From: Pseudonocardia sp. CNS-004
GTDB taxonomy: Bacteria > Actinomycetota > Actinomycetes > Mycobacteriales > Pseudonocardiaceae
Direction of reading: 5' to 3'
Length of the DNA: 64,000 nucleotides
NCBI GenBank assembly: GCA_001942185.1
Contig: MKJV01000068.1
Span: 186,001-250,000, forward strand
A program made the translations under genes and the position numbers. This document shows positions 1 through 64,000 of the stretch, one piece after another; the stretch's first letter is position 1, and every line of letters starts with the position of its first letter. The notes under the pieces were generated by a model that had not been told where the DNA came from, ran no database searches, and saw only the letters and a program-made list of their open reading frames with translations.

Positions 1-1092
1 CAGGCTCCGCGAGAGCGAGCCCGCGCTCGTCGAGATCGAGTGGGACGTGGTGCTGCGCCACCTGCTGCACCGCCCGACCGTCGCCGGGCTCGCCGAGTAC
101 CTGGCCGGGCTCGACGGCGCCGGCTCCGCTGCCACGGAGCCTGCCGGGCCGTCAGTCCGGTGGTCCCGCTCAACGGGCCGGACGCCGCGGACGTCACGAC
201 CGTGCTCGTGCACGCGGGCGTCGGGACGATCATGCCGTACCGGGCGCTGGTCACCGAGATCCGCAGGCGTGCCGCGGGGACGGGCAGGCTGGTCGGGATC
301 GAGGTGCCGGACCTGGACGCCTTCCTCGACGCCGAGCCTGCCGGGCTCATCGAGCGGATGGCCGCCGAGTACGCCCGCGCGCTGCTCGCCACCGGCGAAC
401 AGCGCTTCCACGTCGTCGGGTACTGCCTCGGCGGGCTCGTCGCCACCGAGGTCGCCCGCACGCTGACCGAGGCGGGCGCGGACGTCGCGTCGTTCACCGC
501 CATCAGCAGCCACGCGCCCGCGTTCCGGCTCGAGGACGAGCTGCTGTCGGAGTACTCCTTCGCGGTGATGATGGGCATCGACGCGGTGACGCTCGGCTTC
601 CCCGCCGACGCCGAGCTGTTCACCGCCGCGGCCCAGGAGGTGCTCGCACACTCCCCCGGTGTGATGCCGGACGGCGCGATCGCCGCCCTGGGCGGGGAGT
701 ACGAGGAGGTCTCGGCCTGCTTCCGACGCCTCGCCGGGGTGCCGCGGGCGCAGCGGGTGAGCCGGATGTGCGACGCGGTGCCGCCGTCGGTCGGCACCTT
801 CACCCCGGCCCAGCTCCTGCGCATGTTCCGCACGTTCCGCCAGAGCGTCTTCGCGATCACGCGGTACCGGGCCGATCCTTACGCGGGCGATGTCGCCTTC
901 CTCCGGCACGCGGGCCCGTACCCGTTCCCGGGCAGCCGCAGCAGCGTCACCCGGTACTGGGAGGAGCTGACGCTGGGCGACCTCACCGTCACCGACATCG
1001 GCGGCGACCACTTCACCTGCCTCGGCGACGACCACGTGCCCTCGATCCTCGGGCACCTGGTCGACCTGACCGGCGGCGAGGTGCTCGCGTGA
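1..1092 (+). CDS. NRPS C-terminus: carrier-protein tail plus thioesterase (partial, frameshifted)
   Basis: This is the end of a large nonribosomal peptide synthetase that begins upstream of the window. The first ~45 codons (frame 2) carry the last helix of a peptidyl carrier domain (HRPTVAGLAEYLAGL). From about base 150 the reading moves to frame 1 and a thioesterase domain follows to the stop. Its nucleophile elbow is VVGYCLGG, with Cys where most type I thioesterases have Ser, and a likely catalytic His lies in GGDHF near the end. The domain should release the finished thiazoline peptide. The frame change at ~121-160 fits one missing base. The stop overlaps the next start by four bases, so this gene heads the metallophore operon. 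Confidence 0.85.
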   Translation, partial: QAPRERARARRDRVGRGAAPPAAPPDRRRARRVPGRARRRRLRCHGACRAVSPVVPLNGPDAADVTTVLVHAGVGTIMPYRALVTEIRRRAAGTGRLVGIEVPDLDAFLDAEPAGLIERMAAEYARALLATGEQRFHVVGYCLGGLVATEVARTLTEAGADVASFTAISSHAPAFRLEDELLSEYSFAVMMGIDAVTLGFPADAELFTAAAQEVLAHSPGVMPDGAIAALGGEYEEVSACFRRLAGVPRAQRVSRMCDAVPPSVGTFTPAQLLRMFRTFRQSVFAITRYRADPYAGDVAFLRHAGPYPFPGSRSSVTRYWEELTLGDLTVTDIGGDHFTCLGDDHVPSILGHLVDLTGGEVLA

Positions 1093-2202
1093 CGGCGCCC
1101 CGGGTGGCCGTGCTGGGCGCGAGCGGTGCCGTGGGCTCCGCGGCGGCCCGGGCGCTGGCCACCGGCCACCGGCTGCGGCTGGGTGGGCGGCGGGAGGCGC
1201 CGCTGGGCGCGCTGGCGGAGTCGCTGGGATCCGACGCCGAGGTCCACCCACTGGACCTCGATGACGACCGCGCCCTCGACGCGTTCTGCGCCGGAGCGGA
1301 CGTCGTCCTGCACTGCGCCGCGCCGGCGTTCGCGATCGGCGACCGGGTGGCGCGCGCCGCGGGCCGGGAGCGTGCCGCCTACGTCGACGTCTCCGGGGAC
1401 GCCCTGCTGCACGACCGGCTGGGTGCCGTCGCCGGGGTGGCCGTGCTCGGGGCGGGCGTCGTCCCGGGGCTGTCCGCGCTGCTGCCCCGGCACGTCCTGG
1501 ACACGGCCCGGCCGCCGGGATCGAGGCCGACCGGCTCACCGTCCACGCCGGAGGAGTGGAGCCCTGCTCCCCCGGCGTGGCCCGGGACATGCTGCTCTCC
1601 CTCGCCACCGGCGGCCCGGACGGCGCCGCCTACGGCGAACCGCTCGCCGCCTGGCGGACCGACCGGGTGGTCCCGCGGGCGCTGCGCAGCCAGGAGGACG
1701 CCGAGGCGCCCTTCTTCCCCGGCCGGTGGCGCTGCAGCCGTTCCTCGCGGCCGAGGCGCAGCGCCTCGCCCGTGGCACCGGGCTCGCGGCGTTCGACTGG
1801 TACAACGTCCACCCCGGACCGCACGTGCGCGCGGCGATGCGCCGGCTGCGCGGGCTCGACGAGGAACGGGCGGGCGCCGAACTGATCCGCGCCGCCGACC
1901 TGGACCTGGCCGGCCGCACGCCCTACCACCTGATGGTCGTCATGGCGCTCGACGAGACGGGCGCCGGGCGCACGGCGGTCCTGCGCAGCCGGGACAGCTA
2001 CGCGCTCACCGGATTCGTGGCGGCGCTGGCCGCCGAGGCCGTGGCCCGGGGCCGGGTCCGGCCCGGCACGCACTACGCGTGCGACGTGCTGGAGCCTGCG
2101 GAGACGCTGCGCCGCATCCGGGCCTCCGAGGTGTCCCGGCTGACCGAAGTCGTGCACGACGGGTCGCCCGCCGACTCGCTCGTGGAGGAGGGGGCACTGT
2201 GA
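1089..2202 (+). CDS. Saccharopine dehydrogenase-like NAD(P)-binding protein
   Basis: GTG start inside the stop of the NRPS gene. The N-terminus is a Rossmann fold (VAVLGASGAVGSAAARAL), followed by the acidic and ADVV segments typical of saccharopine-dehydrogenase-like oxidoreductases. About 370 residues are recovered by joining three frames, with changes near 1510 and 1725 that each fit one missing base. Proteins of this type occur beside thiazoline siderophore synthetases. I infer a redox step on the assembled chain or its release product, not lysine metabolism; the substrate is unproven. Its stop overlaps the next GTG. Confidence 0.75.
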
Positions 2203-3250
2203 GCTCCGCGGTTCCGGCCGGGCCGTGGCGGGTCGTGGTGGCCGGCACGAACTTCGGCCGGGTGCACGCCCGTGGCGTGCGCTGCGCACCGGCGGAGTTC
2301 ACCCTCGCCGGCATCCTCTCCCGCGGCAGCGACCGCTCCGCGCGCGAGGCGGCGGCGCTGCGCGTCCCGCACCTCACGTCGGCCGACGACGTACCCGACG
2401 ACGTCGACGCCGTCTGCGTCGCGGTGGGCTCTGCGGTCTCGGGCGGGCGGGGCACCGAGCTGGCCTGCGCGCTCCTGGAACGCGGGATCGCGGTCCTCGC
2501 CGAGCACCCGATGCACCCCGACGAGCTGACGCGGTGCCTGCGAACCGCCCGCAGGCACCGCACCGGTTTCCGGATCACCACCCACTACCCGCACGTGCGG
2601 CCGGTCCGGACGTTCCTCGACGCCGCCGCCCGGTTGCGGGAGCGCCGGCAACCGCTGTTCGTCGACGCCGCGACCCCGGTCCACGTCTTGGCGCCCTTCC
2701 TCGACATCCTCGGGCGCGCGCTGGGCGGGGTACGGCCGTGGGCGTTCGGCGACCCGGCCCCGGAGGATCCCGAGCTGACGGCGCTGACGGGCCGCGACGC
2801 GCCGCTGCGAACACTGCAGGCCGTCGTCGCGGGCGTACCGGTCACCCTCCGGGTGCACAACGAGCTGCACCCGGGCGACCGCGACAACCACGCCCTGCTC
2901 TGGCACCGGATCGCCATCGGCACCGAGGGCGGCGTCCTGACCCTCGCGGACACCCACGGCCCGGTGCTGTGGAGCCCCCGCTTCCACAGCACCCGCGACG
3001 CCGACCACCGGCTCGTCCTCGACGGGCCCGGGCTGGCGCACCCGAGCACGTCCGTCGCGGCCCCCGCCGGGACGCTCGCCGAGGCGGTCGGGACCCTGTG
3101 GCCGGACGCGGTCGTGCACGCGCTACGAGGCCTGCGCGCGGCCGTCGAGCAGGGCGTCGACCCGTTGCGGGACGGGCAGCGCGACCTCACCGTCGCCCGG
3201 ATGTGGACGGACCTGGTGAACCGGCTCGGCCCGCCGCGCAGCATCCGGCC
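2199..3250 (+). CDS. Thiazolinyl imine reductase (PchG/Irp3/YbtU family)
   Basis: GTG start overlapping the previous stop. The opening VVVAGTNFGRVHARGV is characteristic of thiazolinyl imine reductases, Gfo/Idh/MocA-like enzymes that reduce an NRPS-bound thiazoline to thiazolidine with NADPH, as in yersiniabactin and pyochelin assembly. The EHP in AVLAEHPMHPDEL replaces the usual EKP, as in this family. Some 347 residues fit the family length. The frame has no stop after the conserved C-terminus near 3250. A single missing base would run it into a Pro/Ala/Val-rich linker and then the methyltransferase at 3260, so either a stop was lost or the two are fused. Confidence 0.85.
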
Positions 3251-3259
3251 GCGCCGCCG

Positions 3260-4095
3260 GAGGTGCTGGGTGCCTCTGACGTACTGGGTGCCCCCGAGGT
3301 GCCGGACGCCGTCGCGGTGCCGGGCACCTCCGAGGCGCGCTCCCCGAGCCCCGCGCCGGCAACGGGTGGCCACGGCGCCTACGGCGCCACCGCCGAGTTC
3401 TACGAGCTCGCCGCCGCAGGCTCGCCGGAGATCGCGGAGGCCTGGCGGGCGTCGACCCGCACGCGGGCACGGTCGTGGAGATCGGGGCGGGCAGCGGGCT
3501 GGTGACCGCGGCGATCGCGGCGGCCCTGCCCGGCGCCCGGATCCTCGCCGCGGAGCCGTCGACCGTGCTGCGCTCGGTGCTGACCAGCCGCGTCGTCCGG
3601 GATCCCGACCTGCGCGGGCGCGTCACGGTCCGCCCGGACACCGCGCAGGAGCTGGCGCTGCCGGACCGGATCTCGGCGGCGGTGCTCTGCGGGGTCGCGG
3701 GGCACCTCGACCAGGCCGAGCGGGCGGACCTGTGGCGGCGGCTCACCGAGCGGATGCTGCCCGGAGCGCCGCTGGTGGTCGAGCTGATGGCGGTGGACCG
3801 GCCGGTCGCGATGCCGCGGACCCGGCTCGCGACCCGTCGCGTCGGCGGGCAGGACTACGAGTGGTGGTTCGCGGCCCGCCCCGGGGCGGGCGAGGGCGAT
3901 CCGCTGGTGTTGCACAGCACCTGGCGGGTGCTCGACGCCGCGGGCTCCGCCGTGCGCGAGGAGACCGAGACCCACCGCTGGCACGCGTTCGGGCTCGAGC
4001 GGGTGGCCGCGGAGACCGGGTGGGAGCTCCGCGACCTGCGCGGCGGGCCCGGAGCCAACTCGGCTCCGTTGGGGGTGTTCACCCGGGCCAGCTGA
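3260..4095 (+). CDS. SAM-dependent methyltransferase, copy 1 (metallophore tailoring)
   Basis: Joined from two frames (change near 3440). The conserved start YGATAEFYELAA, the SAM motif I VVEIGAGSGLVTAAI and the later EPSTVLRSVLTSRVV closely match the protein at 6173, so the two are paralogues. A repetitive linker (VLGASDVLGAPEVPDA) precedes it and no clear start codon with a ribosome site is visible. The start may be a GTG near 3263 or 3300, or the protein may be fused to the reductase upstream. It probably adds a C-, N- or O-methyl to the peptide; integral methyltransferase domains do this in yersiniabactin synthetase. Its stop overlaps the convergent P450 by 17 bases. Confidence 0.75.
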
Positions 4096-5284
4096 CCCGC
4101 ATCTCCTCCACCCCGAAGGTGGCGGACTCGTGCTTGAAGTCGACGCCGGCGATCCCGCCGACGAGCGACAATTGCGGAATGCGCCGGAAAAGCGATTCCA
4201 GGGCGACCCCGATCTCCATCCTGGCGAGCGTCGCACCGAAACAGGAATGGCCACCGTGACCGAAGGAGAGGTGTCCCGGCCCCGCCCTGTCGAGATCGAC
4301 CTCGCGGGGCCGGGAGAACGCCTCGGGATCGTGGTTGGCCGCACCGAGCAGCCCGATCACGCCCTCGTCGGCACCGATCGTGGTGCCCGAGAACGCCCGT
4401 TCCTCGGTGAGCACCCGCAGCGCGAGCGAGTCGCCCACCGACAGCACCCGCAGCAGCTCGTCGACCGCGGCAGGCCACCGGTCGGGCCGCCGCTCCAGCT
4501 CCGCGCGCAGCTGCGGGTGCTCCAGCAGGTACAGCGCGCCGAGGGTGATCATGCTCGTGGTCGTCTCCCGGCCGGCGATGATCGTCATCGCGAGCGCGGA
4601 CACCAGCTCCTGCTCGGTGACGGTCCCCGCGGACAGGTGCTCGCCGGCCAGCCGGCTCACCAGGTCGTCGCCCGGGGTGCGGCGCTTGGCCTCCACGAGG
4701 TCCCCCAGGAGCGAGAACAGCTGCCCCAGAGCGGCTCCCACCTGCTCGGACGTGCTCAGGCGCGAGCCCGACACCCGGGTGACGTCCCGGAAGAACTCGA
4801 CGTCGTCGGCGGGCACACCCAGCAGCGCGCAGACGACGGTGGTGGTCACCGCGTTGGCGTAGTGCGGCACCAGGTCGACCGGCCGCCCGAGGGAGTGCAG
4901 GTCGTCCACCAGCCCGTCGACGAGCTTCTCGACTCCTGGTCGCAGGGCCTGGACGCGGCGCGGGGTGAACTCGCCTGCGAACAGCTTCCGGAAGCGGGTG
5001 TGCCGCGGCGGGTCGGTCCGGATGAACGGCCGGGTCCGGATCCCGGCCTCCTGCTCGCCCGCCCCCATCGCGGGGAAGTTCGGCCTGCGGATGTCCGACG
5101 ACGCGGCGGGGTCGGCCAGCAGGGCCCGCACGTCGGCGTAGCGGGTCAGGACCCAGGCAGGACGGCCGGTCGGCAGGCGAACGCGCAGCACCGGCGTCTG
5201 CGCACGGATCCGGTCGTAGGCGGCGGGCGGGAAGAACGGCTCGTCACGCCGGATCGGAAAATCCGGGAGCACCTCGGAAGTCAC
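4079..5284 (-). CDS. Cytochrome P450
   Basis: An intact reading frame of 401 residues from GTG at 5284. The I-helix oxygen motif is AGRETTTS, the K-helix ExxR is ELLR, and the heme loop FGHGGHSCFG places the thiolate ligand at about Cys348. Length and motifs fit soluble bacterial P450s that take electrons from a ferredoxin. It lies opposite in direction to the NRPS operon and diverges from the thioesterase at 5389. From memory, the coelibactin cluster of Streptomyces coelicolor also carries a P450 between the imine reductase and thioesterase genes. I infer hydroxylation or ring oxidation of the metallophore. Confidence 0.9.
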   Translation of the reverse strand: MTSEVLPDFPIRRDEPFFPPAAYDRIRAQTPVLRVRLPTGRPAWVLTRYADVRALLADPAASSDIRRPNFPAMGAGEQEAGIRTRPFIRTDPPRHTRFRKLFAGEFTPRRVQALRPGVEKLVDGLVDDLHSLGRPVDLVPHYANAVTTTVVCALLGVPADDVEFFRDVTRVSGSRLSTSEQVGAALGQLFSLLGDLVEAKRRTPGDDLVSRLAGEHLSAGTVTEQELVSALAMTIIAGRETTTSMITLGALYLLEHPQLRAELERRPDRWPAAVDELLRVLSVGDSLALRVLTEERAFSGTTIGADEGVIGLLGAANHDPEAFSRPREVDLDRAGPGHLSFGHGGHSCFGATLARMEIGVALESLFRRIPQLSLVGGIAGVDFKHESATFGVEEMRVSWPG

Positions 5285-5331
5285 ACCCCACCGTAGAACG
5301 GTCGGACCCCGCATTTCCACACCGTTGCCGC

Positions 5332-5358
5332 ATTGCCATGAGTGCATGCTTTGGCAAT
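5332..5358. promoter_or_regulatory. Interrupted inverted repeat in divergent P450/thioesterase promoter
   Basis: ATTGCCA and its exact reverse complement TGGCAAT flank a 13-base spacer within the 104-base gap between the divergent P450 and thioesterase genes. This is the only AT-enriched stretch of the gap. A TTGGCA hexamer at 5351 with TGTACG 17 bases later could be a promoter for the thioesterase operon and overlaps the right arm. The layout suits a repressor site shared by both directions; the binding protein is unknown. Confidence 0.45.
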
Positions 5359-5388
5359 TCTCCGCGCCATTGTTGTACGGTTCTTCGC

Positions 5389-6176
5389 GTGAGTTCCCGA
5401 ACGGCACCCGATCCCTGGCTGCGACGCTTCACCGCGCGCCCCGCGGCGCGCCTGCAGCTCGTCTGCCTCCCGCACGCGGGCGGTGGGGCGAGCAGCTTTC
5501 GGGGCTGGTCGGGCCTGCTCCCGCCGGACGTCGAGCTCCTCGCCGTGCAGTACCCCGGGCGGGAGGACCGCTTCGGCGAGCCGATGATCGACGAGATGGG
5601 CGCGCTGGTCGTCGCGGTGTGCGACGCGCTGGCCGGGGTGCTGGACCGGCCGTACGTCCTGTTCGGGCACAGCATGGGTTCCGCGGTCGCCTACGAGGTC
5701 GCCCGGGAGCTGCGCCGCCGCGGGCGGCCGGGGCCCAGGAGACTCGTGGCGTCGGGGCGGGAAGCGCCGGTGCGCGCCCGCGGTGGCGAGGTCCACCTCG
5801 GCGACGACGACGCGCTGTGCGCGGAGCTGGTGCGGCTCGGCGGCACCGACTCGGAGGTCCTCGCCGACCGCGACCTGCGCCGGGCCGTGCTCGGCTACGT
5901 GCGCAACGACTACCGCCTCATCGAGACCTACCGTCCCGCGCCCGCGACCCCGCTCGGCTGCCCGGTGACCGTCTTCACGGGCGACGCCGATCCCGAGCTG
6001 ACGCCTGCGCAGGCAGCGGGCTGGCGCCGCTGGGCGACGGCCGGGAGGACGTCCAGACCTTCCCCGGCGGGCACTTCTACCTCGGCCTGCACCGCGCGCA
6101 GGTCGTGGACGCGCTGCTGCGCCGGTTGGACCCGGCGCTGTCCCGTGGTCGTGTCGAGCACCCGAGCACGCCGTGA
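5389..6176 (+). CDS. Type II thioesterase (NRPS editing)
   Basis: GTG start 104 bases from the P450 start. It shows CLPHAGGGASSFRGW at the N-terminus, GHSMGSAVAYE as the nucleophile elbow (GxSxG), and GGHFYLGLH with the catalytic His near the end, all standard for external alpha/beta-hydrolase thioesterases that remove misprimed acyl groups from carrier proteins. Length is ~260 residues. The frame shifts near 6040, consistent with one missing base just before DVQTFPGGHF. It heads the second plus-strand block of the cluster and overlaps the next start by four bases. Confidence 0.88.
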
Positions 6177-6939
6177 GCAGCGTCCACAGCGCCTACTCCG
6201 CCGCGGGCGAGTTCTACGAGCTGGTCGCCGAGCGCCAGGCCGCCAGCAGCGGCCCCGCTCTGACCGTCGCGCTGGCCGGGGTGGACCCGGCGGCCGGGCC
6301 GGTGCTCGAGATCGGCGCCGGCACCGGGCGCATCACCGAGCTGATCGCCCGGGAGGTGCCGGGCGCTCGATCGTGGCGACCGAACCGGCCACGACCATGC
6401 GCGCCGTGCTGACCAGCAGGGTCGCCGCGGACCCCGGGCTGCGCGAGCGGGTCACCGTCACGGCCGAGAGCGCCCAGGACCTCGCGGCTCGGCTGCCCCG
6501 TACCGGCGAGCGGTTCTGCGCCGCGGTGGTCTTTGGCGTGGTCGGCCACCTCGACGCGGGTGAGCGGCGAGCCCTGTGGGGTGCCCTGGGCGGCGCGCTG
6601 CCGCCCGGCGCCCCGATCGCGGTGGAGCTGATGGGCGTCGCGGCACCGCGCACCATCCCCCCGGTCCGGATGCTGCGCGAGCGCGTCGGCGACCAGGTCT
6701 ACGAGTGGTGGAGCGCGGGCGCGCCGTCGGGCGCGGGCCGGATGCGCTTCGACACGACGTGGAAGGTGTTCGGTCCGGCGGGCGGCGCCCCGGTGCGCGA
6801 GGTCTCCGAGTCCTACCAGTGGCACACGCTCGGCACGGCCGACCTCGCTGCCGAATCCGGTCTGGCGGCAGAGCAGGTCACCGATGTCGATGGCCGCACC
6901 ACGGCCGAGATCGCGATCCTCCGCAGGCGGCCGGCATGA
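6173..6939 (+). CDS. SAM-dependent methyltransferase, copy 2
   Basis: GTG start inside the thioesterase stop. YSAAGEFYELVAERQ, motif I VLEIGAGTGRITELI and the segment TMRAVLTSRV closely match copy 1, and the C-terminal half (QVYEWWSAG, YQWHTLG) also aligns. The frame changes near 6365, explained by one missing base after VPGA. About 255 residues. Position between the thioesterase and the transporter pair suggests it modifies the metallophore. From memory, the coelibactin cluster has an unassigned gene in this place. Confidence 0.8.
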
Positions 6940-8678
6940 GCACCGTGACCCGGGTGCTGGCGCCGGTGCGTGGCACCCTCGCCGCCGCCGTCGCGCTGCA
7001 GGCCCTCGGTTCGGTGGCGGGGGTGGTCCCGTTCGTCGCCGTCGCCGAGATCGGCAGGGCGCTGCTCGCTCCCGAACCGACTGCCCCGGGCCGCATCTGG
7101 CTGCTGGTGGGTCTCGGTGCCGGCGCCGCGGTCCTCGCGCTGATCGCGACCACGCTGGCGACCACGCTGACCCACCTCGCCGACAACCGGCTGCAGCTGC
7201 TCCTGCGCCGGCGCATCGCCGGGCACCTCGGCCGCGTCTCCCCCGGTTGGTTCTCGGCCCGCAGCTCAGGGCACGTGTCCAAGGCCCTGCAGGACGACGT
7301 GCACTCACTGCACTACCTGGTCGGGCACACCCTGCTCGACGTCACCGCGGTCCTCGTGACCCCGCTCGCCGCGCTGGTGTACCTGGCCACCGTCGACCGG
7401 CGACTGGCGCTGCTCGCCCTGGTCCCCCTCGTCGCCGGGGCGCTGCTGTTCCGGAAGGCCATGTCCGGCGCGGGCCCGCTGATGGCCGAGTACGGCAGGG
7501 CCCAGACCGAGATCAACGCCGGCATCGTCGAGTTCGTCGACGGCATCGCCGTGGTGAAGACGTTCGGCCGCGGCCGGTCGGCGCACCGCCGGTTCGTCGC
7601 GGCGTGCGACGCCTTCCACGACTTCTTCGGGAACTGGCAGCGGCGCACCACGTCGGTCACGACGGCCTCCCAGCTGGTGGTCACGCCGTCGCTGGTCCTG
7701 CTGCTGCTCCTCGGCGCCGGCACCGTGCTCGTCGTGGCCGGCGCGGCGCCCGCCACCGCGCTGATCCCGTTCGCGCTGCTGGGCCCCGCGATCGTCGCCC
7801 CGATGGGCGCGGTCGGGCCCCGGATCCAGGCGCTGCGTGGCGGCACCGCCGCGGCGGCATCGATCGAGGCGCTGCTCGCGGAGCCGGTCCAGCCGCAGCC
7901 GGAGGTCGGGGGCGAGCCCGATGGCACCACGATCACCCTGCACGACGTGGCATTCCGCTACCCCGGCACGGAGACCGACGCCCTCGCCGGGGTCGACCTG
8001 GAACTGCGGCCCGGCACCGTCACCGCGCTGGTCGGACCGTCCGGTGCGGGCAAGACCACCCTCGCCACGCTCGTCCCCCGGTTCCACGACGTCACCGGCG
8101 GCGCGGTCCGGCTCGGCGGCGTCGACGTCCGCGAGCTCGACGCCCGCACCCTCTACCGCAGCGTCGGTTTCGTCTTCCAGGACACCACGCTGCTGCGCAC
8201 GTCGGTCGCCGACAACATCGCCCTCGGCCGGCCCGGCGCGTCGCAGGAGGAGGTCGAGGGGGCGGCCCGCGCGGCCGGCATCCACGACCGGATCCTCGCC
8301 CTCCCCAGGGGATACGACGCCGTCGTCGGGGAGGACGCCGAGTTCTCCGGCGGCGAGCGGCAGCGGCTCTCGATCGCCCGCGCCCTCCTCGCGGACACCC
8401 CGGTCCTCGTGCTCGACGAGGCCACCGCGTTCGCCGACCCCGAGTCGGAGGCCGCCATCTGCGACGCGCTCTCCGAGCTGGCGGTCGGCCGGACCCTGCT
8501 GGTGGTGGCGCACCGGCTGCACACCGTCGCCGGCGCGGACGAGATCGTGGTGCTCGAGGGCGGCCGGGTCACCGAACGGGGCCGGCACGACGAGCTGCTC
8601 GCGCTCGGCGGCCGGTACGCGCGGATGTGGGCGGCCCAGGACGGGACGGTCCTCGCGGGGCAGGGGGTGCCGCGATGA
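6936..8678 (+). CDS. ABC transporter, fused membrane and ATPase domains, subunit 1 (YbtP/YbtQ-IrtAB-like)
   Basis: ATG start overlapping the previous stop; 580 residues in an intact frame. An N-terminal six-helix domain spans roughly residues 10-300. The nucleotide domain has Walker A GPSGAGKTT (~366), a modified signature FSGGERQR (~469, Phe for Leu), Walker B VLVLDEATAF (~490) and switch His in VVAHRL. Pairs of such half-transporters in siderophore clusters (YbtP/YbtQ, IrtA/IrtB) import the metal complex despite an exporter fold. Its partner follows with a four-base overlap, so a heterodimer is likely. Confidence 0.9.
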   Translation: MSTVTRVLAPVRGTLAAAVALQALGSVAGVVPFVAVAEIGRALLAPEPTAPGRIWLLVGLGAGAAVLALIATTLATTLTHLADNRLQLLLRRRIAGHLGRVSPGWFSARSSGHVSKALQDDVHSLHYLVGHTLLDVTAVLVTPLAALVYLATVDRRLALLALVPLVAGALLFRKAMSGAGPLMAEYGRAQTEINAGIVEFVDGIAVVKTFGRGRSAHRRFVAACDAFHDFFGNWQRRTTSVTTASQLVVTPSLVLLLLLGAGTVLVVAGAAPATALIPFALLGPAIVAPMGAVGPRIQALRGGTAAAASIEALLAEPVQPQPEVGGEPDGTTITLHDVAFRYPGTETDALAGVDLELRPGTVTALVGPSGAGKTTLATLVPRFHDVTGGAVRLGGVDVRELDARTLYRSVGFVFQDTTLLRTSVADNIALGRPGASQEEVEGAARAAGIHDRILALPRGYDAVVGEDAEFSGGERQRLSIARALLADTPVLVLDEATAFADPESEAAICDALSELAVGRTLLVVAHRLHTVAGADEIVVLEGGRVTERGRHDELLALGGRYARMWAAQDGTVLAGQGVPR

Positions 8679-10416
8679 TCCGGCAGCTGCTGGCCGCACT
8701 CGGCCCCGAGCACGCCCGGCCCGTGCGGAGGCTGCTCGCGCTGCTGGCCGCGGCGGCGGTGCTGCAGGGGCTCGCGTTCGCCCTGCTCGTCCCGCTGCTG
8801 CGGGCGCTGCTCGGGCCCGACCCGCGCGACGCGTGGACGCCGCTGGGCTGGTTCGCCCTCACCACCGCGGCGTTCCTGGCGCTCACCTTCCACGCCCAGA
8901 ACGAGGGCTTCCGCACCGGCGCCCGGGTCGCCCGGCGGCTGCACCACGTCCTCGGCGAGGCGATCGTGTCGCTCCCGCTGGGCTGGTTCGCAGGCTTCCG
9001 CTCCGGCGAGCTCACCCGGGTCGCCGGGCAGAGCGTGCTGCAGGTGATGTCGCTGCCCGCACACCAGCTGCGCCCGCTCGTCACCGCGGTGGTCACCCCG
9101 GCAACGGTGCTGGTCGCCCTCCTCCTGATCGACTGGCGGATCGGGGCCGCCATCGCCGTGGCCGTGCCGGTCCTGCTCGTGGTGCTCCGCGTCGGCAACG
9201 ACCTGCTCGCGCGCAGCGACCGGGGCCGGGACGCGGTCATCCACGAGGCCGCCGCGCGGGTGATCGAGTTCGCGCGGGCCCAGCCCGTGCTGCGGGCGTT
9301 CGGCGCCACCACCGACGGCCACCGGGTCCTCGACGACGCCCTGGTCGCCCAGCGCGACGCCGACCGCCGGATGATCGGGCTGGCCGTGCCCGGCCTGGTG
9401 TCGTTCGCGTTCGGGGTCCGCGTCGTGTTCACCGCTGCGCTGGCACTCGCCGTCCAGCTCGCGCTCACCGGATCGCTCGACCCCGCCACCGCGATCGCCG
9501 TCGTCGTCCTCGTCGCGCGGTTCACCGAGACGATCGGGACCGGCGCCGAGATCGGCGCGAGCCTGCGGATGTCGGGCAACGCGCTCACCCGGATCACCGA
9601 CGTGCTCGACACCCCGCCCCTGCCCGAACCGGCGCGGCCGCGCCGACCGCAGTCCTACGAGGTCGAGTTCGCGGGCGTCGGGTTCGGCTACCGGGCGGAC
9701 GCCCCCGTCCTGCGGAACGTCTCGTTCGCCCTGCCCGAACGCGGGCTCACCGCGCTCGTCGGGCCGTCCGGGGCGGGCAAGACCACCGTCGCCCGGCTGC
9801 TGGCCCGCTTCGCCGACGTCGACACCGGCGCGGTCCGGATCGGCGGCGTCGACGTCCGGGACATCGCGGCCGACGACCTGATGGGCCTGGTCGCGAGCGT
9901 CTTCCAGGACGTCTACCTGTTCGAGGGCACGCTGGCCGACAACGTCCGGCTCGGCCGCCCCGACGCGAGCACCGACGACCTCGACAGGGTCGGCGGGCTC
10001 GCCGGGCTGAGCCACGTCGTCGAGGAACTGCCCGCCGGCTGGGACACCCGGGTCGCGAGGGCGGCGCGACGCTGTCGGGTGGGCAGCGCCAGCGCGTCTC
10101 GATCGCCCGCGCCCTGCTCAAGGACGCCCCGATCGTCGTCCTCGACGAGGCGACCGCCGCGCTCGACCCGGAGAACGACGCGGCGATCGGCGCGGCCATC
10201 ACCGAGCTCGCCACCCGCGCCACGGTGCTGGTGATCGCCCACCGGCTGCAGACGGTCCGGGCGGCCGACCGGATCCTGGTGCTGCGCGACGGGGTCGTCG
10301 CCGAGCAGGGCAGGCACACCGAGCTGCTCGCGGCCGGCGGCACCTACGCCGAGTTCTGGGAGCGGCGCACGCACGCGGCGGGCTGGCGGCTCGTCCCCAC
10401 AGAGGAGAAATCGTGA
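8675..10416 (+). CDS. ABC transporter, fused membrane and ATPase domains, subunit 2 (YbtP/YbtQ-IrtAB-like)
   Basis: ATG start overlapping subunit 1. A membrane domain (residues ~15-290) is followed by a nucleotide domain with Walker A GPSGAGKTT (~362), signature LSGGQRQR and Walker B IVVLDEATAAL. The frame changes near 10068, just before the signature, and fits one missing base. The canonical signature here against the modified one in subunit 1 suggests unequal ATP sites, common in heterodimers. Likely partner of the protein at 6936 in moving the metallophore or its metal complex. Confidence 0.88.
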
Positions 10417-11127
10417 CCCACTACGCCGAGTACGACGCCTCCGCCCCCTACCTGCACCTGCTCAGCGAACCGATGTGGGCCGACCTCGGGCCCCGGCTCG
10501 CGGCCGCCCTCGCCGGCGCGACCCGGCAGCGGGAGCCGTGCTCGAGCTCGGCGCGGGAACGGGGCTGGGCACCGAACGCATCCTCGCCGCCGTACCGAGC
10601 TGCCCCGTGCTGGCCGCCGAGCGTCGGGATCGCTGCGCGCGGTGCTGCTCGCCCGGCTGCGCGGGATGGCCGGAGGTGAGCGGGTGACCGTGCTGCCCGT
10701 GGGCGCCGCCGAGGTCGACCTGCCGGAGCGGCTCGCGGCCGTCGTGGGGATGCACATGGTCGGGCACCTCGCCCCGGACACCCGCCGCGCGCTCTGGCGC
10801 GGCATCGCCGCCCGGCTCGCGCCGGGGGCTCCGGTGGTGCTCAACGTCCAACCGCCCGAGACCGCGACCGCCGTTCCCGCGTGGCCACCGTTCGGCGTCC
10901 GGCAGGGCGAGCTGACCTACCAGGGCACGGGCAGCGCCGAGCCCACCGGCTCGGAGTCGGTGCGCTGGCGGATGCAGTACGCCACCCTGCGCGACGGCGT
11001 CGTGGTGGAGGAGGCGGTCGCGGAGTACGAGTGGTGGGTCCTCTCGGCCGCCGGCCTCGCCGCGGAGCTGGGCGGCGCGGGCCTGCGCACCGAGATCGAC
11101 GGGGACCTGGTCGTCGCCCGCAACTGA
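10413..11127 (+). CDS. SAM-dependent methyltransferase, copy 3
   Basis: GTG start overlapping the transporter stop. It is joined from three frames, with changes near 10535 and 10635, each one missing base. It shows YAEYDASAPYLHLLSE at the N-terminus, motif I AVLELGAGTGLGTERIL, and a C-terminal part (EWWVLSAAGLAAELG) like the other two copies but more diverged. About 240 residues. It closes the plus-strand operon. Three stand-alone methyltransferases in one cluster imply several methyl positions or a change of role in one copy. Confidence 0.7.
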
Positions 11128-11150
11128 ACACTCCCGCGGCGGGCGGGGTG

Positions 11151-11180
11151 CCAGCCGGTCACACCTGGCACTGCGGCTGG
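11151..11180. terminator. Stem-loop between convergent operons
   Basis: CCAGCCG and CGGCTGG form a 7-base stem around a 16-base loop, 24 bases after the third methyltransferase and ahead of the convergent importer operon. There is no U-tract, as usual in actinobacteria. It is a plausible but weak two-way terminator; the rest of 11128-11301 shows no gene. Confidence 0.35.
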
Positions 11181-11301
11181 AATTCCGGTCGATCGAGGGC
11201 GAATACGTGCTGCACCGCCAGATCGGCGAGCCGTCCGCCGTCGGCGAGGCAGCGCCAACGCCGTGATCGCCGCGGGAAGCACGTCACGCCGCTGGGATGG
11301 A

Positions 11302-12789
11302 TCACTGCCGCGGCGCAGCCGGTACCCGGGTCAGCGGGCCCTCCTCCGCCACCCGCCCGTCGTCGAGGACCAGCACGCGGTCCGCGCTGCGGGCGACCAC
11401 GCCGAGGTCGTGGGTCACCAGCAGCACCCCGAGCCCGGCGTCGCGGCGCAACTCGTCGACCAGGTCGACGACCGCGGCACCGATCTCGGGGTCCAGCGCC
11501 GAGGTGACCTCGTCGCACACCAGCACCTCCGGGCCGGCGGCGAGCACCCGCGCGAGGTTCACCCGCTGACGTTCCCCACCGGACAGCTCCCCCGGCCTGC
11601 GTTCGCGCATCGCGGCGGGGAGGTGCACCCGGTCCAGCAAGGTCGAGGTCTGCGCCGACGCCTCGGGACCCCGCACGCCGCGCAGCCGCAGCGCGCGCCC
11701 GAGCGCGGCGCCGACCGTCTCCCTCGGGTTGAGCGCGCCGACGCTGTCCTGGGCCACGAGCTGCACCGCGCGGCGCTGTGCCGGGGTGCGGCGGCCCACC
11801 CGGGGTGCGAGCGGGGAGCCGGCAAGGGTGAGGGTTCCGGCCGCGGACGGGTGCAGCCCGGTGACGACGCGAGCGAGGGTGCTCTTGCCCGAGCCCGAGG
11901 GGCCGACGAGCGCCAGGCACTCCCCCGCACCGAGCTCGAACGACACGTCGTGCAGCACCGGGGAGCGGCCGTGCGCGGCGCTCACCCCTTCGGCCGTGAG
12001 CAGCGGTGCGGCGCGGACCGGTGCCGGAACCGCGGGCGGGCGCGGGGGCGACGCTGCGAGCACGGCGGCGGGAGCGCCGTCGGCGACGACCTTCCCGCCC
12101 CGCATCACCAGCGTGCGGTCGGCCAGCGCGCCGACGAGCCGGGTGTCGTGGCTGACGAGGACGACCGCGCACCGCTGCACGACCTCGGCGAGCAGCTCCC
12201 GCACCGAGTCGGCGACGACGGAGTCCAGCCCGGCCGTGGGTTCGTCGAGCACGAGCAGCCCCGGCCCACCCGCCAACGCGACCGCCAGTGCGACGCGACG
12301 GGCCTGCCCACCGGAGACCTGCGCCGGCAGCCGGCGCAGGAAGTCCCGGTCCGCGGGCAGCGAGACCGACGCCAGGAGCCGGGCGGTCTCGGCCGCGGCG
12401 CCCGCCCGGCCGATGCCGGGGCAGCGCAGCCGCACCGACTCCGCGATCTGGGCACCGAGCCGGTGCCGCGGGTTCAGCGCCGCCGCCGGGTCCTGTCCGA
12501 GGAAGCTCACCACCCGGCCGCGGAGCTCGCGGGCACCGGTACGGGTGAAGGGGTCCGTGCCCTCGACGCGAACCTCGCCGCCCCGCCGGACGAGCCCGGG
12601 ACGGACGTGGCCGAGCAGGGTCAGCGCGGTCGTCGTCTTCCCCGAGCCGGAGCGCCCGGCGATGCCGAGGACCTCGCCGCGGCCGACGGTCAGGGAGGCG
12701 CCGTCCACGACGGGCGCCCCACCGCGCAGCGGGGCGACGACCAGCTCGCGCACCGACCCCAGCGCCGGCGCGGGACCGGGGTCAGCCAC
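11302..12789 (-). CDS. Oligopeptide/nickel-type ABC importer, two ATPases fused in one protein
   Basis: GTG start; 495 residues, intact. Two complete nucleotide domains are joined: first Walker A GRSGSGKTT, signature VSGGQ, Walker B LLVLDEPTAGLD; second Walker A GPSGSGKST, signature LSGGE, Walker B VLVCDEVTSALD. It therefore replaces separate DppD and DppF (NikD/NikE) subunits. It is the last gene of the importer operon and overlaps the permease upstream by eight bases. Opp/Nik-type systems import metal-metallophore complexes in several bacteria (for example CntABCDF with staphylopine), so I infer uptake of the loaded metallophore. Confidence 0.9.
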   Translation of the reverse strand: MADPGPAPALGSVRELVVAPLRGGAPVVDGASLTVGRGEVLGIAGRSGSGKTTTALTLLGHVRPGLVRRGGEVRVEGTDPFTRTGARELRGRVVSFLGQDPAAALNPRHRLGAQIAESVRLRCPGIGRAGAAAETARLLASVSLPADRDFLRRLPAQVSGGQARRVALAVALAGGPGLLVLDEPTAGLDSVVADSVRELLAEVVQRCAVVLVSHDTRLVGALADRTLVMRGGKVVADGAPAAVLAASPPRPPAVPAPVRAAPLLTAEGVSAAHGRSPVLHDVSFELGAGECLALVGPSGSGKSTLARVVTGLHPSAAGTLTLAGSPLAPRVGRRTPAQRRAVQLVAQDSVGALNPRETVGAALGRALRLRGVRGPEASAQTSTLLDRVHLPAAMRERRPGELSGGERQRVNLARVLAAGPEVLVCDEVTSALDPEIGAAVVDLVDELRRDAGLGVLLVTHDLGVVARSADRVLVLDDGRVAEEGPLTRVPAAPRQ

Positions 12790-13596
12790 GACGTCGTCCC
12801 CCGGTCAGCTCGTCGGCCAGCAGGTTCACCCCGACCGCCAGCGCGACGAGTAGCAGCGCCGGGGCGAGGAAGGGCCACGGCGACAGGGCGGCCCCGGGCA
12901 GGTTCTCCGCGACCATGCGGCCCCAGTTCGCGGCCGGTGCCCCGGCCCCGAGCCCGAGGAAGCCTGCCGTCGCGGTGAGGTAGACGGCGGCGACGAACCG
13001 CAGCCCGGTCTCGGTGATCGCGGTCCCGGCCACGTTCGGCGCCACGTCGTGGCGCAGCACGCGCCACCAGTCGTCGCCCCGGGCCCGGGCGAGCTCGACG
13101 TACCCCGACGAGGCCACCCTCTCGACAGCCGCACGGTTCACGCGGACCGAGAACGGCACGCTGACCAGCGCCACGGCGACGAGGACGGCGAGGTCGCTGC
13201 CCGGGAAGCCCGCCGCGAGGACCAGGACGACCAGCAGCGCGGGCACCACGCCCAGCACGTCGACGACCCGGACGACCAGCTCGCCGACCCGCCGCGGTGC
13301 CGTCCCTGCGAGGACGCCCAGCAGCAGCCCGGCCGCACCCGCGAGCAGGGTCGCGCCCGCCGCCAGCCCGACCACGACCGCGCCGCCCGCGAGCACCCGG
13401 GAGAGCGCGTCCCGGCCGAGGAAGTCGGTGCCCAGCGGGTGCGCCGGCTCGGGAGGTCGAAGGGGATGCCGACCTGCTCGGTCGGCGAGGTGCCGGTGAG
13501 CGCGCCGCCGACGAAGACGCCGCCGAGTGCGACCACCAGGACCGCGAGGGTGAGGACCCCCGCCACCAGCGCCACGGGCCTGCGCAGGAGCGTCAC
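12782..13596 (-). CDS. Oligopeptide/nickel-type ABC importer permease (DppC/NikC-like)
   Basis: GTG start overlapping the upstream permease stop. The N-terminal helix (RRPVALVAGVLTLAVLVV) is in one frame and the rest in another, joining near 13445 at the expected HPLGTDFLGRD motif of DppC proteins, which implies one missing base. The conserved cytoplasmic loop SSGYVELARARGDDWWRVL contacts the ATPase. Five to six membrane segments. Second permease of the importer. Confidence 0.85.
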
Positions 13597-14569
13597 CGGG
13601 ACCCCTGCCCCAGCGGGTCGAGCAACCGCCGGACGACGTCGCCCGCGAGCAGCGCGACGAGCGCGACGGCGGCGAGCACGAGGGCCAGCCCCTGGACCAC
13701 CGGGACGTCGCGCCGGGCCACGGCCTGCGCGAGCTCCTGGCCGACTCCGGGGTAGCCGAACACCGTCTCGACCACGACCGAACCGCCGACGAGCCCGCCG
13801 ACGACGACGGCGACGACCTGGACGGCCGGGCCCACGGCGTTGGGCAGGACGTGTACCAGTGCGAGTCGGATCCCGCGCACCCCGCCGAGCCGCGCCGCCT
13901 CGATGTACGGCGACGCGGCGACGTCGGCGGCGGAGCTGCGGATCATCCGCGTCGCCGTCGCCAGCCCGACGACGCTCAGCGTGAGCACCGGCAGCACGAG
14001 GACCTCCGGGGTGTCGAGTCCGGACCCGCCCAGCGGCACGAGCGACACTCGCGGGAACAGCTGCAGCCAGGTCCCGAACACCGCGACGAGCAGCGCCGCG
14101 GTGAGGAACTCCGGCACGCCGACCGCGAGCAGCGCGCCCGTGGAGACCGCGCGATCCGCGGTGCGGCCGGCCCGCAGCCCGGCGAGCAGGCCGAGCACCA
14201 CCCCGAGGGCGCGATCACCAGCAGCGCGAGGCCCGCGAGCAGGGCGCTGTCGGGCAGCCGGTCCGCGAGGAGCTCCCCGACCGGCCGACCGCCGACCCAT
14301 GCCGTGCCGAGGTCGCCGCGCAGCAGCCCGCCCGCCCAGATCAGGTAGCGCTCGACCGCGGGCCGGTCCAGGCCGAGGTCGGCCCTGATCCGGTCCCGCT
14401 CGGCCTCGGTGGCGTCGGGCCCGGCGAGGCCCCCGGCGACGTCGCCCGGCAGCACCGCCGTGGCGGCGAAGACGAGCACCGACAGCACCGCCAGTACGAG
14501 CGCGGCGCCCGCGATCCGCCCGAGCAGGAACCGCGCCCAGCCCGGGCGGCCGTCAGCGGACCGAGGCAC
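13593..14569 (-). CDS. Oligopeptide/nickel-type ABC importer permease (DppB/NikB-like)
   Basis: GTG start inside the end of the binding-protein gene (17-base overlap). It begins with the typical LLGRIAGAALVLAVLSVLVF helix and the DppB loop LGLDRPAVERYLIWAGGLLR. The frame shifts near 14215 in a GC run (one base missing), after which the helices and the EAA-type loop (SPYIEAARLGGVRGIRL) continue to the stop. About 325 residues, normal for the family. Confidence 0.85.
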
Positions 14570-16132
14570 CGGTGAAGTCGGCGAACGGCGAGTACGTGAT
14601 CCCCTGCACGGCGGCGGTCTGGGCGTTCGCCGCGGCCTTGAACACGGGGATGATCGTGTTGCCCTCGGCCCAGGTGCGGCGCTGGGCCTCCGCGATCGCG
14701 GCGTCCCGCTCGGCCGAGTCGGTCGACGTGCGCGCGGTCGTCACCAGCTCGTCGATGTCCGGCCGGTCGAACCCGAAGGTCGTCGGCGATCCGGCGGTGC
14801 GGGTGGACAGGTACGCGGTGAGCACCGGTTGCGGTGGGTTGTAGCCACCCGCGAGCTGCAGCTGCGTGTAGACGGGGAAGTCCGCGTAGAGCTGCCCGGC
14901 CGGCAGCTGGTCCAGCGTCGCGTTCACCCCGACCGCCTGCAGGTTCTCGACGACGACGGTGGCCGTCTCGGCCATGCCGGGGATCTCCGGGCCGGTGGTC
15001 AGGGTGACCGCGACGCCCGCGACGCCGGCCTCGGCCAGCAACGCGCGGGCGCGGTCCGGGTCGAAGGCGCGCTGCTCGATGGCGCCCGCGTAGGACGGGA
15101 ACCCGACCGACGGCAGGTCGTTGCCGACCTCCGCCCGGCCGAAGAACACCGTGTCGACGATCCGCTGCCGGTCGACGGCCAGCTTGAACGCCTCGCGCAC
15201 GCGCGGGTCGCCGAACGGCGCCCTGGCGACGTTCATGGTGAAGGTCAGCTGGTTGACGAACGGCGCCTCGGTGGCCGTGATCCGGACCGCGGGGTCCGCC
15301 TCCAGGGTGCGGGCGGTCGTGGGCGCCAGGTCGTCGGCGTAGTCGATCTGGCCGCCGGTCAGCGCAGCGGCGCGGGCCGTGCTGTCGGCGATCGAGCGCA
15401 GCTCCAGGCCGTCGAGGAAGGGGCCCTGCGCGCCTGCGGGCGCGGTGTAGCCTCGTGCCGGACGAAGGTCGACCCCTGGCCCGGGTCGAACGCGGTCATC
15501 CGGAACGGCCCGCAGGTCGGCATGTCCACGGTGAACCCGGTGGTGCCCTCGCGGAAGACGAGGTTGCTCTGGCACAGCAGCAGCCGTCCGTCGACCAGCG
15601 GGCGGCGGGCGGGCAGCACGGCCGTGAGGTCGCCCTCGACCCGGGCCGCGTCGAGGTCGAACGCGCCGACGGCGTTCTTCAGGAAGGGCAGCGAGCCCAG
15701 CGTGGCCGGGGCCGCCAGCGAGTAGACGACGTCGCGGACGGTCACCGCGGGGCCGTCGCTGAAGGTGAGTCCAGGGCGCAGGCGGAGCGTGTATTCGGTG
15801 AGGTCGTCGGAGATGTCGATGCCCTCGAGCAGGTCGTACCGGACGCCGTCGGGGGCGGACGGGTCGACGGCTCCGAGGGCGCCGTGCCGCGCCCTGGCCC
15901 GCACGTAGTCCAACGCGGTCGGGCCCATGAGGTGGTTGAGCGTCTCGGTCGCCCCGCCACCGACGAAGGCGGCGCGCAGTGTTCCGCCCGCCGCGGGGGC
16001 GGTCGCCGGAGCCGGGCCGGGGTCGGCTCCACCCGACCCGCACGCCGTGAGCAGGGATGAGACCCCCACGGCACCCACGGCCGCCGCTCCCGCCCGCAGG
16101 AACGCGCGCCGACCCATCCGACCTGCCCTCAC
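14553..16132 (-). CDS. ABC importer substrate-binding lipoprotein, family 5 (DppA/NikA-like)
   Basis: Start chosen as GTG at 16132 because GAGGAG lies seven bases before it; an ATG 15 bases later is the alternative. The leader has twin arginines (GRRAFLRAG), a hydrophobic stretch and a lipobox SSLLTAC, so it is probably a membrane-anchored lipoprotein, possibly Tat-exported. Family-5 features follow (ALDYVRARARHGAL, LTEYTLRLRPGLTFSDG, VNQLTFTMNVARAPF). The frame changes near 15450, one missing base. Placed next to a metallophore cluster and behind a Zur-like site, it likely captures the metal complex outside the membrane. Confidence 0.85.
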
Positions 16133-16213
16133 CGGTGACTCCTCGCTCGTCGTGTGCGGCCATCGGCTCGCGTCCCCGTGCACGGGCCTGTCGCGCAGGA
16201 TCATTCGTGGAAT

Positions 16214-16239
16214 CGAGAACGATTGTCAATATCGTCTCG
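16214..16239. promoter_or_regulatory. Zur-box-like dyad in divergent importer/MFS promoter
   Basis: An AT-rich island in the 147-base gap between the divergent importer and MFS genes. GAGAACGATTGTCAATATC (16215-16233) matches the actinobacterial Zur-type pattern GAAAATGATTTTCATTTTC (recalled) at 13 of 19 positions. A larger imperfect palindrome, CGAGAACGAT...ATCGTCTCG, covers the whole site. It lies 82 bases from the binding-protein start and 41 from the MFS start, right for a repressor of both. Zur or another Fur-family member is inferred from the pattern only. Confidence 0.55.
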
Positions 16240-16279
16240 GTCTGGGAGCGTGGACGTCCAGCCCGCGAGGAGGAACAGC

Positions 16280-17780
16280 GTGACCCGATCCCCTGCCGAC
16301 CGGACATCACCGAGCCTCGTCCGGCGGCACGGACCCGTCGTGGCGGTCTGCGTCGGCGGCGCGCTGACCGCCCTCGACCTGACCATCGTCAACGTGGCGT
16401 TGCCGCAGCTCGCAGGCAATCTGGGGACGGGACTGAGCGGCCTGCAGTGGGTGGTGAACGCCTACACGCTCGCGTTCGCGTCGTTGATCCTCACGGCGGG
16501 CGCGCTGTCCGACCGGCTCGGCGACCGGCCGGTCTTCGGCAGCGGTGTGGCGCTGTTCACGATCGCCTCCGCGGGCTGTGGCCTGGCTCCCTCCGCCGAG
16601 GTGCTCATCGCCGCCCGAGCGGTCCAGGGGATCGCGCCGCGGCGATCCTCGCCACCTCGATCTCGCTGCTCGCCCGTTCCTACGAGGGCCCGCGCCGCGC
16701 CGCCACGATCGGTGCCTGGGTGACGGTCGGCACGCTGGCCGCGAACCTCGGTCCGCTCGTCGGCGGTGTCCTCGTCGACGGCCTCGGCTGGCGCGGGGTC
16801 TTCCTCGTGAACGTCCCGATCGGCCTCGTCCTGCTGCTCGCGCTGCCCGTGCTCGTCCCCGCCGGCACCGGCCACCCCGCACCCGGTCGCGACCGGCGAC
16901 CGGACGTCGGTGGCGTCGTCCTCGCCGTCGCCGGGCTGTTCGCGCTGAACTTCGCGGTGCTCGGCGGCTCCGAACACGGCTGGCGGGACCCGGCCGTGCT
17001 CGGCGCGTCCGTGGTCGCCGTGCTCGCGCTCGTGGGCTTCGTCCTGCTGCAGCGCGCGCGGGGCGAGCGGGCGATGTTCGACCTCCGGCTGTTCCGGATC
17101 CCGTCGTTCAGCGCCGCGATCCTGCTGAGCCTGCTGACCCGGATGGCCTCCTTCGGCGCCCTTCCCTTCTTCGTGCTGTGGATGCAGGGCCCGCTCGGGC
17201 TCTCCGCGACAGCGACGGGGCTGTGCCTGCTCGCGCTCTCGCTGCCGGTCCTCGTGCTGGCGTCGCTGAGCGGGCGACTGCAGCGCGTGCTGTCCGCCCG
17301 CGCCCTCATCGCCTCCGGGAACCTGGCCGCTGCGGCCGGTGCGCTGGCGTTGCTGTTCGGGATCGGCCCGGACAGCAACTGGACCGCAGCACTGCCCGGG
17401 TTCGCGCTGATCGGCGCGGCGCCGGGCTGGTGTTCCCCTCGCTGATGGGGATCGCGGTGGGGGTCGTGACGCCGGACCGGGCCGGGATGGCCTCCGGGAT
17501 GGCCAACACGTTCTTCCCACTCGGCACGGCCGTCGGCGTGGCGGTCTTCGGGGTCGCCTCCACCGCGGCCGTCGGAGCTCACGACCTCGACGGACCCACC
17601 CGCGCAGCGGCCCTGGCCGGCGACCTGGCCGGGCTGGTACCCGACCAGGCCACCGCCGCCAGGGAAGCCGTCACCGCGGGCCTGGACGTCATCGCCACGT
17701 CGATGGCCGCGCTCTGCGCGCTCGGGATGCTCGTCGCCCTCACCATGGTCCGGGACTCCGACCGGATCGGCCCGAGCTGA
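16280..17780 (+). CDS. MFS exporter, DHA2 (14-helix EmrB/QacA) type
   Basis: GTG start with GAGGAGG a few bases upstream. Motifs ALDLTIVNVALPQLA (helix 1), GALSDRLGDRPVFG (loop 2-3) and LGWRGVFLVNVPIGLV (helix 5-6) are hallmarks of DHA2 drug:proton antiporters. Two frame changes, near 16640 and 17425, each fit one missing base, giving about 500 residues. Divergent from the importer and sharing its Zur-like control region, it probably exports the metal-free metallophore. Confidence 0.88.
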
Positions 17781-17822
17781 CGGGACCCGTGGCGCGCCCC
17801 CTCCGAGGGCGGACCTCGGCGG

Positions 17823-19009
17823 TCAGCCGAAGCGGTTCGGGTCGGCGAAACCCAGGTCGAACCGCGGTTCCCGGCCCAGGACCACGTCCGCCAACACCTC
17901 GCCGATCCCCGTGGCGTGCTTGAACCCGTGGCCGCTGCACCCGCCGCCCACCACCAGGCGCGGGCCGCGCGCGGCGCCCCAGCAGGAACTGCCGGTCCGG
18001 CGTCCGGGTGATCATGCACACCGCCGCCCGGGTCGGGGCCGCGCCGAGCCCGGGGACGCGTCGGGTAGCAGCCGGGTGAGCACCGCCCAGTCCGCCTCGG
18101 AGACCGACCGATCCACCGCGTCGGCGTCGACCACGGAGAACGCGGAGCCTCCGTCCTCGAGGCCGAGCTTGACCTCGCCGGTGGGCCCCAGGTCGGCGCC
18201 GAGCCCGTGACCCCAGATGGCGCCGCCCTCGTCGAGCTCACGGATGAAGACCGGGAAACGGCCGAGCGCGAACGGCGCCGGGTCGCCGGTGGGCGCGAAC
18301 CACGTCATCGGCATGCGCACCGCCTCGACGGGGAGGTCCGGGACGAGCGACGAGAGCCACGGACCCGCCGTGACGACGACCTGCGCCGCGCGCAGGTTCC
18401 GGGCGGCGGTGCGGACGACCACGCCGTCGCCGACGAGCTCGATGCCCTCGACCGCGGTTCCGGTGAGGGTCCGCGCGCCGCGGCCATCGCCGCCTCCACC
18501 GCGGCGAGGATCGTCTGCTCGGGCCGGACCAGTGCCGCCGTCTTCTCCAGGACCGCGGCGTGGGAGTCGGGCAGGCTCGCGTGCAGGGGGTACTCCTCCC
18601 GCACCCGTCCGGCGTCGAGCAGCTCCACCGGCAGGTCGAACCGCCGGGCCGCCGCCAGCGTGCCCTCGACGACGTGCCCGGCACGCGGCCCGATGAGCAA
18701 CCCGCCGGTCGGCTCCACGAGCCGCCGCCCGCTCACCTGCGAGAGCTCGGCCCACAGCTCGCCGGAGCGCTGGGCGAGCGGCACCAGACCGGGGTGCTCC
18801 AGGCAGGCCGTCCGGAACATCCGGCTGCCCCCGTGCGATGAGCCGAGCGGGTGTCCCGGGGTGAAGCGCTCGACGCCCACGACGTCGACGCCCGCCGCGG
18901 CCAGCCGCCAGAGCGTGGACGCGCCCCAGGCACCGAGCCCGACGACCACGACGTCCGCGTGCAGGTCGCCGCCGCTCGAGTCGACACGGCTCGTATCTGC
19001 GCCGCTCAC
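17823..19009 (-). CDS. FAD-dependent amine oxidase of the monomeric sarcosine oxidase type
   Basis: GTG start overlapping the luciferase-like gene stop by four bases. The dinucleotide fold VVVGLGAWGASTLWRLA and the segment LGSSHGGSRMFR are typical of sarcosine/N-methyltryptophan oxidases. VCMITRTPDRQF aligns with the loop that carries the covalently flavinylated Cys of monomeric sarcosine oxidase, and GCSGHGFKHATGIGEVLAD is the conserved C-terminal flavin loop. Frame changes near 18485, 18030 and 17965 break the gene as sequenced; all fit missing bases in GC runs. About 390 residues. It likely oxidises a secondary amine or N-methyl group, perhaps on the metallophore; this is inferred from position. 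Confidence 0.75.
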
Positions 19010-20081
19010 GCCACGCCCGCCGGCGCGGGGTCGAGGGCCGGGACGACCTGCTCGGCGTACATCCGGACGGCCGCCTCGGCCCGGTCGGCGGGCAGGTAGC
19101 CGGGTGAGAAGACGCAGCTCACGTCGACGTCCCCGAACCATCCGCGGACCGCGGCGAGCTGCTCGACCACGTCCTGCGGTCGGCCGGCGAGCACCTTGTT
19201 GTCCCGGTGCGATGCCGCGAAGTCGTACTGCCGCACCTTCCCCGCGAGCTGCTCGTACCCGGCGTACGCGCGGCTGCGCACGTCCGCCCAGCCCGCGACG
19301 ACCGCCGTCATCTTCGCGATGTAGTTGCGTTCGAGCTCCTCGGCGGTGCGCAGCGCGACGTCGCGGTCCTCGTCGAGGTAGCAGGTGAACTTCAGCTGGA
19401 TCTCGGCGTCGCCGGGTTCCCTGCCCGCGGCCGCCCACGCCTCCCGGTAGGCCGCGAGCATCTCCTGCAGCTGCGACCGGGCGGTGATCGTCGGGACGAC
19501 CTGGAGGTGGAAGCCCGACCGGCCCGCCCACTCGCAGGTCTGCGGGCTCATCGCCGAGGCGAGGTAGATCGGCGGATGCGGGCGCTGCACCGTGCGCGGC
19601 AGGGAGGTGATCGGGCCGAACCGGTGGAACCCGTCGTCGACCGTCACGTCCGTGCCCGCCCAGAGGGCCCGGCAGGCCTCGACGCCTGCCGCGAACCGCT
19701 CGCGACTGGTGTCGATGTCCACCCCGAACGCCTCGAACTCCGTGGGCAGGAACGCCCGGCCGAAGCCCACGCCGAGCCTGCCGTGCGAGAGGTTGTCCAG
19801 CATCGCGAGCTTGCCGGCGAGCTGGAGCGGGTGGGTGAAGGCCGGGATCGACGCCCCGGTGATCAGGCGCAACGTCGTCGTCCGCATCGCCGCGGCGGCG
19901 AGGAACGTCACCGGGTCCGGGCTGTAGCCGCCATAGGGCCGAGGTAGTGCTCGACGATCTGGACGTGGTCGTAGCCGAGCGACTCCGCGAGCTCGACGAG
20001 CCGCAGGCTCTCGTCGAAGTAGTCCGCGGCGCTCTTCTCCTCGGGGGCCAGGACGGGAAACAGGCTGATCCCGTGACGCAT
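19006..20081 (-). CDS. Luciferase-like flavin-dependent monooxygenase
   Basis: ATG at 20081 with GGAG eight bases upstream. The N-terminus (MRHGISLFPVLAPEEKSAAD) and the block after the frame change near 19937 (TFLAAAAMRTTTLRLITG, GRLGVGFGRAF, VQRPHPPIYLASAM) are the landmarks of bacterial luciferase-like (F420 or FMN) monooxygenases. One missing base explains the break. About 358 residues. It is first in a two-gene operon with the amine oxidase, behind a Zur-like site, so it is probably expressed with the metallophore genes. Confidence 0.85.
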
Positions 20082-20118
20082 CGACGCTCCGTTCCTAGGG
20101 TGACCTCCAAGTCCTACA

Positions 20119-20137
20119 TGAAAACGGGTGTCGTTTC
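20119..20137. promoter_or_regulatory. Zur-box-like dyad upstream of the luciferase-like operon
   Basis: TGAAAACGGGTGTCGTTTC is an imperfect inverted repeat (GAAAACG...CGTTTC) 38 bases before the luciferase-like start, a common place for a repressor to overlap the promoter. It matches the recalled Zur-type pattern TGAAAATGATTTTCATTTT at 13 of 19 positions. Together with the site at 16214 it marks two promoters of the metallophore locus. Confidence 0.5.
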
Positions 20138-20225
20138 TAGAAGTTGGGTCCGAGCTCGCTCAGATGCCCGTCCGCCGGCTTCAGCGAGAGTTGGCCGGCC
20201 TCGGTCCCCAGCGCCGGCCAGGGAT

Positions 20226-20243
20226 CGTCAGGCGTCCGTCAGG
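20226..20243 (+). promoter_or_regulatory. 11-base direct-repeat box 1 (CGTCAGG/CGTCAGG)
   Basis: CGTCAGGCGTCCGTCAGG: two exact 7-base copies starting 11 bases apart, 137 bases before the STAS gene and oriented toward it. An 11-base (one helical turn) spacing is typical of OmpR/PhoB-family response regulators. This is the best copy of a ten-member set spread over 20.2-40.0 kb. Confidence 0.65.
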
Positions 20244-20379
20244 CCGAGGGACCCACTGATGGCCTCGCGTAGGTGGACCCTGAGGTGTCCCGAACAGGTG
20301 GCGACCGGGAGTGGGTGCTGTGCGGAATCGCAAGGTCGAGATCACCTAGGGCGCACAGCCGCCACCGCGGCACGCGCTC

Positions 20380-20766
20380 GTGGTCCTGCGCGGCGAGATC
20401 GCATTCGACACAGCGCCGCTCGTACGGGGGCAGCTGCTCGAGACGGCTCGGCATTCGTCGCTCGACCTCGTCGTCGATCTGTCCAGGACATCATTCCTCG
20501 ACTGCTCCGGCATGGCCACGATCGCCGCTGCCCGTGATGCCCTTGGCGCACGCGGCCGTTCACTGGTCCTGCGCGGCGCACACGGAGTCGCGCACCGGGC
20601 ACTCGCCATGACCGACCTCGCCGAGTTGCTCGAGGACGACTGCGGGGCAGGTCCAGACCCCAGCGGTCATCAGCGCACAGGGCCGCTCACCTCGCCGTGT
20701 GGATCTCCCACTGGTCCTCGCCGATCGCCCGGAGGAGGAGAGAGCGCGTGCTCACGACAATCCTGA
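20380..20766 (+). CDS. STAS-domain protein (anti-sigma factor antagonist-like)
   Basis: The conserved core LDLVVDLSRTSFLDCSGM matches STAS anti-anti-sigma factors. The Ser of DCSG is the usual phosphorylation site, and the GRSLVLRGAHG strand follows. The start is uncertain: GTG at 20380 is the only start after an in-frame stop at 20347, and it leaves the domain a few residues short at the N-terminus. The 40-residue Pro/Gly-rich tail runs into the next gene. No partner kinase is adjacent. A direct-repeat box lies upstream, linking it to the local two-component system. Confidence 0.65.
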   Translation: MVLRGEIAFDTAPLVRGQLLETARHSSLDLVVDLSRTSFLDCSGMATIAAARDALGARGRSLVLRGAHGVAHRALAMTDLAELLEDDCGAGPDPSGHQRTGPLTSPCGSPTGPRRSPGGGESACSRQS

Positions 20767-21215
20767 TCGTGATCGTCGCGCTGGTGGCGCTGCTGATCGC
20801 CACCGGCGTGCGCCCGGTGCAGCAGTACCAGCGCGGCGTCGTGCTGCGCTTCGGCCAACTGCTGCCCCAGGTCCGTCAGCCTGGCCTGCGCACGATCGTG
20901 CCGATCGCCGACCAGATGGTGAAGGTGCCCGTGCAGACGGTCGTCCTCGACGTCCCGCCCCAGGGCGCCATCACGAAGGACAACGTCACGGTCAGCGTGG
21001 ACGCCGTCGTGTACTTCCGGGTCACCGACCCGGTGAAGGCGGTGGTGAACGTCGAGGACTACGTCGGCGCCATCTCGCAGGTCGCCCGCACGTCTCTGCG
21101 ATCGGTCATCGGCCGGGCCGACCTGGACACCATGCTGTCCGATCGCGAGCAGGTGAACGCCGAGCTGCGCGCGGTACGGCCGGCGCACCGATCAGGGGAC
21201 GCGCGATCGCGGTGA
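20748..21215 (+). CDS. SPFH/stomatin-like membrane protein, truncated
   Basis: GTG at 20748 preceded by a strong GGAGGAGG. One N-terminal membrane helix (LTTILIVIVALVALLIATGV) is followed by the band-7 core: GVVLRFGQLLPQVRQPGLR, DNVTVSVDAVVYFRVTDP, and ARTSLRSVIGRADLDTMLSDRE. Homologues have 250-300 residues; this one loses homology after ~145 and stops at 155. The lost part normally carries the coiled coil for oligomers. No reading frame downstream restores it, so a genuine truncation is more likely than a simple missing base. Confidence 0.7.
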   Translation: MLTTILIVIVALVALLIATGVRPVQQYQRGVVLRFGQLLPQVRQPGLRTIVPIADQMVKVPVQTVVLDVPPQGAITKDNVTVSVDAVVYFRVTDPVKAVVNVEDYVGAISQVARTSLRSVIGRADLDTMLSDREQVNAELRAVRPAHRSGDARSR

Positions 21216-21307
21216 GCAGCTGCCTGACCGTTGTTGCGAGGATGCTCCCCCGCTCATGGCGCGCCGGTCCCGCCGATCGCGGCGAGCTCCTGTCTTCTCC
21301 TGGGTTT

Positions 21308-21323
21308 CTGACGAACACCTGAC
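21308..21323 (-). promoter_or_regulatory. 11-base direct-repeat box 2
   Basis: CTGACGAACACCTGAC on the plus strand (TGTCAGGTGTTCGTCAG on the minus) repeats CTGAC exactly 11 bases apart. It lies 112 bases before the four-helix membrane protein at 21435, in the opposite orientation to boxes 1 and 5. Confidence 0.55.
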
Positions 21324-21434
21324 AACCTCGGTCGGTACCGGATTCCGATGTGGGAGCACCCGCAGCGCGGGGACACCAGCAGTGTCGCCGCGGGGACGCT
21401 CTCCCGTGGCCCCTCCCACGTCATGGAGGTTCCG

Positions 21435-22184
21435 ATGTTCCTGACCGCGCGCATCCTGGGCCTGACCCTCGTCTCGCTGTTCGTGGCCGTGGGTCTCGTC
21501 GTCGCCGGCACGGCCCTCCCCCTGACCATCGCCCTCGGAGTACTGGCGGCCTTGGGGGCGCTGTGCATCCGGCAGGAAGCGCCCCGGGCGGCGACCCTCC
21601 GTTCCAGGTTTAGCCACGTCGGGCTCGCGGTCGGGACCGCCCTCGGGTTCGTGGGCGTCGTGTACACCGTGATCGGGATGATCGCCGTACTCGGTGGTGC
21701 GGCCACTGCGGTGGCCGCGGTCGCGGCGTTGGCGCTGCTCGGCTACCGACACAGGCGGCGCGCCACGGTGCGGGATGCCGACCCCGTCGCCGGGTGCGGG
21801 GCGGACTCCGGCGATGTGGCACAGGTGGCCTCCGAGAACGCCCGCACCGACGTCCGTGTCCGCCGACCGATGCCCCCTGATCCGGCCGCCCTGTCCACGG
21901 CTGAGCTCTGTCGCGCTTGGCGGGTGAGCTACCTCCTGCTCCAGGGAACACGGTCCCTGGAGCAGCTCGAGGACACCGCCGAGCTCCGACAGCGCTACCT
22001 GGACGAGCTGGCCAACCGCGATCCGGAGGGGTTCTGCCGGTGGCTCGACGACGGCGCCCGGGCCGCAGGCGACCCGTCCCCCTACGTCAACCCGTCCGGC
22101 CGACTCGACCGGGACGAGGACCAGGCTGCCTGGCGCCCGCCGCGGCCCGGTCCGTCCCCCGGCCCCGCGGAGGGCAGCTCGTGA
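21435..22184 (+). CDS. Membrane protein with C-terminal conserved helical domain, unknown function
   Basis: ATG with GGAGG seven bases upstream; 249 residues, intact. The N-terminal half has four predicted membrane segments (LTLVSLFVAVGLVVAGTAL, then a pair around 60-110). After a polar linker comes LCRAWRVSYLLLQ...RQRYLDELANRDPEGFCRWL, a helical module I recognise from uncharacterised actinobacterial proteins. No catalytic motif is seen. A direct-repeat box upstream places it in the putative stress regulon. Confidence 0.7.
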   Translation: MFLTARILGLTLVSLFVAVGLVVAGTALPLTIALGVLAALGALCIRQEAPRAATLRSRFSHVGLAVGTALGFVGVVYTVIGMIAVLGGAATAVAAVAALALLGYRHRRRATVRDADPVAGCGADSGDVAQVASENARTDVRVRRPMPPDPAALSTAELCRAWRVSYLLLQGTRSLEQLEDTAELRQRYLDELANRDPEGFCRWLDDGARAAGDPSPYVNPSGRLDRDEDQAAWRPPRPGPSPGPAEGSS

Positions 22185-22354
22185 TGCGCGCAGCGCGCGG
22201 CGTGGTGCTGCGGGTCCTCACCGGGAGCGACCTGTCGGACCTCCTCCAGCCCGCTCCTGACGATGAGTGCCCGCGGCCGTCGGACCGGCGAGCGCGAGCC
22301 GTCCCGCCGGCGCCACCGGCCGCCCCACGCGTCGGATCGCAAGCCGGTACCTGA
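22184..22354 (+). CDS. Small coupled ORF, hypothetical
   Basis: An ATG overlaps the previous stop (TGATG), giving 56 residues: RAARGVVLRVLTGSDLSDLL, then a Pro/Arg-rich tail. Translational coupling is the only support; codon bias cannot separate it from noise at this length. The second copy of box 3 begins just after its stop. Confidence 0.3.
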   Translation: MRAARGVVLRVLTGSDLSDLLQPAPDDECPRPSDRRARAVPPAPPAAPRVGSQAGT

Positions 22355-22368
22355 CGATGCACTGACGA
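22351..22368 (-). promoter_or_regulatory. 11-base direct-repeat box 3
   Basis: CTGACGATGCACTGACGA: two exact CTGACGA copies 11 bases apart, immediately after the small ORF. The nearest clear target is the lipoprotein-MMPL operon at 22876, which also has box 4, so a tandem arrangement is possible. Confidence 0.55.
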
Positions 22369-22875
22369 AGTGCCGCCGGCAGGCTTCGTGATCCCCATTC
22401 CGGCCTGGGGGCAGGCTAGAACTGCGGTGGTGGCCGGCGCCCCCGCACTGCAGGAGTCGGGGTCCGCGGACGACCGGCGCGTGAGCCGACTGGGGAGCCC
22501 GCTCACTCGGCGAGGCGCCCGGATCCCGAGCAGACCCTGCACCCGGGGCCGCCAGCCACCACCCCACAACCGCCAGTGCCGTCACCGCCAGGCCGGGTAG
22601 CTACTCGGCGTGGACCATCCGAGCGACCTGGTGGGAGGGTGCCCGTGACGGGAGTCGAGCCGCACGTGCTGCCCCGCGTCCGGTCCTTCCGGCCGGCGAT
22701 CCAGCTGCACCACCCCCACCTCCGGTCGCGTGTCCGGGACGCGAAGTGCGACCCGTCGAGCGACTGACGGGAACGACAGGACACCGTCAGGTCCCGGGCC
22801 TCCGACCTGCGCGAACAGCGGGTAGCCGACCGGTGGAACGGGGACCGGCCCCGTCGCACGTCCGAGGAGCACCAC
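22355..22875. other. Intergenic region without a supported gene
   Basis: 521 bases. Short open frames exist on both strands but none has a ribosome site, a domain or coherent composition. The region holds direct-repeat boxes 3 and 4 and probably the promoter of the lipoprotein-MMPL operon. Confidence 0.6.
22774..22791 (+). promoter_or_regulatory. 11-base direct-repeat box 4
   Basis: CGACAGGACACCGTCAGG: 7-base copies with one mismatch, 11 bases apart, 85 bases before the lipoprotein gene and facing it. Confidence 0.55.
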
Positions 22876-23521
22876 ATGTCCGCACGGAATCCCGCCCGGC
22901 GTGGTCGCAGCCGCATCGTCGCCGCGCTCGTCGCGTCCGCCGCACTCGCGTTCGCGGGCTGCGCGGGTGACGACGTCCCGGCAGCGCCCGCCCCGGCCCC
23001 CGCTCCGGCGCCCCCTGCCGCACCACCGGCACCCGACGCCACCGACCCGCCTGCGGACGAGGCGACGGTGGCCTGGACCGGGACGGTCTGCAGCTCCGTC
23101 GCGCCGGTCGTCGAGACGCTGCGTACCCCACCGCCGGTCGACTTCACGAACGCGGAGGCCACGCGCGACGCCTACCAGGCCTACGTCGACGCCACGCTCC
23201 AGGCGCCCAGGAAGCCCTGCGGCAGGTGGAGGCCGCCGGGCCGCCGCCGGTCGAGGGCGGCGAGGAGCTCGCCCAGGAGGTGCGCAGCCAGATCGAGGAC
23301 CTCACCGAGGACCTCGACGAGGCCCGGGCGCAGCTCGAGCGGACCGACCCGAACGACATCGGCGCGATCGGGCAGCTGTCGCCGCCGTCGGGAACATGAT
23401 GGGGTCGGTGGGCAACAGCGCCCAGGCCATCGGGCAGCTCCGCGTGGACCCGCGCCTGGACTCCGCGTTCGAGCGCGCCCCGGAGTGCCAGCAGCTGACC
23501 GCGACCGGGGAGCCGTCCTGA
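22876..23521 (+). CDS. Secreted lipoprotein, unknown function
   Basis: ATG start. The leader RRGRSRIVAALVASAALAFAGC ends in a lipobox (FAGC), followed by a Pro/Ala linker and a helical domain rich in Gln and Glu (EELAQEVRSQIEDLTEDLDEARAQL, likely coiled coil). The last part carries VGNMMGSVGNSAQAIGQL and a C-terminal Cys. Two frame changes near 23203 and 23383 are each cured by restoring one G in GGCC-like runs. It precedes a membrane protein and an MMPL transporter, so it may serve that exporter at the cell surface. Confidence 0.7.
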
Positions 23522-23568
23522 CCAGCGTGCGGCCCGCGGCCGTGGGCCGAGGGCCGGATCGGTGAGCG

Positions 23569-24201
23569 ATGCCCTTCTCGGAGCTGGCGCTGGTACCGAG
23601 CCGCAGCACCATCCGCTGGTGCGACGCGGCCGCGCTCGTCGCGATCGCGGTGTTCGCCGCGCTCGGCACGGCCGCGGGTCTGCACCTCACGGCGCTCGCC
23701 GACCTGCACCGCACCCTGGGGCAGGCTGCGGAGACCCTTGACGTCACCGCCGCCACGGTCGCCGGTATGGCGGACGTGCCGTTCGTGGGGGACGACGCAG
23801 GGCGGCTGGCCGGGAGCATCGGCGCCGCCGCCACGGAGCTCCGCGCCGGCGCCGCGGCCCTCGACGATCGCCTGCAGGCGCTCGGGCTGATCGCGGGCGC
23901 AGCGGTGACCGCCGTCCCGGTGGTGCCGCTGGTGGTACTGGTGTACGCGCCGCTGCGGCTCGCGCGGAGCCGTGAGTTGCGGGCACTGCGCCGCATGCTC
24001 GCCGGCCCTCCGGATCCGGCGCTCGTCGAGCACCTCGCGCGGTCGGCGGTGCACCGGCTCCCGATCCGGCTGCTGCACCGGACGAGCCGCTGCGCGTGGG
24101 TCGACCTGGCCCGCGGACACCACGCGCCGCTGGCGACGGCCGAGCTCCGCCGGCTGGGCGTCCGCACACCGGCCCGGCTCGCACCGCCTCCGGGGAGGTG
24201 A
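23569..24201 (+). CDS. Two-helix membrane protein associated with MMPL transporter
   Basis: 210 residues. One membrane helix lies near residues 20-42 (AALVAIAVFAALGTAAGL) and another near 105-128 (LIAGAAVTAVPVVPLVVLVYAP), separated by an extracellular helical segment. A basic cytoplasmic tail follows, with repeated Leu/Arg (RELRALRRML). No family name comes to mind. It lies eight bases before the MMPL gene and is almost surely cotranscribed with it. Confidence 0.7.
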   Translation: MPFSELALVPSRSTIRWCDAAALVAIAVFAALGTAAGLHLTALADLHRTLGQAAETLDVTAATVAGMADVPFVGDDAGRLAGSIGAAATELRAGAAALDDRLQALGLIAGAAVTAVPVVPLVVLVYAPLRLARSRELRALRRMLAGPPDPALVEHLARSAVHRLPIRLLHRTSRCAWVDLARGHHAPLATAELRRLGVRTPARLAPPPGR

Positions 24202-24208
24202 GAACGCG

Positions 24209-26431
24209 GTGGGCGACGCCCCGGGCCGCGACCACCCGGGCAATGCCGCCGGCCGGTGGTTCGCCGACGTCGTCGTCGGGCGGCCGTGGGCGGTCCTCGC
24301 CGCCGTCGCCGCCGCTGCCGTGGCGGCGGTGCTGCTGCTCCCGGGCTTCGGGGCCGCAGGCGCCGGGCTGTCCGGTCTCGTCGGGCAGGGCAACCCGGCG
24401 ATCGAGGCCCAGCGCGCCGCCATCGAGCGGTTCGGCCTGCCGCTGCTCAGCCGCACGGTCGTCGTCCAGCGCCACCCGGACGGGCTCGACCCCGCCACCC
24501 AGACCGAGACCGTCGTGCGCGCGCTCGAGCTCGACTGGCGGAGCCTGGCCACCGGCGGCGCCCCGGGTGGCGAGCTGCTGCTGGCGTACCCGCTGATCAA
24601 CAACCCGCTGCTGTTCCCGAACGCGCCGGAGCAGGGCACCACCATCGTCACGTACCTGTTCATCGCACCGACGGCCAATCTGGGCGAACAGGACGTCATC
24701 GCCCGGGACTACGCGCAGAGCCTCGGGCAGCCGGAGGGCGGGTTCGTCGGGGCAACCGGGACGATCCCGCTGCAGGCCGCCCAGGGGCGCATCGTCGTCG
24801 ACGTGCTCCCCGTGGTCGAGGTGGCCACGCTCGCCGCCATCTCGCTGATCGTCGGACTGCACTTCCGTTCGGTCGCGGCGCCGGGGATCACGCTCGTCAC
24901 CGCCGCGGCCGGGTACCTGCTGGCGGACCGGGCGATCGGACTCTTCGGGGCGGCCACCGGGGCCGCCGCACCCAGCCAGCTGCAGCCGGTGGTCGTCGCG
25001 CTCATGCTCGGGATCAGCACCGACTACTCGATCTTCTTCCTGTCCGGGATGCAGCGCAGGCTGCGTGCGGGCACCGCACCTCGGGCCGCCGCCCGCGAGG
25101 CGGTGGCGGAGTACCTCCCGATCGTCGTGGTCGCCGGTCTCACCGTGGCCGCAGGGGTCGCGACGCTCGCCGTCGCCGAGTCGGCGCTGTTCCGCGCCTT
25201 CGGTCCCGGGCTCGCACTCACGGTCCTCGTCGGGCTCGCCGTGTCGACGACCGTCGTCCCGGCACTGATGGCGCTGCTCGGCCGCTTCGCCTTCTGGCCG
25301 CGGCCCGGCGCGGTCCCCGGCCCGGCGGCGGGTCCGCGCCACGGCCCGGTCACGGCCCGCGTGCTGCGGATGGTCCGCAGCAGGCGCCGGGCCGCCGTCA
25401 TCACCGCGTCCGGCGTCGCGCTACTGGCGCTCGCCTCGGTTCCGCTGGCCGGGCTGCGGGCCTCGGTCTCGCCGATCGCGGCGCTGCCTCCCGACGACCT
25501 GGTGCGCGTGGCCGCCGAGGGCGCCGCCGAGGGCTTCGCTCCCGGCATCATCGCCCCCACCGCCCTCGTCGTGGCCGACCCGGGCATCACGGGCCGCACC
25601 GCGCAGGTAGCCGAGCTCGAGCGGCTACTCGCGGCGCTGCCACCCGTCGCGGGCGTCCTCGGGCCATCCGACCAGCCGATCCCCGAGGAGCTCGGCCTGT
25701 TCTCCGCCCCCGGCGGGAACGCGGTGCGCTTCCTGGTGGTGCTCGACGAGGACCCGCTCAGCGCAGCAGGCATCGACGCGCTGCGCGACGTCCGCAACCG
25801 CATGCCCGGCCTGCTCACCGCCGTCGGCATGGCCGGTGCCGAGACCTCCTACGCCGGGGACACCGCACTCGGGCTCTCCCTCGTCGACACCGCCGCATCC
25901 GACCTCGGACGGGTGGCGATCGCGGTCCTGCTCGTGGACCTGCTGCTGCTCGCCTGGTTCCTGCGCGCCCTCGTCGCCCCGCTCTACCTGCTCGCCACGA
26001 GCGTGCTGGCCGTCGGCGCGAGCCTCGGCCTGACCACCTGGTTCTTCCAGGACGTCCTCGGCCGCGACGGACTGGTGTTCTACGTCCCGTTCGCCGCCGC
26101 GATCCTGCTCGTCTCGCTCGGCTCGGACTACAACATCTTCATCGCCGGCTACATCTGGGAGGAGGCGCGCCGCCGCCCGCTCCGCCAGGCCGTCGCCGTG
26201 GCGGTGCCGCGGTCCGCGCGCGCCATCAACGCCGCCGGCGTCACCCTCGCTGCGAGCTTCGGCCTCGTCGCCCTCGTGCCGGTCGCACCGTTCGAGGAGC
26301 TCGCGTTCGCCGTGGCCGTCGGTGTCCTCGTCGACGCGTTCCTCGTGCGGTCCGTGCTCGTCCCCGCGCTCGTCACCCTCGTCGGGCCGGTCAGTGCGTG
26401 GCCCGCGGGAGCCCGGAGTGTCGGGGCCTGA
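24209..26431 (+). CDS. MMPL/RND-type transporter
   Basis: GTG with GGGGAGGTG upstream; 740 residues, intact. Two homologous halves, each with one helix, a large outside domain and a five-helix bundle. The proton-relay positions stand in GISTDYSIFFLSG (first half) and GSDYNIFIAGYIWEEARRR (second half), the standard MMPL Asp-Tyr motifs. Such proteins export lipids or peptides in mycolate and related actinobacteria using proton-motive force. With the lipoprotein and two-helix protein upstream it forms a three-gene export operon behind direct-repeat boxes 3 and 4. Confidence 0.9.
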   Translation: MGDAPGRDHPGNAAGRWFADVVVGRPWAVLAAVAAAAVAAVLLLPGFGAAGAGLSGLVGQGNPAIEAQRAAIERFGLPLLSRTVVVQRHPDGLDPATQTETVVRALELDWRSLATGGAPGGELLLAYPLINNPLLFPNAPEQGTTIVTYLFIAPTANLGEQDVIARDYAQSLGQPEGGFVGATGTIPLQAAQGRIVVDVLPVVEVATLAAISLIVGLHFRSVAAPGITLVTAAAGYLLADRAIGLFGAATGAAAPSQLQPVVVALMLGISTDYSIFFLSGMQRRLRAGTAPRAAAREAVAEYLPIVVVAGLTVAAGVATLAVAESALFRAFGPGLALTVLVGLAVSTTVVPALMALLGRFAFWPRPGAVPGPAAGPRHGPVTARVLRMVRSRRRAAVITASGVALLALASVPLAGLRASVSPIAALPPDDLVRVAAEGAAEGFAPGIIAPTALVVADPGITGRTAQVAELERLLAALPPVAGVLGPSDQPIPEELGLFSAPGGNAVRFLVVLDEDPLSAAGIDALRDVRNRMPGLLTAVGMAGAETSYAGDTALGLSLVDTAASDLGRVAIAVLLVDLLLLAWFLRALVAPLYLLATSVLAVGASLGLTTWFFQDVLGRDGLVFYVPFAAAILLVSLGSDYNIFIAGYIWEEARRRPLRQAVAVAVPRSARAINAAGVTLAASFGLVALVPVAPFEELAFAVAVGVLVDAFLVRSVLVPALVTLVGPVSAWPAGARSVGA

Positions 26432-26457
26432 CGAGAACGGCAGCTACTCGCAACGGA

Positions 26458-26471
26458 TTGCATTTCTGCAA
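26458..26471. promoter_or_regulatory. Short palindrome upstream of copper-storage-like gene
   Basis: TTGCATTTCTGCAA: perfect 5-base arms around four bases, the only AT-rich spot in the 123-base gap before the Cys-rich gene at 26555. It may be an operator or promoter element. It does not match a copper repressor pattern I know. Confidence 0.35.
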
Positions 26472-26554
26472 CCAAGAGGCCGTGATCCGGACTGCCGGCC
26501 CTCTCGGCGGGTATCCGGGCGCGGCCAGCGGACTGCGACAGGACGGAGCCGGCC

Positions 26555-26962
26555 ATGACCCACGCTGCAGCGATGCTCGAGACGTACCCCGCGGACCTCG
26601 GCGGCGCCGACCTGCAGAAGCTCGCGACCTGCATCCAGGAGTGCTTCTCCTGTGCACAGAGTTGCACCGCGTGCGCCGATGCGTGCCTGAGCGAGGAACA
26701 GGTCGCGGAGCTGACCAAGTGCGTTCGGTCGAACCTGGACTGCGCGGACATCTGCGACACGACCGGCCGTGTGCTGTCGCGGCACACCGGCTACGACGCG
26801 AACCTCACCCGCGCCGTGCTCGAGGCGTGCGTGCAGGCGTGCAAGTCCTGCGGCGACGTCTGCGCCCAGCACGGCGAGATGGGCATGCAGCACTGCCAGG
26901 TCTGCGCCGATGAGTGCCGACGGTGCGAGACGGCCTGCCGAGAGCTGATCGCCACCCTGTGA
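26555..26962 (+). CDS. Cys-rich four-helix copper-storage protein (Csp/DUF326-like)
   Basis: 135 residues with 18 Cys, mostly spaced CxxC or CxxxC on helices: ECFSCAQSCTACADAC, CVQACKSCGDVC, HCQVCADECRRCETAC. This is the pattern of cytosolic Csp3-type four-helix bundles that bind many Cu(I) ions in the core. No signal peptide, so cytoplasmic. Most other genes nearby lack Cys-rich stretches. It sits 224 bases before a PCuAC-like lipoprotein gene, which hints at local copper handling. Confidence 0.88.
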   Translation: MTHAAAMLETYPADLGGADLQKLATCIQECFSCAQSCTACADACLSEEQVAELTKCVRSNLDCADICDTTGRVLSRHTGYDANLTRAVLEACVQACKSCGDVCAQHGEMGMQHCQVCADECRRCETACRELIATL

Positions 26963-27124
26963 TCGCCTGGCAGTTCACGGAGCCTGCCTCCGGCAGCGGC
27001 CACTTCCTCGGCCGCCCCGGCGAGCCCCTTCTCCCCACGGGCCGACAGCGCGACCGCCGCGCCCCGCTCGGCGACGCGGCGCGATACCCGGAGCGTGCAG
27101 GAATGCCCGGTCCCGCACCGCCAC

Positions 27125-27142
27125 CGACAGACGATCGTCAGG
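27125..27142 (+). promoter_or_regulatory. 11-base direct-repeat box 5
   Basis: CGACAGACGATCGTCAGG: one mismatch between 6-base copies 11 bases apart, 44 bases before the lipoprotein at 27186 and facing it. This is the closest box to a start codon in the set. Confidence 0.55.
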
Positions 27143-27185
27143 CACCGCTTCGTCGCCGGCGTCCGGATCGGGGTACGCGCACCGT

Positions 27186-27749
27186 ATGACCGTTCACCGC
27201 CGCTGCCGGCCGCTGCTCGCCGCGATACTGCTGCTCGTCGCCACGGCGACGGCTGCCTGCGGCAGCGGCCAGATCTCCCAGACCGCCGAACAGGTCTCGC
27301 CATGGGCCGGCGGTGAGGTCGGCGAGATCGCGGTTCTCGACGTGGCGTTCCCGTTCCGACCACCGGTCGCGGGCAACGAGGTGTACGGGGTCGGCGAGAT
27401 CGCGCCGCTCTCGGTCACGATCGTCAACCACGGCGATGCGGCCGACCGGCTCGTCCGGGTGAGCAGCCCGATCGCGAGCTCCGGGGTGGTCGCCGAGGGC
27501 CTCGTGATCCCCGGCGGGCAGACCCTGACGGCCGGGCAGCAGGGGCCGGTGGCCGGCCTCGACGTCTCCTACGAGAACGATGCCGGCCTCATCGCGCTGG
27601 CCGGGCTGTCGGAGCCGATCCGGTCCGGCCTGACCTACCCGGTGGTCTTCGGGTTCGAGCGGGCCGGGGACGTGCGCATCGACGTCCCGGTCGATCTCCC
27701 CGACTTCCCCCGCCGGGAACCGCACGCCTTCTACCGGGCGAGCCGTTAG
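27186..27749 (+). CDS. Secreted lipoprotein, PCuAC/LpqE-like
   Basis: 187 residues from ATG. The leader PLLAAILLLVATATAAC ends in a lipobox. The body has the beta-sandwich signature of the PCu(A)C/LpqE group: NHGDAADRLVRVSSPIA, GLVIPGGQTL and PVVFGFERAGDVRIDVPVD. Family members carry copper to respiratory oxidases, but I do not see the full Met/His ligand set here, so the metal role is uncertain. Intact frame, box 5 upstream. Confidence 0.7.
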   Translation: MTVHRRCRPLLAAILLLVATATAACGSGQISQTAEQVSPWAGGEVGEIAVLDVAFPFRPPVAGNEVYGVGEIAPLSVTIVNHGDAADRLVRVSSPIASSGVVAEGLVIPGGQTLTAGQQGPVAGLDVSYENDAGLIALAGLSEPIRSGLTYPVVFGFERAGDVRIDVPVDLPDFPRREPHAFYRASR

Positions 27750-27880
27750 TCCGCGTCACCGGGTTCCAGGCCTCCCGCCCGCGGCAGCTCGACGATCGAG
27801 GCCTTCAACCGATCCCCCGCCGCGCCACCAGAGCAGCGACCGCCAGAAAGCGGTGCCGCCGGGATCCTGACGCGAAACCA

Positions 27881-29248
27881 TCACCGGTCCGCCGTCCGGT
27901 CAGTCGACGACGACCGCGCGCCGCCGCCAGGTCGGTCCTCGATCCACACGCGGCCCCGGAGATGGCGAATGTGCTGCGCAACCAGCGCGAGTCCGAGCCC
28001 GCTCCCCCCGCCCTGCCCTCGTTGGCCCGCCTGGACGCCGCGAGCGAAGCGCTCGAACACCCGCTCCCGCAGCTCCTCGGGAACGCCTGGACCCGTGTCG
28101 TCGACCTCGAGGCGGGCGCATCCACCCGCTCGCAACACGGCCACCCGCACCGCGCCTCCCGCGTACCGGTCGGCGTTGTCGAGCAGGTTGGCGACGATGC
28201 GGTCGAGCCGGCGCCGGTCGCCCTGCACCAACGGCGCCGGCTCCTCGACCTCTACCGACTCCGACGCGCGCGACCGCGCGGCGAGAACGTTGTGCACCAG
28301 ATCGCCCAGGTCCACGATCTCGCCGGCCGGTCCGTCGGTCTGCTGATCATCACGGGAGATCTCGAGCAGATCGACCACCATCCGCTCGAACCGTGCCACT
28401 TCCGAGAGGAGGAGGTCGAGGGCCTGGCCGGCAGTTCCGGTGAGCTCACGGCGACGACGCCGGAGCACCGCCGCGGCGTTCGCCATCGTCGTGAGCGGCG
28501 ACCGCAGCTCGTGGCTCACGTTCCCCGCGAACCGCACGTCACGCCGGACGCGCGCCTCCAGGGCCTCGGCCGTGTCGTTGAAGGCCGACGCGAGCGCGGC
28601 GAGATCGCGGTCGCCGTGGTGCGGAAGGCGGGTCTGCATCTCCCCGCTCGCGAAGCGCGACGCGGCGGCCGTCAGCTCGGTCAGCGGGCGCAGGGCACGC
28701 CGGCTCGCCCAGGCGCCGAGCGCGAAGCCCAGCAGACCGCTCGACGCGGCGCCGGCCACGAGGACGGTGCCGAGGAACCTCAGCGTTCGATCCAGCTCCA
28801 GGAGCGGGAAGAGCTCGACGAAGATGTCGGACCCGGTCCCGGTCTCGACGGCGACGGCCATCACCGGGACCCGCTCCACCACGAGCCGCTGGCTGGCCGG
28901 AACGCCGCCGGCGGCCTGCTCCAGCAACGAGTCGGGCAGCAAGGCCGGGTCGATCCGACGTCCGCTGGTGATCCATCCCCCGGACCGCAGGAGCAGCACC
29001 GAGGACGGGGACTCGGAGCTCAGCCCGGCGAGCAACTCGTCGAGACCCTCCGACCCGGTCCGCAGAGAGTTCGCGACGAGCAGGGCGTTGACCTCGGCCT
29101 GGCGCACGGTGCTCAGCTCGCGCTGGCGCAGCATGTAGTCGCTGGCGAGATTCCAGGTCGCGGCGGCGAGGATGCCTGTGAGCAGCAGCGCGCCCAGCCC
29201 GAAGGCGGTGGCCACCCGCCAGCGCAATGCGAGCCGCACGATGTGCAC
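27881..29248 (-). CDS. Sensor histidine kinase, HAMP/HisKA type
   Basis: GTG start 12 bases after the response-regulator stop. One membrane helix at residues ~15-33 and another at ~158-180 bracket an outside sensor domain, followed by HAMP (SRRALRPLTELTAAASRF). The H-box is AGNVSHELRSPLTT (His246), the N-box NLLDNADRYA (~355), then DDTGPGVPEE and GSGLGLALV. As sequenced the last codons run past a stop that a single restored base would place at 27900-27902 (VVVD end). Resembles CseC/MprB-type envelope sensors. Cognate regulator lies directly upstream. Confidence 0.9.
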   Translation of the reverse strand: MHIVRLALRWRVATAFGLGALLLTGILAAATWNLASDYMLRQRELSTVRQAEVNALLVANSLRTGSEGLDELLAGLSSESPSSVLLLRSGGWITSGRRIDPALLPDSLLEQAAGGVPASQRLVVERVPVMAVAVETGTGSDIFVELFPLLELDRTLRFLGTVLVAGAASSGLLGFALGAWASRRALRPLTELTAAASRFASGEMQTRLPHHGDRDLAALASAFNDTAEALEARVRRDVRFAGNVSHELRSPLTTMANAAAVLRRRRRELTGTAGQALDLLLSEVARFERMVVDLLEISRDDQQTDGPAGEIVDLGDLVHNVLAARSRASESVEVEEPAPLVQGDRRRLDRIVANLLDNADRYAGGAVRVAVLRAGGCARLEVDDTGPGVPEELRERVFERFARGVQAGQRGQGGGSGLGLALVAQHIRHLRGRVWIEDRPGGGARSSSTDRTADR

Positions 29249-29260
29249 ACGGGCCTCGTC

Positions 29261-29945
29261 TCATCCGGTGGTGCCCGCCTTGTACCCGCTCCCGCGCACG
29301 GTGAGCACGCAATCAGGGCGTCCGGGTCGCGCTCGATCTTGCGCCGGAGCCGCCGGATGTGGACGTCCAGCAGCCGGGTGTCCCCGAAGTAGTCGTACCC
29401 CCACACCCGCTTCAGCAAGTCCTCGCGTGTCACGACGCGGCCGTCGGCCGCGGCGAGCTCGACCAGCAGGCGGAACTCGGTGCGGGTCAGGTGGACCTCC
29501 GTCCCCGCCCGGCGAACGACCTCCTCCTCGGGGACGATCTCGACCTCCCCGATGCGCAGCGAGGCCGAGCCTCGTCGCCGTGGTGCCGGCGTCGCAGCAG
29601 CGCCCGGATGCGGGCGGCGAGCTCGCTCGCGATCAGTGGCTTCGTGACGTAGTCGTCCGCGCCCGCCTCCAGGCCCTCGATCACATCCGCCGAGTCCGTC
29701 CTCGCGGAGACGATGATGATCGGCAGGTCGCCGCGGGCGCGGAGCGTACGGCACACGTCCAAGCCGTCCACGCCCGGCAGCATCAGGTCGAGCAGGACGA
29801 CATCGACGCTGGTCGTCCTCAGGACCTCGAGCGCCTCCTCGCCCGAGGCGGCCTGGACGACCTCACACCCCTCGTCCGCGAGCGCCAGCCCGAGAGCCTG
29901 TCGGATCCGCTCGTCGTCCTCGACCAACAGGAGCCGCGCCTGCAT
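29261..29945 (-). CDS. OmpR-family response regulator
   Basis: ATG at 29945 behind a strong GGGGAGG. The receiver domain shows the acidic pocket EDD (9-11), phospho-acceptor Asp53 in LLDLMLPG and Lys102 in VTKPL. The winged helix includes VHLTRTEFRLLVELA, TREDLLKRVWGYDYFGDTRLLDVHIRRLRRK. Two frame changes (near 29575 and 29310) each fit one missing base; the second restores the standard end LTVRGSGYKAG. OmpR proteins bind tandem half-sites about 11 bases apart, as in the boxes around this locus. Confidence 0.9.
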
Positions 29946-30201
29946 GCCGGTACCTCCCCTGCCTCGTGGCCGAGCCCACGCTGGGGGATGGTGTGCCCGC
30001 GATTCGTCGGCCCGCCTCAGCGGTCTCGCGAAGCCGGTACCCGGCCAAGCGGTGCACCAACTCGTCCAAGGATCCAGCAGGGACCTGGCCACGCAGCTCC
30101 GCCGCCGCCTCCTCGACCTCGGCTTCCACAGCCGCAGTCGACAGCCCGTCGAACTCCTGGGCGAGCCGGCGGGCGATCGCGGCCCGTGTCGGTCCTTGCA
30201 T
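29863..30201 (-). CDS. Small helical protein upstream of the two-component genes
   Basis: ATG at 30201 has an excellent GGAGG four bases upstream. The first ~65 residues (GPTRAAIARRLAQEFDGL, AAVEAEVEEAAAELRGQ, SLDELVHRLAGYRLRETAEAG) look like the short three-helix dimerisation proteins common in actinobacteria. As sequenced the frame runs 83 bases into the response-regulator gene; a missing base near 29990 could give an earlier stop. Probably first gene of the operon with the regulator and kinase. Function unknown. Confidence 0.55.
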   Translation of the reverse strand: MQGPTRAAIARRLAQEFDGLSTAAVEAEVEEAAAELRGQVPAGSLDELVHRLAGYRLRETAEAGRRIAGTPSPSVGSATRQGRYRHAGAAPVGRGRRADPTGSRAGARGRGV

Positions 30202-30539
30202 GATCCTCCGATCGCCGACCTGGGCCCTGAATTCTCCCGCATCCGCCAGGGCGGGCGAGGTCCGTCGGACCACTCCCCGTCCATTTGCAAGTCGAGTGTC
30301 AGGTGCCGTTCCACAGACCCATGGACTGCCGCGCCGTTCGCGCTCCGGCCCCTGACGATCTCCTGACGAGTGGCTCGGGAACGAAGTCCTCGACGCTTGG
30401 ACTGGGTAGGCCCTCGGTGGGAGGCGATCGAGTTGACGACCTGGCCGGTCCGCGTGCTCCCCGGGGAAGTCCCGGTGGAGAGTGGGCCGCCGGGCGCGTG
30501 GGCGGCGCCCGCACACCCCTCCCGCGGGCGTCGCCCCTC
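30202..30539. other. Intergenic region with two-component operon control DNA
   Basis: 338 bases between the small helical gene and the YihY remnant. Contains direct-repeat box 6. A few weak open frames cross it but none has domain content or a ribosome site I trust. Confidence 0.55.
30352..30369 (-). promoter_or_regulatory. 11-base direct-repeat box 6, likely autoregulatory
   Basis: CTGACGATCTCCTGACGA; on the minus strand TCGTCAGGAGATCGTCAG. Two perfect 7-base copies 11 bases apart, pointing toward the two-component operon that starts 151 bases away. Best candidate for self-control by the response regulator. Confidence 0.65.
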
Positions 30540-30790
30540 CGGCCCCGCGATCGTCCCGCCGGCGCCGGCGCCGGCGCCGGCGCCGTCGTCCTCGCCATGG
30601 CCGCGCTCGTCGTCGGGCCGTTCCTCGGTACCGGTCCTCGCGGACATCGTCGGACTCGGTTCCATGTTCTCGGCCGACCTGGACCGTCCTGCGCGTTCCG
30701 GTGGTCGTCGTCGGCCTGGTCGCCTGGGCCGCCGCGCTGGACCACTTCGCGCCGAACAGGCGCAGCAGCTGGCGTGCCGCCCTTCCCTGA
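30540..30790 (+). pseudogene. YihY/BrkB-family membrane protein remnant
   Basis: Only an ~85-residue C-terminal piece of a ~300-residue family remains. GAVVLAMAALVVGPF and, after a frame change near 30635, VLADIVGLGSMFSA, then VLRVPVVVVGLVAWAAALDHF, the typical final helices, and APNRRSSWRAALP. No N-terminal part lies upstream and the end is joined directly to a glucose dehydrogenase piece. Real decay, not only missing bases. Confidence 0.6.
30558..30584. repeat. GCCGGC hexamer tandem repeat
   Basis: Four and a half perfect copies of GCCGGC inside the YihY remnant, coding an Ala-Gly run. Slippage-prone and self-complementary. Confidence 0.8.
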
Positions 30791-30800
30791 CGACGGTGCT

Positions 30801-31348
30801 GTGGGTGGTCACGAGGCGCGCGCCCGAGGGCAGTTCGACATGTGCCGCAACGGCCGCTGCACCGAGCGCGGCATCAAGGAGCGCGACGGCTGTGCCAGCG
30901 GGACCTGGGTCGTCGAACCCGGCTACGCCGTGAAGCTGGATCCCGGCCTCGCGGACGTCGGGATGCTGCTGGAACCGGCCGGCGTGGTCGCCAAGGCGTG
31001 GGACTCGGTCGACCTGGTCGGCTCCCGGGCGAACCGCGGACGGCGCTGGTCACCGGCGCAGGCCCATCGGGCTGCTCGCCGCCCTGATCGGCACCCAACG
31101 GGGGCTGGACGTGCACGTCCTGGACCGGGTCACCGACGGGCCGAAGCCGGCCCTCGTACGTGACCTCGGCGCGAGCTACCACAGCGAGAGCATCGACGAC
31201 GTCGCCCGCGCCGTGCGCCCGGACGTCGTCATCGACGCCACCGGCGCCGGCCCGGTGATCGGTGCCGCTGGAGGCGTTCGCCGAGGCCTTCACCGCCCGG
31301 CCGGACGACGTCAAGGTCGTCATCACGCCAAACGGCGCCCGCCCCTGA
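30801..31348 (+). pseudogene. Glucose 1-dehydrogenase (zinc-type MDR) remnant
   Basis: The pieces GQFDMCRNGRCTERGIKE, VEPGYAVKLDPGLADVGMLLEP, LVTGAG-GLLAALIGTQRGLDVHVLDR and PALVRDLGASYHSES belong to the zinc-dependent glucose 1-dehydrogenase family, in order but across frames. The first ~80 residues are gone. After VVIDATGAGPVIGA some 75 residues are missing before the C-terminal end RPDDVKVVI. Two large losses plus frame changes mark a dead gene. It adjoins the YihY remnant with no gap. Confidence 0.7.
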
Positions 31349-31370
31349 GCAGCGAACCGTCCCCGCGACT

Positions 31371-31388
31371 CGTCAGCGCATCGTCAGG
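31371..31388 (+). promoter_or_regulatory. 11-base direct-repeat box 7
   Basis: CGTCAGCGCATCGTCAGG: 6-base copies 11 bases apart, 86 bases before the permease gene at 31474 and facing it. It lies just after the dehydrogenase remnant, so the promoter of the live transporter operon has been kept. Confidence 0.6.
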
Positions 31389-31473
31389 TTCCTCGCGGTG
31401 GAACGACTCCCGCGGCGGGAAGTCCGGATCGCGAAGGTCGATCACACGGACGACACCCCCGCGGAGAAGCGGC

Positions 31474-32781
31474 ATGCGGCATCTCATGGTCCTGTTGCTT
31501 CTCGTGGTCGCGGCGTTGCTCACGCCGTCTGCCGCCGCGGCCGCCCAGGACGGTGAGGCCGTCGGGGGGACGCTGCGGGGTCCGGACGGCGAGCCGGTGG
31601 CCGGCGTGACGATCAGGGTCGAGCGGGCCGGTCAGGAGATCGCGACCGCGACCAGCGGCCCGGACGGCCGCTGGCGGGCCGCGGTACCCGCGCCCGGCGA
31701 CTACGACGTCACCCTCGACACCGGCACGCTCCCCGACGCGCTGACCCTCCGCGAGCCGGACGCGGCGACGCTGCGCGCCGTCACGATCCGTCCCGGACAG
31801 CAGCGCACCGTGCTGTTCCCGATCGTCTCCGCGGCCGACCCGGCACCCGGTGGGGCACCCGGGCTCCCGCCCGCACCGTCCGGGCCGGGAAGCGCCGCCG
31901 TCCTCGCGCAGCTCACCCTCGCCGGCATCAAGTTCGGCGCCATCATCGCGATCACCGCCATCGGGCTCTCATTGATCTTCGGGACGACCCACCTGATCAA
32001 CTTCGCGCACGGCGAGCTGGTGACGATCGGCGCGATGGCCGCCTTCTTCCTCAACGCGGCGACCATCGGACCGGGCTGGGACCTCATCCCCTCCGCGCTC
32101 GTGGCCATCGCGATCGGAGCGCTCGTCGGCGCCGTCCTCGAGCGGGCGTTGTGGCGGCCGCTGCGCATCCGCGGCACCGGGCGCATCCAGCTGTTCATCA
32201 TCTCGATCGGGCTGTCCCTGCTGCTGCGCCACCTCCTGCTGGTGATCTTCGGTTCGCGGCCGCGCCCGTACACCGACTACGTCATCCAGCGGGCCGTGGT
32301 CATCGGACCGATCGCCATCACCCCGCGCGATCTCGTCATCACCGTGCTCTCGATCGTCGTGCTGGTGGCCGTGGGGCTGATGCTGCTGCGCACCCGGATC
32401 GGCAAGGCGATGCGGGCGGTCTCGGACGACCGCGAGCTGGCCGAGGCGTCGGGAGTGGACGCCGCGAGGGTCGACCTCTACGTGTGGGCCCTCGGCGGCG
32501 GCCTGGCGGCGCTCGGCGGCGTGCTCTTCGGCCTCTCCGAGGTCGTGAGCTGGGACATGGGCTTCCGCCTGCTGCTGTTGATGTTCGCCGCCGTGATCCT
32601 CGGCGGGCTCGGCAGCGCGTTCGGCGCGATGGTCGGTGGGCTGGTCGTCGGCCTCATCGCACAGCTGTCCACCGCATGGTTCCCCGTCGAGCTGCAGAAC
32701 GCCTGGGCGCTCGGCCTGCTGATCCTCGTGCTGCTCGTGCGCCCGCAAGGCGTCTTCGGCCGCGCGGAACGAATCGGTTAG
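31474..32781 (+). CDS. livH: Branched-chain amino-acid-type ABC permease (LivH) with extra N-terminal domain
   Basis: 435 residues from ATG behind GGAG. Residues 1-24 are a signal peptide (LMVLLLLVVAALLTPSAAA). Residues ~30-115 resemble a carboxypeptidase-regulatory/SdrD-like beta domain (GTLRGPDGEPVAGVTIRVE...GPDGRWRAAVPAPGDYDVTLD). The LivH permease follows: AITAIGLSLIFGTTHLINFAHGELVTIGA, EAA loop VSDDRELAEASGV, and the end VRPQGVFGR. Ordinary LivH has ~290 residues. The outside domain might contact the binding protein. First gene of livHMGF, box 7 upstream. Confidence 0.88.
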   Translation: MRHLMVLLLLVVAALLTPSAAAAAQDGEAVGGTLRGPDGEPVAGVTIRVERAGQEIATATSGPDGRWRAAVPAPGDYDVTLDTGTLPDALTLREPDAATLRAVTIRPGQQRTVLFPIVSAADPAPGGAPGLPPAPSGPGSAAVLAQLTLAGIKFGAIIAITAIGLSLIFGTTHLINFAHGELVTIGAMAAFFLNAATIGPGWDLIPSALVAIAIGALVGAVLERALWRPLRIRGTGRIQLFIISIGLSLLLRHLLLVIFGSRPRPYTDYVIQRAVVIGPIAITPRDLVITVLSIVVLVAVGLMLLRTRIGKAMRAVSDDRELAEASGVDAARVDLYVWALGGGLAALGGVLFGLSEVVSWDMGFRLLLLMFAAVILGGLGSAFGAMVGGLVVGLIAQLSTAWFPVELQNAWALGLLILVLLVRPQGVFGRAERIG

Positions 32782-32789
32782 GGGGCGGC

Positions 32790-33848
32790 ATGGATGTGAT
32801 CGCCATCCTCGCCGACGCCACGCGGAGCGCCCTCGGTCCGGTCGCGGCGCTCTACGCGCTCGCCGCCATCGGGCTCAACATCCACTTCGGGTACACGGGA
32901 CTGCTGAACTTCGGGCAGGTCGCGTTCATGCTCGTGGGCGCGTACGGCGTGGCCGTGCCGGTCGCGGTGTACGGCGGGCCGCTGTGGCTCGGGGTGCTCG
33001 TCGGCCTGGCGCTCGCCGTCGTCCTCGCGCTGCTGCTCGGCGTCCCCACCCTGCGGCTGCGCGCCGACTACCTCGCGATCGCGACGATCGCCGCGGGCGA
33101 GGTGCTGCGCATCGTCTTCAACGCGGGCTTCGCCCAGCCCGTCACCGGCGGGGTGTTCGGCCTGTCGCAGTTCGCCGGGCCGTTCTACGCCGCCAACCCG
33201 GTGCCGCCCGGCGCGTACGGCCTCGGGCCGCTGGTCTTCGGCAACCGGGACGTGTGGGTGATGATCGTCGGCTGGGGCGCCGTCGCGCTGGCCACCGTGG
33301 GCGTGTTCCTGCTCGTGCGCAGCCCGTGGGGACGCGTGCTGCGCGGCGTCCGCGAGGACGAGGACGCCGTGCGCAGCATCGGCAAGAACGTGTTCGGCTA
33401 CAAGATGCAGAGCCTGGTGCTCGGCGGGGTGCTCGGTGGCGCCGGAGGAATCCTGCTGGCCGTCGACGCGCAGGCGGTGACGCCCAACACCTTCAACCCG
33501 GTGGTGACGTTCTACCTCTACACGCTGGTCATCCTCGGCGGCGCCGGCACCGTGCTCGGGCCGGTCCTCGGCTCGGTGGTCTTCTGGTTCCTGCTCTCGT
33601 TCGCCGACAGCGCGCTGCGCCAGGCCATCGGGGCCGGCTACATCCCACCTCAGGTGATCGACCCGGCGGACGTCGGCGCCCTGCGGTTCGCGCTCGTCGG
33701 GCTCGGGCTGATGCTGCTGCTGGTCTTCCGGCCGGCAGGCATTCTCGGCAACCGCGCCGAGATGCGCCTCGGTGCCGGTGGCTCGGGCGTCCGGCGCCGC
33801 CGCCTGCCACGCGCGACGCGGAAGCCGGTCGAGGGAGCGAGCCGATGA
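32790..33848 (+). CDS. livM: Branched-chain amino-acid-type ABC permease (LivM)
   Basis: 352 residues, intact, eight bases after livH. It shows YALAAIGLNIHFGYTGLLNFGQVAFM, the LivM signature, then PTLRLRADYLAIATIAAGEVLRI and the EAA-like loop VREDEDAVRSIGKN. Eight to ten membrane segments, basic C-terminal tail. Forms the translocation pore with LivH. Confidence 0.92.
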   Translation: MDVIAILADATRSALGPVAALYALAAIGLNIHFGYTGLLNFGQVAFMLVGAYGVAVPVAVYGGPLWLGVLVGLALAVVLALLLGVPTLRLRADYLAIATIAAGEVLRIVFNAGFAQPVTGGVFGLSQFAGPFYAANPVPPGAYGLGPLVFGNRDVWVMIVGWGAVALATVGVFLLVRSPWGRVLRGVREDEDAVRSIGKNVFGYKMQSLVLGGVLGGAGGILLAVDAQAVTPNTFNPVVTFYLYTLVILGGAGTVLGPVLGSVVFWFLLSFADSALRQAIGAGYIPPQVIDPADVGALRFALVGLGLMLLLVFRPAGILGNRAEMRLGAGGSGVRRRRLPRATRKPVEGASR

Positions 33849-34686
33849 CGCCGCACGACGCCCTCTCCGGGGTCCCCGCCGAGCCCGGCGTCCCGAAGCC
33901 CGACCCAGTGCTCGTCGTGGACGGCGTGTGCAAGGACTTCGGCGGTGTCCGCGCCGTCGACGTCGAGCACCTCGAGGTGCAACGCGGGGTGATCACCGCC
34001 CTCATCGGCCCGAACGGGGCGGGCAAGTCCAGCCTGTTCAACGTCCTGACCGGGTTCGCCCGGGCGGACGCCGGTCACTGGACGTTCGACGGACGCGGTG
34101 CCGCCGGCCTTCCCGCGCACCGGCTCGCGCTTCGCGGCATGGTCCGCACCTTCCAGCTCACCCGTGTCCTGCCGCGGCTCACCGTTCTGGAGAACATGAC
34201 GATCGCGGCCACCGGGCAGCGCGGGGAGCGGTTCCTGCCGGCGTTCCTGCGGCCGGCCTGGCGCCGGCAGGAGCGCGACATCGAGCGGCGTGCCGACGAG
34301 CTGCTGGAGCGGTTCCGCCTCGCCGACACGCGCGACGACTACGCGGGCTACCTGTCCGGCGGGCAGCGCAAGCTCCTCGAGGTGGCGCGCGCGCTCATGG
34401 TCGACCCCGCCCTCGTGCTGCTCGACGAACCGATGGCCGGGGTGAACCCCGCGCTGCGGCAGAACCTCCTCGCCCACATCGCGCGCTGCGCGATTCCGGC
34501 CACACGGTGCTGTTCGTCGAGCACGACATGGACGTGGTGATGGCGATCAGCGACTGGGTGGTGTGCATGGCAGAGGGGCGCGTCATCGCCGAGGGGCCGT
34601 CCGCCGCGGTGGCGGGCGACCGCGCCGTGATCGACGCATACCTGGGTTCGCACCACGACGAGCCCGAGTTCCGGGAGGGCCGATGA
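33845..34686 (+). CDS. livG: Branched-chain amino-acid-type ABC ATPase (LivG)
   Basis: ATG overlapping the livM stop. Walker A GPNGAGKSS, Q-loop RTFQLTRVLPRLTVLENM, signature LSGGQRKLLEVARAL, Walker B LVLLDEPMAGVNP. The frame changes near 34492, one missing base, before HTVLFVEHDMDVVM. About 280 residues. Confidence 0.9.
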
Positions 34687-35414
34687 ACGACGCGCCACTG
34701 CTCGCCGCGGAGGCGGTGGTCGCCGGCTACCTCCCCGAGGTGAACATCCTGAACGGCTGCGACCTGCACCTGGCGCGGGGCGAGATCATCGGGATCATCG
34801 GGCCGAACGGGGCGGGGAAGTCGACGCTCGTGAAGGCGGTGTTCGGGCTGCTGCCGATCCGATCGGGCACGATCGAGCTGGAAGGTGAGGACATCGTCGA
34901 CCTGCGGGCCCACGAGATGGTGTCGCGCGGCGTGGGCTACGTGCCGCAGACCCGCAACGTCTTCCCCACGCTCACCGTGGAGGAGAACCTGCAGATGGGG
35001 CTGTACCAGCAGCCCAGGCGCTTCGCGGAGCGGTTGCGGGCCGTCGCCGACCTCTTCCCGCTGCTGGCCCAGCGGCGCGGCCAGCGCGCCGGTTCGCTGT
35101 CCGGGGGCGAGCGGCAGGTCGTCGCCATGGGCAGGGCCCTGATGCCGGAGCCCAAGGTCCTGCTCCTCGACGAGCCGTCGGCCGGGCTCTCCCCCGTCGC
35201 GCAGGACGACGCGTTCGCCCGGATCAGGGCGGCCAACGAGGCGGGCGTCTCCATCGTCATGGTCGAGCAGAACGCCCGCCGCTGCCTCGAGATCGCCCAC
35301 CGCGGCTACGTGCTCGACCAGGGCCGCAACGTGCACACCGGCACGGGCCGGGAACTGCTGCGCGACGAGGCCGTGGTCGAGCTGTACCTGGGGACGCTGG
35401 CGCGGGCCCGTTAG
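34683..35414 (+). CDS. livF: Branched-chain amino-acid-type ABC ATPase (LivF)
   Basis: 243 residues, intact, overlapping livG by four bases. Walker A GPNGAGKST, signature LSGGERQVVAMGRALM, Walker B VLLLDEPSAGLSP, switch region VMVEQNARRCLEIAHRGYVL. Ends 22 bases from the convergent binding-protein gene. Confidence 0.92.
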   Translation: MNDAPLLAAEAVVAGYLPEVNILNGCDLHLARGEIIGIIGPNGAGKSTLVKAVFGLLPIRSGTIELEGEDIVDLRAHEMVSRGVGYVPQTRNVFPTLTVEENLQMGLYQQPRRFAERLRAVADLFPLLAQRRGQRAGSLSGGERQVVAMGRALMPEPKVLLLDEPSAGLSPVAQDDAFARIRAANEAGVSIVMVEQNARRCLEIAHRGYVLDQGRNVHTGTGRELLRDEAVVELYLGTLARAR

Positions 35415-35436
35415 GGTCACCGCCCGCGCGCCCGCC

Positions 35437-36713
35437 TCACTGCTGCTGCAGCGTCGACTGCACGGTGTCGAGGACGACGAGGGAACCCTGGTCGTCGAAC
35501 GAGTACACCTCGATCGACGCCGTGCCCGGCTCACCGGCGGGGATGAACTCGAGCGGCCCGCTCGCGCCGTCGTAGTCGATGTTCTGGCCGTCGGCGACGA
35601 GCCGCTGGCAGTCGGCGAAGCTCGTGCACTTCGTGCCGTCCTCCGTCACGCCCACGATCTCGTTCGAGAACACGCTCGGGTCGTCGGTCCCGGCGACGGC
35701 GGCGGCCAGCGCGATGATGTTGACGCAGTCGTACACCTGCGGGGCGAACTGCACCTCGGTGAGGCCGGGCGCGAACCGGCGCAGGTCGGTGAGGAACTGC
35801 TCGTTGGCCGCGGATGCGGGCGCCGTGCCCTTCATCCCCTCCAACACCCCGGGGTTGCCCGGGGCGACGAGCTCGGGCAGGTCCTCGCTGCGCATCCCGT
35901 CGGCGCCGAAGAGGCCGGCCGCGCCGGGGCCCATCCCGGCCTCGATCAGGCCCTGCAGGATCCGCGTGCCCTCCTCGAAGGCGATCACGACCACGGCGTC
36001 CGGCTGGGCGGCGTCGACCTGCTGCACGAGCGCGTCGAAGTTCTGGGCGTTCGGGTCGTAGGTCTCGTTCATCAGCACGGTCGCGCCCGCCTCCTGCAGC
36101 GACCGGGCGGTGGCATCGGCCAGCCCGACACCGTAGTCGTCCGCGCGGGCGGCGATCGCCACCCGGGCGTGCCCGTCGGCGATGATCGTCTCGGCCAGGA
36201 TCGGGCCCTGCAGGGCATCGCTCGGCGCCGTGCGGAAGTAGTAGCCGTGGTCGTCGTAGTCGGTGAAGGTCGGCGCGGTGTTCGACCCGGAGCACTGGAC
36301 GACCTGGGCGCCGGTGATCCGGTCGATGACGGCCAGCGACATGCCGGACGCGGCGGCTCCGACGATCGCGTCGACTCCGGTCGCGAGCACCCGGTCGGCG
36401 GACTGCTGTGCCACGGCGGCCTGGTCGGACTCGTCGCCGCCCACCAGGTCCGGGATCGGCTGCCCGAGCACCCCGCCCGCCTCGTTGATCTGCGAGACGG
36501 CGTACCGGGCGGCCTCGATCTGCGGCGGGCCGAGGAACGCGAGCTGACCGGTCTGCGGCAGCACGTACCCCAGGTTCAGCTCCCCGTCGCCACCTGCTCC
36601 CACGGCCGGAGGTGCGCCGGCGACTGCACCTGCCCTCCACCGTCCACCCCGCACCCGGCCACGACCAACGTCACCGCCGACAGCCCTGCCACCATCCGCC
36701 ACTTGCTGCTCAT
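35437..36713 (-). CDS. Periplasmic-binding lipoprotein for the liv transporter (LivJ-like)
   Basis: ATG at 36713 gives a leader with a lipobox (LSAVTLVVAGC). A frame change near 36610 (one missing base) leads into LNLGYVLPQTGQLAFLGPP and AVSQINEAGGVLGQPI, a type I receptor-family binding protein. Two probable disulphide pairs lie in QVYDCVNII and GTKCTSFADCQRL. About 425 residues. Convergent with livF rather than inside that operon, but box 8 upstream suggests shared control. Confidence 0.85.
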
Positions 36714-36797
36714 CGCTTCCATCCCAGATCCGGAGTCGTAGCGGTCCTCCCAGCGGGTTGCCGCAGCGGGCGCAGGCGGAATCGGCGGCTCGCGGGT

Positions 36798-36814
36798 CGT
36801 CAGCGAATCGTCAG
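36798..36814 (+). promoter_or_regulatory. 11-base direct-repeat box 8
   Basis: CGTCAGCGAATCGTCAG: two 6-base copies 11 bases apart, 85 bases upstream of the binding-protein gene, in reverse orientation to it. The rest of 36714-36911 has no gene. Confidence 0.55.
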
Positions 36815-36911
36815 CAGCCGCATCGGTCGGTGTCGGTCTTGTCGAGCTCGCCCTCGTCGGTCGCCGCGTCGGCGGTGTGCCCGATCCCCGGCGGCCGCAA
36901 CGCTCCTCCGC

Positions 36912-37523
36912 CTAACGCGGCCGGCCCTCGCGCACTTCGCGTCCGTCGACCACCTCGGACTGTTCCGTGCCGTTGCGCGCGGGCTCCTCCCCGGCGGTCG
37001 GCTGCTGCCCGGGTTCGGGTTCGCCTGCGACGCGGACGGGGCGACGCATCCTGCCACCGAGGATGCCGCCGACGGCCGCCAGCACGAGCCCCACCAGCAA
37101 CGACCAGAAAGCGGTCCACATGCCGGACGCGGGGGTCAGCGGGCCGGCCTGCGGCATGCCACCGCCGGCGAGGCTCGCGGCCCCGGGCAGCACAGCGGCC
37201 ACCGACAGGATGAACAGCAGACCCCACGCCGCGATCCCGTTCACCAACCCGGCCAGCGTGCCTCGCACGCCGGCGAGTGCGCCCGCGACCCATCCCGCGA
37301 TCAGCAAGGAGACCGCTGCCGTGACGCCGGCGAACCAGCCCAGGTGGACACCGACCAATCCGGCGCCCGCGCTGAACGCGACGGCGAACCACAGCGAGTT
37401 CAGCAGCGCGAAAAAGCCCAACCCGATGATCACACCGGCGAACACCGGGCCCCACCGGACGAGATCGGGGGTCCGGGTGACCGTCGTGTCATCGTGCCGC
37501 AGCCGGCTCTCGACGAATGCCAT
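36912..37523 (-). CDS. Four-helix membrane protein, unknown function
   Basis: 203 residues, intact, ATG at 37523 with AGGAG upstream. Membrane segments lie near residues 25-50, 55-80, 88-110 and 135-160, with Gly/Ala-rich helices (GVIIGLGFFALLNSLWFAVA, VAGALAGVRGTLAGLVNGI). The tail is acidic and polar. The type is common in actinobacteria without known function. Box 9 upstream faces it. Confidence 0.7.
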   Translation of the reverse strand: MAFVESRLRHDDTTVTRTPDLVRWGPVFAGVIIGLGFFALLNSLWFAVAFSAGAGLVGVHLGWFAGVTAAVSLLIAGWVAGALAGVRGTLAGLVNGIAAWGLLFILSVAAVLPGAASLAGGGMPQAGPLTPASGMWTAFWSLLVGLVLAAVGGILGGRMRRPVRVAGEPEPGQQPTAGEEPARNGTEQSEVVDGREVREGRPR

Positions 37524-37596
37524 GTCCTCTTCTCCTTTCCGCACATCGCCACATCGCCGGGTGCCCGGCCTGCCGTCGCTGGACTCGCCGGCCAGG

Positions 37597-37611
37597 TGAC
37601 GGTCTCCTGAC
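37597..37611 (-). promoter_or_regulatory. 11-base direct-repeat box 9
   Basis: TGACGGTCTCCTGAC on the plus strand (GTCAGGAGACCGTCA on the minus), TGAC copies 11 bases apart, 74 bases before the four-helix protein and facing it. Confidence 0.5.
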
Positions 37612-37632
37612 ACCTGGCAGCTTCGGTCGCGG

Positions 37633-38821
37633 CTAGAAGCGGCACGCGCCGACCGCCACCTCCTGGTTGCGGCGGATGGCCCCATCGACGACCGGGCGGA
37701 CCTCGTCGACGGCGAGCGCAGGCCGTGCCGCCGCTCGGATCGCCGGCGAAGACGACGCCGCCGACGAGCCCGTCACCGGTGACGAACGGCCCTCCGGAGT
37801 CGCCCCGCTCGACCGACGTGGAGAGCGCGATGATCTCGCGACGCACCCGGCGGTCGCCGTAGATGTCCCGCCCGATCGCATCGAGATCCGCCACCACCGT
37901 CGCCGGCCGCACCACCATCTCGGAACGCCCGCCCGGGAACCCGAGCGTCACCCCCTCGACACCGCGCACGGCGGGGACACTCGCCCATCCGATCGCGGGC
38001 GCCCCGACGCCCGGCGCGGCCAGCACGGCGAGGTCGAGCGCCGGGTCGACGTGGATTGCGACCGCGTCGTGCTCGCCCGCCGAGTCGTGCACCGTCAGCC
38101 GGCTGAAACCCGCCACCACGTGCGCGTTCGTGACGACGAATCCCGCGTGCGGCACGAATCCGGAGCCGGATCCGACGATTCCGCCACAGCCGGACGCCCG
38201 GATCCGCACCGTGCTGGGCTGCCCGGCAGCGGCCGCCGACCGCACTGCCTCGGTCGCCGTCGAAGGCACGGGTGGCGCCGCGATCCCCCCGCCTCCCGGT
38301 TGCACGAACACCTGCGGGAAACCCTGGTCGTCGAGGAACGCCGAGATGCGGCCGAGGACGTCGGGTGGCGGTGGCAACGCGGCGTCGAGCGCCCGCACCA
38401 CCTCGGAGCCGCGGACCTGCCGGGCGAGCGCCGGGATCGGCCCCTGCGCCAGCACGGTCGACAGCAGCCACACGACGAACAGGAGCCCCGCGGCACCAGC
38501 CGCGACACCCACGCTCCGATCGATCCGGCCGATCCCGGCCGACCTCGCGGCCCTGCGCAGCCGAAGCCCGATGCCCAGGCCGAGTCCCTGACCGACCAGA
38601 GCAACGACGAGGACCAGACCGACCGTCAGCAGCGCGGTGGTCGGCCCGGGTTCGGAGACGAAGAGCCCGACGATCCGCGGTGCCGCCCACGCGCCGGCAA
38701 GCAGACCGAGCGCGAGACCCCCGAACGCGGCGATCTGCGACACCGCCCCCTGCCGCCAGCCGCGCAGCGCCACGTACACGAGCAGGAGCACCAGCACTGC
38801 GTCGAGCAGGTTCGGGGCCAT
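37633..38821 (-). CDS. MarP-like membrane serine protease (CvpA plus trypsin-like domain)
   Basis: ATG at 38821. The first ~125 residues form a four-helix CvpA domain (NLLDAVLVLLLVYVALRGWRQG). A linker leads to a chymotrypsin-fold protease with triad His in VTNAHVVAG, Asp in DPALDLAVLA and Ser in VERGDSGGPFV. Two Cys that could form the regulatory disulphide of MarP are present, one in ASGCGGI and one at the C-terminus. Frame changes near 37745 (two bases lost) precede the end DEVRPVVDGAIRRNQ. MarP protects mycobacteria from acid and oxidative stress, which fits a stress regulon. Confidence 0.85.
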
Positions 38822-38985
38822 GCGACCACCTCACCTCCCATCGGGGCAGCACCTCACCATGCTGCTCCGGCCGGCGGCCGGCAGCAGCTCGGCAATCGTC
38901 GGGAAGGCGCAAGGTTGGCGGGCCCGCGGTGACCCCGGCCCCGGGTAGGCCCCCGGAAGCGGAGGTCGAATGACGGGAGAAGGTC

Positions 38986-39318
38986 ATGGACGACAAGCCG
39001 CGGACCATCGGTGAGACGAGTGACGCGACCAGCACCCGGAGCGCCACGCGGAGCCGGATCAGCGGCCTGTGGGTGGGGCTGATCCTCTCGGCCGTCGTGC
39101 TGGTGTTCCTCCTGGTGTTCATCCTGCAGAACGGCACCCCGGTGCAGATCGCCTTCCTCGGCTGGACGGGAGCACTGCCCACGGGCGTCGCGCTCCTCTT
39201 CGCCGCGATCGCGGGACTGCTCCTGGTCGCGCTCCCCGGCAGCGTCCGCATCCTCCAGTTGCGCCGAGCGGCGGCGAGGGACCGTGCCCGCCCCGCCGAG
39301 CCTCGCGATCGGGGTTGA
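38986..39318 (+). CDS. LapA-domain (DUF1049) membrane protein
   Basis: 110 residues from ATG, with GGGAGAAGG upstream. A polar N-terminus is followed by two helices: WVGLILSAVVLVFLLVFILQNG, then LPTGVALLFAAIAGLLLVALPG, with the NGTPVQIAFLGWTG loop typical of LapA family members. Small inner-membrane protein of envelope stress regions; role unknown. Confidence 0.8.
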   Translation: MDDKPRTIGETSDATSTRSATRSRISGLWVGLILSAVVLVFLLVFILQNGTPVQIAFLGWTGALPTGVALLFAAIAGLLLVALPGSVRILQLRRAAARDRARPAEPRDRG

Positions 39319-39435
39319 CGAGGCGCGGGGGCCTGCAGACGGACGCAGGCCGCTCTCTGCCAAGGACCTGACGATGGCGCGCCGGCGGCGCGGGACCGGG
39401 GCCTGCGGGGTACGCCGGGCGAGGAGGTGGTGAGG

Positions 39436-39756
39436 ATGACGCCGCAGCCGGACGATCCCCGGCCACGACGGAGGGCCGATCGCGACCGGGACGACCACGA
39501 ACGGCTCGCAGGGGCGGCGGACGTCACCGCAGATGGCGATCTCCACGAGAGCATCGGGTACGCGGAACCGGTGTGGGTCCTGCCTTCGATCGTGCTGGGG
39601 TTCGTCGCGCTCACCGGGTCGGTGATGCTGTTCGTCGCCATCACGATCGTCGGGATCACCCTCCTGCTGATGAACACACCCCCAACCGAGCACGACCGGG
39701 ACACCTTCGGTCGAGCATGGCCCGGTCCCTTCGGGGGACCAGGCTTCCCGCTGTGA
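39436..39756 (+). CDS. Small membrane protein, unknown function
   Basis: ATG chosen over nearby GTGs because GAGGAGG sits eight bases upstream. 106 residues: an Arg/Asp-rich cytoplasmic head, then VLPSIVLGFVALTGSVMLFVAITIVGITLLL (a hydrophobic hairpin or one long helix) and a Pro/Gly tail. No family recognised. Confidence 0.6.
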   Translation: MTPQPDDPRPRRRADRDRDDHERLAGAADVTADGDLHESIGYAEPVWVLPSIVLGFVALTGSVMLFVAITIVGITLLLMNTPPTEHDRDTFGRAWPGPFGGPGFPL

Positions 39757-39914
39757 CCGCTCCGGCGCCGCGGAGCCTCGGCTGCCGGTCAGCTCTCACG
39801 ATGACCCGAGCAGCGCTTCGCGGTCGACTCCGAGATCCACCGACCCGACCGCCTCCCACGTTGCCTGACCCGGCGCTGGTGGTTCCCGCCGGCGGGCGCG
39901 GTGCGTACTACTGG

Positions 39915-39930
39915 GCGAACGTTCGTTCGC
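39915..39930. promoter_or_regulatory. LexA/SOS-box-like perfect palindrome
   Basis: GCGAACGTTCGTTCGC: perfect GCGAAC/GTTCGC arms around GTTC. It contains CGAAC-N4-GTTCG, the actinobacterial SOS box pattern (GAAC-N4-GTTC). No DNA-repair gene lies nearby; the first credible gene downstream is the DUF3040 protein, 337 bases away. Confidence 0.45.
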
Positions 39931-39978
39931 ACTCCGGTAGAAGGTGATCACGGCGGGATGCGGCGGCTTGCGGCCGTT

Positions 39979-39995
39979 GTCAGGCTTTCGTCAGG
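39979..39995 (+). promoter_or_regulatory. 11-base direct-repeat box 10
   Basis: GTCAGGCTTTCGTCAGG: GTCAGG copies 11 bases apart, pointing toward the DUF3040 and aquaporin genes, which are 272 and 592 bases away. Target uncertain. Confidence 0.5.
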
Positions 39996-40266
39996 TTCAG
40001 GCCGATGCGCGGGCTCGGCGGGTGGGAACACACGTGTTGCAAGCGTGGGCCGAGCTGGGGTTGGTCAAGAGATGTCGACAGATGAGGTTCGGAACCGATG
40101 CGAGTGCGGGCAGCGGGTTCCGCCGCGGGCCGCAGCGGCACGAGAAGGCCCCGCCTGGGCACAGGTGGTGACGATGTCGGCCCGAACACCGCTCTCCACC
40201 GCATCCGGTGGAGCAGACCCCGGTCGTGGCACTCGCTTCTCCGGCGAGGCGGGCCGGTGACCGGCT

Positions 40267-40410
40267 GTGTCCCTCAACCAGGAGGAGCAGCGTGTGTTGC
40301 GCGCCATCGAACTGGCCCTCATCGAGGAGGATCCGGCACTCGCCGGCCGGCCGGGTGGTCCACCGGCTGTTCCCGCTGCTGGTCCTCCTCATGGCCGCGG
40401 CGACCGATGA
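40267..40410 (+). CDS. DUF3040 protein, short or frameshifted
   Basis: VSLNQEEQRVLRAIELALIE, then EDPALA, is the diagnostic N-terminus of DUF3040 proteins, small actinobacterial membrane proteins with an acidic helix before one or two membrane segments. As sequenced it stops after 47 residues. The hydrophobic part LFPLLVLLMAAATDE lies in another frame just beyond, so missing bases near 40340 could restore it. GTG start; no clear ribosome site. Confidence 0.6.
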   Translation: MSLNQEEQRVLRAIELALIEEDPALAGRPGGPPAVPAAGPPHGRGDR

Positions 40411-40586
40411 GACCGAGCTCCATGGAGCCAGGTGGCGGCGATGGTTCCCCGGTGACCGCACAGCGCCGCCGCCGTGATTCGGACGGATGCCGGCCCTGCT
40501 CCACGGTCGGGGACCGGGGTTGCCGAAGCGAGTGTCCGGGAAAGCCTGCCCCATGACGCGGGCCGGCTGCGCAAGGAGGCGTGGTG

Positions 40587-41502
40587 ATGACGACAAGGCG
40601 TGGTGAAGAAAAGTTCCGCGCAGGCCTCGGTGGGGAGATGTTGTCGGAGTTCCTCGGCACGTTCGTCCTCATCCTGCTCGGTTGCGGTTCGGTGGCGGTG
40701 GCGGTGGCGGGGCTCTCCGGATCCGGCCGGCAGGAGACGCCCTTCGACGCCGGCAACTGGTTGATCATCGCGTTCGGCTGGGGGCTGGGGGTCGTCTTCG
40801 GCGTCTACGTCGCGGGCGGGGTGAGCGGCGCTCACATCAACCGGCGGTCACCTTGGCCCTCGCAGTGCGACGCGGCTTTCCCTGGCGCAAGGTGGGGCCC
40901 TACTGGATCGCCCAGGTGCTCGGGGCGTTCGCCGCTGCAGCGCTGGTCTACGCCCTGTACGCACCCGCGATCGAAGCCTTCAACACCGCGAACAACATCG
41001 CATCCCGCGACCAGTCCGTGCCCACGTTCGCGATCTTCGCCACCTTCCCCGCGGAATACTTCGACGGAGGCTGGTGGGGTCCGCTGCTCGACCAGATCGT
41101 CGGCACGGCGATGCTCGTCGGCCTCGTCGCGGCGCTGATCGACAACCGCAACCAGGCCCCCCTGTCGAACCTCGCCCCCTTCCTGATCGGCCTGGTCGTC
41201 GCGGCGATCGGGCTCAGCATCGGCACCAACGCCGCTACGCCATCAACCCGGCCCGCGACCTCGGGCCCCGCGTGTTCACCTGGCTCGCCGGGTGGGGAGA
41301 CCTGGCGTTCCCCGGCGCCGGGCCGTGGTTCGACAACTACTGGTGGATCCCGATCGCCGGTCCGCTGATCGGCGGGGTGGTCGGGATCTGCATCTACGAC
41401 CTCTTCGTCGGCGGTGTCCTCACCGCCCGGCTCGCCCGACGACCGGAGGAGCGGGAGCCGACGCCGGAGGTCGGCCGCGTGCCGCCGGAGAATGGGCGCT
41501 GA
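40587..41502 (+). CDS. MIP-family channel (aquaporin/aquaglyceroporin)
   Basis: ATG with AAGGAGG eight bases upstream. The first NPA motif is broken as sequenced (GAHIN|RR) but restoring one C in CAACCGG gives GAHINPAVTLA. The second is broken the same way and becomes GYAINPARDLGPR with one G. The Asp after the second NPA suggests a glycerol-type pore. Helices SEFLGTFVLILLGCGSVAVAVAG and WWIPIAGPLIGGVVGICIYD are standard. About 305 residues. The two repairs show plainly that the breaks are deletions in a conserved gene. Confidence 0.9.
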
Positions 41503-41808
41503 CCGGCGGCAGGGATGAGCGAACGGCGCGCAGCAGCGAAGCCACCCGCTCCCACGATGATTCCGGGACGAGCTCACTCCCGGACAGCGGACTGCGTGAC
41601 CGAGCTTGGCGTCATCAGCAAGGAGTCGAAGTAATGGCTACGGGGTAGGAGGAGAAGCGAAGGTGACGTCTTCGGGGGGGGTGGCGCAGGCCATCCCTGC
41701 TCTGCGCACAGCGAGATCGAGTTCACCGTCGAGTCCCGATTGGCGTGCCCATCGCGGGTCGGATCGGACGTGGCGATCTGTCACTGATGAGTGGAAGGCG
41801 AGCAGCGG
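41503..41808. other. Intergenic region, nothing recognised
   Basis: 306 bases between the aquaporin and the convergent SnoaL-like gene. Somewhat less GC-rich, with no credible frame, hairpin or repeat. It marks the change from the stress region to the catabolic island. Confidence 0.5.
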
Positions 41809-42318
41809 TCAGTCCGACACGAGCAGGGGGGTCTCGATAACGGGGAACGTGTGGAAGTACAGATGCTGCACCCGACGGTAGGAGATCCTCCAGCCCGCGG
41901 GCGTACGGACCCAGTCGTCATGCCAGTAGCCGACGGCGAACGTGCTGCTGGACCCGTCTCGGTTACCGTGAGTGTGCACGTGCGGAGTGATCGAGTGGGC
42001 CGTGTCGCCGTCGATCGTCACTGTCGCATGCCCTTCGATGTGCTGCCACACATCGAAGGAGTAGCCCAGACCCTTGGCGCCACCGACCAGGTCCTTGCCA
42101 CGCATCAGCTCGGCGTACTCACGGAGTCCGAAGACCTTGGCCCCAGCGTCGGTGGCATCGATCTCGGCATCGAGGGTGAACAGCTCGCCCCACTGCGCAA
42201 GCACGTTGCCGTCTCCGCTGTCCGCCTGGTGCAGGTCCTGGCCCAGTCCATAGAGGGCGACCTTGTCCTGGATCTCGATCCGATCGAGGAGGTACTGGAT
42301 GCGATCACTGTCAGTCAT
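41809..42318 (-). CDS. SnoaL/NTF2-like protein
   Basis: 169 residues from ATG at 42318, AAGGAT upstream, intact. RIQYLLDRIEIQDKVALYGLGQDL, then GELFTLDAEIDATDAG and TPAGWRISYRRVQHLYFHTF match the SnoaL_4-type cone fold used by small dehydratases, isomerases and ring hydroxylase beta-like proteins. Divergent from the TetR gene at 42582, its likely regulator. Substrate unknown. Confidence 0.8.
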   Translation of the reverse strand: MTDSDRIQYLLDRIEIQDKVALYGLGQDLHQADSGDGNVLAQWGELFTLDAEIDATDAGAKVFGLREYAELMRGKDLVGGAKGLGYSFDVWQHIEGHATVTIDGDTAHSITPHVHTHGNRDGSSSTFAVGYWHDDWVRTPAGWRISYRRVQHLYFHTFPVIETPLLVSD

Positions 42319-42581
42319 GCGGATCCTTAGTTCAAAGCTTCCACGGTCCCGGGCGCGCACCGCTCGAGCTGTACCACCCCGGCACCAGTGCGGCGCCGCC
42401 CCACTCCCCGCCGACTTTGGTCATGAGTGCGGCGATGACAGATTCGGGTCACCCGGCTCCACCGTCGCCGTGGCCTGCGAGCTCGGCGGCGAAGGCCATG
42501 CTGTCGGCGCGTCGGCCCGCGTAGTGCAGTTCCCACGGCACGGCAGCGAGCTGCCGACGGCCGATCCCGCGCTGTCGGCCG

Positions 42582-43763
42582 GTGCCTGAGGCGCACCCGG
42601 ACACTGGGCCGGCAGCAGACCCACCGAACCCGAGCTGTCGCATCATCGCCGCCGTCGCCGCTCAGTACGGACGGGAACTCGTCACGACGGTCGAGCAGGT
42701 GATGTCCGGCCACGCCGGCTCCGTCGACAGCCTGATCGACGCGACCGTGACGACCTACCGGGGCTTCTTCGCGGCGCGCCCCGGCCTCCGCGAGTTGTGG
42801 TTCGACTGGCGGGCCTCCGACCAGGTCGTGGACATCCACCGGGAGTACCGCAGGACGCTGGCGGAGGGGTTTCGCACCCGGATCGAAGGAACGCCGGCCA
42901 CGGCCGACGACACCCTCGCCTACGCGGCGCTCTTCGAAATGAACGGGCGCCTGTGGGAGATGGCCTTCGAGCTCGACCCGGCCGGCCACCCCCGCGTCCT
43001 CGCCGAGATCCGCGAGATCACCCAGCGCTTCTTCCGTCGACTCCTGAGAATTTCACCCCCACCGTCGGGTATCCGAGCCCGCGCAGGGCTCGGCCCGGAC
43101 ATCGGTCGAGCCGGAGCACACGGTCTGCTCCCACCGGACCACCGCTCGACGTGCGACTGGGAACCTCGCCTGCCGCCACAGGAGCGCGGGAGGAAACGCC
43201 GCGCCCAGATCCTGGCAGCTGCGTCCGGGATCATCGACAGCCACGGTCCACACGGCACGGACGTGACGATCCGCGCCATAGCCGACGCCGCCGGAACCTC
43301 TCCTGCCTCGATCTACCATTACTTCGAGGATCTCGACTCGCTGGTGGCGGCGGTGGCCGCCGACTACATGGACGATCTCATCGCCATCTCAGCAGAGGTG
43401 GACGCCATTGCCGACGGAACGAGTTTCGACCCGTTCTACGAGCACCGGATTTTCCTTTACCGACGATTTTTCGAGCGGCGGCCGGGGCTGCGGGAGCTGT
43501 GGTTCGACCGCAGGGCGTCGGCGAAGGTGCAGATGATGCACGCGCACTATCGCCACCTTCTCGCGCGCCACAACCGTGAGATTGCCTCCCGTTATCTGCA
43601 GGACCCGGGCGAGTTGTTCGATCATGCCATGCACGTCGAGGGGCTGAGCTCACTCTGGGAACTCGCATTCAGACTGCACCGACAAGGCCATCCGGCGGTG
43701 ATCAACGAGATCCGGGAACTCGGCCGCGATCTGATCCGTCGACTCGGCGAGACCATCAGCTGA
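42582..43763 (+). CDS. TetR-family regulator, tandem fusion with first HTH missing
   Basis: One frame encodes two TetR-like units. The first (residues ~20-155) has only a ligand-binding domain (YRGFFAARPGLRELWFDWRASDQVVD). The second (residues ~200-390) is complete: HTH region TIRAIADAAGTSPASIYHYFEDLDSL followed by a close copy of the ligand domain (YRRFFERRPGLRELWFDRRASAKVQM). The two ligand domains are paralogous. No HTH for the first is found in any frame upstream. GTG at 42582 is tentative; a start nearer 43130 would give a normal TetR. Divergent from the SnoaL-like gene. Confidence 0.75.
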   Translation: MPEAHPDTGPAADPPNPSCRIIAAVAAQYGRELVTTVEQVMSGHAGSVDSLIDATVTTYRGFFAARPGLRELWFDWRASDQVVDIHREYRRTLAEGFRTRIEGTPATADDTLAYAALFEMNGRLWEMAFELDPAGHPRVLAEIREITQRFFRRLLRISPPPSGIRARAGLGPDIGRAGAHGLLPPDHRSTCDWEPRLPPQERGRKRRAQILAAASGIIDSHGPHGTDVTIRAIADAAGTSPASIYHYFEDLDSLVAAVAADYMDDLIAISAEVDAIADGTSFDPFYEHRIFLYRRFFERRPGLRELWFDRRASAKVQMMHAHYRHLLARHNREIASRYLQDPGELFDHAMHVEGLSSLWELAFRLHRQGHPAVINEIRELGRDLIRRLGETIS

Positions 43764-44116
43764 CCGGTAGCCGGCGCGAGACCCCAGCGCGAGAGAGTCC
43801 GACCGCAATGGGCCGGCGCCTCGAAATCGGCGCGGGCGCCGCCCCGCCCTGCGTCACAGCGACCGCATCCCCTGATGCTCTCGGAGCCGAGGACGTTCAG
43901 CAATGCGAGCGCCTCGCGTCGGCGAAGCCCTGGGGGCGGTGTAGAGCACGAGATGAACCCGCTTGACCACGCGCCAGACGGTCGAGAGCTCAGCACGCGC
44001 CCGCCTCGGGCAACCTCCCCGGTGCGGTCGGCGCGGAGGCGCGGAAGTGCTTGGGTCGCCCGCTCGGACAGCGTGACGTCGGGATCTGCGCCGAGGAGGA
44101 CCTCGCGCTGCCCCTC
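43764..44116. other. Intergenic region, nothing recognised
   Basis: 353 bases after the TetR gene. Several frames are open on both strands with no domain or ribosome site. Confidence 0.5.
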
Positions 44117-44326
44117 TCACAGCTCATAGGAGTAGGCGATGGCATCCGATGGCCATCTCACGTCGCCCTTGGTGGGCACCTCCTCGACCCACACGGTGAA
44201 CCGCTCCCAGTCGACGTGCTGGATGAACCAGCCGCGGGTCCAGTCGTCGACCTGGCGCACGTCGAGGGGACGGCGTCGGACCCCGTCGGCGCCAGTCCGT
44301 CTGAACCGTTCGTCGCACCGCCCCAC
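44117..44326 (-). CDS. Short C-terminal fragment of an unrecognised protein
   Basis: 69 residues ending DDWTRGWFIQHVDWERFTVWVEEVPTKGD, then RWPSDAIAYSYEL. Composition is protein-like, with many aromatic residues unlike shadow frames, but the first half is Arg-rich noise and no ribosome site is present. Probably the tail of a gene whose front was lost. I do not recognise the family. Confidence 0.4.
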   Translation of the reverse strand: MGRCDERFRRTGADGVRRRPLDVRQVDDWTRGWFIQHVDWERFTVWVEEVPTKGDVRWPSDAIAYSYEL

Positions 44327-44408
44327 TCCGCGGTGGACCGGGCGGACCAGCGTTCCTCGTCCGTGATCGCAGGCTCCGTCGACTGCTACACGGTCACGGG
44401 AGCCGAGA

Positions 44409-45193
44409 TCAGTTGCCTTTCGCTTCTCCCTGCTCGTACTCGGCGAGCATCCCCACGGCCGCCCGCAGCCGCTCCAGGTACTCCGCGCGTTGTCGCCGGT
44501 AGCGCTCCACCGGTGCCGAGATGGTGTAGGAGCCCATCAGGACGCCCCCACTCCAGATGGGCACGGCGATGCAGGCCACCCCGTCGGAGAACTCCTCGAC
44601 GTCTGTCGCGTAACCCTGCTTGGCCACGCGGGCGAGCTCCTTGGCGAAGACGTCGCGTCGGTGATCGTCCGGTCGGTCATCCGTTCGAGCCCGTGCACGG
44701 CCAGGTAGCGATCGCGGTCGCCGGGCGCGGCGAACGCGAGGAGCACCTTCCCGGAGGCGCGGGCGTTCGCGGCGCCGCGGTAACCCGGGCGCAGATTGGT
44801 CACCTGCACCGCGTGGGTGCCCTCTAGGCGGGCGAGCACCACCGGGTTCCCGCTGCGCCACGCCGACAGGTACGCGCTCTCACCGGTGACCTCGGTGATC
44901 CACTTCAGCGGCGTGAGCAGCTCCGGCGGCGGAACGCTCTGCTGGGCGTAGGCGACGGAGAGCACCTCCATCGCGAACCCGAACCGGTACTGCTTGCGCT
45001 CGTCCCGGGTGAGCAGCTTGGCGTCGACCAGCGTGTTCAGCAGGTGGTAGACCGTGGGCACCGAGGTACCCAGCTCGGCGGCGAGGCGGGGGGCCGAACG
45101 CTCGTGCTCCGGCAGCGACGCGATCAGCATGAGCAGGTTGGCGGCGCGGGTCACCGACTGGATCCTCGTCCCCGTCCTCGCGCTCTCGCTCAT
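44409..45193 (-). CDS. IclR-family transcriptional regulator
   Basis: ATG at 45193. The winged helix (IQSVTRAANLLMLIA, RLAAELGTSVPTVYHLLNTL) is followed by the effector domain (GYRGAANARASGKVLLAFAA, YATDVEEFSDGVACIAVPIW). The frame changes near 44660, one missing base. About 260 residues. IclR proteins usually control aromatic, glyoxylate or plant-compound catabolism. It adjoins the long minus-strand catabolic genes and is the best candidate to bind the two shared operators at 54778 and 61993. Confidence 0.88.
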
Positions 45194-45247
45194 CTCAGTC
45201 CCCCAGGTGCGTGCCGTCCGCGTACGCGGTGATTCTCGCCGCGACCG

Positions 45248-46039
45248 TCACCGGTCGGGACTCCGGATCGAGACACCGCCGTCGACCGGCAGCACGGCCC
45301 CGGTGATGTACCGGGCCTCGTCGGACACGAGGAACACGGCGGCGTGCCCGACGTCCCAGCCGGAGCCCTCGATCGCGAGCGGCGAGGCGGTGCGCCGGCG
45401 CTCGCGCAGCTCGTCGGACATCCCGTCGGCCGAGACCATCGGCGTGTAGATCGGACCTGGCGCGATGCAGTTGACCCGGATCCCCTGCGCGGCGTGGTCG
45501 ATGGCCATCGCCCGGGTCAACGCGATCACGGCGCCCTTCGCCGCCGTGTACGGGGTGAGCCCGCGCGGGCGGATCGCCGAGATCGACGACAGGTTGACGA
45601 TCGACCCACCGCAACCCTCCGCCATCACCGGGACCACCGCCCGGCTCGCGTTCACGATCGTCGAGACGTTGACCCGCATGATCCTGTCCCACGTGGCCCC
45701 GTCGACGTCCAGGATGGTGCCGGGCCCCTCGGTCCCGACGTTGTTGTCCAGCACGTCGATCCGGCCCCACCGCGCGACCGCCGCGGCGGCCATCGCCGCG
45801 CAGTCGCCGTCCGAGGTCAGGTCGGCCACGTGGGCCACGGCCTCCCCGCCCTCGTCGGCGATCATGTCGACGGTCTCCTGCGCCGCCTTCTCCTCGCGGT
45901 CGACCACGAGGACCCGTGCCCCGTGCCGGGCGAACAGGACCGCCGCGGCGCGCCCGGTGCCGATCCCGGCCGCCCGGGAGCCGCCGCCCGTCACGATCGC
46001 GACCTTGCCGGTGAGCCGCCGTGCCTGCGGCGCGGTCAC
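45248..46039 (-). CDS. Short-chain dehydrogenase/reductase (SDR) 1
   Basis: 263 residues, intact, GTG start overlapping the amidohydrolase stop. Cofactor loop GGGSRAAGIGTGRAAAVLFA, NNVG motif, catalytic Ser in NLSSISAI and YTAAKG (Tyr-x-x-x-Lys). Normal classical SDR. Shares an unusual GxG insertion pattern with the SDR at 53948, so the two are related. Confidence 0.88.
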   Translation of the reverse strand: MTAPQARRLTGKVAIVTGGGSRAAGIGTGRAAAVLFARHGARVLVVDREEKAAQETVDMIADEGGEAVAHVADLTSDGDCAAMAAAAVARWGRIDVLDNNVGTEGPGTILDVDGATWDRIMRVNVSTIVNASRAVVPVMAEGCGGSIVNLSSISAIRPRGLTPYTAAKGAVIALTRAMAIDHAAQGIRVNCIAPGPIYTPMVSADGMSDELRERRRTASPLAIEGSGWDVGHAAVFLVSDEARYITGAVLPVDGGVSIRSPDR

Positions 46040-46944
46040 CGCGACAGCCCCATCAGCGTTGCCGCGGTGCCGCCCAGCATCTGCCCGACCTCGTCGTCGG
46101 TGATCTCGACGCCGTGCCGGCGGGCGGTGTCGGGGAGAGCGCGGAAGGCGTCGACCCAGGTGTGCAGCGGCATCACGTTCGAGATGCCGGGGCAGTCGCT
46201 GCCGAACACGACGCGGCCCAGCCCGATGCCGTGCTTGATCTCCGAGATCCGGCCGACGAACCGTGCCTCATCCTCGATCAGCAGGCCCTGCCAGAGCGAG
46301 AGCTCGAGGTAGACGTTCGGCTTCCAGCGCGCGATGTCCAGCGCCAACGGGAACCACGCGCGTTGCCCCGCATGCAGGACCACGAAGTTCGTGTCCGGGA
46401 AGTCGGCGGCGGGCTCGTCGATGTGCAGCGGGCTCGCATAGGTACTGACCAGCGGCGCGGCCATCGCTCCGGTGTGCACGGCCACCGGGACACCGCGCTC
46501 ACCCGCGAGCGCGTAGAGCGGGCGGCAGACGGGGTCCGCGGGCGAGTACCCGGAGCACGGGTGCAGCTTGAGGCCGCGCGCCCCGGCGTCGAGCGCGTCC
46601 CGGACGATCTCGACCGCGTCGGGCCGGCGCGGGTCGACGCCGACGAACGCGATGAAGTGGTCCGGGTCCTCGCGGGCGAGGACGGTGGCGAGGCGGTTCT
46701 CCTCCACGATCGACTTGTCGCCCTCGCCGAGCCGCAGCCCGTAGTCCGCGAGCAGGAGGCACGAGCGGTCGACGCCGGCCTTCTCCATCTCGGCGCGGAT
46801 CTCCGCCGCCCGCGCCTCGACGTCCTGCACGGGTGCCTCGGAGTGGGCGTGGATCCCCACGACCCCGCCCCGGGCGGCGATCTCGCGCGCGGCCGAGTAC
46901 CGCTCGAAGATCGACCACAGGTGGCGGTGCAGATCGATGATCAC
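46036..46944 (-). CDS. Amidohydrolase-2 family metal-dependent hydrolase
   Basis: 302 residues, intact. GTG at 46944. IIDLHRHLW gives the HxH metal motif; GARGLKLHPCSGYSP, FVVLHAGQRAW and VVFGSDCPG supply the Lys/His/Asp that complete the TIM-barrel site. Related to ACMSD and pyrone-dicarboxylate hydrolases, which decarboxylate or open ring acids. Overlaps both neighbours by four bases, so firmly in the operon. Confidence 0.85.
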   Translation of the reverse strand: MIIDLHRHLWSIFERYSAAREIAARGGVVGIHAHSEAPVQDVEARAAEIRAEMEKAGVDRSCLLLADYGLRLGEGDKSIVEENRLATVLAREDPDHFIAFVGVDPRRPDAVEIVRDALDAGARGLKLHPCSGYSPADPVCRPLYALAGERGVPVAVHTGAMAAPLVSTYASPLHIDEPAADFPDTNFVVLHAGQRAWFPLALDIARWKPNVYLELSLWQGLLIEDEARFVGRISEIKHGIGLGRVVFGSDCPGISNVMPLHTWVDAFRALPDTARRHGVEITDDEVGQMLGGTAATLMGLSR

Positions 46945-47684
46945 GTCTGAGCTCCCTCCGTAGTGCCTCGCACCCGTGCGAGGTGCTCCCGGACCGCGGC
47001 CGCGAACTCCCGCGGCCGCTCCAGGAACGCCATGTGCGGTGCGTCCATCTCCACCAGCCGCGCGTCGGGCAGCCGCGCGGCGAGGTCCCGCATGACCGGG
47101 AGCGGCGTGGACCGGTCCTGGCGGCCCGCGACGCAGGTGACCGGGACGCGGATCTCGCCCAGCCGGTCGAGCACGTCGTGGCGGGCGATCGCGCGCCACG
47201 TGTCGGCGAGCGCGCCCGGGTCCATCGCGAGCAACCGGTCGCGCGCGTACGCGAGCGGTGGTGCGTCCGGGTCCCGTTCCAGCGCCCCGGGGGTGAACCA
47301 GCGCGTCATGGTGTCCTCGAGCATGCCCGCAGCGCCGCGGGCCTCGGTGTCGTCGGCGCGCGCCTCCATCACCTGCGCGTCTCCGCGCGGGGTGGTGCAG
47401 GCCAGCACCAGCGAGCGGACCAGCCCCGGGTGCGCGAGCGCCAGGTGCATCGCCACCATCCCACCCAGCGACGCCCCGACGACGTCCAACGGGCCGGTGT
47501 GGTGGCCCGCGATCTCGTCGGCCATGTCGGCGAGCGTGAGACCGGGGCGGGCCCGGCGCCGCTCGCCGTGGCCGGGGAACGTCACCGCGCGGACGGGTGG
47601 CAGGTCCAGCCACGCGACGCAGTCGCGGTCGAGCCCGACCGGGTGCAGGAACAGCAGCGTGCTGGCATCGGATCGCTCGGCCAT
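46941..47684 (-). CDS. Alpha/beta hydrolase
   Basis: 247 residues from ATG at 47684. LLFLHPVGLDRDCVAWL, nucleophile elbow VVGASLGGMVAM, acid in GRQDRSTPL and His in MDAPHMAFLERP. Resembles 3-oxoadipate enol-lactonase type hydrolases that open lactones in ring catabolism. Intact. Confidence 0.88.
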   Translation of the reverse strand: MAERSDASTLLFLHPVGLDRDCVAWLDLPPVRAVTFPGHGERRRARPGLTLADMADEIAGHHTGPLDVVGASLGGMVAMHLALAHPGLVRSLVLACTTPRGDAQVMEARADDTEARGAAGMLEDTMTRWFTPGALERDPDAPPLAYARDRLLAMDPGALADTWRAIARHDVLDRLGEIRVPVTCVAGRQDRSTPLPVMRDLAARLPDARLVEMDAPHMAFLERPREFAAAVREHLARVRGTTEGAQT

Positions 47685-47685
47685 G

Positions 47686-48044
47686 TCAGGCCTCGTCCCG
47701 CAGCTCCGGGCGCAGCTCGAAACCGTCCGGGACCTCCTGGGTGATCTCCCGGTAGACGTTGCGGACCAACGTCGGGATGTGCGGCGAGATCTTCTTCATC
47801 CAGCGCTGGGTGGCTGCATCCGCTTGTAGGCCTCGGTCTCGAGCACCTCCGGATCGTCCAGCTCGTAGATGGCCAGGTACTTCGGCTCACCCTCCACGCT
47901 GACGAAGCGCCGCCCGGAGCGGAACCCGGGGCAGTGCAGGCGCTCCGGGACGTGCTCCTCGTCGTACCAGCGGTTGAACTCCTCCTCGTAGGCCCGATCG
48001 ATGTCCATCATCACCAGCAGCAGCCCCGTGCCACGCTCACCCAC
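47686..48044 (-). CDS. EthD/dimeric alpha-beta barrel-like small protein
   Basis: GTG at 48044 overlapping the Gfo/Idh stop. LLLVMMDIDRAYEEEFNRWY, EEHVPERLHCPGF and RRFVSVEGEPKYLAIYELDD are typical of EthD-like or DUF4286-like small barrels. The frame changes near 47830 (one missing base) into MKKISPHIPTLVRNVYREI. About 119 residues. Such proteins help catabolic enzymes or handle reactive intermediates; exact role unknown. Confidence 0.7.
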
Positions 48045-49038
48045 GGTTGATCCCTCCCATGCGGTACGCCTCCTGGACCAGGTCCATCGCCGCGGACATG
48101 TCGGTGAGCGACGCGACCGGCGGTGCCCCCTCGCGCACCCGGCGCAGCACGTCCCGCACGAACACCGGGTAGTGCGGCACGTTCGTCGTGTGCGCCCGGA
48201 CCCGCTCGACGGCCCCGTCGGGGTCGATGACCTCGACGTCCCCGGGACCCGTCGCGATCAGGTAGTGGTCGCGCGCCTTGACGCTGAAGCGCATGTCGAA
48301 CGTCGAGTGCGGGGCGGGCACCAGGTAGCCGGTCTCGACGTGCATCAGGCGCCCACCGCTGCGCAGCGTCACCAGCGAGTGGTCCTCGACCGGCAGCCCG
48401 TACGCCGCGTTCCCCATGACCGCACCGGCCACCTCGACGGGGTCGCCGAACAGCACGCGGGCCAGGTCGATCATGTGGACGGAGAGGTTGACCGTGCAGC
48501 CCCCGCCCGAACGGGCCGGGTCGAGCATCCAGCCGCAGCCCGAGTCGGTGTAGCGCGCCGGTGTGCCGGCGATCCAGCGGAACGACAGGTAGTCGATGTC
48601 GGCGTCGGCGAACCGCTCGCGCATCACGGTGAGCAGCTCGCTCTGCCGCCACACGAACGGAACCGCGGCGAACGCACCCTCCGCGGCGGCGCGCTCCGCG
48701 AGCGCGCGCACCTGCCCGGCGCCGGTGCCGCAGGGCTTCTCCATGGCGAAGGGGATCCGCCGGTCGAGCAGCAGCCCGGCCTCCCCCGGCATCTCCGCGT
48801 GCTCGCCCAGCGCCAGCACGAAGTCCGGCGACGTGGTGTCGAGCAGCCGCTCGTGGGAGTCCGACCAGGCGCACCCCAGCCGCTCACCGAGCTGCCTCGC
48901 GACGCGGGCGTCGACGTCGCTGACGCCGACCACCGCGACGTCGGGCAGCTCCAGCAGCGTCGGCAGGTACAGGTCGAGGTGCCAGTGCGACGCCCCGATC
49001 ACCGCAACCCGCATGGTTCCCATCAGATCGACCGCCAT
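48037..49038 (-). CDS. Gfo/Idh/MocA-family oxidoreductase
   Basis: ATG at 49038 overlaps the SDR stop (TGATG); a later ATG at 49014 (MRVAVIG) is possible. Rossmann fold MRVAVIGASHWHLDLYLP, EKP motif AMEKPCGTG and catalytic-region GGCTVNLSVHMIDLARVLFG. About 330 residues, intact. Family members oxidise inositol, sugars or related polyols with NAD(P), which with the TIM-barrel isomerase nearby suggests a polyhydroxylated substrate. Confidence 0.85.
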   Translation of the reverse strand: MAVDLMGTMRVAVIGASHWHLDLYLPTLLELPDVAVVGVSDVDARVARQLGERLGCAWSDSHERLLDTTSPDFVLALGEHAEMPGEAGLLLDRRIPFAMEKPCGTGAGQVRALAERAAAEGAFAAVPFVWRQSELLTVMRERFADADIDYLSFRWIAGTPARYTDSGCGWMLDPARSGGGCTVNLSVHMIDLARVLFGDPVEVAGAVMGNAAYGLPVEDHSLVTLRSGGRLMHVETGYLVPAPHSTFDMRFSVKARDHYLIATGPGDVEVIDPDGAVERVRAHTTNVPHYPVFVRDVLRRVREGAPPVASLTDMSAAMDLVQEAYRMGGINRG

Positions 49039-49811
49039 CAGATCGACCGGTTGATCCCGCCGTCGACCACGATCGTCTGCCCGGTGACGAAGCCGGCGCG
49101 CGGCGAGCAGAGGAAGGCGCAGAGGTCGCCGACCTCCTCGGGCCGCCCGACCCGGCGGACCGGGATGCGCTCGGCGAAGCGGCGCAGCTGCTCGTCGAGG
49201 TCGATGCCCGCCTGCGCGGCGGCCTTGCCCTGCAGCTCGCGCAGGCGCCCGGTGAGGATCGGGCCGGGCGCGATGTTGTTCACCGTGACGCCGTCCGCGG
49301 CGACGTCGTCGGCCAGCACCTTGGCCAGCACGGTCACCGAGGCCCGGGTGGCCTCGGAGACGACGAGCCCCGCGGTGGGTTCCTTCGTGCCGTAGCCGGT
49401 GAGGTTGACGATCCGGCCCCGCCCGGACGCCCGCAGGTGCGGCAGGGCGGCGCGGGTGAGCCGGATGGCGCTCATCAGCACGCCCTCGTGCGCCGCGTCC
49501 CACGCCGCGTCGTCGGACTGCGCGAACGTGACCGCGGGCGGTGGCCCGCAGTTCACGACGAGCACGTCGAGCCCGCCCAGCAGCTCGACGGCCCGGTCGA
49601 CGAGGCCCGCGACGTCCGCCGCCACTCCGAGGTCGGCGGCGACGCTGCCGGCCGCCCCGATCTCGGCGGCGGCCGCATCGAGCCGCTCCCCGTCGCGCGA
49701 GGAGATCACCACCCGGGCGCCCTCGACCGCGAGCGCCGCCGCGCAGGCGCGGCCGAGGCCCTGGCTCGCGGCGGTGACCAGGGCTCTGGTGCCGGTGAGA
49801 TGCAGGTCCAC
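49038..49811 (-). CDS. SDR 2, atypical active site
   Basis: 257 residues, intact. Cofactor loop [16 protein letters not shown] and the C-terminal [14 protein letters not shown] are SDR features. The usual Tyr-x-x-x-Lys is replaced in [17 protein letters not shown] by Ser/Arg, a known divergent subgroup annotated as FabG-like. It may catalyse a different step or need another base. Confidence 0.85.
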
Positions 49812-49815
49812 GAGC

Positions 49816-51069
49816 TCAGGCCGCCGGCCCGCCGAGCGGCAGCGCGTCGGCGGCGGACACGTCGGCCGGGTAGACGGTGCGCAGGTCGCCGCCCTGCCAC
49901 TGGACGAGGATCGGCACGATGTACTGGTTGGCGCCCGTGTCGTCGTAGCCGACCTTGCCGGGCGGCACCGCCGATCCCGGGCCCTCGGTGAAGTCCGCGG
50001 TGGCGAGGGCCTCGCGGATCCGCTCCGGGTCGCACGTGGCGCCGGTCTCCATGATCTGCGCGAGCTGGTGGACCGCGGCCCAGGACTCGCCCGCCTCCTG
50101 CGGCATGAAGACCCCGTGCGCCTCGCGGTAGGCGGCGGCGACCTCGGGCACCCCGGGCAGCTGCAGGTCGGAGTTCCAGGCCGCCGCGGCCATGATCCCC
50201 TCGGCGTCCGGGCCGAGCGCCGCGGCGAACTGCGGGGTGAGCGCCCCGCCGCCGCCGGACGACGCGATCGGCGTGGTCACCCCGCGCGCCCGCAGCCCCT
50301 TGATGATGAGCGAGAGGTCGGAGACGTTGCCGCCGAGCACGATCACGTCCGTCTGCGCGTCGGCGAGCCTGCTCACGATGGGCGTGGCGTCGGAGATCGC
50401 GTTCGGGAAGATCACCTGGTCGCGGACCTCGACCCCCTGCTGCTGCGACCCCGCGACGATGCCCGCCGTCTGCGCCTTCGTGGAGGCGTCGTCGCTGCCG
50501 GCGACGGCGACCGTGCGCAGGGGCCGGTTCTGCTCGCCGAACACGCCGACGAGCGCCTTCATCGTCTCCGTGCCGAACGCGGACGCCTTCGGGGCGATCT
50601 GGAACAGGTACCGGTACCCCTTCTGCGTCAGCTCGTCGACGAACGACTGCGTGACCAGCGGCACCTTCTGCGTCTCTGTGGCGATCACGGTGGTCAGGGT
50701 CATGCTGCTCAGGTACGAGCCGACGACGGCGGACATGGTGCCGTCCTGCAGCATCTGCTCGGTGACGGTCTTGGCCTGCCCCGGGTTGTCCGAGCTGGTG
50801 TCCGCGCTGACGATCTCGATCTGCGCCCCGCCCAGCGCCTTGATGCCGCCGGCCCGGTTGATCTCGTCGGCCGCGAACTGCATGCCGGACAGGGAGTTCT
50901 GGCCGTTCTCGGCCCAGACCCCGGAGAGCGGGTAGGGCGCCCCGATCTTCACCGTCTCGCCGCAGTCGACCGCGGCGTCGGAGCGGTCCTGCGTGGCGAT
51001 CCCGCCGCACGCCGAGCTCAGCACGATCAGGCCGGCCGCGGCCGCCGCGCCCAGCACACGCGCGGTCAC
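49816..51069 (-). CDS. Amino-acid-type ABC substrate-binding lipoprotein (LivJ-like) 2
   Basis: 417 residues, intact, GTG at 51069 overlapping the TIM-barrel stop. Lipobox region GLIVLSSAC, then [18 protein letters not shown] and [15 protein letters not shown]. This is the only binding protein for the liv permeases at 55441-58865, yet it lies inside the enzyme operon. Co-expression of uptake and breakdown of the same compound is implied. Confidence 0.88.
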
Positions 51070-51951
51070 CGGACCGCCCCTGCCGGGAGGAACGAGCCGA
51101 GGAAGGCCAGGGACGCGGTGAGGCGTTCCCGCTGGTCGGCCACGCCGGGGTGGTTGTCCAGCCCTTCGACCGACAGCCGGTAGGGCTCGTCCCGCCCAGG
51201 GTCCGAATGGGTCGAGGTGAGCACGCCCATCAGCGAGGCCAGGTCGGCGACGCCCTCCCCGGGGTAGCACCACTGGACGTCGAACCCGCGGCGGTGGAAC
51301 CGGTCCTCGACGTAGCGCGACTCGATCCGGAAGTCCTTGGCGTGGCCCGCCGGGGCGAGCGGCGCCAGCGTGCGGATCACCGTCAACGGGTCCTGCAGCG
51401 CCGAGATCGGGTTGATCAGGTCGAGGAACACCCCGACCCGGTCGCCGCCCACCCCCTCGATGATCTCGACGTACTCCTCCGCGGTGAAGTCGGAGTGGTT
51501 CTCCAGCAGGACCCGGACGCCGCCGGGCACCTCGTCGACGGCCCGGCACAGGGTCTCGGTGACGTAGCGCTGCTCGGCCACGATCCGGTCCGGGAACGCC
51601 ATCAGCTCGTTGCGGTAGAAGCCCGAGGAGACCCGCGCGAACGGGCTGCCGATCGTCTCGGCCAGCTCGACCCACTCCCGGATGCGGGCCACGCCCGACT
51701 CGACGGTGTCGCCGTCGCCCGCCCGGCCGACCACGTCCCCGGAGAGCGTGATCTCCAGGTCCAGCTCACCGGCGAGGGCGCGCAGCGCCTCCAGCCCCGC
51801 CCGCGGCCTTCCCCGGACGTGCACCGCGTTGAACTGCACGAACGCCGCACCGAGGTCGGCGACCTCGCGCATCACGTCCTCCAGCGAGATCTCGCCCTCG
51901 GCGAGGCGGCAGTGGTAGGAGAGCGTGTCCACGCCCAGCACGACGGTCACG
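51066..51951 (-). CDS. Sugar phosphate isomerase/epimerase-like TIM barrel
   Basis: 295 residues, intact, GTG at 51951 with AAGGGA upstream. Metal-binding acids are likely in LLENHSDFTAEE, GVFLDLINP and GHAKDFRIESR, as in xylose-isomerase-like (AP_endonuc_2) proteins. It may isomerise a keto sugar or act as a dehydratase, as IolE does. Confidence 0.8.
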
Positions 51952-51988
51952 GCCGGTGTCCCTTCGTCAACGTTGTCGAACGGGCTCG

Positions 51989-53008
51989 TCAGTTCTCGTG
52001 CGTCCAGTTCTCGATCTCTTCGGCGATCCGGCCCACGTCCGGCAGCAGGCCGGCGGCCAGGCTCGGCGCGGCCGGGATCCGGGTGTCGGGCAGCCCGACC
52101 CGCAACGCCCGGCTGCGCAGCGCCACCCCCGCGCCGGCGACCCGGGCCACGACCTCGGCCCCGAAACCACCGGTCACGTTCGCCTCGTGCACCACCGCGA
52201 GCCGCCCGGTCCGCCGCACGCTCGCGAGGATCTCGTCGGTGGGCAGCGGGTTGAGCCAGGGCAGTTCGAGGACCTCGACCGATACGCCCCGCCCGGCGAG
52301 CGCCTCCGCCGCCTCCAGGGCGCGGGCGGTGATCGCCCCCCACGTGACGACGGTGGCGTCGGTGCCTTCCCGCCGCACCCGCACCCCGCCCAGCGGCTGC
52401 ACCGGACCGTCGAGCACGACGTCCTGCCTGCCCGCGCTGTAGAGCGTGCGGTTCTCGATCACGACCACCGGGTCGTCGCTGTGCACCGCGGCGACCAGGA
52501 CGTCGTAGGCGTCCTGCGCGGTCCACGGCATCGCCACCCGCACACCGGGGACGTGCAGGAACAACGCCTCCAGACTCTGGCTGTGCTGCGCGCAGGCGCC
52601 CGGCGCCGAGCCCTGCTGCGTGCGGATCACGACCGGCGCCGCCACCTCGCCGCGGCTCACGTACCGCACGTTGGACAGCTGGTTGACGATCTGGTCGAAC
52701 GCGACGAGCGAGAAGTCCACCCACATGATCTCGACGATCGGGCGCCTGCCCAGCATCGCCGCACCCACGGCGGACCCGAGGATCGCCGACTCGCTGATCG
52801 GGGTGTCGAACACCCGCTCCCCGAAGTCGCGCCGCAGCCCGCGGGTGACCCCGAAGATGCCGCCGGCCTTCGCGATGTCCTCGCCGTACAGCAGCGTCTC
52901 CGGCAGTTCGGACAGGCATCGCCGCAGCGCGGCGTTGACCGCCTCCGCGTACGTCAGCTGCCGGACCGACCGGCCGGTCTCCACCTCGCGGACCGCCGTC
53001 TCAGACAT
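51989..53008 (-). CDS. TPP-dependent 2-oxoacid/acetoin dehydrogenase E1, beta subunit
   Basis: 339 residues, intact, ATG at 53008. LTYAEAVNAALRRCLSELPE, GLRRDFGERVFDTPISE, PVVIRTQQGSAPGACAQHSQSLEALF and ATVVTWGAITARALEAAE are E1-beta landmarks. Overlaps the alpha-subunit end by eight bases. No E2 or E3 gene is present in the window. Confidence 0.9.
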   Translation of the reverse strand: MSETAVREVETGRSVRQLTYAEAVNAALRRCLSELPETLLYGEDIAKAGGIFGVTRGLRRDFGERVFDTPISESAILGSAVGAAMLGRRPIVEIMWVDFSLVAFDQIVNQLSNVRYVSRGEVAAPVVIRTQQGSAPGACAQHSQSLEALFLHVPGVRVAMPWTAQDAYDVLVAAVHSDDPVVVIENRTLYSAGRQDVVLDGPVQPLGGVRVRREGTDATVVTWGAITARALEAAEALAGRGVSVEVLELPWLNPLPTDEILASVRRTGRLAVVHEANVTGGFGAEVVARVAGAGVALRSRALRVGLPDTRIPAAPSLAAGLLPDVGRIAEEIENWTHEN

Positions 53009-53946
53009 ACAGGTACTCCTTCGCGCTCGCCGGGTCGGCGAGCGGCGCGGCCAGCGCCTCGGCCGCCGCGCGCTCCACCTCCTCCCGGGCCGCCCGCTCG
53101 CAGCCGTCGATCACGTCCTCGCCGACGCCCGCCGCGCGCAGCCGGTCGCCGAGCACGACCACCGGCTCCCGCCTGCGCGCCTCGTCCAGCTCGCCGGGGC
53201 GGCGGTACTGCTCGGCGTCGCCGATGTAGTGCCCGACGAGGCGCGCCGTCTCGCCTCGACCAGCGTCGGCCCGCCGCCCTCGCGGGCCACCTCGAACGCG
53301 TCGCCGAGCCGTTCGCGCACCACCGCCGGATCGTTGCCGTCGATCCGCTCGCCCGGCATCCCGTACGCGTCCGCGCGCCGGTGCAGCCGCGGGTCCCGCA
53401 CCATCTCCTCGATGGGCGTCAGCTCCGACCACGAGTTGTTCTCGCACAGGAACACCACCGGCAGGTTCAGCGCGGCCGCGAAGTTCATCGCCTCGTGCAC
53501 CGCGCCCTGGTTCATCGCCCCGTCGCCGAACACCGTGAGCGCCACCCGGCCGGAGCCGTCGTACCGGCCCGCCAGCGCGGCACCGGCGGCGATCGGCGCG
53601 CCGGCCCCGACGATGCTGTTCTCGCCGAAGAAGCGGTGCGCGGGCGCCGTCAGGTGCGCCGAGCCGCCCCGGCCGCCGTTGATCCCGGTGGCCCGGCCCA
53701 GCAGCTCGCCGAACAGCGCGGCGGGCGGCACCCCGCACGCCAACGCCCAGTTGTGGCCGCGGTAGGTCGCGAAGACGGCGTCCTCGTCCCGGATCAGCCC
53801 CGCCGCCCCGACCGGGATGGCCTCCTGCCCGATGCCCAGGTGGATCGAGCCCACCGCGTCGCCCGCCAGCCGCAGCTCTCGGACCTTCTCCTCGACGCCC
53901 GCATCCGCCAGACCTCGCGCAGGTCGGCCAGCACCTGGTCGTCCAT
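53001..53946 (-). CDS. TPP-dependent 2-oxoacid/acetoin dehydrogenase E1, alpha subunit
   Basis: ATG at 53946, joined from three frames (changes near 53895 and 53258, one missing base each). IHLGIGQEAIPVGAAGLIRD, TYRGHNWALACGV and the TPP/Mg loop GDGAMNQGAVHEAMNFAAA with ENNSWSE identify it. About 315 residues. With the beta subunit it would decarboxylate a 2-oxoacid or cleave a diketone/acetoin-like compound. In the absence of a local E2 it might use another complex or act alone. Confidence 0.85.
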
Positions 53947-53947
53947 C

Positions 53948-54754
53948 TCAGCCCGCCGCCAGCCGCTGGCCGCCGTCGACCGCGAGCGCGACGCCGGTGA
54001 TGAACGCCGCCTCGTCCGAGGCGAGGAAGAGCGCGGCGTGGGCGACGTCCCACGCGGTGCCCATCCGGTTGCGCAGCGGGACGTGCGAGTTGCGTTCGGC
54101 GATCACCTGCTCGCGGGTGGCGCCGCCCCGCCCGACGCGGTTCTCGATCGCCATCGGCGTGTCCATGAGGCCGGGGAGGATCACGTTGGCGCGGATGCCG
54201 TAGGCGGCGTTCGTGATCGCGATGTGCTCGGTCATCGTGACGACCCCCGCCTTCGACGTGCGGTACGCGACGTACGGGTAGTTGATCTCCACCGCGATCG
54301 ACGAGATGTTGGTGATCACGCCGCCGTCCTGTGCCCGCATCACGGGGATCACGTGCTTGCAGGTGAGGACCGTGCCCTGCAGGTTGATCGCGGTGATGCG
54401 GGCGAACGCGTCGGCCTCGATCTCGGTGATCGGGGCGTCGCCGCCCGCGATGCTCACCCCCACGTTGTTGTGCAAGATGTCGATCCGGCCCCACTGCTGC
54501 AGGCAGGCGGCGGTCATCGCGGCGATGTCGTCCTCGCTCGTGACGTCCGCGCGCGCGGCGACGGCCTCGCCGCCCTCGTCCAGGATCTGCTTGACGGTCT
54601 CCTCGGCCGCGGTCGGGTCGCGGTCGGCGGCGAGGACCTTGGCGCCCTCCCGCGCGAGCAGCACCGCGGTGGCGCGCCCGTTGCCGGCCGTCTGCCCCGG
54701 CGTCTGGCCGGCCCCGACCACCACGGCCACCTTCCCGGCCACGCGCTGCCCCAT
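53948..54754 (-). CDS. SDR 3
   Basis: 268 residues, intact, ATG at 54754. VVVGAGQTPGQTAGNGRATAVLLA is an SDR cofactor loop with an insertion like that of SDR 1; NNVG, ITNISS and YRTSKAG (Tyr-x-x-x-Lys) follow. First gene of the block of enzymes running toward 45248, immediately behind the shared operator. Confidence 0.88.
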   Translation of the reverse strand: MGQRVAGKVAVVVGAGQTPGQTAGNGRATAVLLAREGAKVLAADRDPTAAEETVKQILDEGGEAVAARADVTSEDDIAAMTAACLQQWGRIDILHNNVGVSIAGGDAPITEIEADAFARITAINLQGTVLTCKHVIPVMRAQDGGVITNISSIAVEINYPYVAYRTSKAGVVTMTEHIAITNAAYGIRANVILPGLMDTPMAIENRVGRGGATREQVIAERNSHVPLRNRMGTAWDVAHAALFLASDEAAFITGVALAVDGGQRLAAG

Positions 54755-54777
54755 GTCGCAGACCCCTTCGTCGCGAT

Positions 54778-54814
54778 GATTTCAAATAGTGAATACTTGC
54801 GGCAATTCCTGAAC
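54778..54814. promoter_or_regulatory. Two-part operator, copy 1 (GATTTCA-N5-TGAA and GCAATTCCTGAAC)
   Basis: GATTTCAAATAGTGAA (54778-54793) is an imperfect dyad; GGCAATTCCTGAAC follows at 54801. Almost the same pair in the same order and spacing lies at 61993. This is the most AT-rich spot between the divergent SDR and AhpD-like genes. I infer one shared regulator, most simply the IclR protein at 44409. Confidence 0.6.
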
Positions 54815-54880
54815 AACGGTAGGCAGGAGCCCACGGAACGTCAAGGACGCCGCTCGCCGATCAGATGGAGTGCCTCCGCC

Positions 54881-55456
54881 ATGGCCCTCGTGCCCTACCT
54901 GTCCGAGTCCGACCTCGCCGAGAACGACCGGTCCCTCCTGGCCCGCCCGATCAACCTGTTCCGCGCGCTGGCCAACTCGCCCGAGGCCCTGCGCCACCAC
55001 TCGGAGCTCGGGCACTGGATCCGCCACGAGTGCGAGCTCGACCCGCGCCTGCGCGAGCTCGCGATCCTGCAAGTCGGCTACCTCACCGCGAGCCCGTACG
55101 AGTGGAGCCACCACATCAAGATCGGGCACGACTCCGGGGTGTCCGACGACGACGTCACCGCTCTCATCGCGGCCACCGCCGGTCAGGAGCACGGGCTCGG
55201 CGAGCTGGAGTCGGCCGTGCTGGCCGCGGCGCGCCAGATCACCACGGACATGCGCATGACCGACGAGACCGGGGCGCTCCTGCACGAGCGCCTCGGGAAG
55301 GCACGTCTCGTGGACCTCGTCATGGTCGTCTCCTTCTACAACGCGGTGGTGCGCATCCTCGGGACGCTGCAGATCGACGTGGAGCCCGACTACGCCCACT
55401 ACCTGGAGGTGTTCCCGCTGCCTGACGGCCGCCACCCCGCTCAGAGCCCGAGGTAG
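54881..55456 (+). CDS. Carboxymuconolactone decarboxylase/AhpD-family protein
   Basis: 191 residues, intact. NLFRALANSPEALRHHSELGHWI, then RLRELAILQVGYLTASPYEWSHHIKIGHDSGVSD is the CMD core, with the E-W-x-x-H version that lacks the redox CxxC of AhpD. Such proteins act in ring-acid catabolism or as peroxide-related oxidoreductases. The only plus-strand gene of the island; converges on livF with a 16-base overlap. Confidence 0.85.
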   Translation: MALVPYLSESDLAENDRSLLARPINLFRALANSPEALRHHSELGHWIRHECELDPRLRELAILQVGYLTASPYEWSHHIKIGHDSGVSDDDVTALIAATAGQEHGLGELESAVLAAARQITTDMRMTDETGALLHERLGKARLVDLVMVVSFYNAVVRILGTLQIDVEPDYAHYLEVFPLPDGRHPAQSPR

Positions 55457-56184
55457 GCGCGCTCGAGGTAGTCGCTGCCCATCAGCTCCGCGCGGGTGCC
55501 GCGGAACGTGACCTCCCCGGTGGTGAGCACGATCGCGCGCTCGATCACCTCGAGGGCCTGCGTCGCGTTCTGCTCGATGAGCAGGATCGACACGTCGAGC
55601 TCCCGGTGGATCTGCGCCAGGCGCTCGAACATCTCCTCGACGATCACCGGTGCGAGCCCGAGGGACGGCTCGTCGAGCATCAGGAGCCGTGGCCGCAGCA
55701 TCAGGGCACGCCCCACCGCGAGCATCTGCTGCTCGCCGCCGCTCAGTGAACCGGCGAGCTGACCGGTTCGCTCGCGCAGCTTCGGGAACAGCGAGTACAC
55801 CTCGTCGAGCAGTTCGGAGCGCGGGACGCCCGCCGGTGTGACGTAGGCGCCGAGCGCGAGGTTGTCGGCCACCGTCAGGGACGGGAACACCCGGCGCCGC
55901 TCCGGGACGTGGGCGATCCCCGCGCCGGGAACCTCGTGCGGGGCGAGGCGCAGCAGGTCGACCTCGCCCAGGGTGATCGTGCCGGCGCTCGGCGGGACGA
56001 GGCCCGAGATCGCCTTCAGCAGCGTCGACTTGCCCGCGCCGTTGGCGCCGAGCACGCCCGCGAACTCACCGGAACGCAGCTCGAACGACACGTCGACGAG
56101 GGCCCGGATGCTCCCGTAGGCGGCGCAGAGCCCCTCCACCCGCAGGGCCGCGGGCTCGACGGGACGGGACACCCGCGCCTTCAC
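55441..56184 (-). CDS. livF: Branched-chain-type ABC ATPase (LivF) 2
   Basis: 247 residues, intact, GTG at 56184. Walker A GANGAGKST, signature LSGGEQQMLAVGRALM, Walker B LLMLDEPSLGLAP, then LLIEQNATQALEV. Last gene of the transporter operon. Confidence 0.92.
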   Translation of the reverse strand: MKARVSRPVEPAALRVEGLCAAYGSIRALVDVSFELRSGEFAGVLGANGAGKSTLLKAISGLVPPSAGTITLGEVDLLRLAPHEVPGAGIAHVPERRRVFPSLTVADNLALGAYVTPAGVPRSELLDEVYSLFPKLRERTGQLAGSLSGGEQQMLAVGRALMLRPRLLMLDEPSLGLAPVIVEEMFERLAQIHRELDVSILLIEQNATQALEVIERAIVLTTGEVTFRGTRAELMGSDYLERAYLGL

Positions 56185-56926
56185 CGCTGGTCCCGCAGCG
56201 TCTGGGCGGCCCGCCGCCCGATGTAGGCCTCGACGACGTGGGGATCGGTCATGACCTCCCGCGGCGGGCCCTGCGCGATCAGCACACCGTGGTCGAGCAC
56301 CAGGATCCGGTGGGAGAGCTCCATGATGACCCTCAGCACGTGTTCGATGACGATGATCGTGAGGCCGCCGTCGTTGAGCTTCCTGATCACGCCGATGATG
56401 GCCCGGGTCTCCTGCTCGGTGAGCCCGCTCATCATCTCGTCGAGCAGGAGCAGCCGGGGTGCGAGCGCGAGCGCGCGGGCGATCTCGACCCGCTTCTGGT
56501 CGGCCAGCGGCAGCGCGTCGACCTGGGCGGCCTGCACCGCCTCCATCCCCAGCAGCTCGGCCACCTCCGCCGCCCGGCGGGACGCCGCCGCCATCGTCGG
56601 GCAGACGGTGCTCGCTGCCAGCGTCACGTTCTCGGCCACGGTCATGGCCCGGAACAGCCGCACGGACTGGAACGTGCGCGCGACGCCCATGCGGGCCACC
56701 CGCTCCGGCGGCGGCCGCTGATCAGCTGGTCGCCGATCCGGATCGTGCCCGACGTCGGCCGGACCGCACCGGCCACCGCGTTGAAGCTCGTGGTCTTCCC
56801 GGCGCCGTTGGGGCCGATGATGCCGAGCAGCTCGCCCTCGTCCACCGTGAAGCTCACGTCGTTCACCGCGACGAGGCCGCCGAAGCGCACGGTCATGTTG
56901 TCGACCCGCAGCAGGGGGGTGGTCAT
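56181..56926 (-). CDS. livG: Branched-chain-type ABC ATPase (LivG) 2
   Basis: ATG at 56926. Walker A GPNGAGKTT, then a frame change near 56725 (one missing base), Q-loop ARTFQSVRLFRAMTVAENV, degenerate signature LPLADQKRVEIARAL, Walker B LLLLDEMMSGL. About 249 residues. The signature departs from LSGGQ (PLADQ), a change seen in part of the LivG family. Confidence 0.88.
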
Positions 56927-57978
56927 CGATTGCTCCCTCCGACCGGCTGGGGTGGCGGGTCGGGTGCGGCGGCCGGTTGCGGGGCCGCCGGGGTGCCGGG
57001 CCTGCGGCGCAACCACCGCATCGACATGATGCCGCGCGGCTCGATCCAGAGGATCACGAGCACGACCAGCGCGTACACCACCAGGTTGAACCCGGCCGGG
57101 TAGGCCGAGAGCCCGGAGTTCAGCAGCTGCTGCAGTGGCACGAGCAGCACGGCGCCGATCACCGGCCCCCACAGCTTCCCCGCACCGCCGACGAACGCGA
57201 TCACCGCGATCTGGGTGGCGACGGCGGCGCCGAACGCGCTGTCGGGGTCGATGAATCCCAGGTACTGGATGTAGACCGAACCCGCCAGCGCACAGGGGAC
57301 GGCGCTGATGGCGAGCCCGGTCAGCTTCACCCGGAACACGAGCACGCCGGACGCCCGTGCCGCGTCCTGGTCGGCCTGCACGGCGCGCAGCTGCAGTCCG
57401 AGGCGCGAGCGCAGCACCATCCACGTCACGACGAACCCGGCGGCCGCGAGCACCAGCGCCACGTAGTAGAAGGCGAGCTTGTCCTCGAACGCGAACCGCG
57501 CCGGGTCGTTGCCGAGCAGTGGCAGCGTGAGACCCACCTCGCCGCCGGTGAAGCCCTCGAAGTGGCCGGTGAGGATCGCGAAGACGAGCGTCAGCGCGAA
57601 CGTGGAGAGCGCGAGGTAGATGCCTCGCAACCGCAGGGTCACCACACCCAGCAGCACCGCGACGACGACGGCCAGCACGACCCCGCACCCGAGCGCCAGG
57701 TAGGCGTTGATCCCGTAGTGCGTCTGGAGGATCGCCGAGGTGTACGCGCCGAGGCCGAAGAAGATGCTGTGGCCGAACGAGATCTGCCCGCCGAACCCGC
57801 TGATCACGTTCCAGCCGAGCGACGCCGCCATGAAGATCAGGGTGAGCGTCACGACGCTCAGGACGAACTGGGTCCGGATGAGCCAGAAGGGCAGGCTCGC
57901 GACGAGGAGCAGCACCACCGGCCCGAGCACGCCGGTGGAGCGCAGTGACCCTCCCAGGGCCGAACGGATCGTGGTCAC
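56923..57978 (-). CDS. livM: Branched-chain-type ABC permease (LivM) 2
   Basis: 351 residues, intact. LGWNVISGFGGQISFGHSIFFGLGAYTSA is the LivM signature; VVTLRLRGIYLALSTFALTLVF and the EAA-like loop VQADQDAARASGV follow. Pro/Ala-rich C-terminal tail. Overlaps both neighbours by four bases. Confidence 0.92.
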   Translation of the reverse strand: MTTIRSALGGSLRSTGVLGPVVLLLVASLPFWLIRTQFVLSVVTLTLIFMAASLGWNVISGFGGQISFGHSIFFGLGAYTSAILQTHYGINAYLALGCGVVLAVVVAVLLGVVTLRLRGIYLALSTFALTLVFAILTGHFEGFTGGEVGLTLPLLGNDPARFAFEDKLAFYYVALVLAAAGFVVTWMVLRSRLGLQLRAVQADQDAARASGVLVFRVKLTGLAISAVPCALAGSVYIQYLGFIDPDSAFGAAVATQIAVIAFVGGAGKLWGPVIGAVLLVPLQQLLNSGLSAYPAGFNLVVYALVVLVILWIEPRGIMSMRWLRRRPGTPAAPQPAAAPDPPPQPVGGSNR

Positions 57979-58865
57979 GCGTGGGCCCCCCGCCCGGCCA
58001 GGATGCCCTGCGGTCTCAGCACCAGCACGAGCACGAACGCCAGGAACAGGCCCACGTCCTGCAGGTCGACCGCCACGTAGATGGCGGTGAGCTGCTGGAT
58101 CACGCCCACGAGCAGGCCGGCGACGAACGCGCCGACGACGTTGCCCAGCCCGCCCATCACGACCGTGACGAACGCGATGATGAGGAAGCCCGCGCCGGTG
58201 GTGGGGGTCACGGGGTAGTAGGTGGCGAGCACGCACCCGGCCACGCCGGTGAGCATGATGCCCACGCTGAAGCTGACGGCGTAGACCTTGTTCGGGTCGA
58301 TCCCGACCATCGCCGCCATGTCCCGGTCGTCGACCGTGGCGCGGATCGCCTTGCCGTAGAGGGTGCGCTGCAGGAAGTGGTACAGCACCAGGAACACGGC
58401 CAACGCGATCACGAAAGACACCAGCCGCGCCTGGGCGATGTACACCCCGAACACGTCGTAGACGTCGGGGAGCACGCCCTGCACGGCGCGCGGCGACGGC
58501 CCGAACGCCATCAGCAGCAGGTTCGAGACGAGGATCGACACCGCCAGGGTCAGCACCAGCTGCCCGTGCTGGGCGTCGACGGCGCTGATGCCGCGGATCG
58601 CGAGCGTCCGCCGGACGACGACCTTGTAGACGATCGCCCCGAGCAGGAACGACATCACCGCGACCGGCAGGATGCCCAGCAACGGGCTGAGTCCGAGCGA
58701 GGTGAACAGCATGACCGCGCCGAACATCCCGAGGGTGACGAAGTCCCCGTGCGCGAAATTGATCACGCGGGTGATCCCGAAGATCAGTGTGAGGCCGCTG
58801 CTGAACAGACCGTACAGCCCACCGACGAGTATTCCGCTGGCCAGCGTCTGCAGGAAGCTCGTCAC
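57975..58865 (-). CDS. livH: Branched-chain-type ABC permease (LivH) 2
   Basis: 296 residues, intact, GTG at 58865. LYGLFSSGLTLIFGITRVINFAHGDFVTLG and VDDRDMAAMVGIDPNKVY with C-terminal RPQGILAGR. Its start overlaps the stop of tctA, joining two unrelated transporter types in one transcript. Confidence 0.92.
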   Translation of the reverse strand: MTSFLQTLASGILVGGLYGLFSSGLTLIFGITRVINFAHGDFVTLGMFGAVMLFTSLGLSPLLGILPVAVMSFLLGAIVYKVVVRRTLAIRGISAVDAQHGQLVLTLAVSILVSNLLLMAFGPSPRAVQGVLPDVYDVFGVYIAQARLVSFVIALAVFLVLYHFLQRTLYGKAIRATVDDRDMAAMVGIDPNKVYAVSFSVGIMLTGVAGCVLATYYPVTPTTGAGFLIIAFVTVVMGGLGNVVGAFVAGLLVGVIQQLTAIYVAVDLQDVGLFLAFVLVLVLRPQGILAGRGAHA

Positions 58866-60385
58866 AGTCGATCACCCTCCCGGCTGGGCAGGTCGTTCCG
58901 GCTCGACGACCCGCGCATCTTCGGCACGACGGCGCCTCCCACCACGACGAGCACGACGAGCACCACAGCGCCGGCGAGCGGGGTGGAGACGAAGTACCGG
59001 GGATCGCCCGCTCCGAGGTACAGGCCCTGGAGCAGGTACTTCTCGATCAACGGGCCGAGCACCAGCCCCACGAGCAACGACGCGAGGCTGAAGCCGAGCT
59101 TGCGCAGCACGTACCCCAGCACCCCGGCAGCCAGGACGACGTATATGTCGATCATGTTGTTCTGGTAGCCGTACGAGCCGATCATCGCGATCACGACGAT
59201 GAGCGGGACGAGTAGGTGTCGCGGCGTCCGCAGCACGCGCACCCACATCCCGACCATCGGCAGGTTCAGGACGAGCAGCATCACGTTCGCGACGTACATG
59301 GCCGCGACCACCGACCAGAAGATGTCCGGGTGCTGCGTGATGAGCAACGGGCCCGGTTGGATGCCCTGCACGACCATCGCCGAGATCATCAGCGCCAGCG
59401 TCGCCGAGAACGGCAGACCGAGCACCAGCACCGGGACGAGGCTTCCGATCGCCGCGGAGTTGTTGGACGCCTCCGGCCCCGCGATGCCCTCCACCGCGCC
59501 CTTCCCGATCTCCCGGCGGTGCCTGGACACCGCCTTCTCGACCCGGTAGGAGGTGAAGGTCGACAACGTCGCCGACGGCACCGGCAGCAGCCCGAAGACG
59601 AAGCCGATGAACGAGCCGCGGCCCCACGGAGCACACGCGCGGCGCCATTCCTCGCGCGTCGGCAGGAGCTCGCGCAGCGCGACGTGCCTCGGCTTCCGGT
59701 GCCGGTTGCCGTCCTCGAGCATGAACACGAGCTCCGACAGGCCGTACAGTCCGACCGCCACCGAGACGAGCGACAGGCCGAGTGACAGGTCCAGCATCCC
59801 GAACGTGAAGCGGTTGTAGCTGGTGGCGGCCTCGCGGCCGACCGTACCGAGCACGACACCGATGATCATCGGGAAGAGTCCGGCGGCCAGGCTGCCACCG
59901 GCGATGCGAGCGAGCGCGATCAGGCCGCCCGCGGTGAGCGCGAAGAACTCCGCCGGACCGAAGGTGAGCGCGATGTCCGAGAGCAGCGGTGCCATGGTCA
60001 CGAGCAGCACCAGGCCGACCGTGCCGGCGACGAAGGAGCCGACGGCCATGATGGCGAGGGCGGCCCCGGCGCGGCCCCTCTTGGTCATCTCGTGCCCGTC
60101 GAACGTGGCCACGATCGCCGACTCGTCGCCCGGGATGTTCAGCAGGACCGAGGTGGTGGAGCCGCCGTACTGGGCGCCGAGGTAGATGCCCGCGATCATG
60201 ATGAGTCCGACGGCGGGCTCGTAGGCGAACGTGACCGGCAGGACCAGCGCCGCTCCGGCCACCGGCCCGAGACCCGGCAGGACGCCGATCAGCGTGCCCG
60301 CCAGCGCGCCGGCGAACGCCGCCAGCAGCAGTTCGGGGGTGAGCGCCAGGCCGAGGCCGTAGAGCAGTCCGTCGAGGGCACTCAC
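58862..60385 (-). CDS. tctA: Tripartite tricarboxylate transporter, large membrane subunit (TctA)
   Basis: 507 residues, intact, GTG at 60385. GTLIGVLPGLGPVAGAALVLP and AQYGGSTTSVLLNIPGDESA are TctA signatures; the second repeat EASNNSAAIGSLVPVLVLGLP follows. Ten to twelve membrane segments. Sodium- or proton-driven uptake of organic acids bound by TctC. Confidence 0.93.
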   Translation of the reverse strand: MSALDGLLYGLGLALTPELLLAAFAGALAGTLIGVLPGLGPVAGAALVLPVTFAYEPAVGLIMIAGIYLGAQYGGSTTSVLLNIPGDESAIVATFDGHEMTKRGRAGAALAIMAVGSFVAGTVGLVLLVTMAPLLSDIALTFGPAEFFALTAGGLIALARIAGGSLAAGLFPMIIGVVLGTVGREAATSYNRFTFGMLDLSLGLSLVSVAVGLYGLSELVFMLEDGNRHRKPRHVALRELLPTREEWRRACAPWGRGSFIGFVFGLLPVPSATLSTFTSYRVEKAVSRHRREIGKGAVEGIAGPEASNNSAAIGSLVPVLVLGLPFSATLALMISAMVVQGIQPGPLLITQHPDIFWSVVAAMYVANVMLLVLNLPMVGMWVRVLRTPRHLLVPLIVVIAMIGSYGYQNNMIDIYVVLAAGVLGYVLRKLGFSLASLLVGLVLGPLIEKYLLQGLYLGAGDPRYFVSTPLAGAVVLVVLVVVGGAVVPKMRGSSSRNDLPSREGDRL

Positions 60386-60917
60386 CAGATGCCCTCCGGC
60401 AGGCGGATCACGAGCACTTCGATGAAGAAGGCCGAGACGCCGACGCCGATCGCGACCCCGTAGGCCAGCACCCGCCACCAGGTGAGGTCGCTCAACACGC
60501 GCAGCATCACGACCAGGTACAGCGTGGCCGCGAGGTACTGCCCGGCGATCGGCAGCACGAGCGCGAATCCGGCGGTGCAGCCCGCGAAGAGCGCGACGAG
60601 GCGCAGCGGTTCCCCGCGGGGCAGCTCGACCGGTCCACCCGCGTTCGCGCCGAACGCGCTCTCGACCACCAGGCGACGGAGATGACGGCGAACGCGATGC
60701 CGACCACCCGCGGGAACAGGCCGGGCCCGGGCTGCGCGAGCGTGCCCATCGGGATGAGGAACGACTCGACCGTGTATCCGATGGCCACGAGGACACCGAT
60801 CGCCCCGAGGACGAGGCGGCCACGCCGCTGGGTGTCGGTGGGAACGGCCGATCGCAGGCGGCGGCCGGTGGCGGTCGCGTCGCGCCCGGACGTGGAAGCC
60901 GGTTGGAGCCCGGTCAT
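60382..60917 (-). CDS. tctB: Tripartite tricarboxylate transporter, small membrane subunit (TctB)
   Basis: ATG at 60917. Helices LVLGAIGVLVAIGYTVESF, GPGLFPRVVGIAFAVISVAWW, then after a frame change near 60670 (one missing base) VALFAGCTAGFALVLPIAG and TLYLVVMLRVLSDLTWWR. Four helices and ~178 residues, as expected for TctB. Confidence 0.85.
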
Positions 60918-60924
60918 CTGCGGA

Positions 60925-61959
60925 TCACCCCTCCGAGAGCTGGATGGCCTCACGGCTGGCGTCGATCGACTTCTGGATCCATGCGTCGAGCTCCGGTCCC
61001 GACATCGGGTCGGCGAGGTAGCCGTTCTCCGTGCACCACTGCGCCCAGTCAGGGCTCTGCGCGACCGTGATCGCGGCCGCCGTCAGCCGCTCGGCAACGG
61101 CCGGAGGGACACCGTTCGGCGCGATGGTGAGGTAGTCGGAGCTGAACGGGATGTCGAACCTGCGTCGCCGAAGGCGACGGCACCGGGGAGGAACTCGTTG
61201 TACGCGGGGCGCCGGTGTGGGCGAGCCCGCGCAGCTCACCGCTCTCGACGAGCCCGAGCTGTGCCGACGCGGTCGGGATTGCCGCCTCGACCTGCCCGCC
61301 GAGCACGGCGCGCACCGCCTCGCCGGCGCCGCCGCTGAACGGCACGATGTTCAGGTCGATACCGGCCTGCTTCTCGAGGGCGAGAAGCGCGAACGTGTTG
61401 TTGGTCAGCCTGCCGGTCGTGCCGACCCGCAGCTGTCCGGGGTTCCTCCGCGCCGCCTCGACGAAGTCGACGAGCGACCGGAACGGCGAGCCGGCCGCCA
61501 CCAGGAGCGCGTTCGGCGCCTCGACCATCTTGACAACGCTGGTGAAGTCGCTCGGCTCCCGGTAGGACAGCTGGTCGTTGACGAGCGGCTGGACGATGAT
61601 CCCGGTGGCCGACGTCAGGCCCAGCGTGTAGCCGTCCGGTGCGGCCTCGACGACCGAGGAGACACCGATGGTCTCGTCGCCACCGGGGCGGTTGGTGACC
61701 GTGGCACCGGTTCCCAGCTCACCGGCCAGCAGCCGGGAGAACTCGCGCCCCACCGGGTCGGTGGAACCACCGGGGCTGTAGGGCACCACGTAGTCGAGAT
61801 CCTGCGACGGGTAGTCGGCGGCCGCTTCTCCGGCGCCCCCGGCGTCCTCCCCGCCCCGTCGGCCGCCGGGCCGCTGGAGTGGCCGCAGGCCGAGAGGACC
61901 AGCACCAGTGCCGCGGTGAGGACGGCGGCGACGAGGCTCCTGACCACGATGACCTCCAC
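60925..61959 (-). CDS. tctC: Tripartite tricarboxylate transporter, extracytoplasmic receptor (TctC)
   Basis: GTG at 61959 (61947 also possible). Leader VAAVLTAALVLVLSAC ends in a lipobox. DYVVPYSPGGSTDPVGREFS, TVTNRPGGDETIGVSSVVEA and DGYTLGLTSATGI are the TctC signatures. Frame changes near 61820, 61203 and 61165, each one missing base, complete ~345 residues. First gene of tctCBA-livHMGF, 34 bases from the shared operator. Confidence 0.88.
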
Positions 61960-61992
61960 GACGATGTGTAGGGGATGTGGGCACTCGGCCGA

Positions 61993-62030
61993 GATTTCAT
62001 ATTATGAAGCTATCTGCAATTTCGTGAAAC
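61993..62030. promoter_or_regulatory. Two-part operator, copy 2 (GATTTCATATTATGAA and GCAATTTCGTGAAAC)
   Basis: GATTTCATATTATGAA (61993-62008) contains a perfect TTCATA-T-TATGAA palindrome; GCAATTTCGTGAAAC follows at 62016. It matches the pair at 54778 in sequence, order and spacing (23 against 24 bases) and lies 34 bases before the transporter operon. Confidence 0.65.
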
Positions 62031-62071
62031 ACTAGCGAGGCGTGAACACGCGAGTCAAGGAGCCGATCGGC

Positions 62072-62476
62072 TCACCCCGGCGCGGCGTCCTTCTCGAGTT
62101 CGACCCCGCCCGTCTCCCGCAGCGTGCACGTCGCGACGAGGGTGATCACCGCCGTCGCCGCCAGGTACCAGCCGAACCAGCCACCGGCACCGGCCTCCTC
62201 CAGGGCGGTGCCGATGACCGACACCGTGCCGCCGAAGATCGCCACCGAGAGCGAGTACGGGAAACCGAAATCAGCGGCGCGGGTCCGCGGGTGGATGAAC
62301 TCGAGGATCTCGCCCCCGTGGTTCGAGGCGAACGGGACGACGTCCACGCCCAGCCCGTCCGCCGCCCGGCGGACGAGGGCCTGCAGGTCCTCCAGTGACC
62401 TGATCGGGCCGTAGATCTTCTCGCTGCGGTGGCCGAGGTTGGGCATGTTCGGCCCGTCGATGACGACGATGCGGCA
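62072..62476 (-). pseudogene. Fusion scar: 3-dehydroquinate dehydratase (AroQ) N-part joined to MHS permease C-part
   Basis: In one open frame, residues equal to the first ~60 of type II dehydroquinase (RIVVIDGPNMPNLGHRSEKI, then NHGGEILEFIH) run straight into the last ~65 of a metabolite:H+ symporter (GFPYSLSVAIFGGTVSVIGT... ending TLRETGGVELEKDAA). The junction is near 62285. Both halves are incomplete, so neither activity is expected. The parent genes fit a quinate/shikimate uptake and breakdown locus. Confidence 0.7.
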
Positions 62477-62514
62477 TCGGCGGGCTCCGGCCGGGCGGAA
62501 CTGGTCGAGCACGG

Positions 62515-62610
62515 GTGGCCTCCCCGGTCTACCGCCACCACCTCCAGGCGATCCTGGACGAGGGCACAACCGCTATGGACGACCTGTTCCCGCTGGACCC
62601 GACGGGATAG
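62515..62610 (+). pseudogene. Tyrosine integrase C-terminal remnant
   Basis: 31 codons, VASPVYRHHLQAILDEG, then TTAMDDLFPLDPTG and stop, match the last residues of actinobacterial phage/ICE integrases (VYRHQLRP...AMD.LF), where the Tyr is the nucleophile. No upstream part remains. It points toward the tRNA-Pro half at 62766, the normal layout of int next to att. Confidence 0.6.
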
Positions 62611-62629
62611 TCACTCAGATAGTCACTCA
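62606..62629. repeat. 12-base perfect tandem repeat beside integrase remnant
   Basis: GATAGTCACTCA occurs twice in a row, starting inside the integrase stop. Short direct repeats between int and att are usual as arm-type integrase or excisionase sites. Confidence 0.7.
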
Positions 62630-62722
62630 ACGCGAGACCTTGATCGAACGAAGAGGCGGCCGGCCAGCAGAACCAGAGGCGCGTACACCAGCGTGCCCGT
62701 CGTTTCCGCAGGTAGAAACGCC

Positions 62723-62758
62723 GACGGGCGGCTCCCCCGCCGAAGGGAACCGCCCGTC
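62723..62758. terminator. Strong hairpin before tRNA half
   Basis: GACGGGCGG and CCGCCCGTC form a perfect 9-base stem with an 18-base loop, eight bases from the tRNA half. A smaller hairpin (CGTTTC/GAAACG) lies just before at 62701-62720. Likely a rho-independent-type terminator of actinobacterial form. Confidence 0.55.
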
Positions 62759-62765
62759 TGTGCCG

Positions 62766-62807
62766 TCGGGACGACAGGATTTGAACCTGCGACCCCTTGA
62801 CCCCCAG
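62766..62807 (-). other. tRNA-Pro(GGG) 3' half, probable attachment-site remnant
   Basis: Read on the minus strand it gives the anticodon loop CTGGGGG, the 3' anticodon strand TCAAG, variable loop GGGTC, a T-arm GCAGG-TTCAAAT-CCTGT and acceptor CGTCCCG plus discriminator A. The 5' side has no partner strands: CCGTA where CTTGA is needed, and no D-arm or CGGGACG acceptor. The break falls exactly at the anticodon loop, the usual crossover point for integrases in tRNA genes. No functional tRNA is made here. Confidence 0.65.
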
Positions 62808-63141
62808 TACGGTCAACGGATCCCGCTGACCTGCGAAACAGATAATCCGCTTCATGTGGCGGCGCAGTACCACGCAGCCCAGCGCCCTCCAGGCAAGCTT
62901 GACCCGTCGCCGTGCTCCACATTCGCTCCACCCCCACCGGTCAATACGCCATCAGTGCCCGGCGTCACCGCACCCCGCGAGCTACTCGTTTGAGGTCACA
63001 ATCCGTGCCGGGGGCGGCGCAAGCTGACCGGCAGCATTGACCACGGCCCCGTCCACCCGGACCACCGCACCGGTACCCGACGCTCAGGGCCGCCGCCCCC
63101 TGCCGGAGACCTCGCCCGGACCTAGACGTTCGTCGTCGCGG
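62808..63141. other. Intergenic region, nothing recognised
   Basis: 334 bases between the tRNA half and the symporter. No credible gene; the tRNA 5' half was sought here and not found. Confidence 0.5.
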
Positions 63142-64000
63142 TCAGCGGCCCGTGCCATCTGCTCCGAGCGCGGGCTCCGGGTCGGACGCGGTGCGGCTGC
63201 GTGGGCCGAAATGCGCGAACATCTGGCTGGACCGCGGCTTCGTGAGCAACGACACCACGATCAGCGCCACGTAGGACGCTGCGACACCGATCGCGGCGAT
63301 GTTCCACGGGGCGAGCAGCGGGGCGTCGGCGAAGACTGTTCGGTTGAGCAGCGCGAGCACACCACCGATTGCGATGCCGGCGACGAGGGCGGCGATGGCG
63401 CCCTGCGTCGTGGCGCGCTTCCAGCGCACACCCAGGTAGAGCACCGGACCCAGCATCGCGGCGAGCGCGCCCCATGCGACGGCCATGAGCGAGAGCACAA
63501 ACTCCGGCGGGTTGAGCGCGATGAACCCGGCGACCACCATGACCAGCACGGACGCGATGCGGCTCCACGTCATCTCCTGGCGGTCGGACAGGCGCAGCCC
63601 CAACCCCATCTTCGCGATGTCGCGCACGATCGCGGCCCCGCTCAGCACCATGAACGAGTCGGTGGTCGACATGACGGCGGCGAGCACCGCGGCGATCATG
63701 ATGCCGACGACGACCGGGCCGAACGAGTCGATCATGAGCGCGGGCAGCACCGCGTCGGGCCCGCGACGGGCTGGGCGAGCCCCTGCTCGGCCCGCACCCG
63801 GTAGGCCATGCCGATCCAGGTGGCCGCCACGGCGAACAAGTACAGGAAGCAGGAGATCAGCGGGATCCAGCGGATCACCTCAAGGTTGCGGATCGTGAGG
63901 AACTTCGTGCTGATGTGCGGCACCCCCGCGTAGGCGAGCAGCCCGACGAAGAACGCGTAGACCAGCACGTTCTGCCAGGCGAAGGCGCCGCTCGCGTGCC
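63142..64000 (-). CDS. Sodium:solute symporter (SSS family), partial
   Basis: The C-terminal part of the gene; the start lies beyond 64000. AFAWQNVLVYAFFVGLLAYAGV and HISTKFLTIRNLEVIRWIPL are typical of the PanF/ActP branch. After a frame change near 63760 (one missing base) follow VLAAVMSTTDSFMVLSGAAI (sodium-site Ser/Thr in helix 8) and further helices. The C-terminal tail is polar. Substrate unknown. Confidence 0.85.

Follow-up and report, generated by a model that had tools for sequence, protein, structure and literature searches.

Paired repeats at 11-bp spacing around an OmpR-type two-component system in Pseudonocardia and the regulon they predict

In Pseudonocardia sp. CNS-004, genes for a sensor histidine kinase and an OmpR/PhoB-type response regulator lie amid a series of short direct repeats, the two copies of each being spaced 11 bp apart, which raises the question of whether these repeats are binding sites of that regulator and what kind of response they would serve. 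The locus was analysed as a 64-kb stretch of the assembly (the window), in which an initial annotation had listed ten sites of the form CGTCAGG-N4-CGTCAGG. From sequence comparisons, we consider it very probable that nine of them are binding sites of the regulator encoded at 29261-29945 and mark the regulon of its two-component pair, with envelope or osmotic stress as the most likely role. No description of the motif was found among the titles and opening lines of abstracts in the open-access literature searched; GTCAG was absent by word search from the accessible text of a review of Streptomyces coelicolor two-component systems (PMC9739842), and CGTCAGG in the accessible part of PMC3413638 belongs to a PCR primer.

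Paired repeats in the window and the assembly

All ten sequences are present within 2 bases of the places first given for them, and nine stand above chance (Table 1). Scored with a matrix from 66 sites of other genomes, which corresponds to ATCGTCAGnnnATCGTCAGGt, two direct 8-bp repeats separated by 3 bp, the nine reach 18.2-27.6 bits, where 0.2 matches are expected per 64 kb (chance expectations were taken from 10 Markov sequences). The tenth, at 37597, was rejected because 1.2 matches are expected at its level of 11.1 bits. The half site is better written as ATCGTCAG than as CGTCAGG. The matrix found no further site of at least 18 bits in the window, and hence none outside 20226-39994, in agreement with the earlier statement that the flanking regions lack sites.

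Table 1. Boxes and two-component genes of the window (scores of boxes from the other-genome matrix)
Feature	Position	Strand	Context	Evidence
Box 1, CGTCAGGCGTCCGTCAG	20226..20242	+	upstream of the genes for STAS (frame starts at 20380) and SPFH/Band 7 (20748)	27.1 bits; exact genome-wide match; Pfam STAS, Band_7
Box 2, TGTCAGGTGTTCGTCAG	21308..21324	-	before open frame 21435 (+), reverse orientation	22.2 bits
Box 3, CGTCAGTGCATCGTCAG	22351..22367	-	intergenic, ~500 bp before lipoprotein gene 22876	27.6 bits; exact genome-wide match
Box 4, CGACAGGACACCGTCAG	22774..22790	+	85 bp before lipoprotein-like gene 22876, then 23569 and MMPL transporter 24209	18.2 bits; Pfam MMPL
Box 5, CGACAGACGATCGTCAG	27125..27141	+	45 bp before lipoprotein-like gene 27186	19.8 bits
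Box 6, CGTCAGGAGATCGTCAG	30352..30368	-	150 bp before small gene, then regulator and kinase	25.8 bits
Box 7, CGTCAGCGCATCGTCAG	31371..31387	+	~90 bp before liv-type transporter operon 31474-35414	26.5 bits; Pfam BPD_transp_2
Box 8, CGTCAGCGAATCGTCAG	36798..36814	+	~100 bp before periplasmic binding protein gene 35437-36702 (-), reverse orientation	26.0 bits; Pfam Peripla_BP_6
Box 9, TGTCAGGCTTTCGTCAG	39978..39994	+	before DUF3040-like frame (by eye, ~40270) and MIP channel gene ~40580-41500	21.4 bits
Tenth site, rejected	37596..37612	-		11.1 bits
Sensor histidine kinase	27881..29248	-	relatives in 38 further Pseudonocardia genomes	HAMP, HisKA, HATPase_c
OmpR/PhoB-type response regulator	29261..29945	-	frame changed at two places in assembly	Response_reg 109.9 bits
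Small open frame, ATG at 30201	29863..30201	-	overlaps regulator start; part of frame 29863-30516	

The spacing is specific. Matches to CGTCAGG-N4-CGTCAGG in the window number 2, 6 and 9 at up to 0, 1 and 2 mismatches, against no exact match at 29 other spacings, 0-1 at one mismatch and, period 27 excepted, 0-5 at two; with three mismatches there is no excess over shuffles (28 matches, shuffle mean 25.8). Period 27 gave 11 window matches when two mismatches were allowed. An element GGGTA/GGGAA, noted by eye 29-33 bp past the box at a few window sites, was discarded, having no conserved column in the 66 sites of relatives.

A whole-genome scan recovered eight exact CGTCAG-N5-CGTCAG pairs in the 9.2-Mb assembly and none for the reversed control. 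Five of the eight fall within 17 kb at this locus, two lie beside a paralogous two-component system on another contig, which is thus flanked by two boxes of its own, and one is elsewhere. With up to one mismatch the assembly holds 72 matches against 34 for the control, so that about half of its weaker matches are at control level.

The pair in the midst of these sites is by its domains of OmpR/PhoB type, with a receiver and winged-helix output beside a sensor kinase, and with candidate sites, direct repeats about 11 bp apart, in promoters, its own included. The output part lies in other frames in the window and is intact in relatives; the regulator of one related locus, L080, matches OmpR-family profiles over its full length. 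By eye, the small frame at 29863..30201 resembles a small gene that precedes the regulator in relatives, a family found in 12 of 42 loci.

Association of the box with related kinases

Kinases were counted as related at E <= 1e-50, which for most of them meant 52-77% identity; relatedness was thus judged by similarity only. The 740,266 bp around 40 such kinases, found in 38 other Pseudonocardia genomes, contain 45 exact CGTCAG pairs at period 11, against 0-3 at each of 24 other periods (0.4 at control periods), and CGTCAG ranks first among all 6-mers at that period. A site of at least 18 bits lies within 3 kb of the kinase in 35 of the 40 loci, the other five having no strong site in that range, and Markov sequence of equal length gave 0. 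The seeds of the matrix were CGTCAG pairs taken from the same 40 loci in which sites were then counted, an overlap that does not affect the period test, the window or the Lentzea loci. Local boxes are weak or absent for the regulators of L105, L109, L110 and L112-L114.

Sites are mostly intergenic: across 42 loci, 96 sites score above 15 bits, and only 10 of them fall in predicted coding DNA, which makes up 83% of these loci according to gene calls from a crude codon model. In the alignment of 66 sites, variation is found in the flanks and in most of the gap, and the half sites themselves are conserved. This conservation, together with the intergenic placing and the period specificity, makes it extremely unlikely that they represent a dispersed repeat or a coding periodicity devoid of regulatory function, even though the motif is short and tandem copies account for some matches in other genera (genome G061 is an example).

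The box also follows the kinase from genome to genome. Within the genus, the extended motif TCGTCAGNNNNTCGTCAGS has 75 matches in 32 of the 39 genomes that carry the kinase (the exact form being missing from the other seven) and 3 matches in 2 of 21 without it (Fisher 5e-8). Among 189 genomes of the family outside the genus, it occurs in 27 of 45 with and 21 of 144 without the kinase (p = 8e-9); the genomes are not phylogenetically independent, so both Fisher values are too small. In the outside-genus survey, 8 first-look candidates were scored per genome. In the 21 kinase-less genomes of the genus there were 41 exact sites, of which 20, from 8 genomes, were scored (18 plus 2 in L131). A second kinase match in G056 (42% identical) was left out of the counts. 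A tally of 119 sites omits L138 as a repeat of L116, and L131, from a genome without the kinase, was removed from it; it takes all exact sites, whereas one survey listed only those above 8 bits.

In Lentzea, whose loci had no part in training the matrix, 10 of 12 loci carry a site of at least 23 bits. With one mismatch allowed, the period test discriminates only weakly here: period 11 gives 17 matches, period 18 gives 12 and period 21 gives 10. In four Lentzea loci (L005, L007, L009, L012) a box after the kinase stands ~80-90 bp ahead of an open frame, which is followed by a frame that is MarR-like by eye.

SARP-type activators use 11-bp-spaced repeats, and in two loci (L131, L132) boxes lie near a gene that is SARP-like by eye, so that such an activator might bind the boxes instead. 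This is scarcely to be expected: with the SARP-like protein of L080 as query (E <= 1e-5), just 3 of the 42 loci of the two-component system yield a match, and the box follows the kinase.

The link between this two-component family and the motif is strong, and the sites may be regarded, as first suggested, as a candidate regulon of the OmpR-type pair that they surround: the paralogue is boxed, boxes are enriched near related kinases and co-occur with them, and homologous targets are boxed. A regulator lying near some of its targets is not unusual in itself, and across the genus the predicted regulon is not purely local; outside the genus, 30 of 85 sites lie within 10 kb of a kinase and 55 of 85 are not near a detected one.

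Predicted targets and signal

In the proposed mechanism, the kinase would respond to a cell-envelope signal by phosphorylating the regulator, which would occupy ATCGTCAGnnnATCGTCAGG as a head-to-tail dimer, one monomer per 8-bp half site, the half sites being 11 bp, about one helical turn, apart. The regulator would control its own operon, for which box 6 is the presumed autoregulation site, the STAS-SPFH genes, the lipoprotein-MMPL genes, the second lipoprotein, and the liv transporter with its binding protein, and probably also the MIP channel; regulators of this kind in related species would reach distant promoters too. Relative to gene starts no more than 350 bp away, the boxes have the same orientation in 46 cases and the opposite one in 47, an about equal split that gives no indication of the direction of regulation.

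Several of these targets recur in relatives. The commonest is the regulator gene itself, which in 20 of 42 loci starts no more than 350 bp from a box, and relatives of the box-4 lipoprotein gene (22876) are boxed in L137 and L119, those of the box-5 gene (27186) in L082, L085 and L119. The frame at 21435 is membrane-protein-like by eye and has no Pfam match, and the MIP channel gene is broken into three frames (48, 69.1 and 33.4 bits, cut-off 25). Boxed targets in relatives include the own operon, lipoproteins, a class A penicillin-binding protein (PBP), ectB, antiporters and CsbD, with class A PBP and Na/H exchanger domains among them; of the stress-type targets, EctB and CsbD score above their cut-offs and a ProP-like transporter below its own. 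No ectB, ProP or PBP target was found in the window itself. The proposed envelope/osmotic-stress role is drawn solely from the annotation of targets.

The pair might act on the boxes in response to a metal such as copper rather than to osmotic or envelope stress, an option we consider unlikely. It would fit the PCu(A)C-like lipoprotein gene 27186 (26.4 bits, under the cut-off of 29.4), the cysteine-rich gene at 26555, NosD/beta-helix lipoprotein targets, which are over their cut-off, and cztS_silS_copS as second-best profile of the window kinase (150.4, cut-off 292.55). Copper-specific models, however, mostly stay under their cut-offs, 26555 (DUF326 over cut-off; Csp1 model 23.3 against 100) has no upheld box in front, and the wider targets are PBP, ectB and exchangers. 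A structure model of the kinase (16 sequences; mean pLDDT 65.4, pTM 0.39) is uninformative on the signal, because the best 50 of its 625 PDB matches are mainly cytoplasmic kinase cores (CpxA and others).

Comparison with MtrAB, CseBC and PhoB

Among the closest known systems is MtrA-MtrB, likewise an OmpR-type regulator with a sensor kinase. In Corynebacterium glutamicum, according to the accessible text of PMC3353115, MtrA binds direct repeats of 8 bp joined by a 3-bp linker, has csbD as a target and plays a part in osmostress, and the portion available of PMC13189361 names proP, betP and ectABCD as genes targeted by MtrA in C. glutamicum and S. venezuelae. MtrA is the best full-length NCBIfam match of the intact L080 regulator, with 253.7 bits on a profile (NF040689) whose cut-off is 300; the window pieces score 138.3 and 85.8, and the assembly's own MtrA, at another locus, 386.5. 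On the MtrB profile (NF040691, cut-off 450), the window kinase reaches 179.5 and the L080 kinase 207.3.

The box might belong to the conserved MtrA, the two-component system being merely one MtrA target, given that MtrA sites are direct repeats of about equal 11-bp spacing and that the target types (ectoine, proP, csbD) overlap, as far as the accessible sources describe them. We judge this very unlikely. MtrAB is highly conserved in actinobacteria (PMC3353115, accessible text), yet the box has only 3 matches in 21 kinase-less genomes, whose MtrA is presumed; the surroundings of the assembly's own mtrA (L139, 3657 bp) hold no box above 12 bits; and the half sites published for MtrA in the sources consulted, RTAACAAT, GtnAcC or GTCACAgcg, differ from ATCGTCAG. 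Unlike MtrAB, moreover, the pair described here is patchily distributed and is preceded in some loci by a small gene. Regulation of the boxes by the pair in their midst remains our preferred reading, and the targets in relatives suggest that they form an envelope/osmotic-stress regulon working like that of MtrAB.

CseB-CseC of Streptomyces, concerned with cell-wall integrity in the available text of PMC9739842, is also an OmpR-type pair and gives the second-best match of the L080 regulator; the L080 pair scores 232 and 80.1 against cut-offs of 350 (CseB) and 700 (CseC), and the window kinase 79.3 for CseC. Filing the pair as MtrAB or CseBC was rejected, its scores lying under the profile cut-offs. 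The boxes of PhoB and PhoP, too, are direct repeats of OmpR/PhoB-type regulators, and the L080 regulator scores 205.5 on the PhoB profile (cut-off 296.2). PhoB-type boxes share the 11-bp spacing; the half sites of PhoB and PhoP differ from the box here, and so do their targets. No name for this two-component family was found in the parts of the open-access literature searched.

It is possible, though we put it forward tentatively, that the Pseudonocardiaceae possess, in addition to MtrAB, another MtrAB-like pair of patchy inheritance, which uses a code word of its own (two copies of ATCGTCAG at 11-bp spacing) and governs a separate envelope/osmotic-stress regulon, whose members, ectB among them in some species, lie in islands round the regulator and can be lost or duplicated jointly with it. 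The motif gives this family a candidate binding site, a many-species list of targets and a testable signal, and can be used for regulon prediction in Pseudonocardia and Lentzea strains. Together with its paralogues, the comparison with MtrAB offers a case in which related regulators may have diverged in DNA code while similar kinds of targets were kept.

Direct repeats in the window and across the assembly

Pairs of CGTCAGG with a period of 11 bases number two, six and nine in the window at up to zero, one and two mismatches, respectively; among 29 other periods there is no exact pair, and the one-mismatch count never exceeds one. At three mismatches the count equals that of shuffled sequence, so the signal sits in the strong matches. 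Period 27 has 11 pairs at two mismatches, perhaps from coding periodicity. The initial annotation had listed ten such sites, and each was located within 2 bases of its given place; nine of them score 18.2-27.6 bits with a matrix built from other genomes, without any sequence of the window genome, but the one at 37597 carries three mismatches and is therefore indistinguishable from chance. The next window matches reach 12.9 and 11.1 bits, and the chance level at 18 bits is 0.2 matches per 64 kb (ten Markov sequences). All nine sites of at least 18 bits fall inside 20226-39994, in agreement with the claimed confinement to the 20-40 kb stretch.

Features of the window
Position (strand)	Feature	Remark
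26555-26962	cysteine-rich protein gene	inside box cluster; DUF326 over cut-off, Csp1 model below; no upheld box upstream
27881-29248 (-)	sensor histidine kinase	
29261-29945 (-)	OmpR/PhoB-type regulator	frame shifts near linker and near end
30774-31330	frames between the two-component and liv operons	piecewise matches to a dehydrogenase-like gene
33845-34686	ABC ATPase	frame-changing
37430-38821	MarP-like protease	frame-changing
40581-41502	MIP channel	frame-changing

The 9.2-Mb assembly (156 contigs, 83% complete), in which the window spans 186001-250000 of contig C68, holds eight exact CGTCAG-N5-CGTCAG matches genome-wide, five in the window cluster, two on contig C90 and one on contig C140. 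With the longer pattern WTCGTCAGNNNNTCGTCAGS, seven of nine places at up to one mismatch lie in the two clusters, and at two mismatches there are 40 matches versus 12 for the reversed control. The C90 boxes stand on either side of another two-component system, and the pieces of its kinase share 76% identity with the window kinase. One box lies about 80 bp upstream of the matched regulator piece and the other about 160 bp upstream of a beta-helix (NosD-like) lipoprotein gene. The C140 box is found 58 bp upstream of a sugar dehydrogenase-like gene (L002; likeness by eye). The frames at 30774-31330 match both this gene and stretches in L013 and L016 of Lentzea; they resemble a degraded copy lying next to the window regulator.

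In the unaltered assembly sequence the window regulator is frame-shifted, and eight other regulator matches, including the C90 paralogue, are likewise broken up into neighbouring pieces that lie in different frames. Because of such splits, sequencing error is a likely cause, though the regulator may have lost its function in this strain. The four genes of the window that appear to change frame (Table) suggest indel errors of the draft assembly.

The motif around related kinases

The best named relatives of the window kinase belong to Pseudonocardia and Lentzea, and 39 of 60 Pseudonocardia genomes (window genome counted) have a match at E <= 1e-50. Within up to about 10 kb on each side of 40 kinases from 38 other genomes of the genus (740,266 bp), exact CGTCAG pairs number 45 at period 11 versus 0-3 at 24 other periods (7 to 31). 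When 6-mers were ranked by period-11 repetition, free of any prior motif assumption, CGTCAG and its complement came top (45 versus an average of 0.375 over eight control periods). The 66 sites of these loci with at most one mismatch give the motif ATCGTCAGnnnATCGTCAGGt, two 8-bp half sites with 3 bp between them. In 35 of the 40 loci a box scoring 18 bits or more lies within 3 kb of the kinase, and Markov sequence of equal total length has none. Among 12 Lentzea loci outside the training set, some sharing one genome, ten carry a box scoring 23 bits or more roughly 1.56 kb past the start of the kinase and two carry none. At one mismatch the period test in these loci is weak, with 17 pairs at period 11 but 12 at 18 and 10 at 21.

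Box and kinase also occur together. The extended motif TCGTCAGNNNNTCGTCAGS has 75 matches in 32 of the 39 kinase-bearing genomes of the genus versus three in 2 of the 21 without the kinase, and its reversed control has one and none. It is missing in exact form from the other seven, in several of which the promoter of the regulator itself carries a weak box or lacks one. In a family sample of 200 genomes (kinase cut-off E <= 1e-60), with the window genus left out of this count, the motif occurs in 27 of 45 kinase-bearing genomes versus 21 of 144 lacking the kinase (Fisher p = 8e-9, too small a value because the genomes are related); the reversed control has eight matches in the 200. Outside the genus, 30 of 85 sites (15 genomes) lie within 10 kb of a kinase and 55 do not, some of the latter being tandem copies (genome G061). 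Repeats of the TCGTCAGCGA type in genomes without a detected kinase, tandem at G061:C23:222766-222806 and similar in G106, G231 and G241, are possibly coding repeats.

Position of the boxes and predicted targets

Across 42 loci, only 10 of 96 sites above 15 bits lie in sequence predicted to be coding, which makes up 83% of the bases. In 20 of these loci a regulator gene has its start no more than 350 bp from a box; the same holds in six loci for a small gene of a single family, which precedes the regulator in four of them. Box orientations are about equal (46 versus 47), and so we claim neither activation nor repression. A further 99 loci of kinase-bearing genomes, not all of them distal since L124 holds a pair of the same two-component family, contain 117 exact sites, 73 at 18 bits or more, after removal of two sites of L131, a locus from a genome without the kinase; from genomes lacking the kinase, 6 of 20 exact sites (L131 included) reach that score. 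The proposal of a local regulon fits the window genome, where clustering near the regulator is strong, better than the family, since boxed homologues in relatives lie away from it, as in L137, on another contig than its genome's kinase. Among regulators with WGYEYHGDTRLL, those of L109, L110 and L112 have weak boxes of 20-21 bits in reversed orientation, those of L105, L113 and L114 have no box nearby, and that of L106 has strong ones; some members of this group may thus have a drifted binding site.

Several predicted targets recur. Relatives of window gene 27186, which encodes a PCu(A)C-like lipoprotein, are boxed in L082, L085 and L119, and those of lipoprotein gene 22876 in L119 and L137; the MMPL neighbour of the latter has relatives in L119, L121, L127 and L158, not every one of them next to a box. 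A class A penicillin-binding protein (L127; Pfam Transgly and Transpeptidase) clusters with L106, L122 and L192 (15.6-bit site). EctB (L123; 640.3 bits, cut-off 552.2) clusters with L099 and with a frame of L124 that ends at the contig edge (box 17.5 bits). Also boxed are Na/H exchangers (L124, L212), a ProP-like transporter (L212, clustered with L185; 403, below the cut-off of 544), YeaQ-like proteins (L092, L173; Transgly_assoc 20.3, below 25.3), a CsbD protein (L092; 56.2, cut-off 40) that shares one box with the YeaQ-like gene, and DUF3040 proteins (L082-L084; L082 28.5, cut-off 24.7). Many further predicted targets, including redox enzymes, dehydrogenases and permeases, were seen a single time and are functionally unclear. 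Judged from these lists, which prove no role, the predicted regulon leans to envelope and osmotic stress.

Comparison with MtrAB and CseBC

The intact related regulator of L080 scores 253.7 as MtrA (cut-off 300) and 232 as CseB (cut-off 350), and the kinases of the window and L080 score 179.5 and 207.3 as MtrB (cut-off 450). The assembly encodes an MtrA-grade regulator of its own elsewhere (386.5 bits, over the MtrA cut-off), and the 3657 bp retrieved around it contain no box above 12 bits. The reported MtrA site of C. glutamicum is RTAACAATttnRTAACAAT (PMC3353115); for Streptomyces GtnAcC-n5-GTnAcn is given, and for mycobacteria repeats of GTCACAgcg (both PMC13189361). Compared with these, the boxes described here are alike in layout but differ in letters. 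Known MtrA targets include csbD, proP and betP in C. glutamicum (PMC3353115, PMC13189361) and ectABCD in S. venezuelae (PMC13189361). The pair thus resembles MtrAB in how its putative sites are laid out and may do so in role, but since the scores fall under the cut-offs we do not file it as MtrAB.
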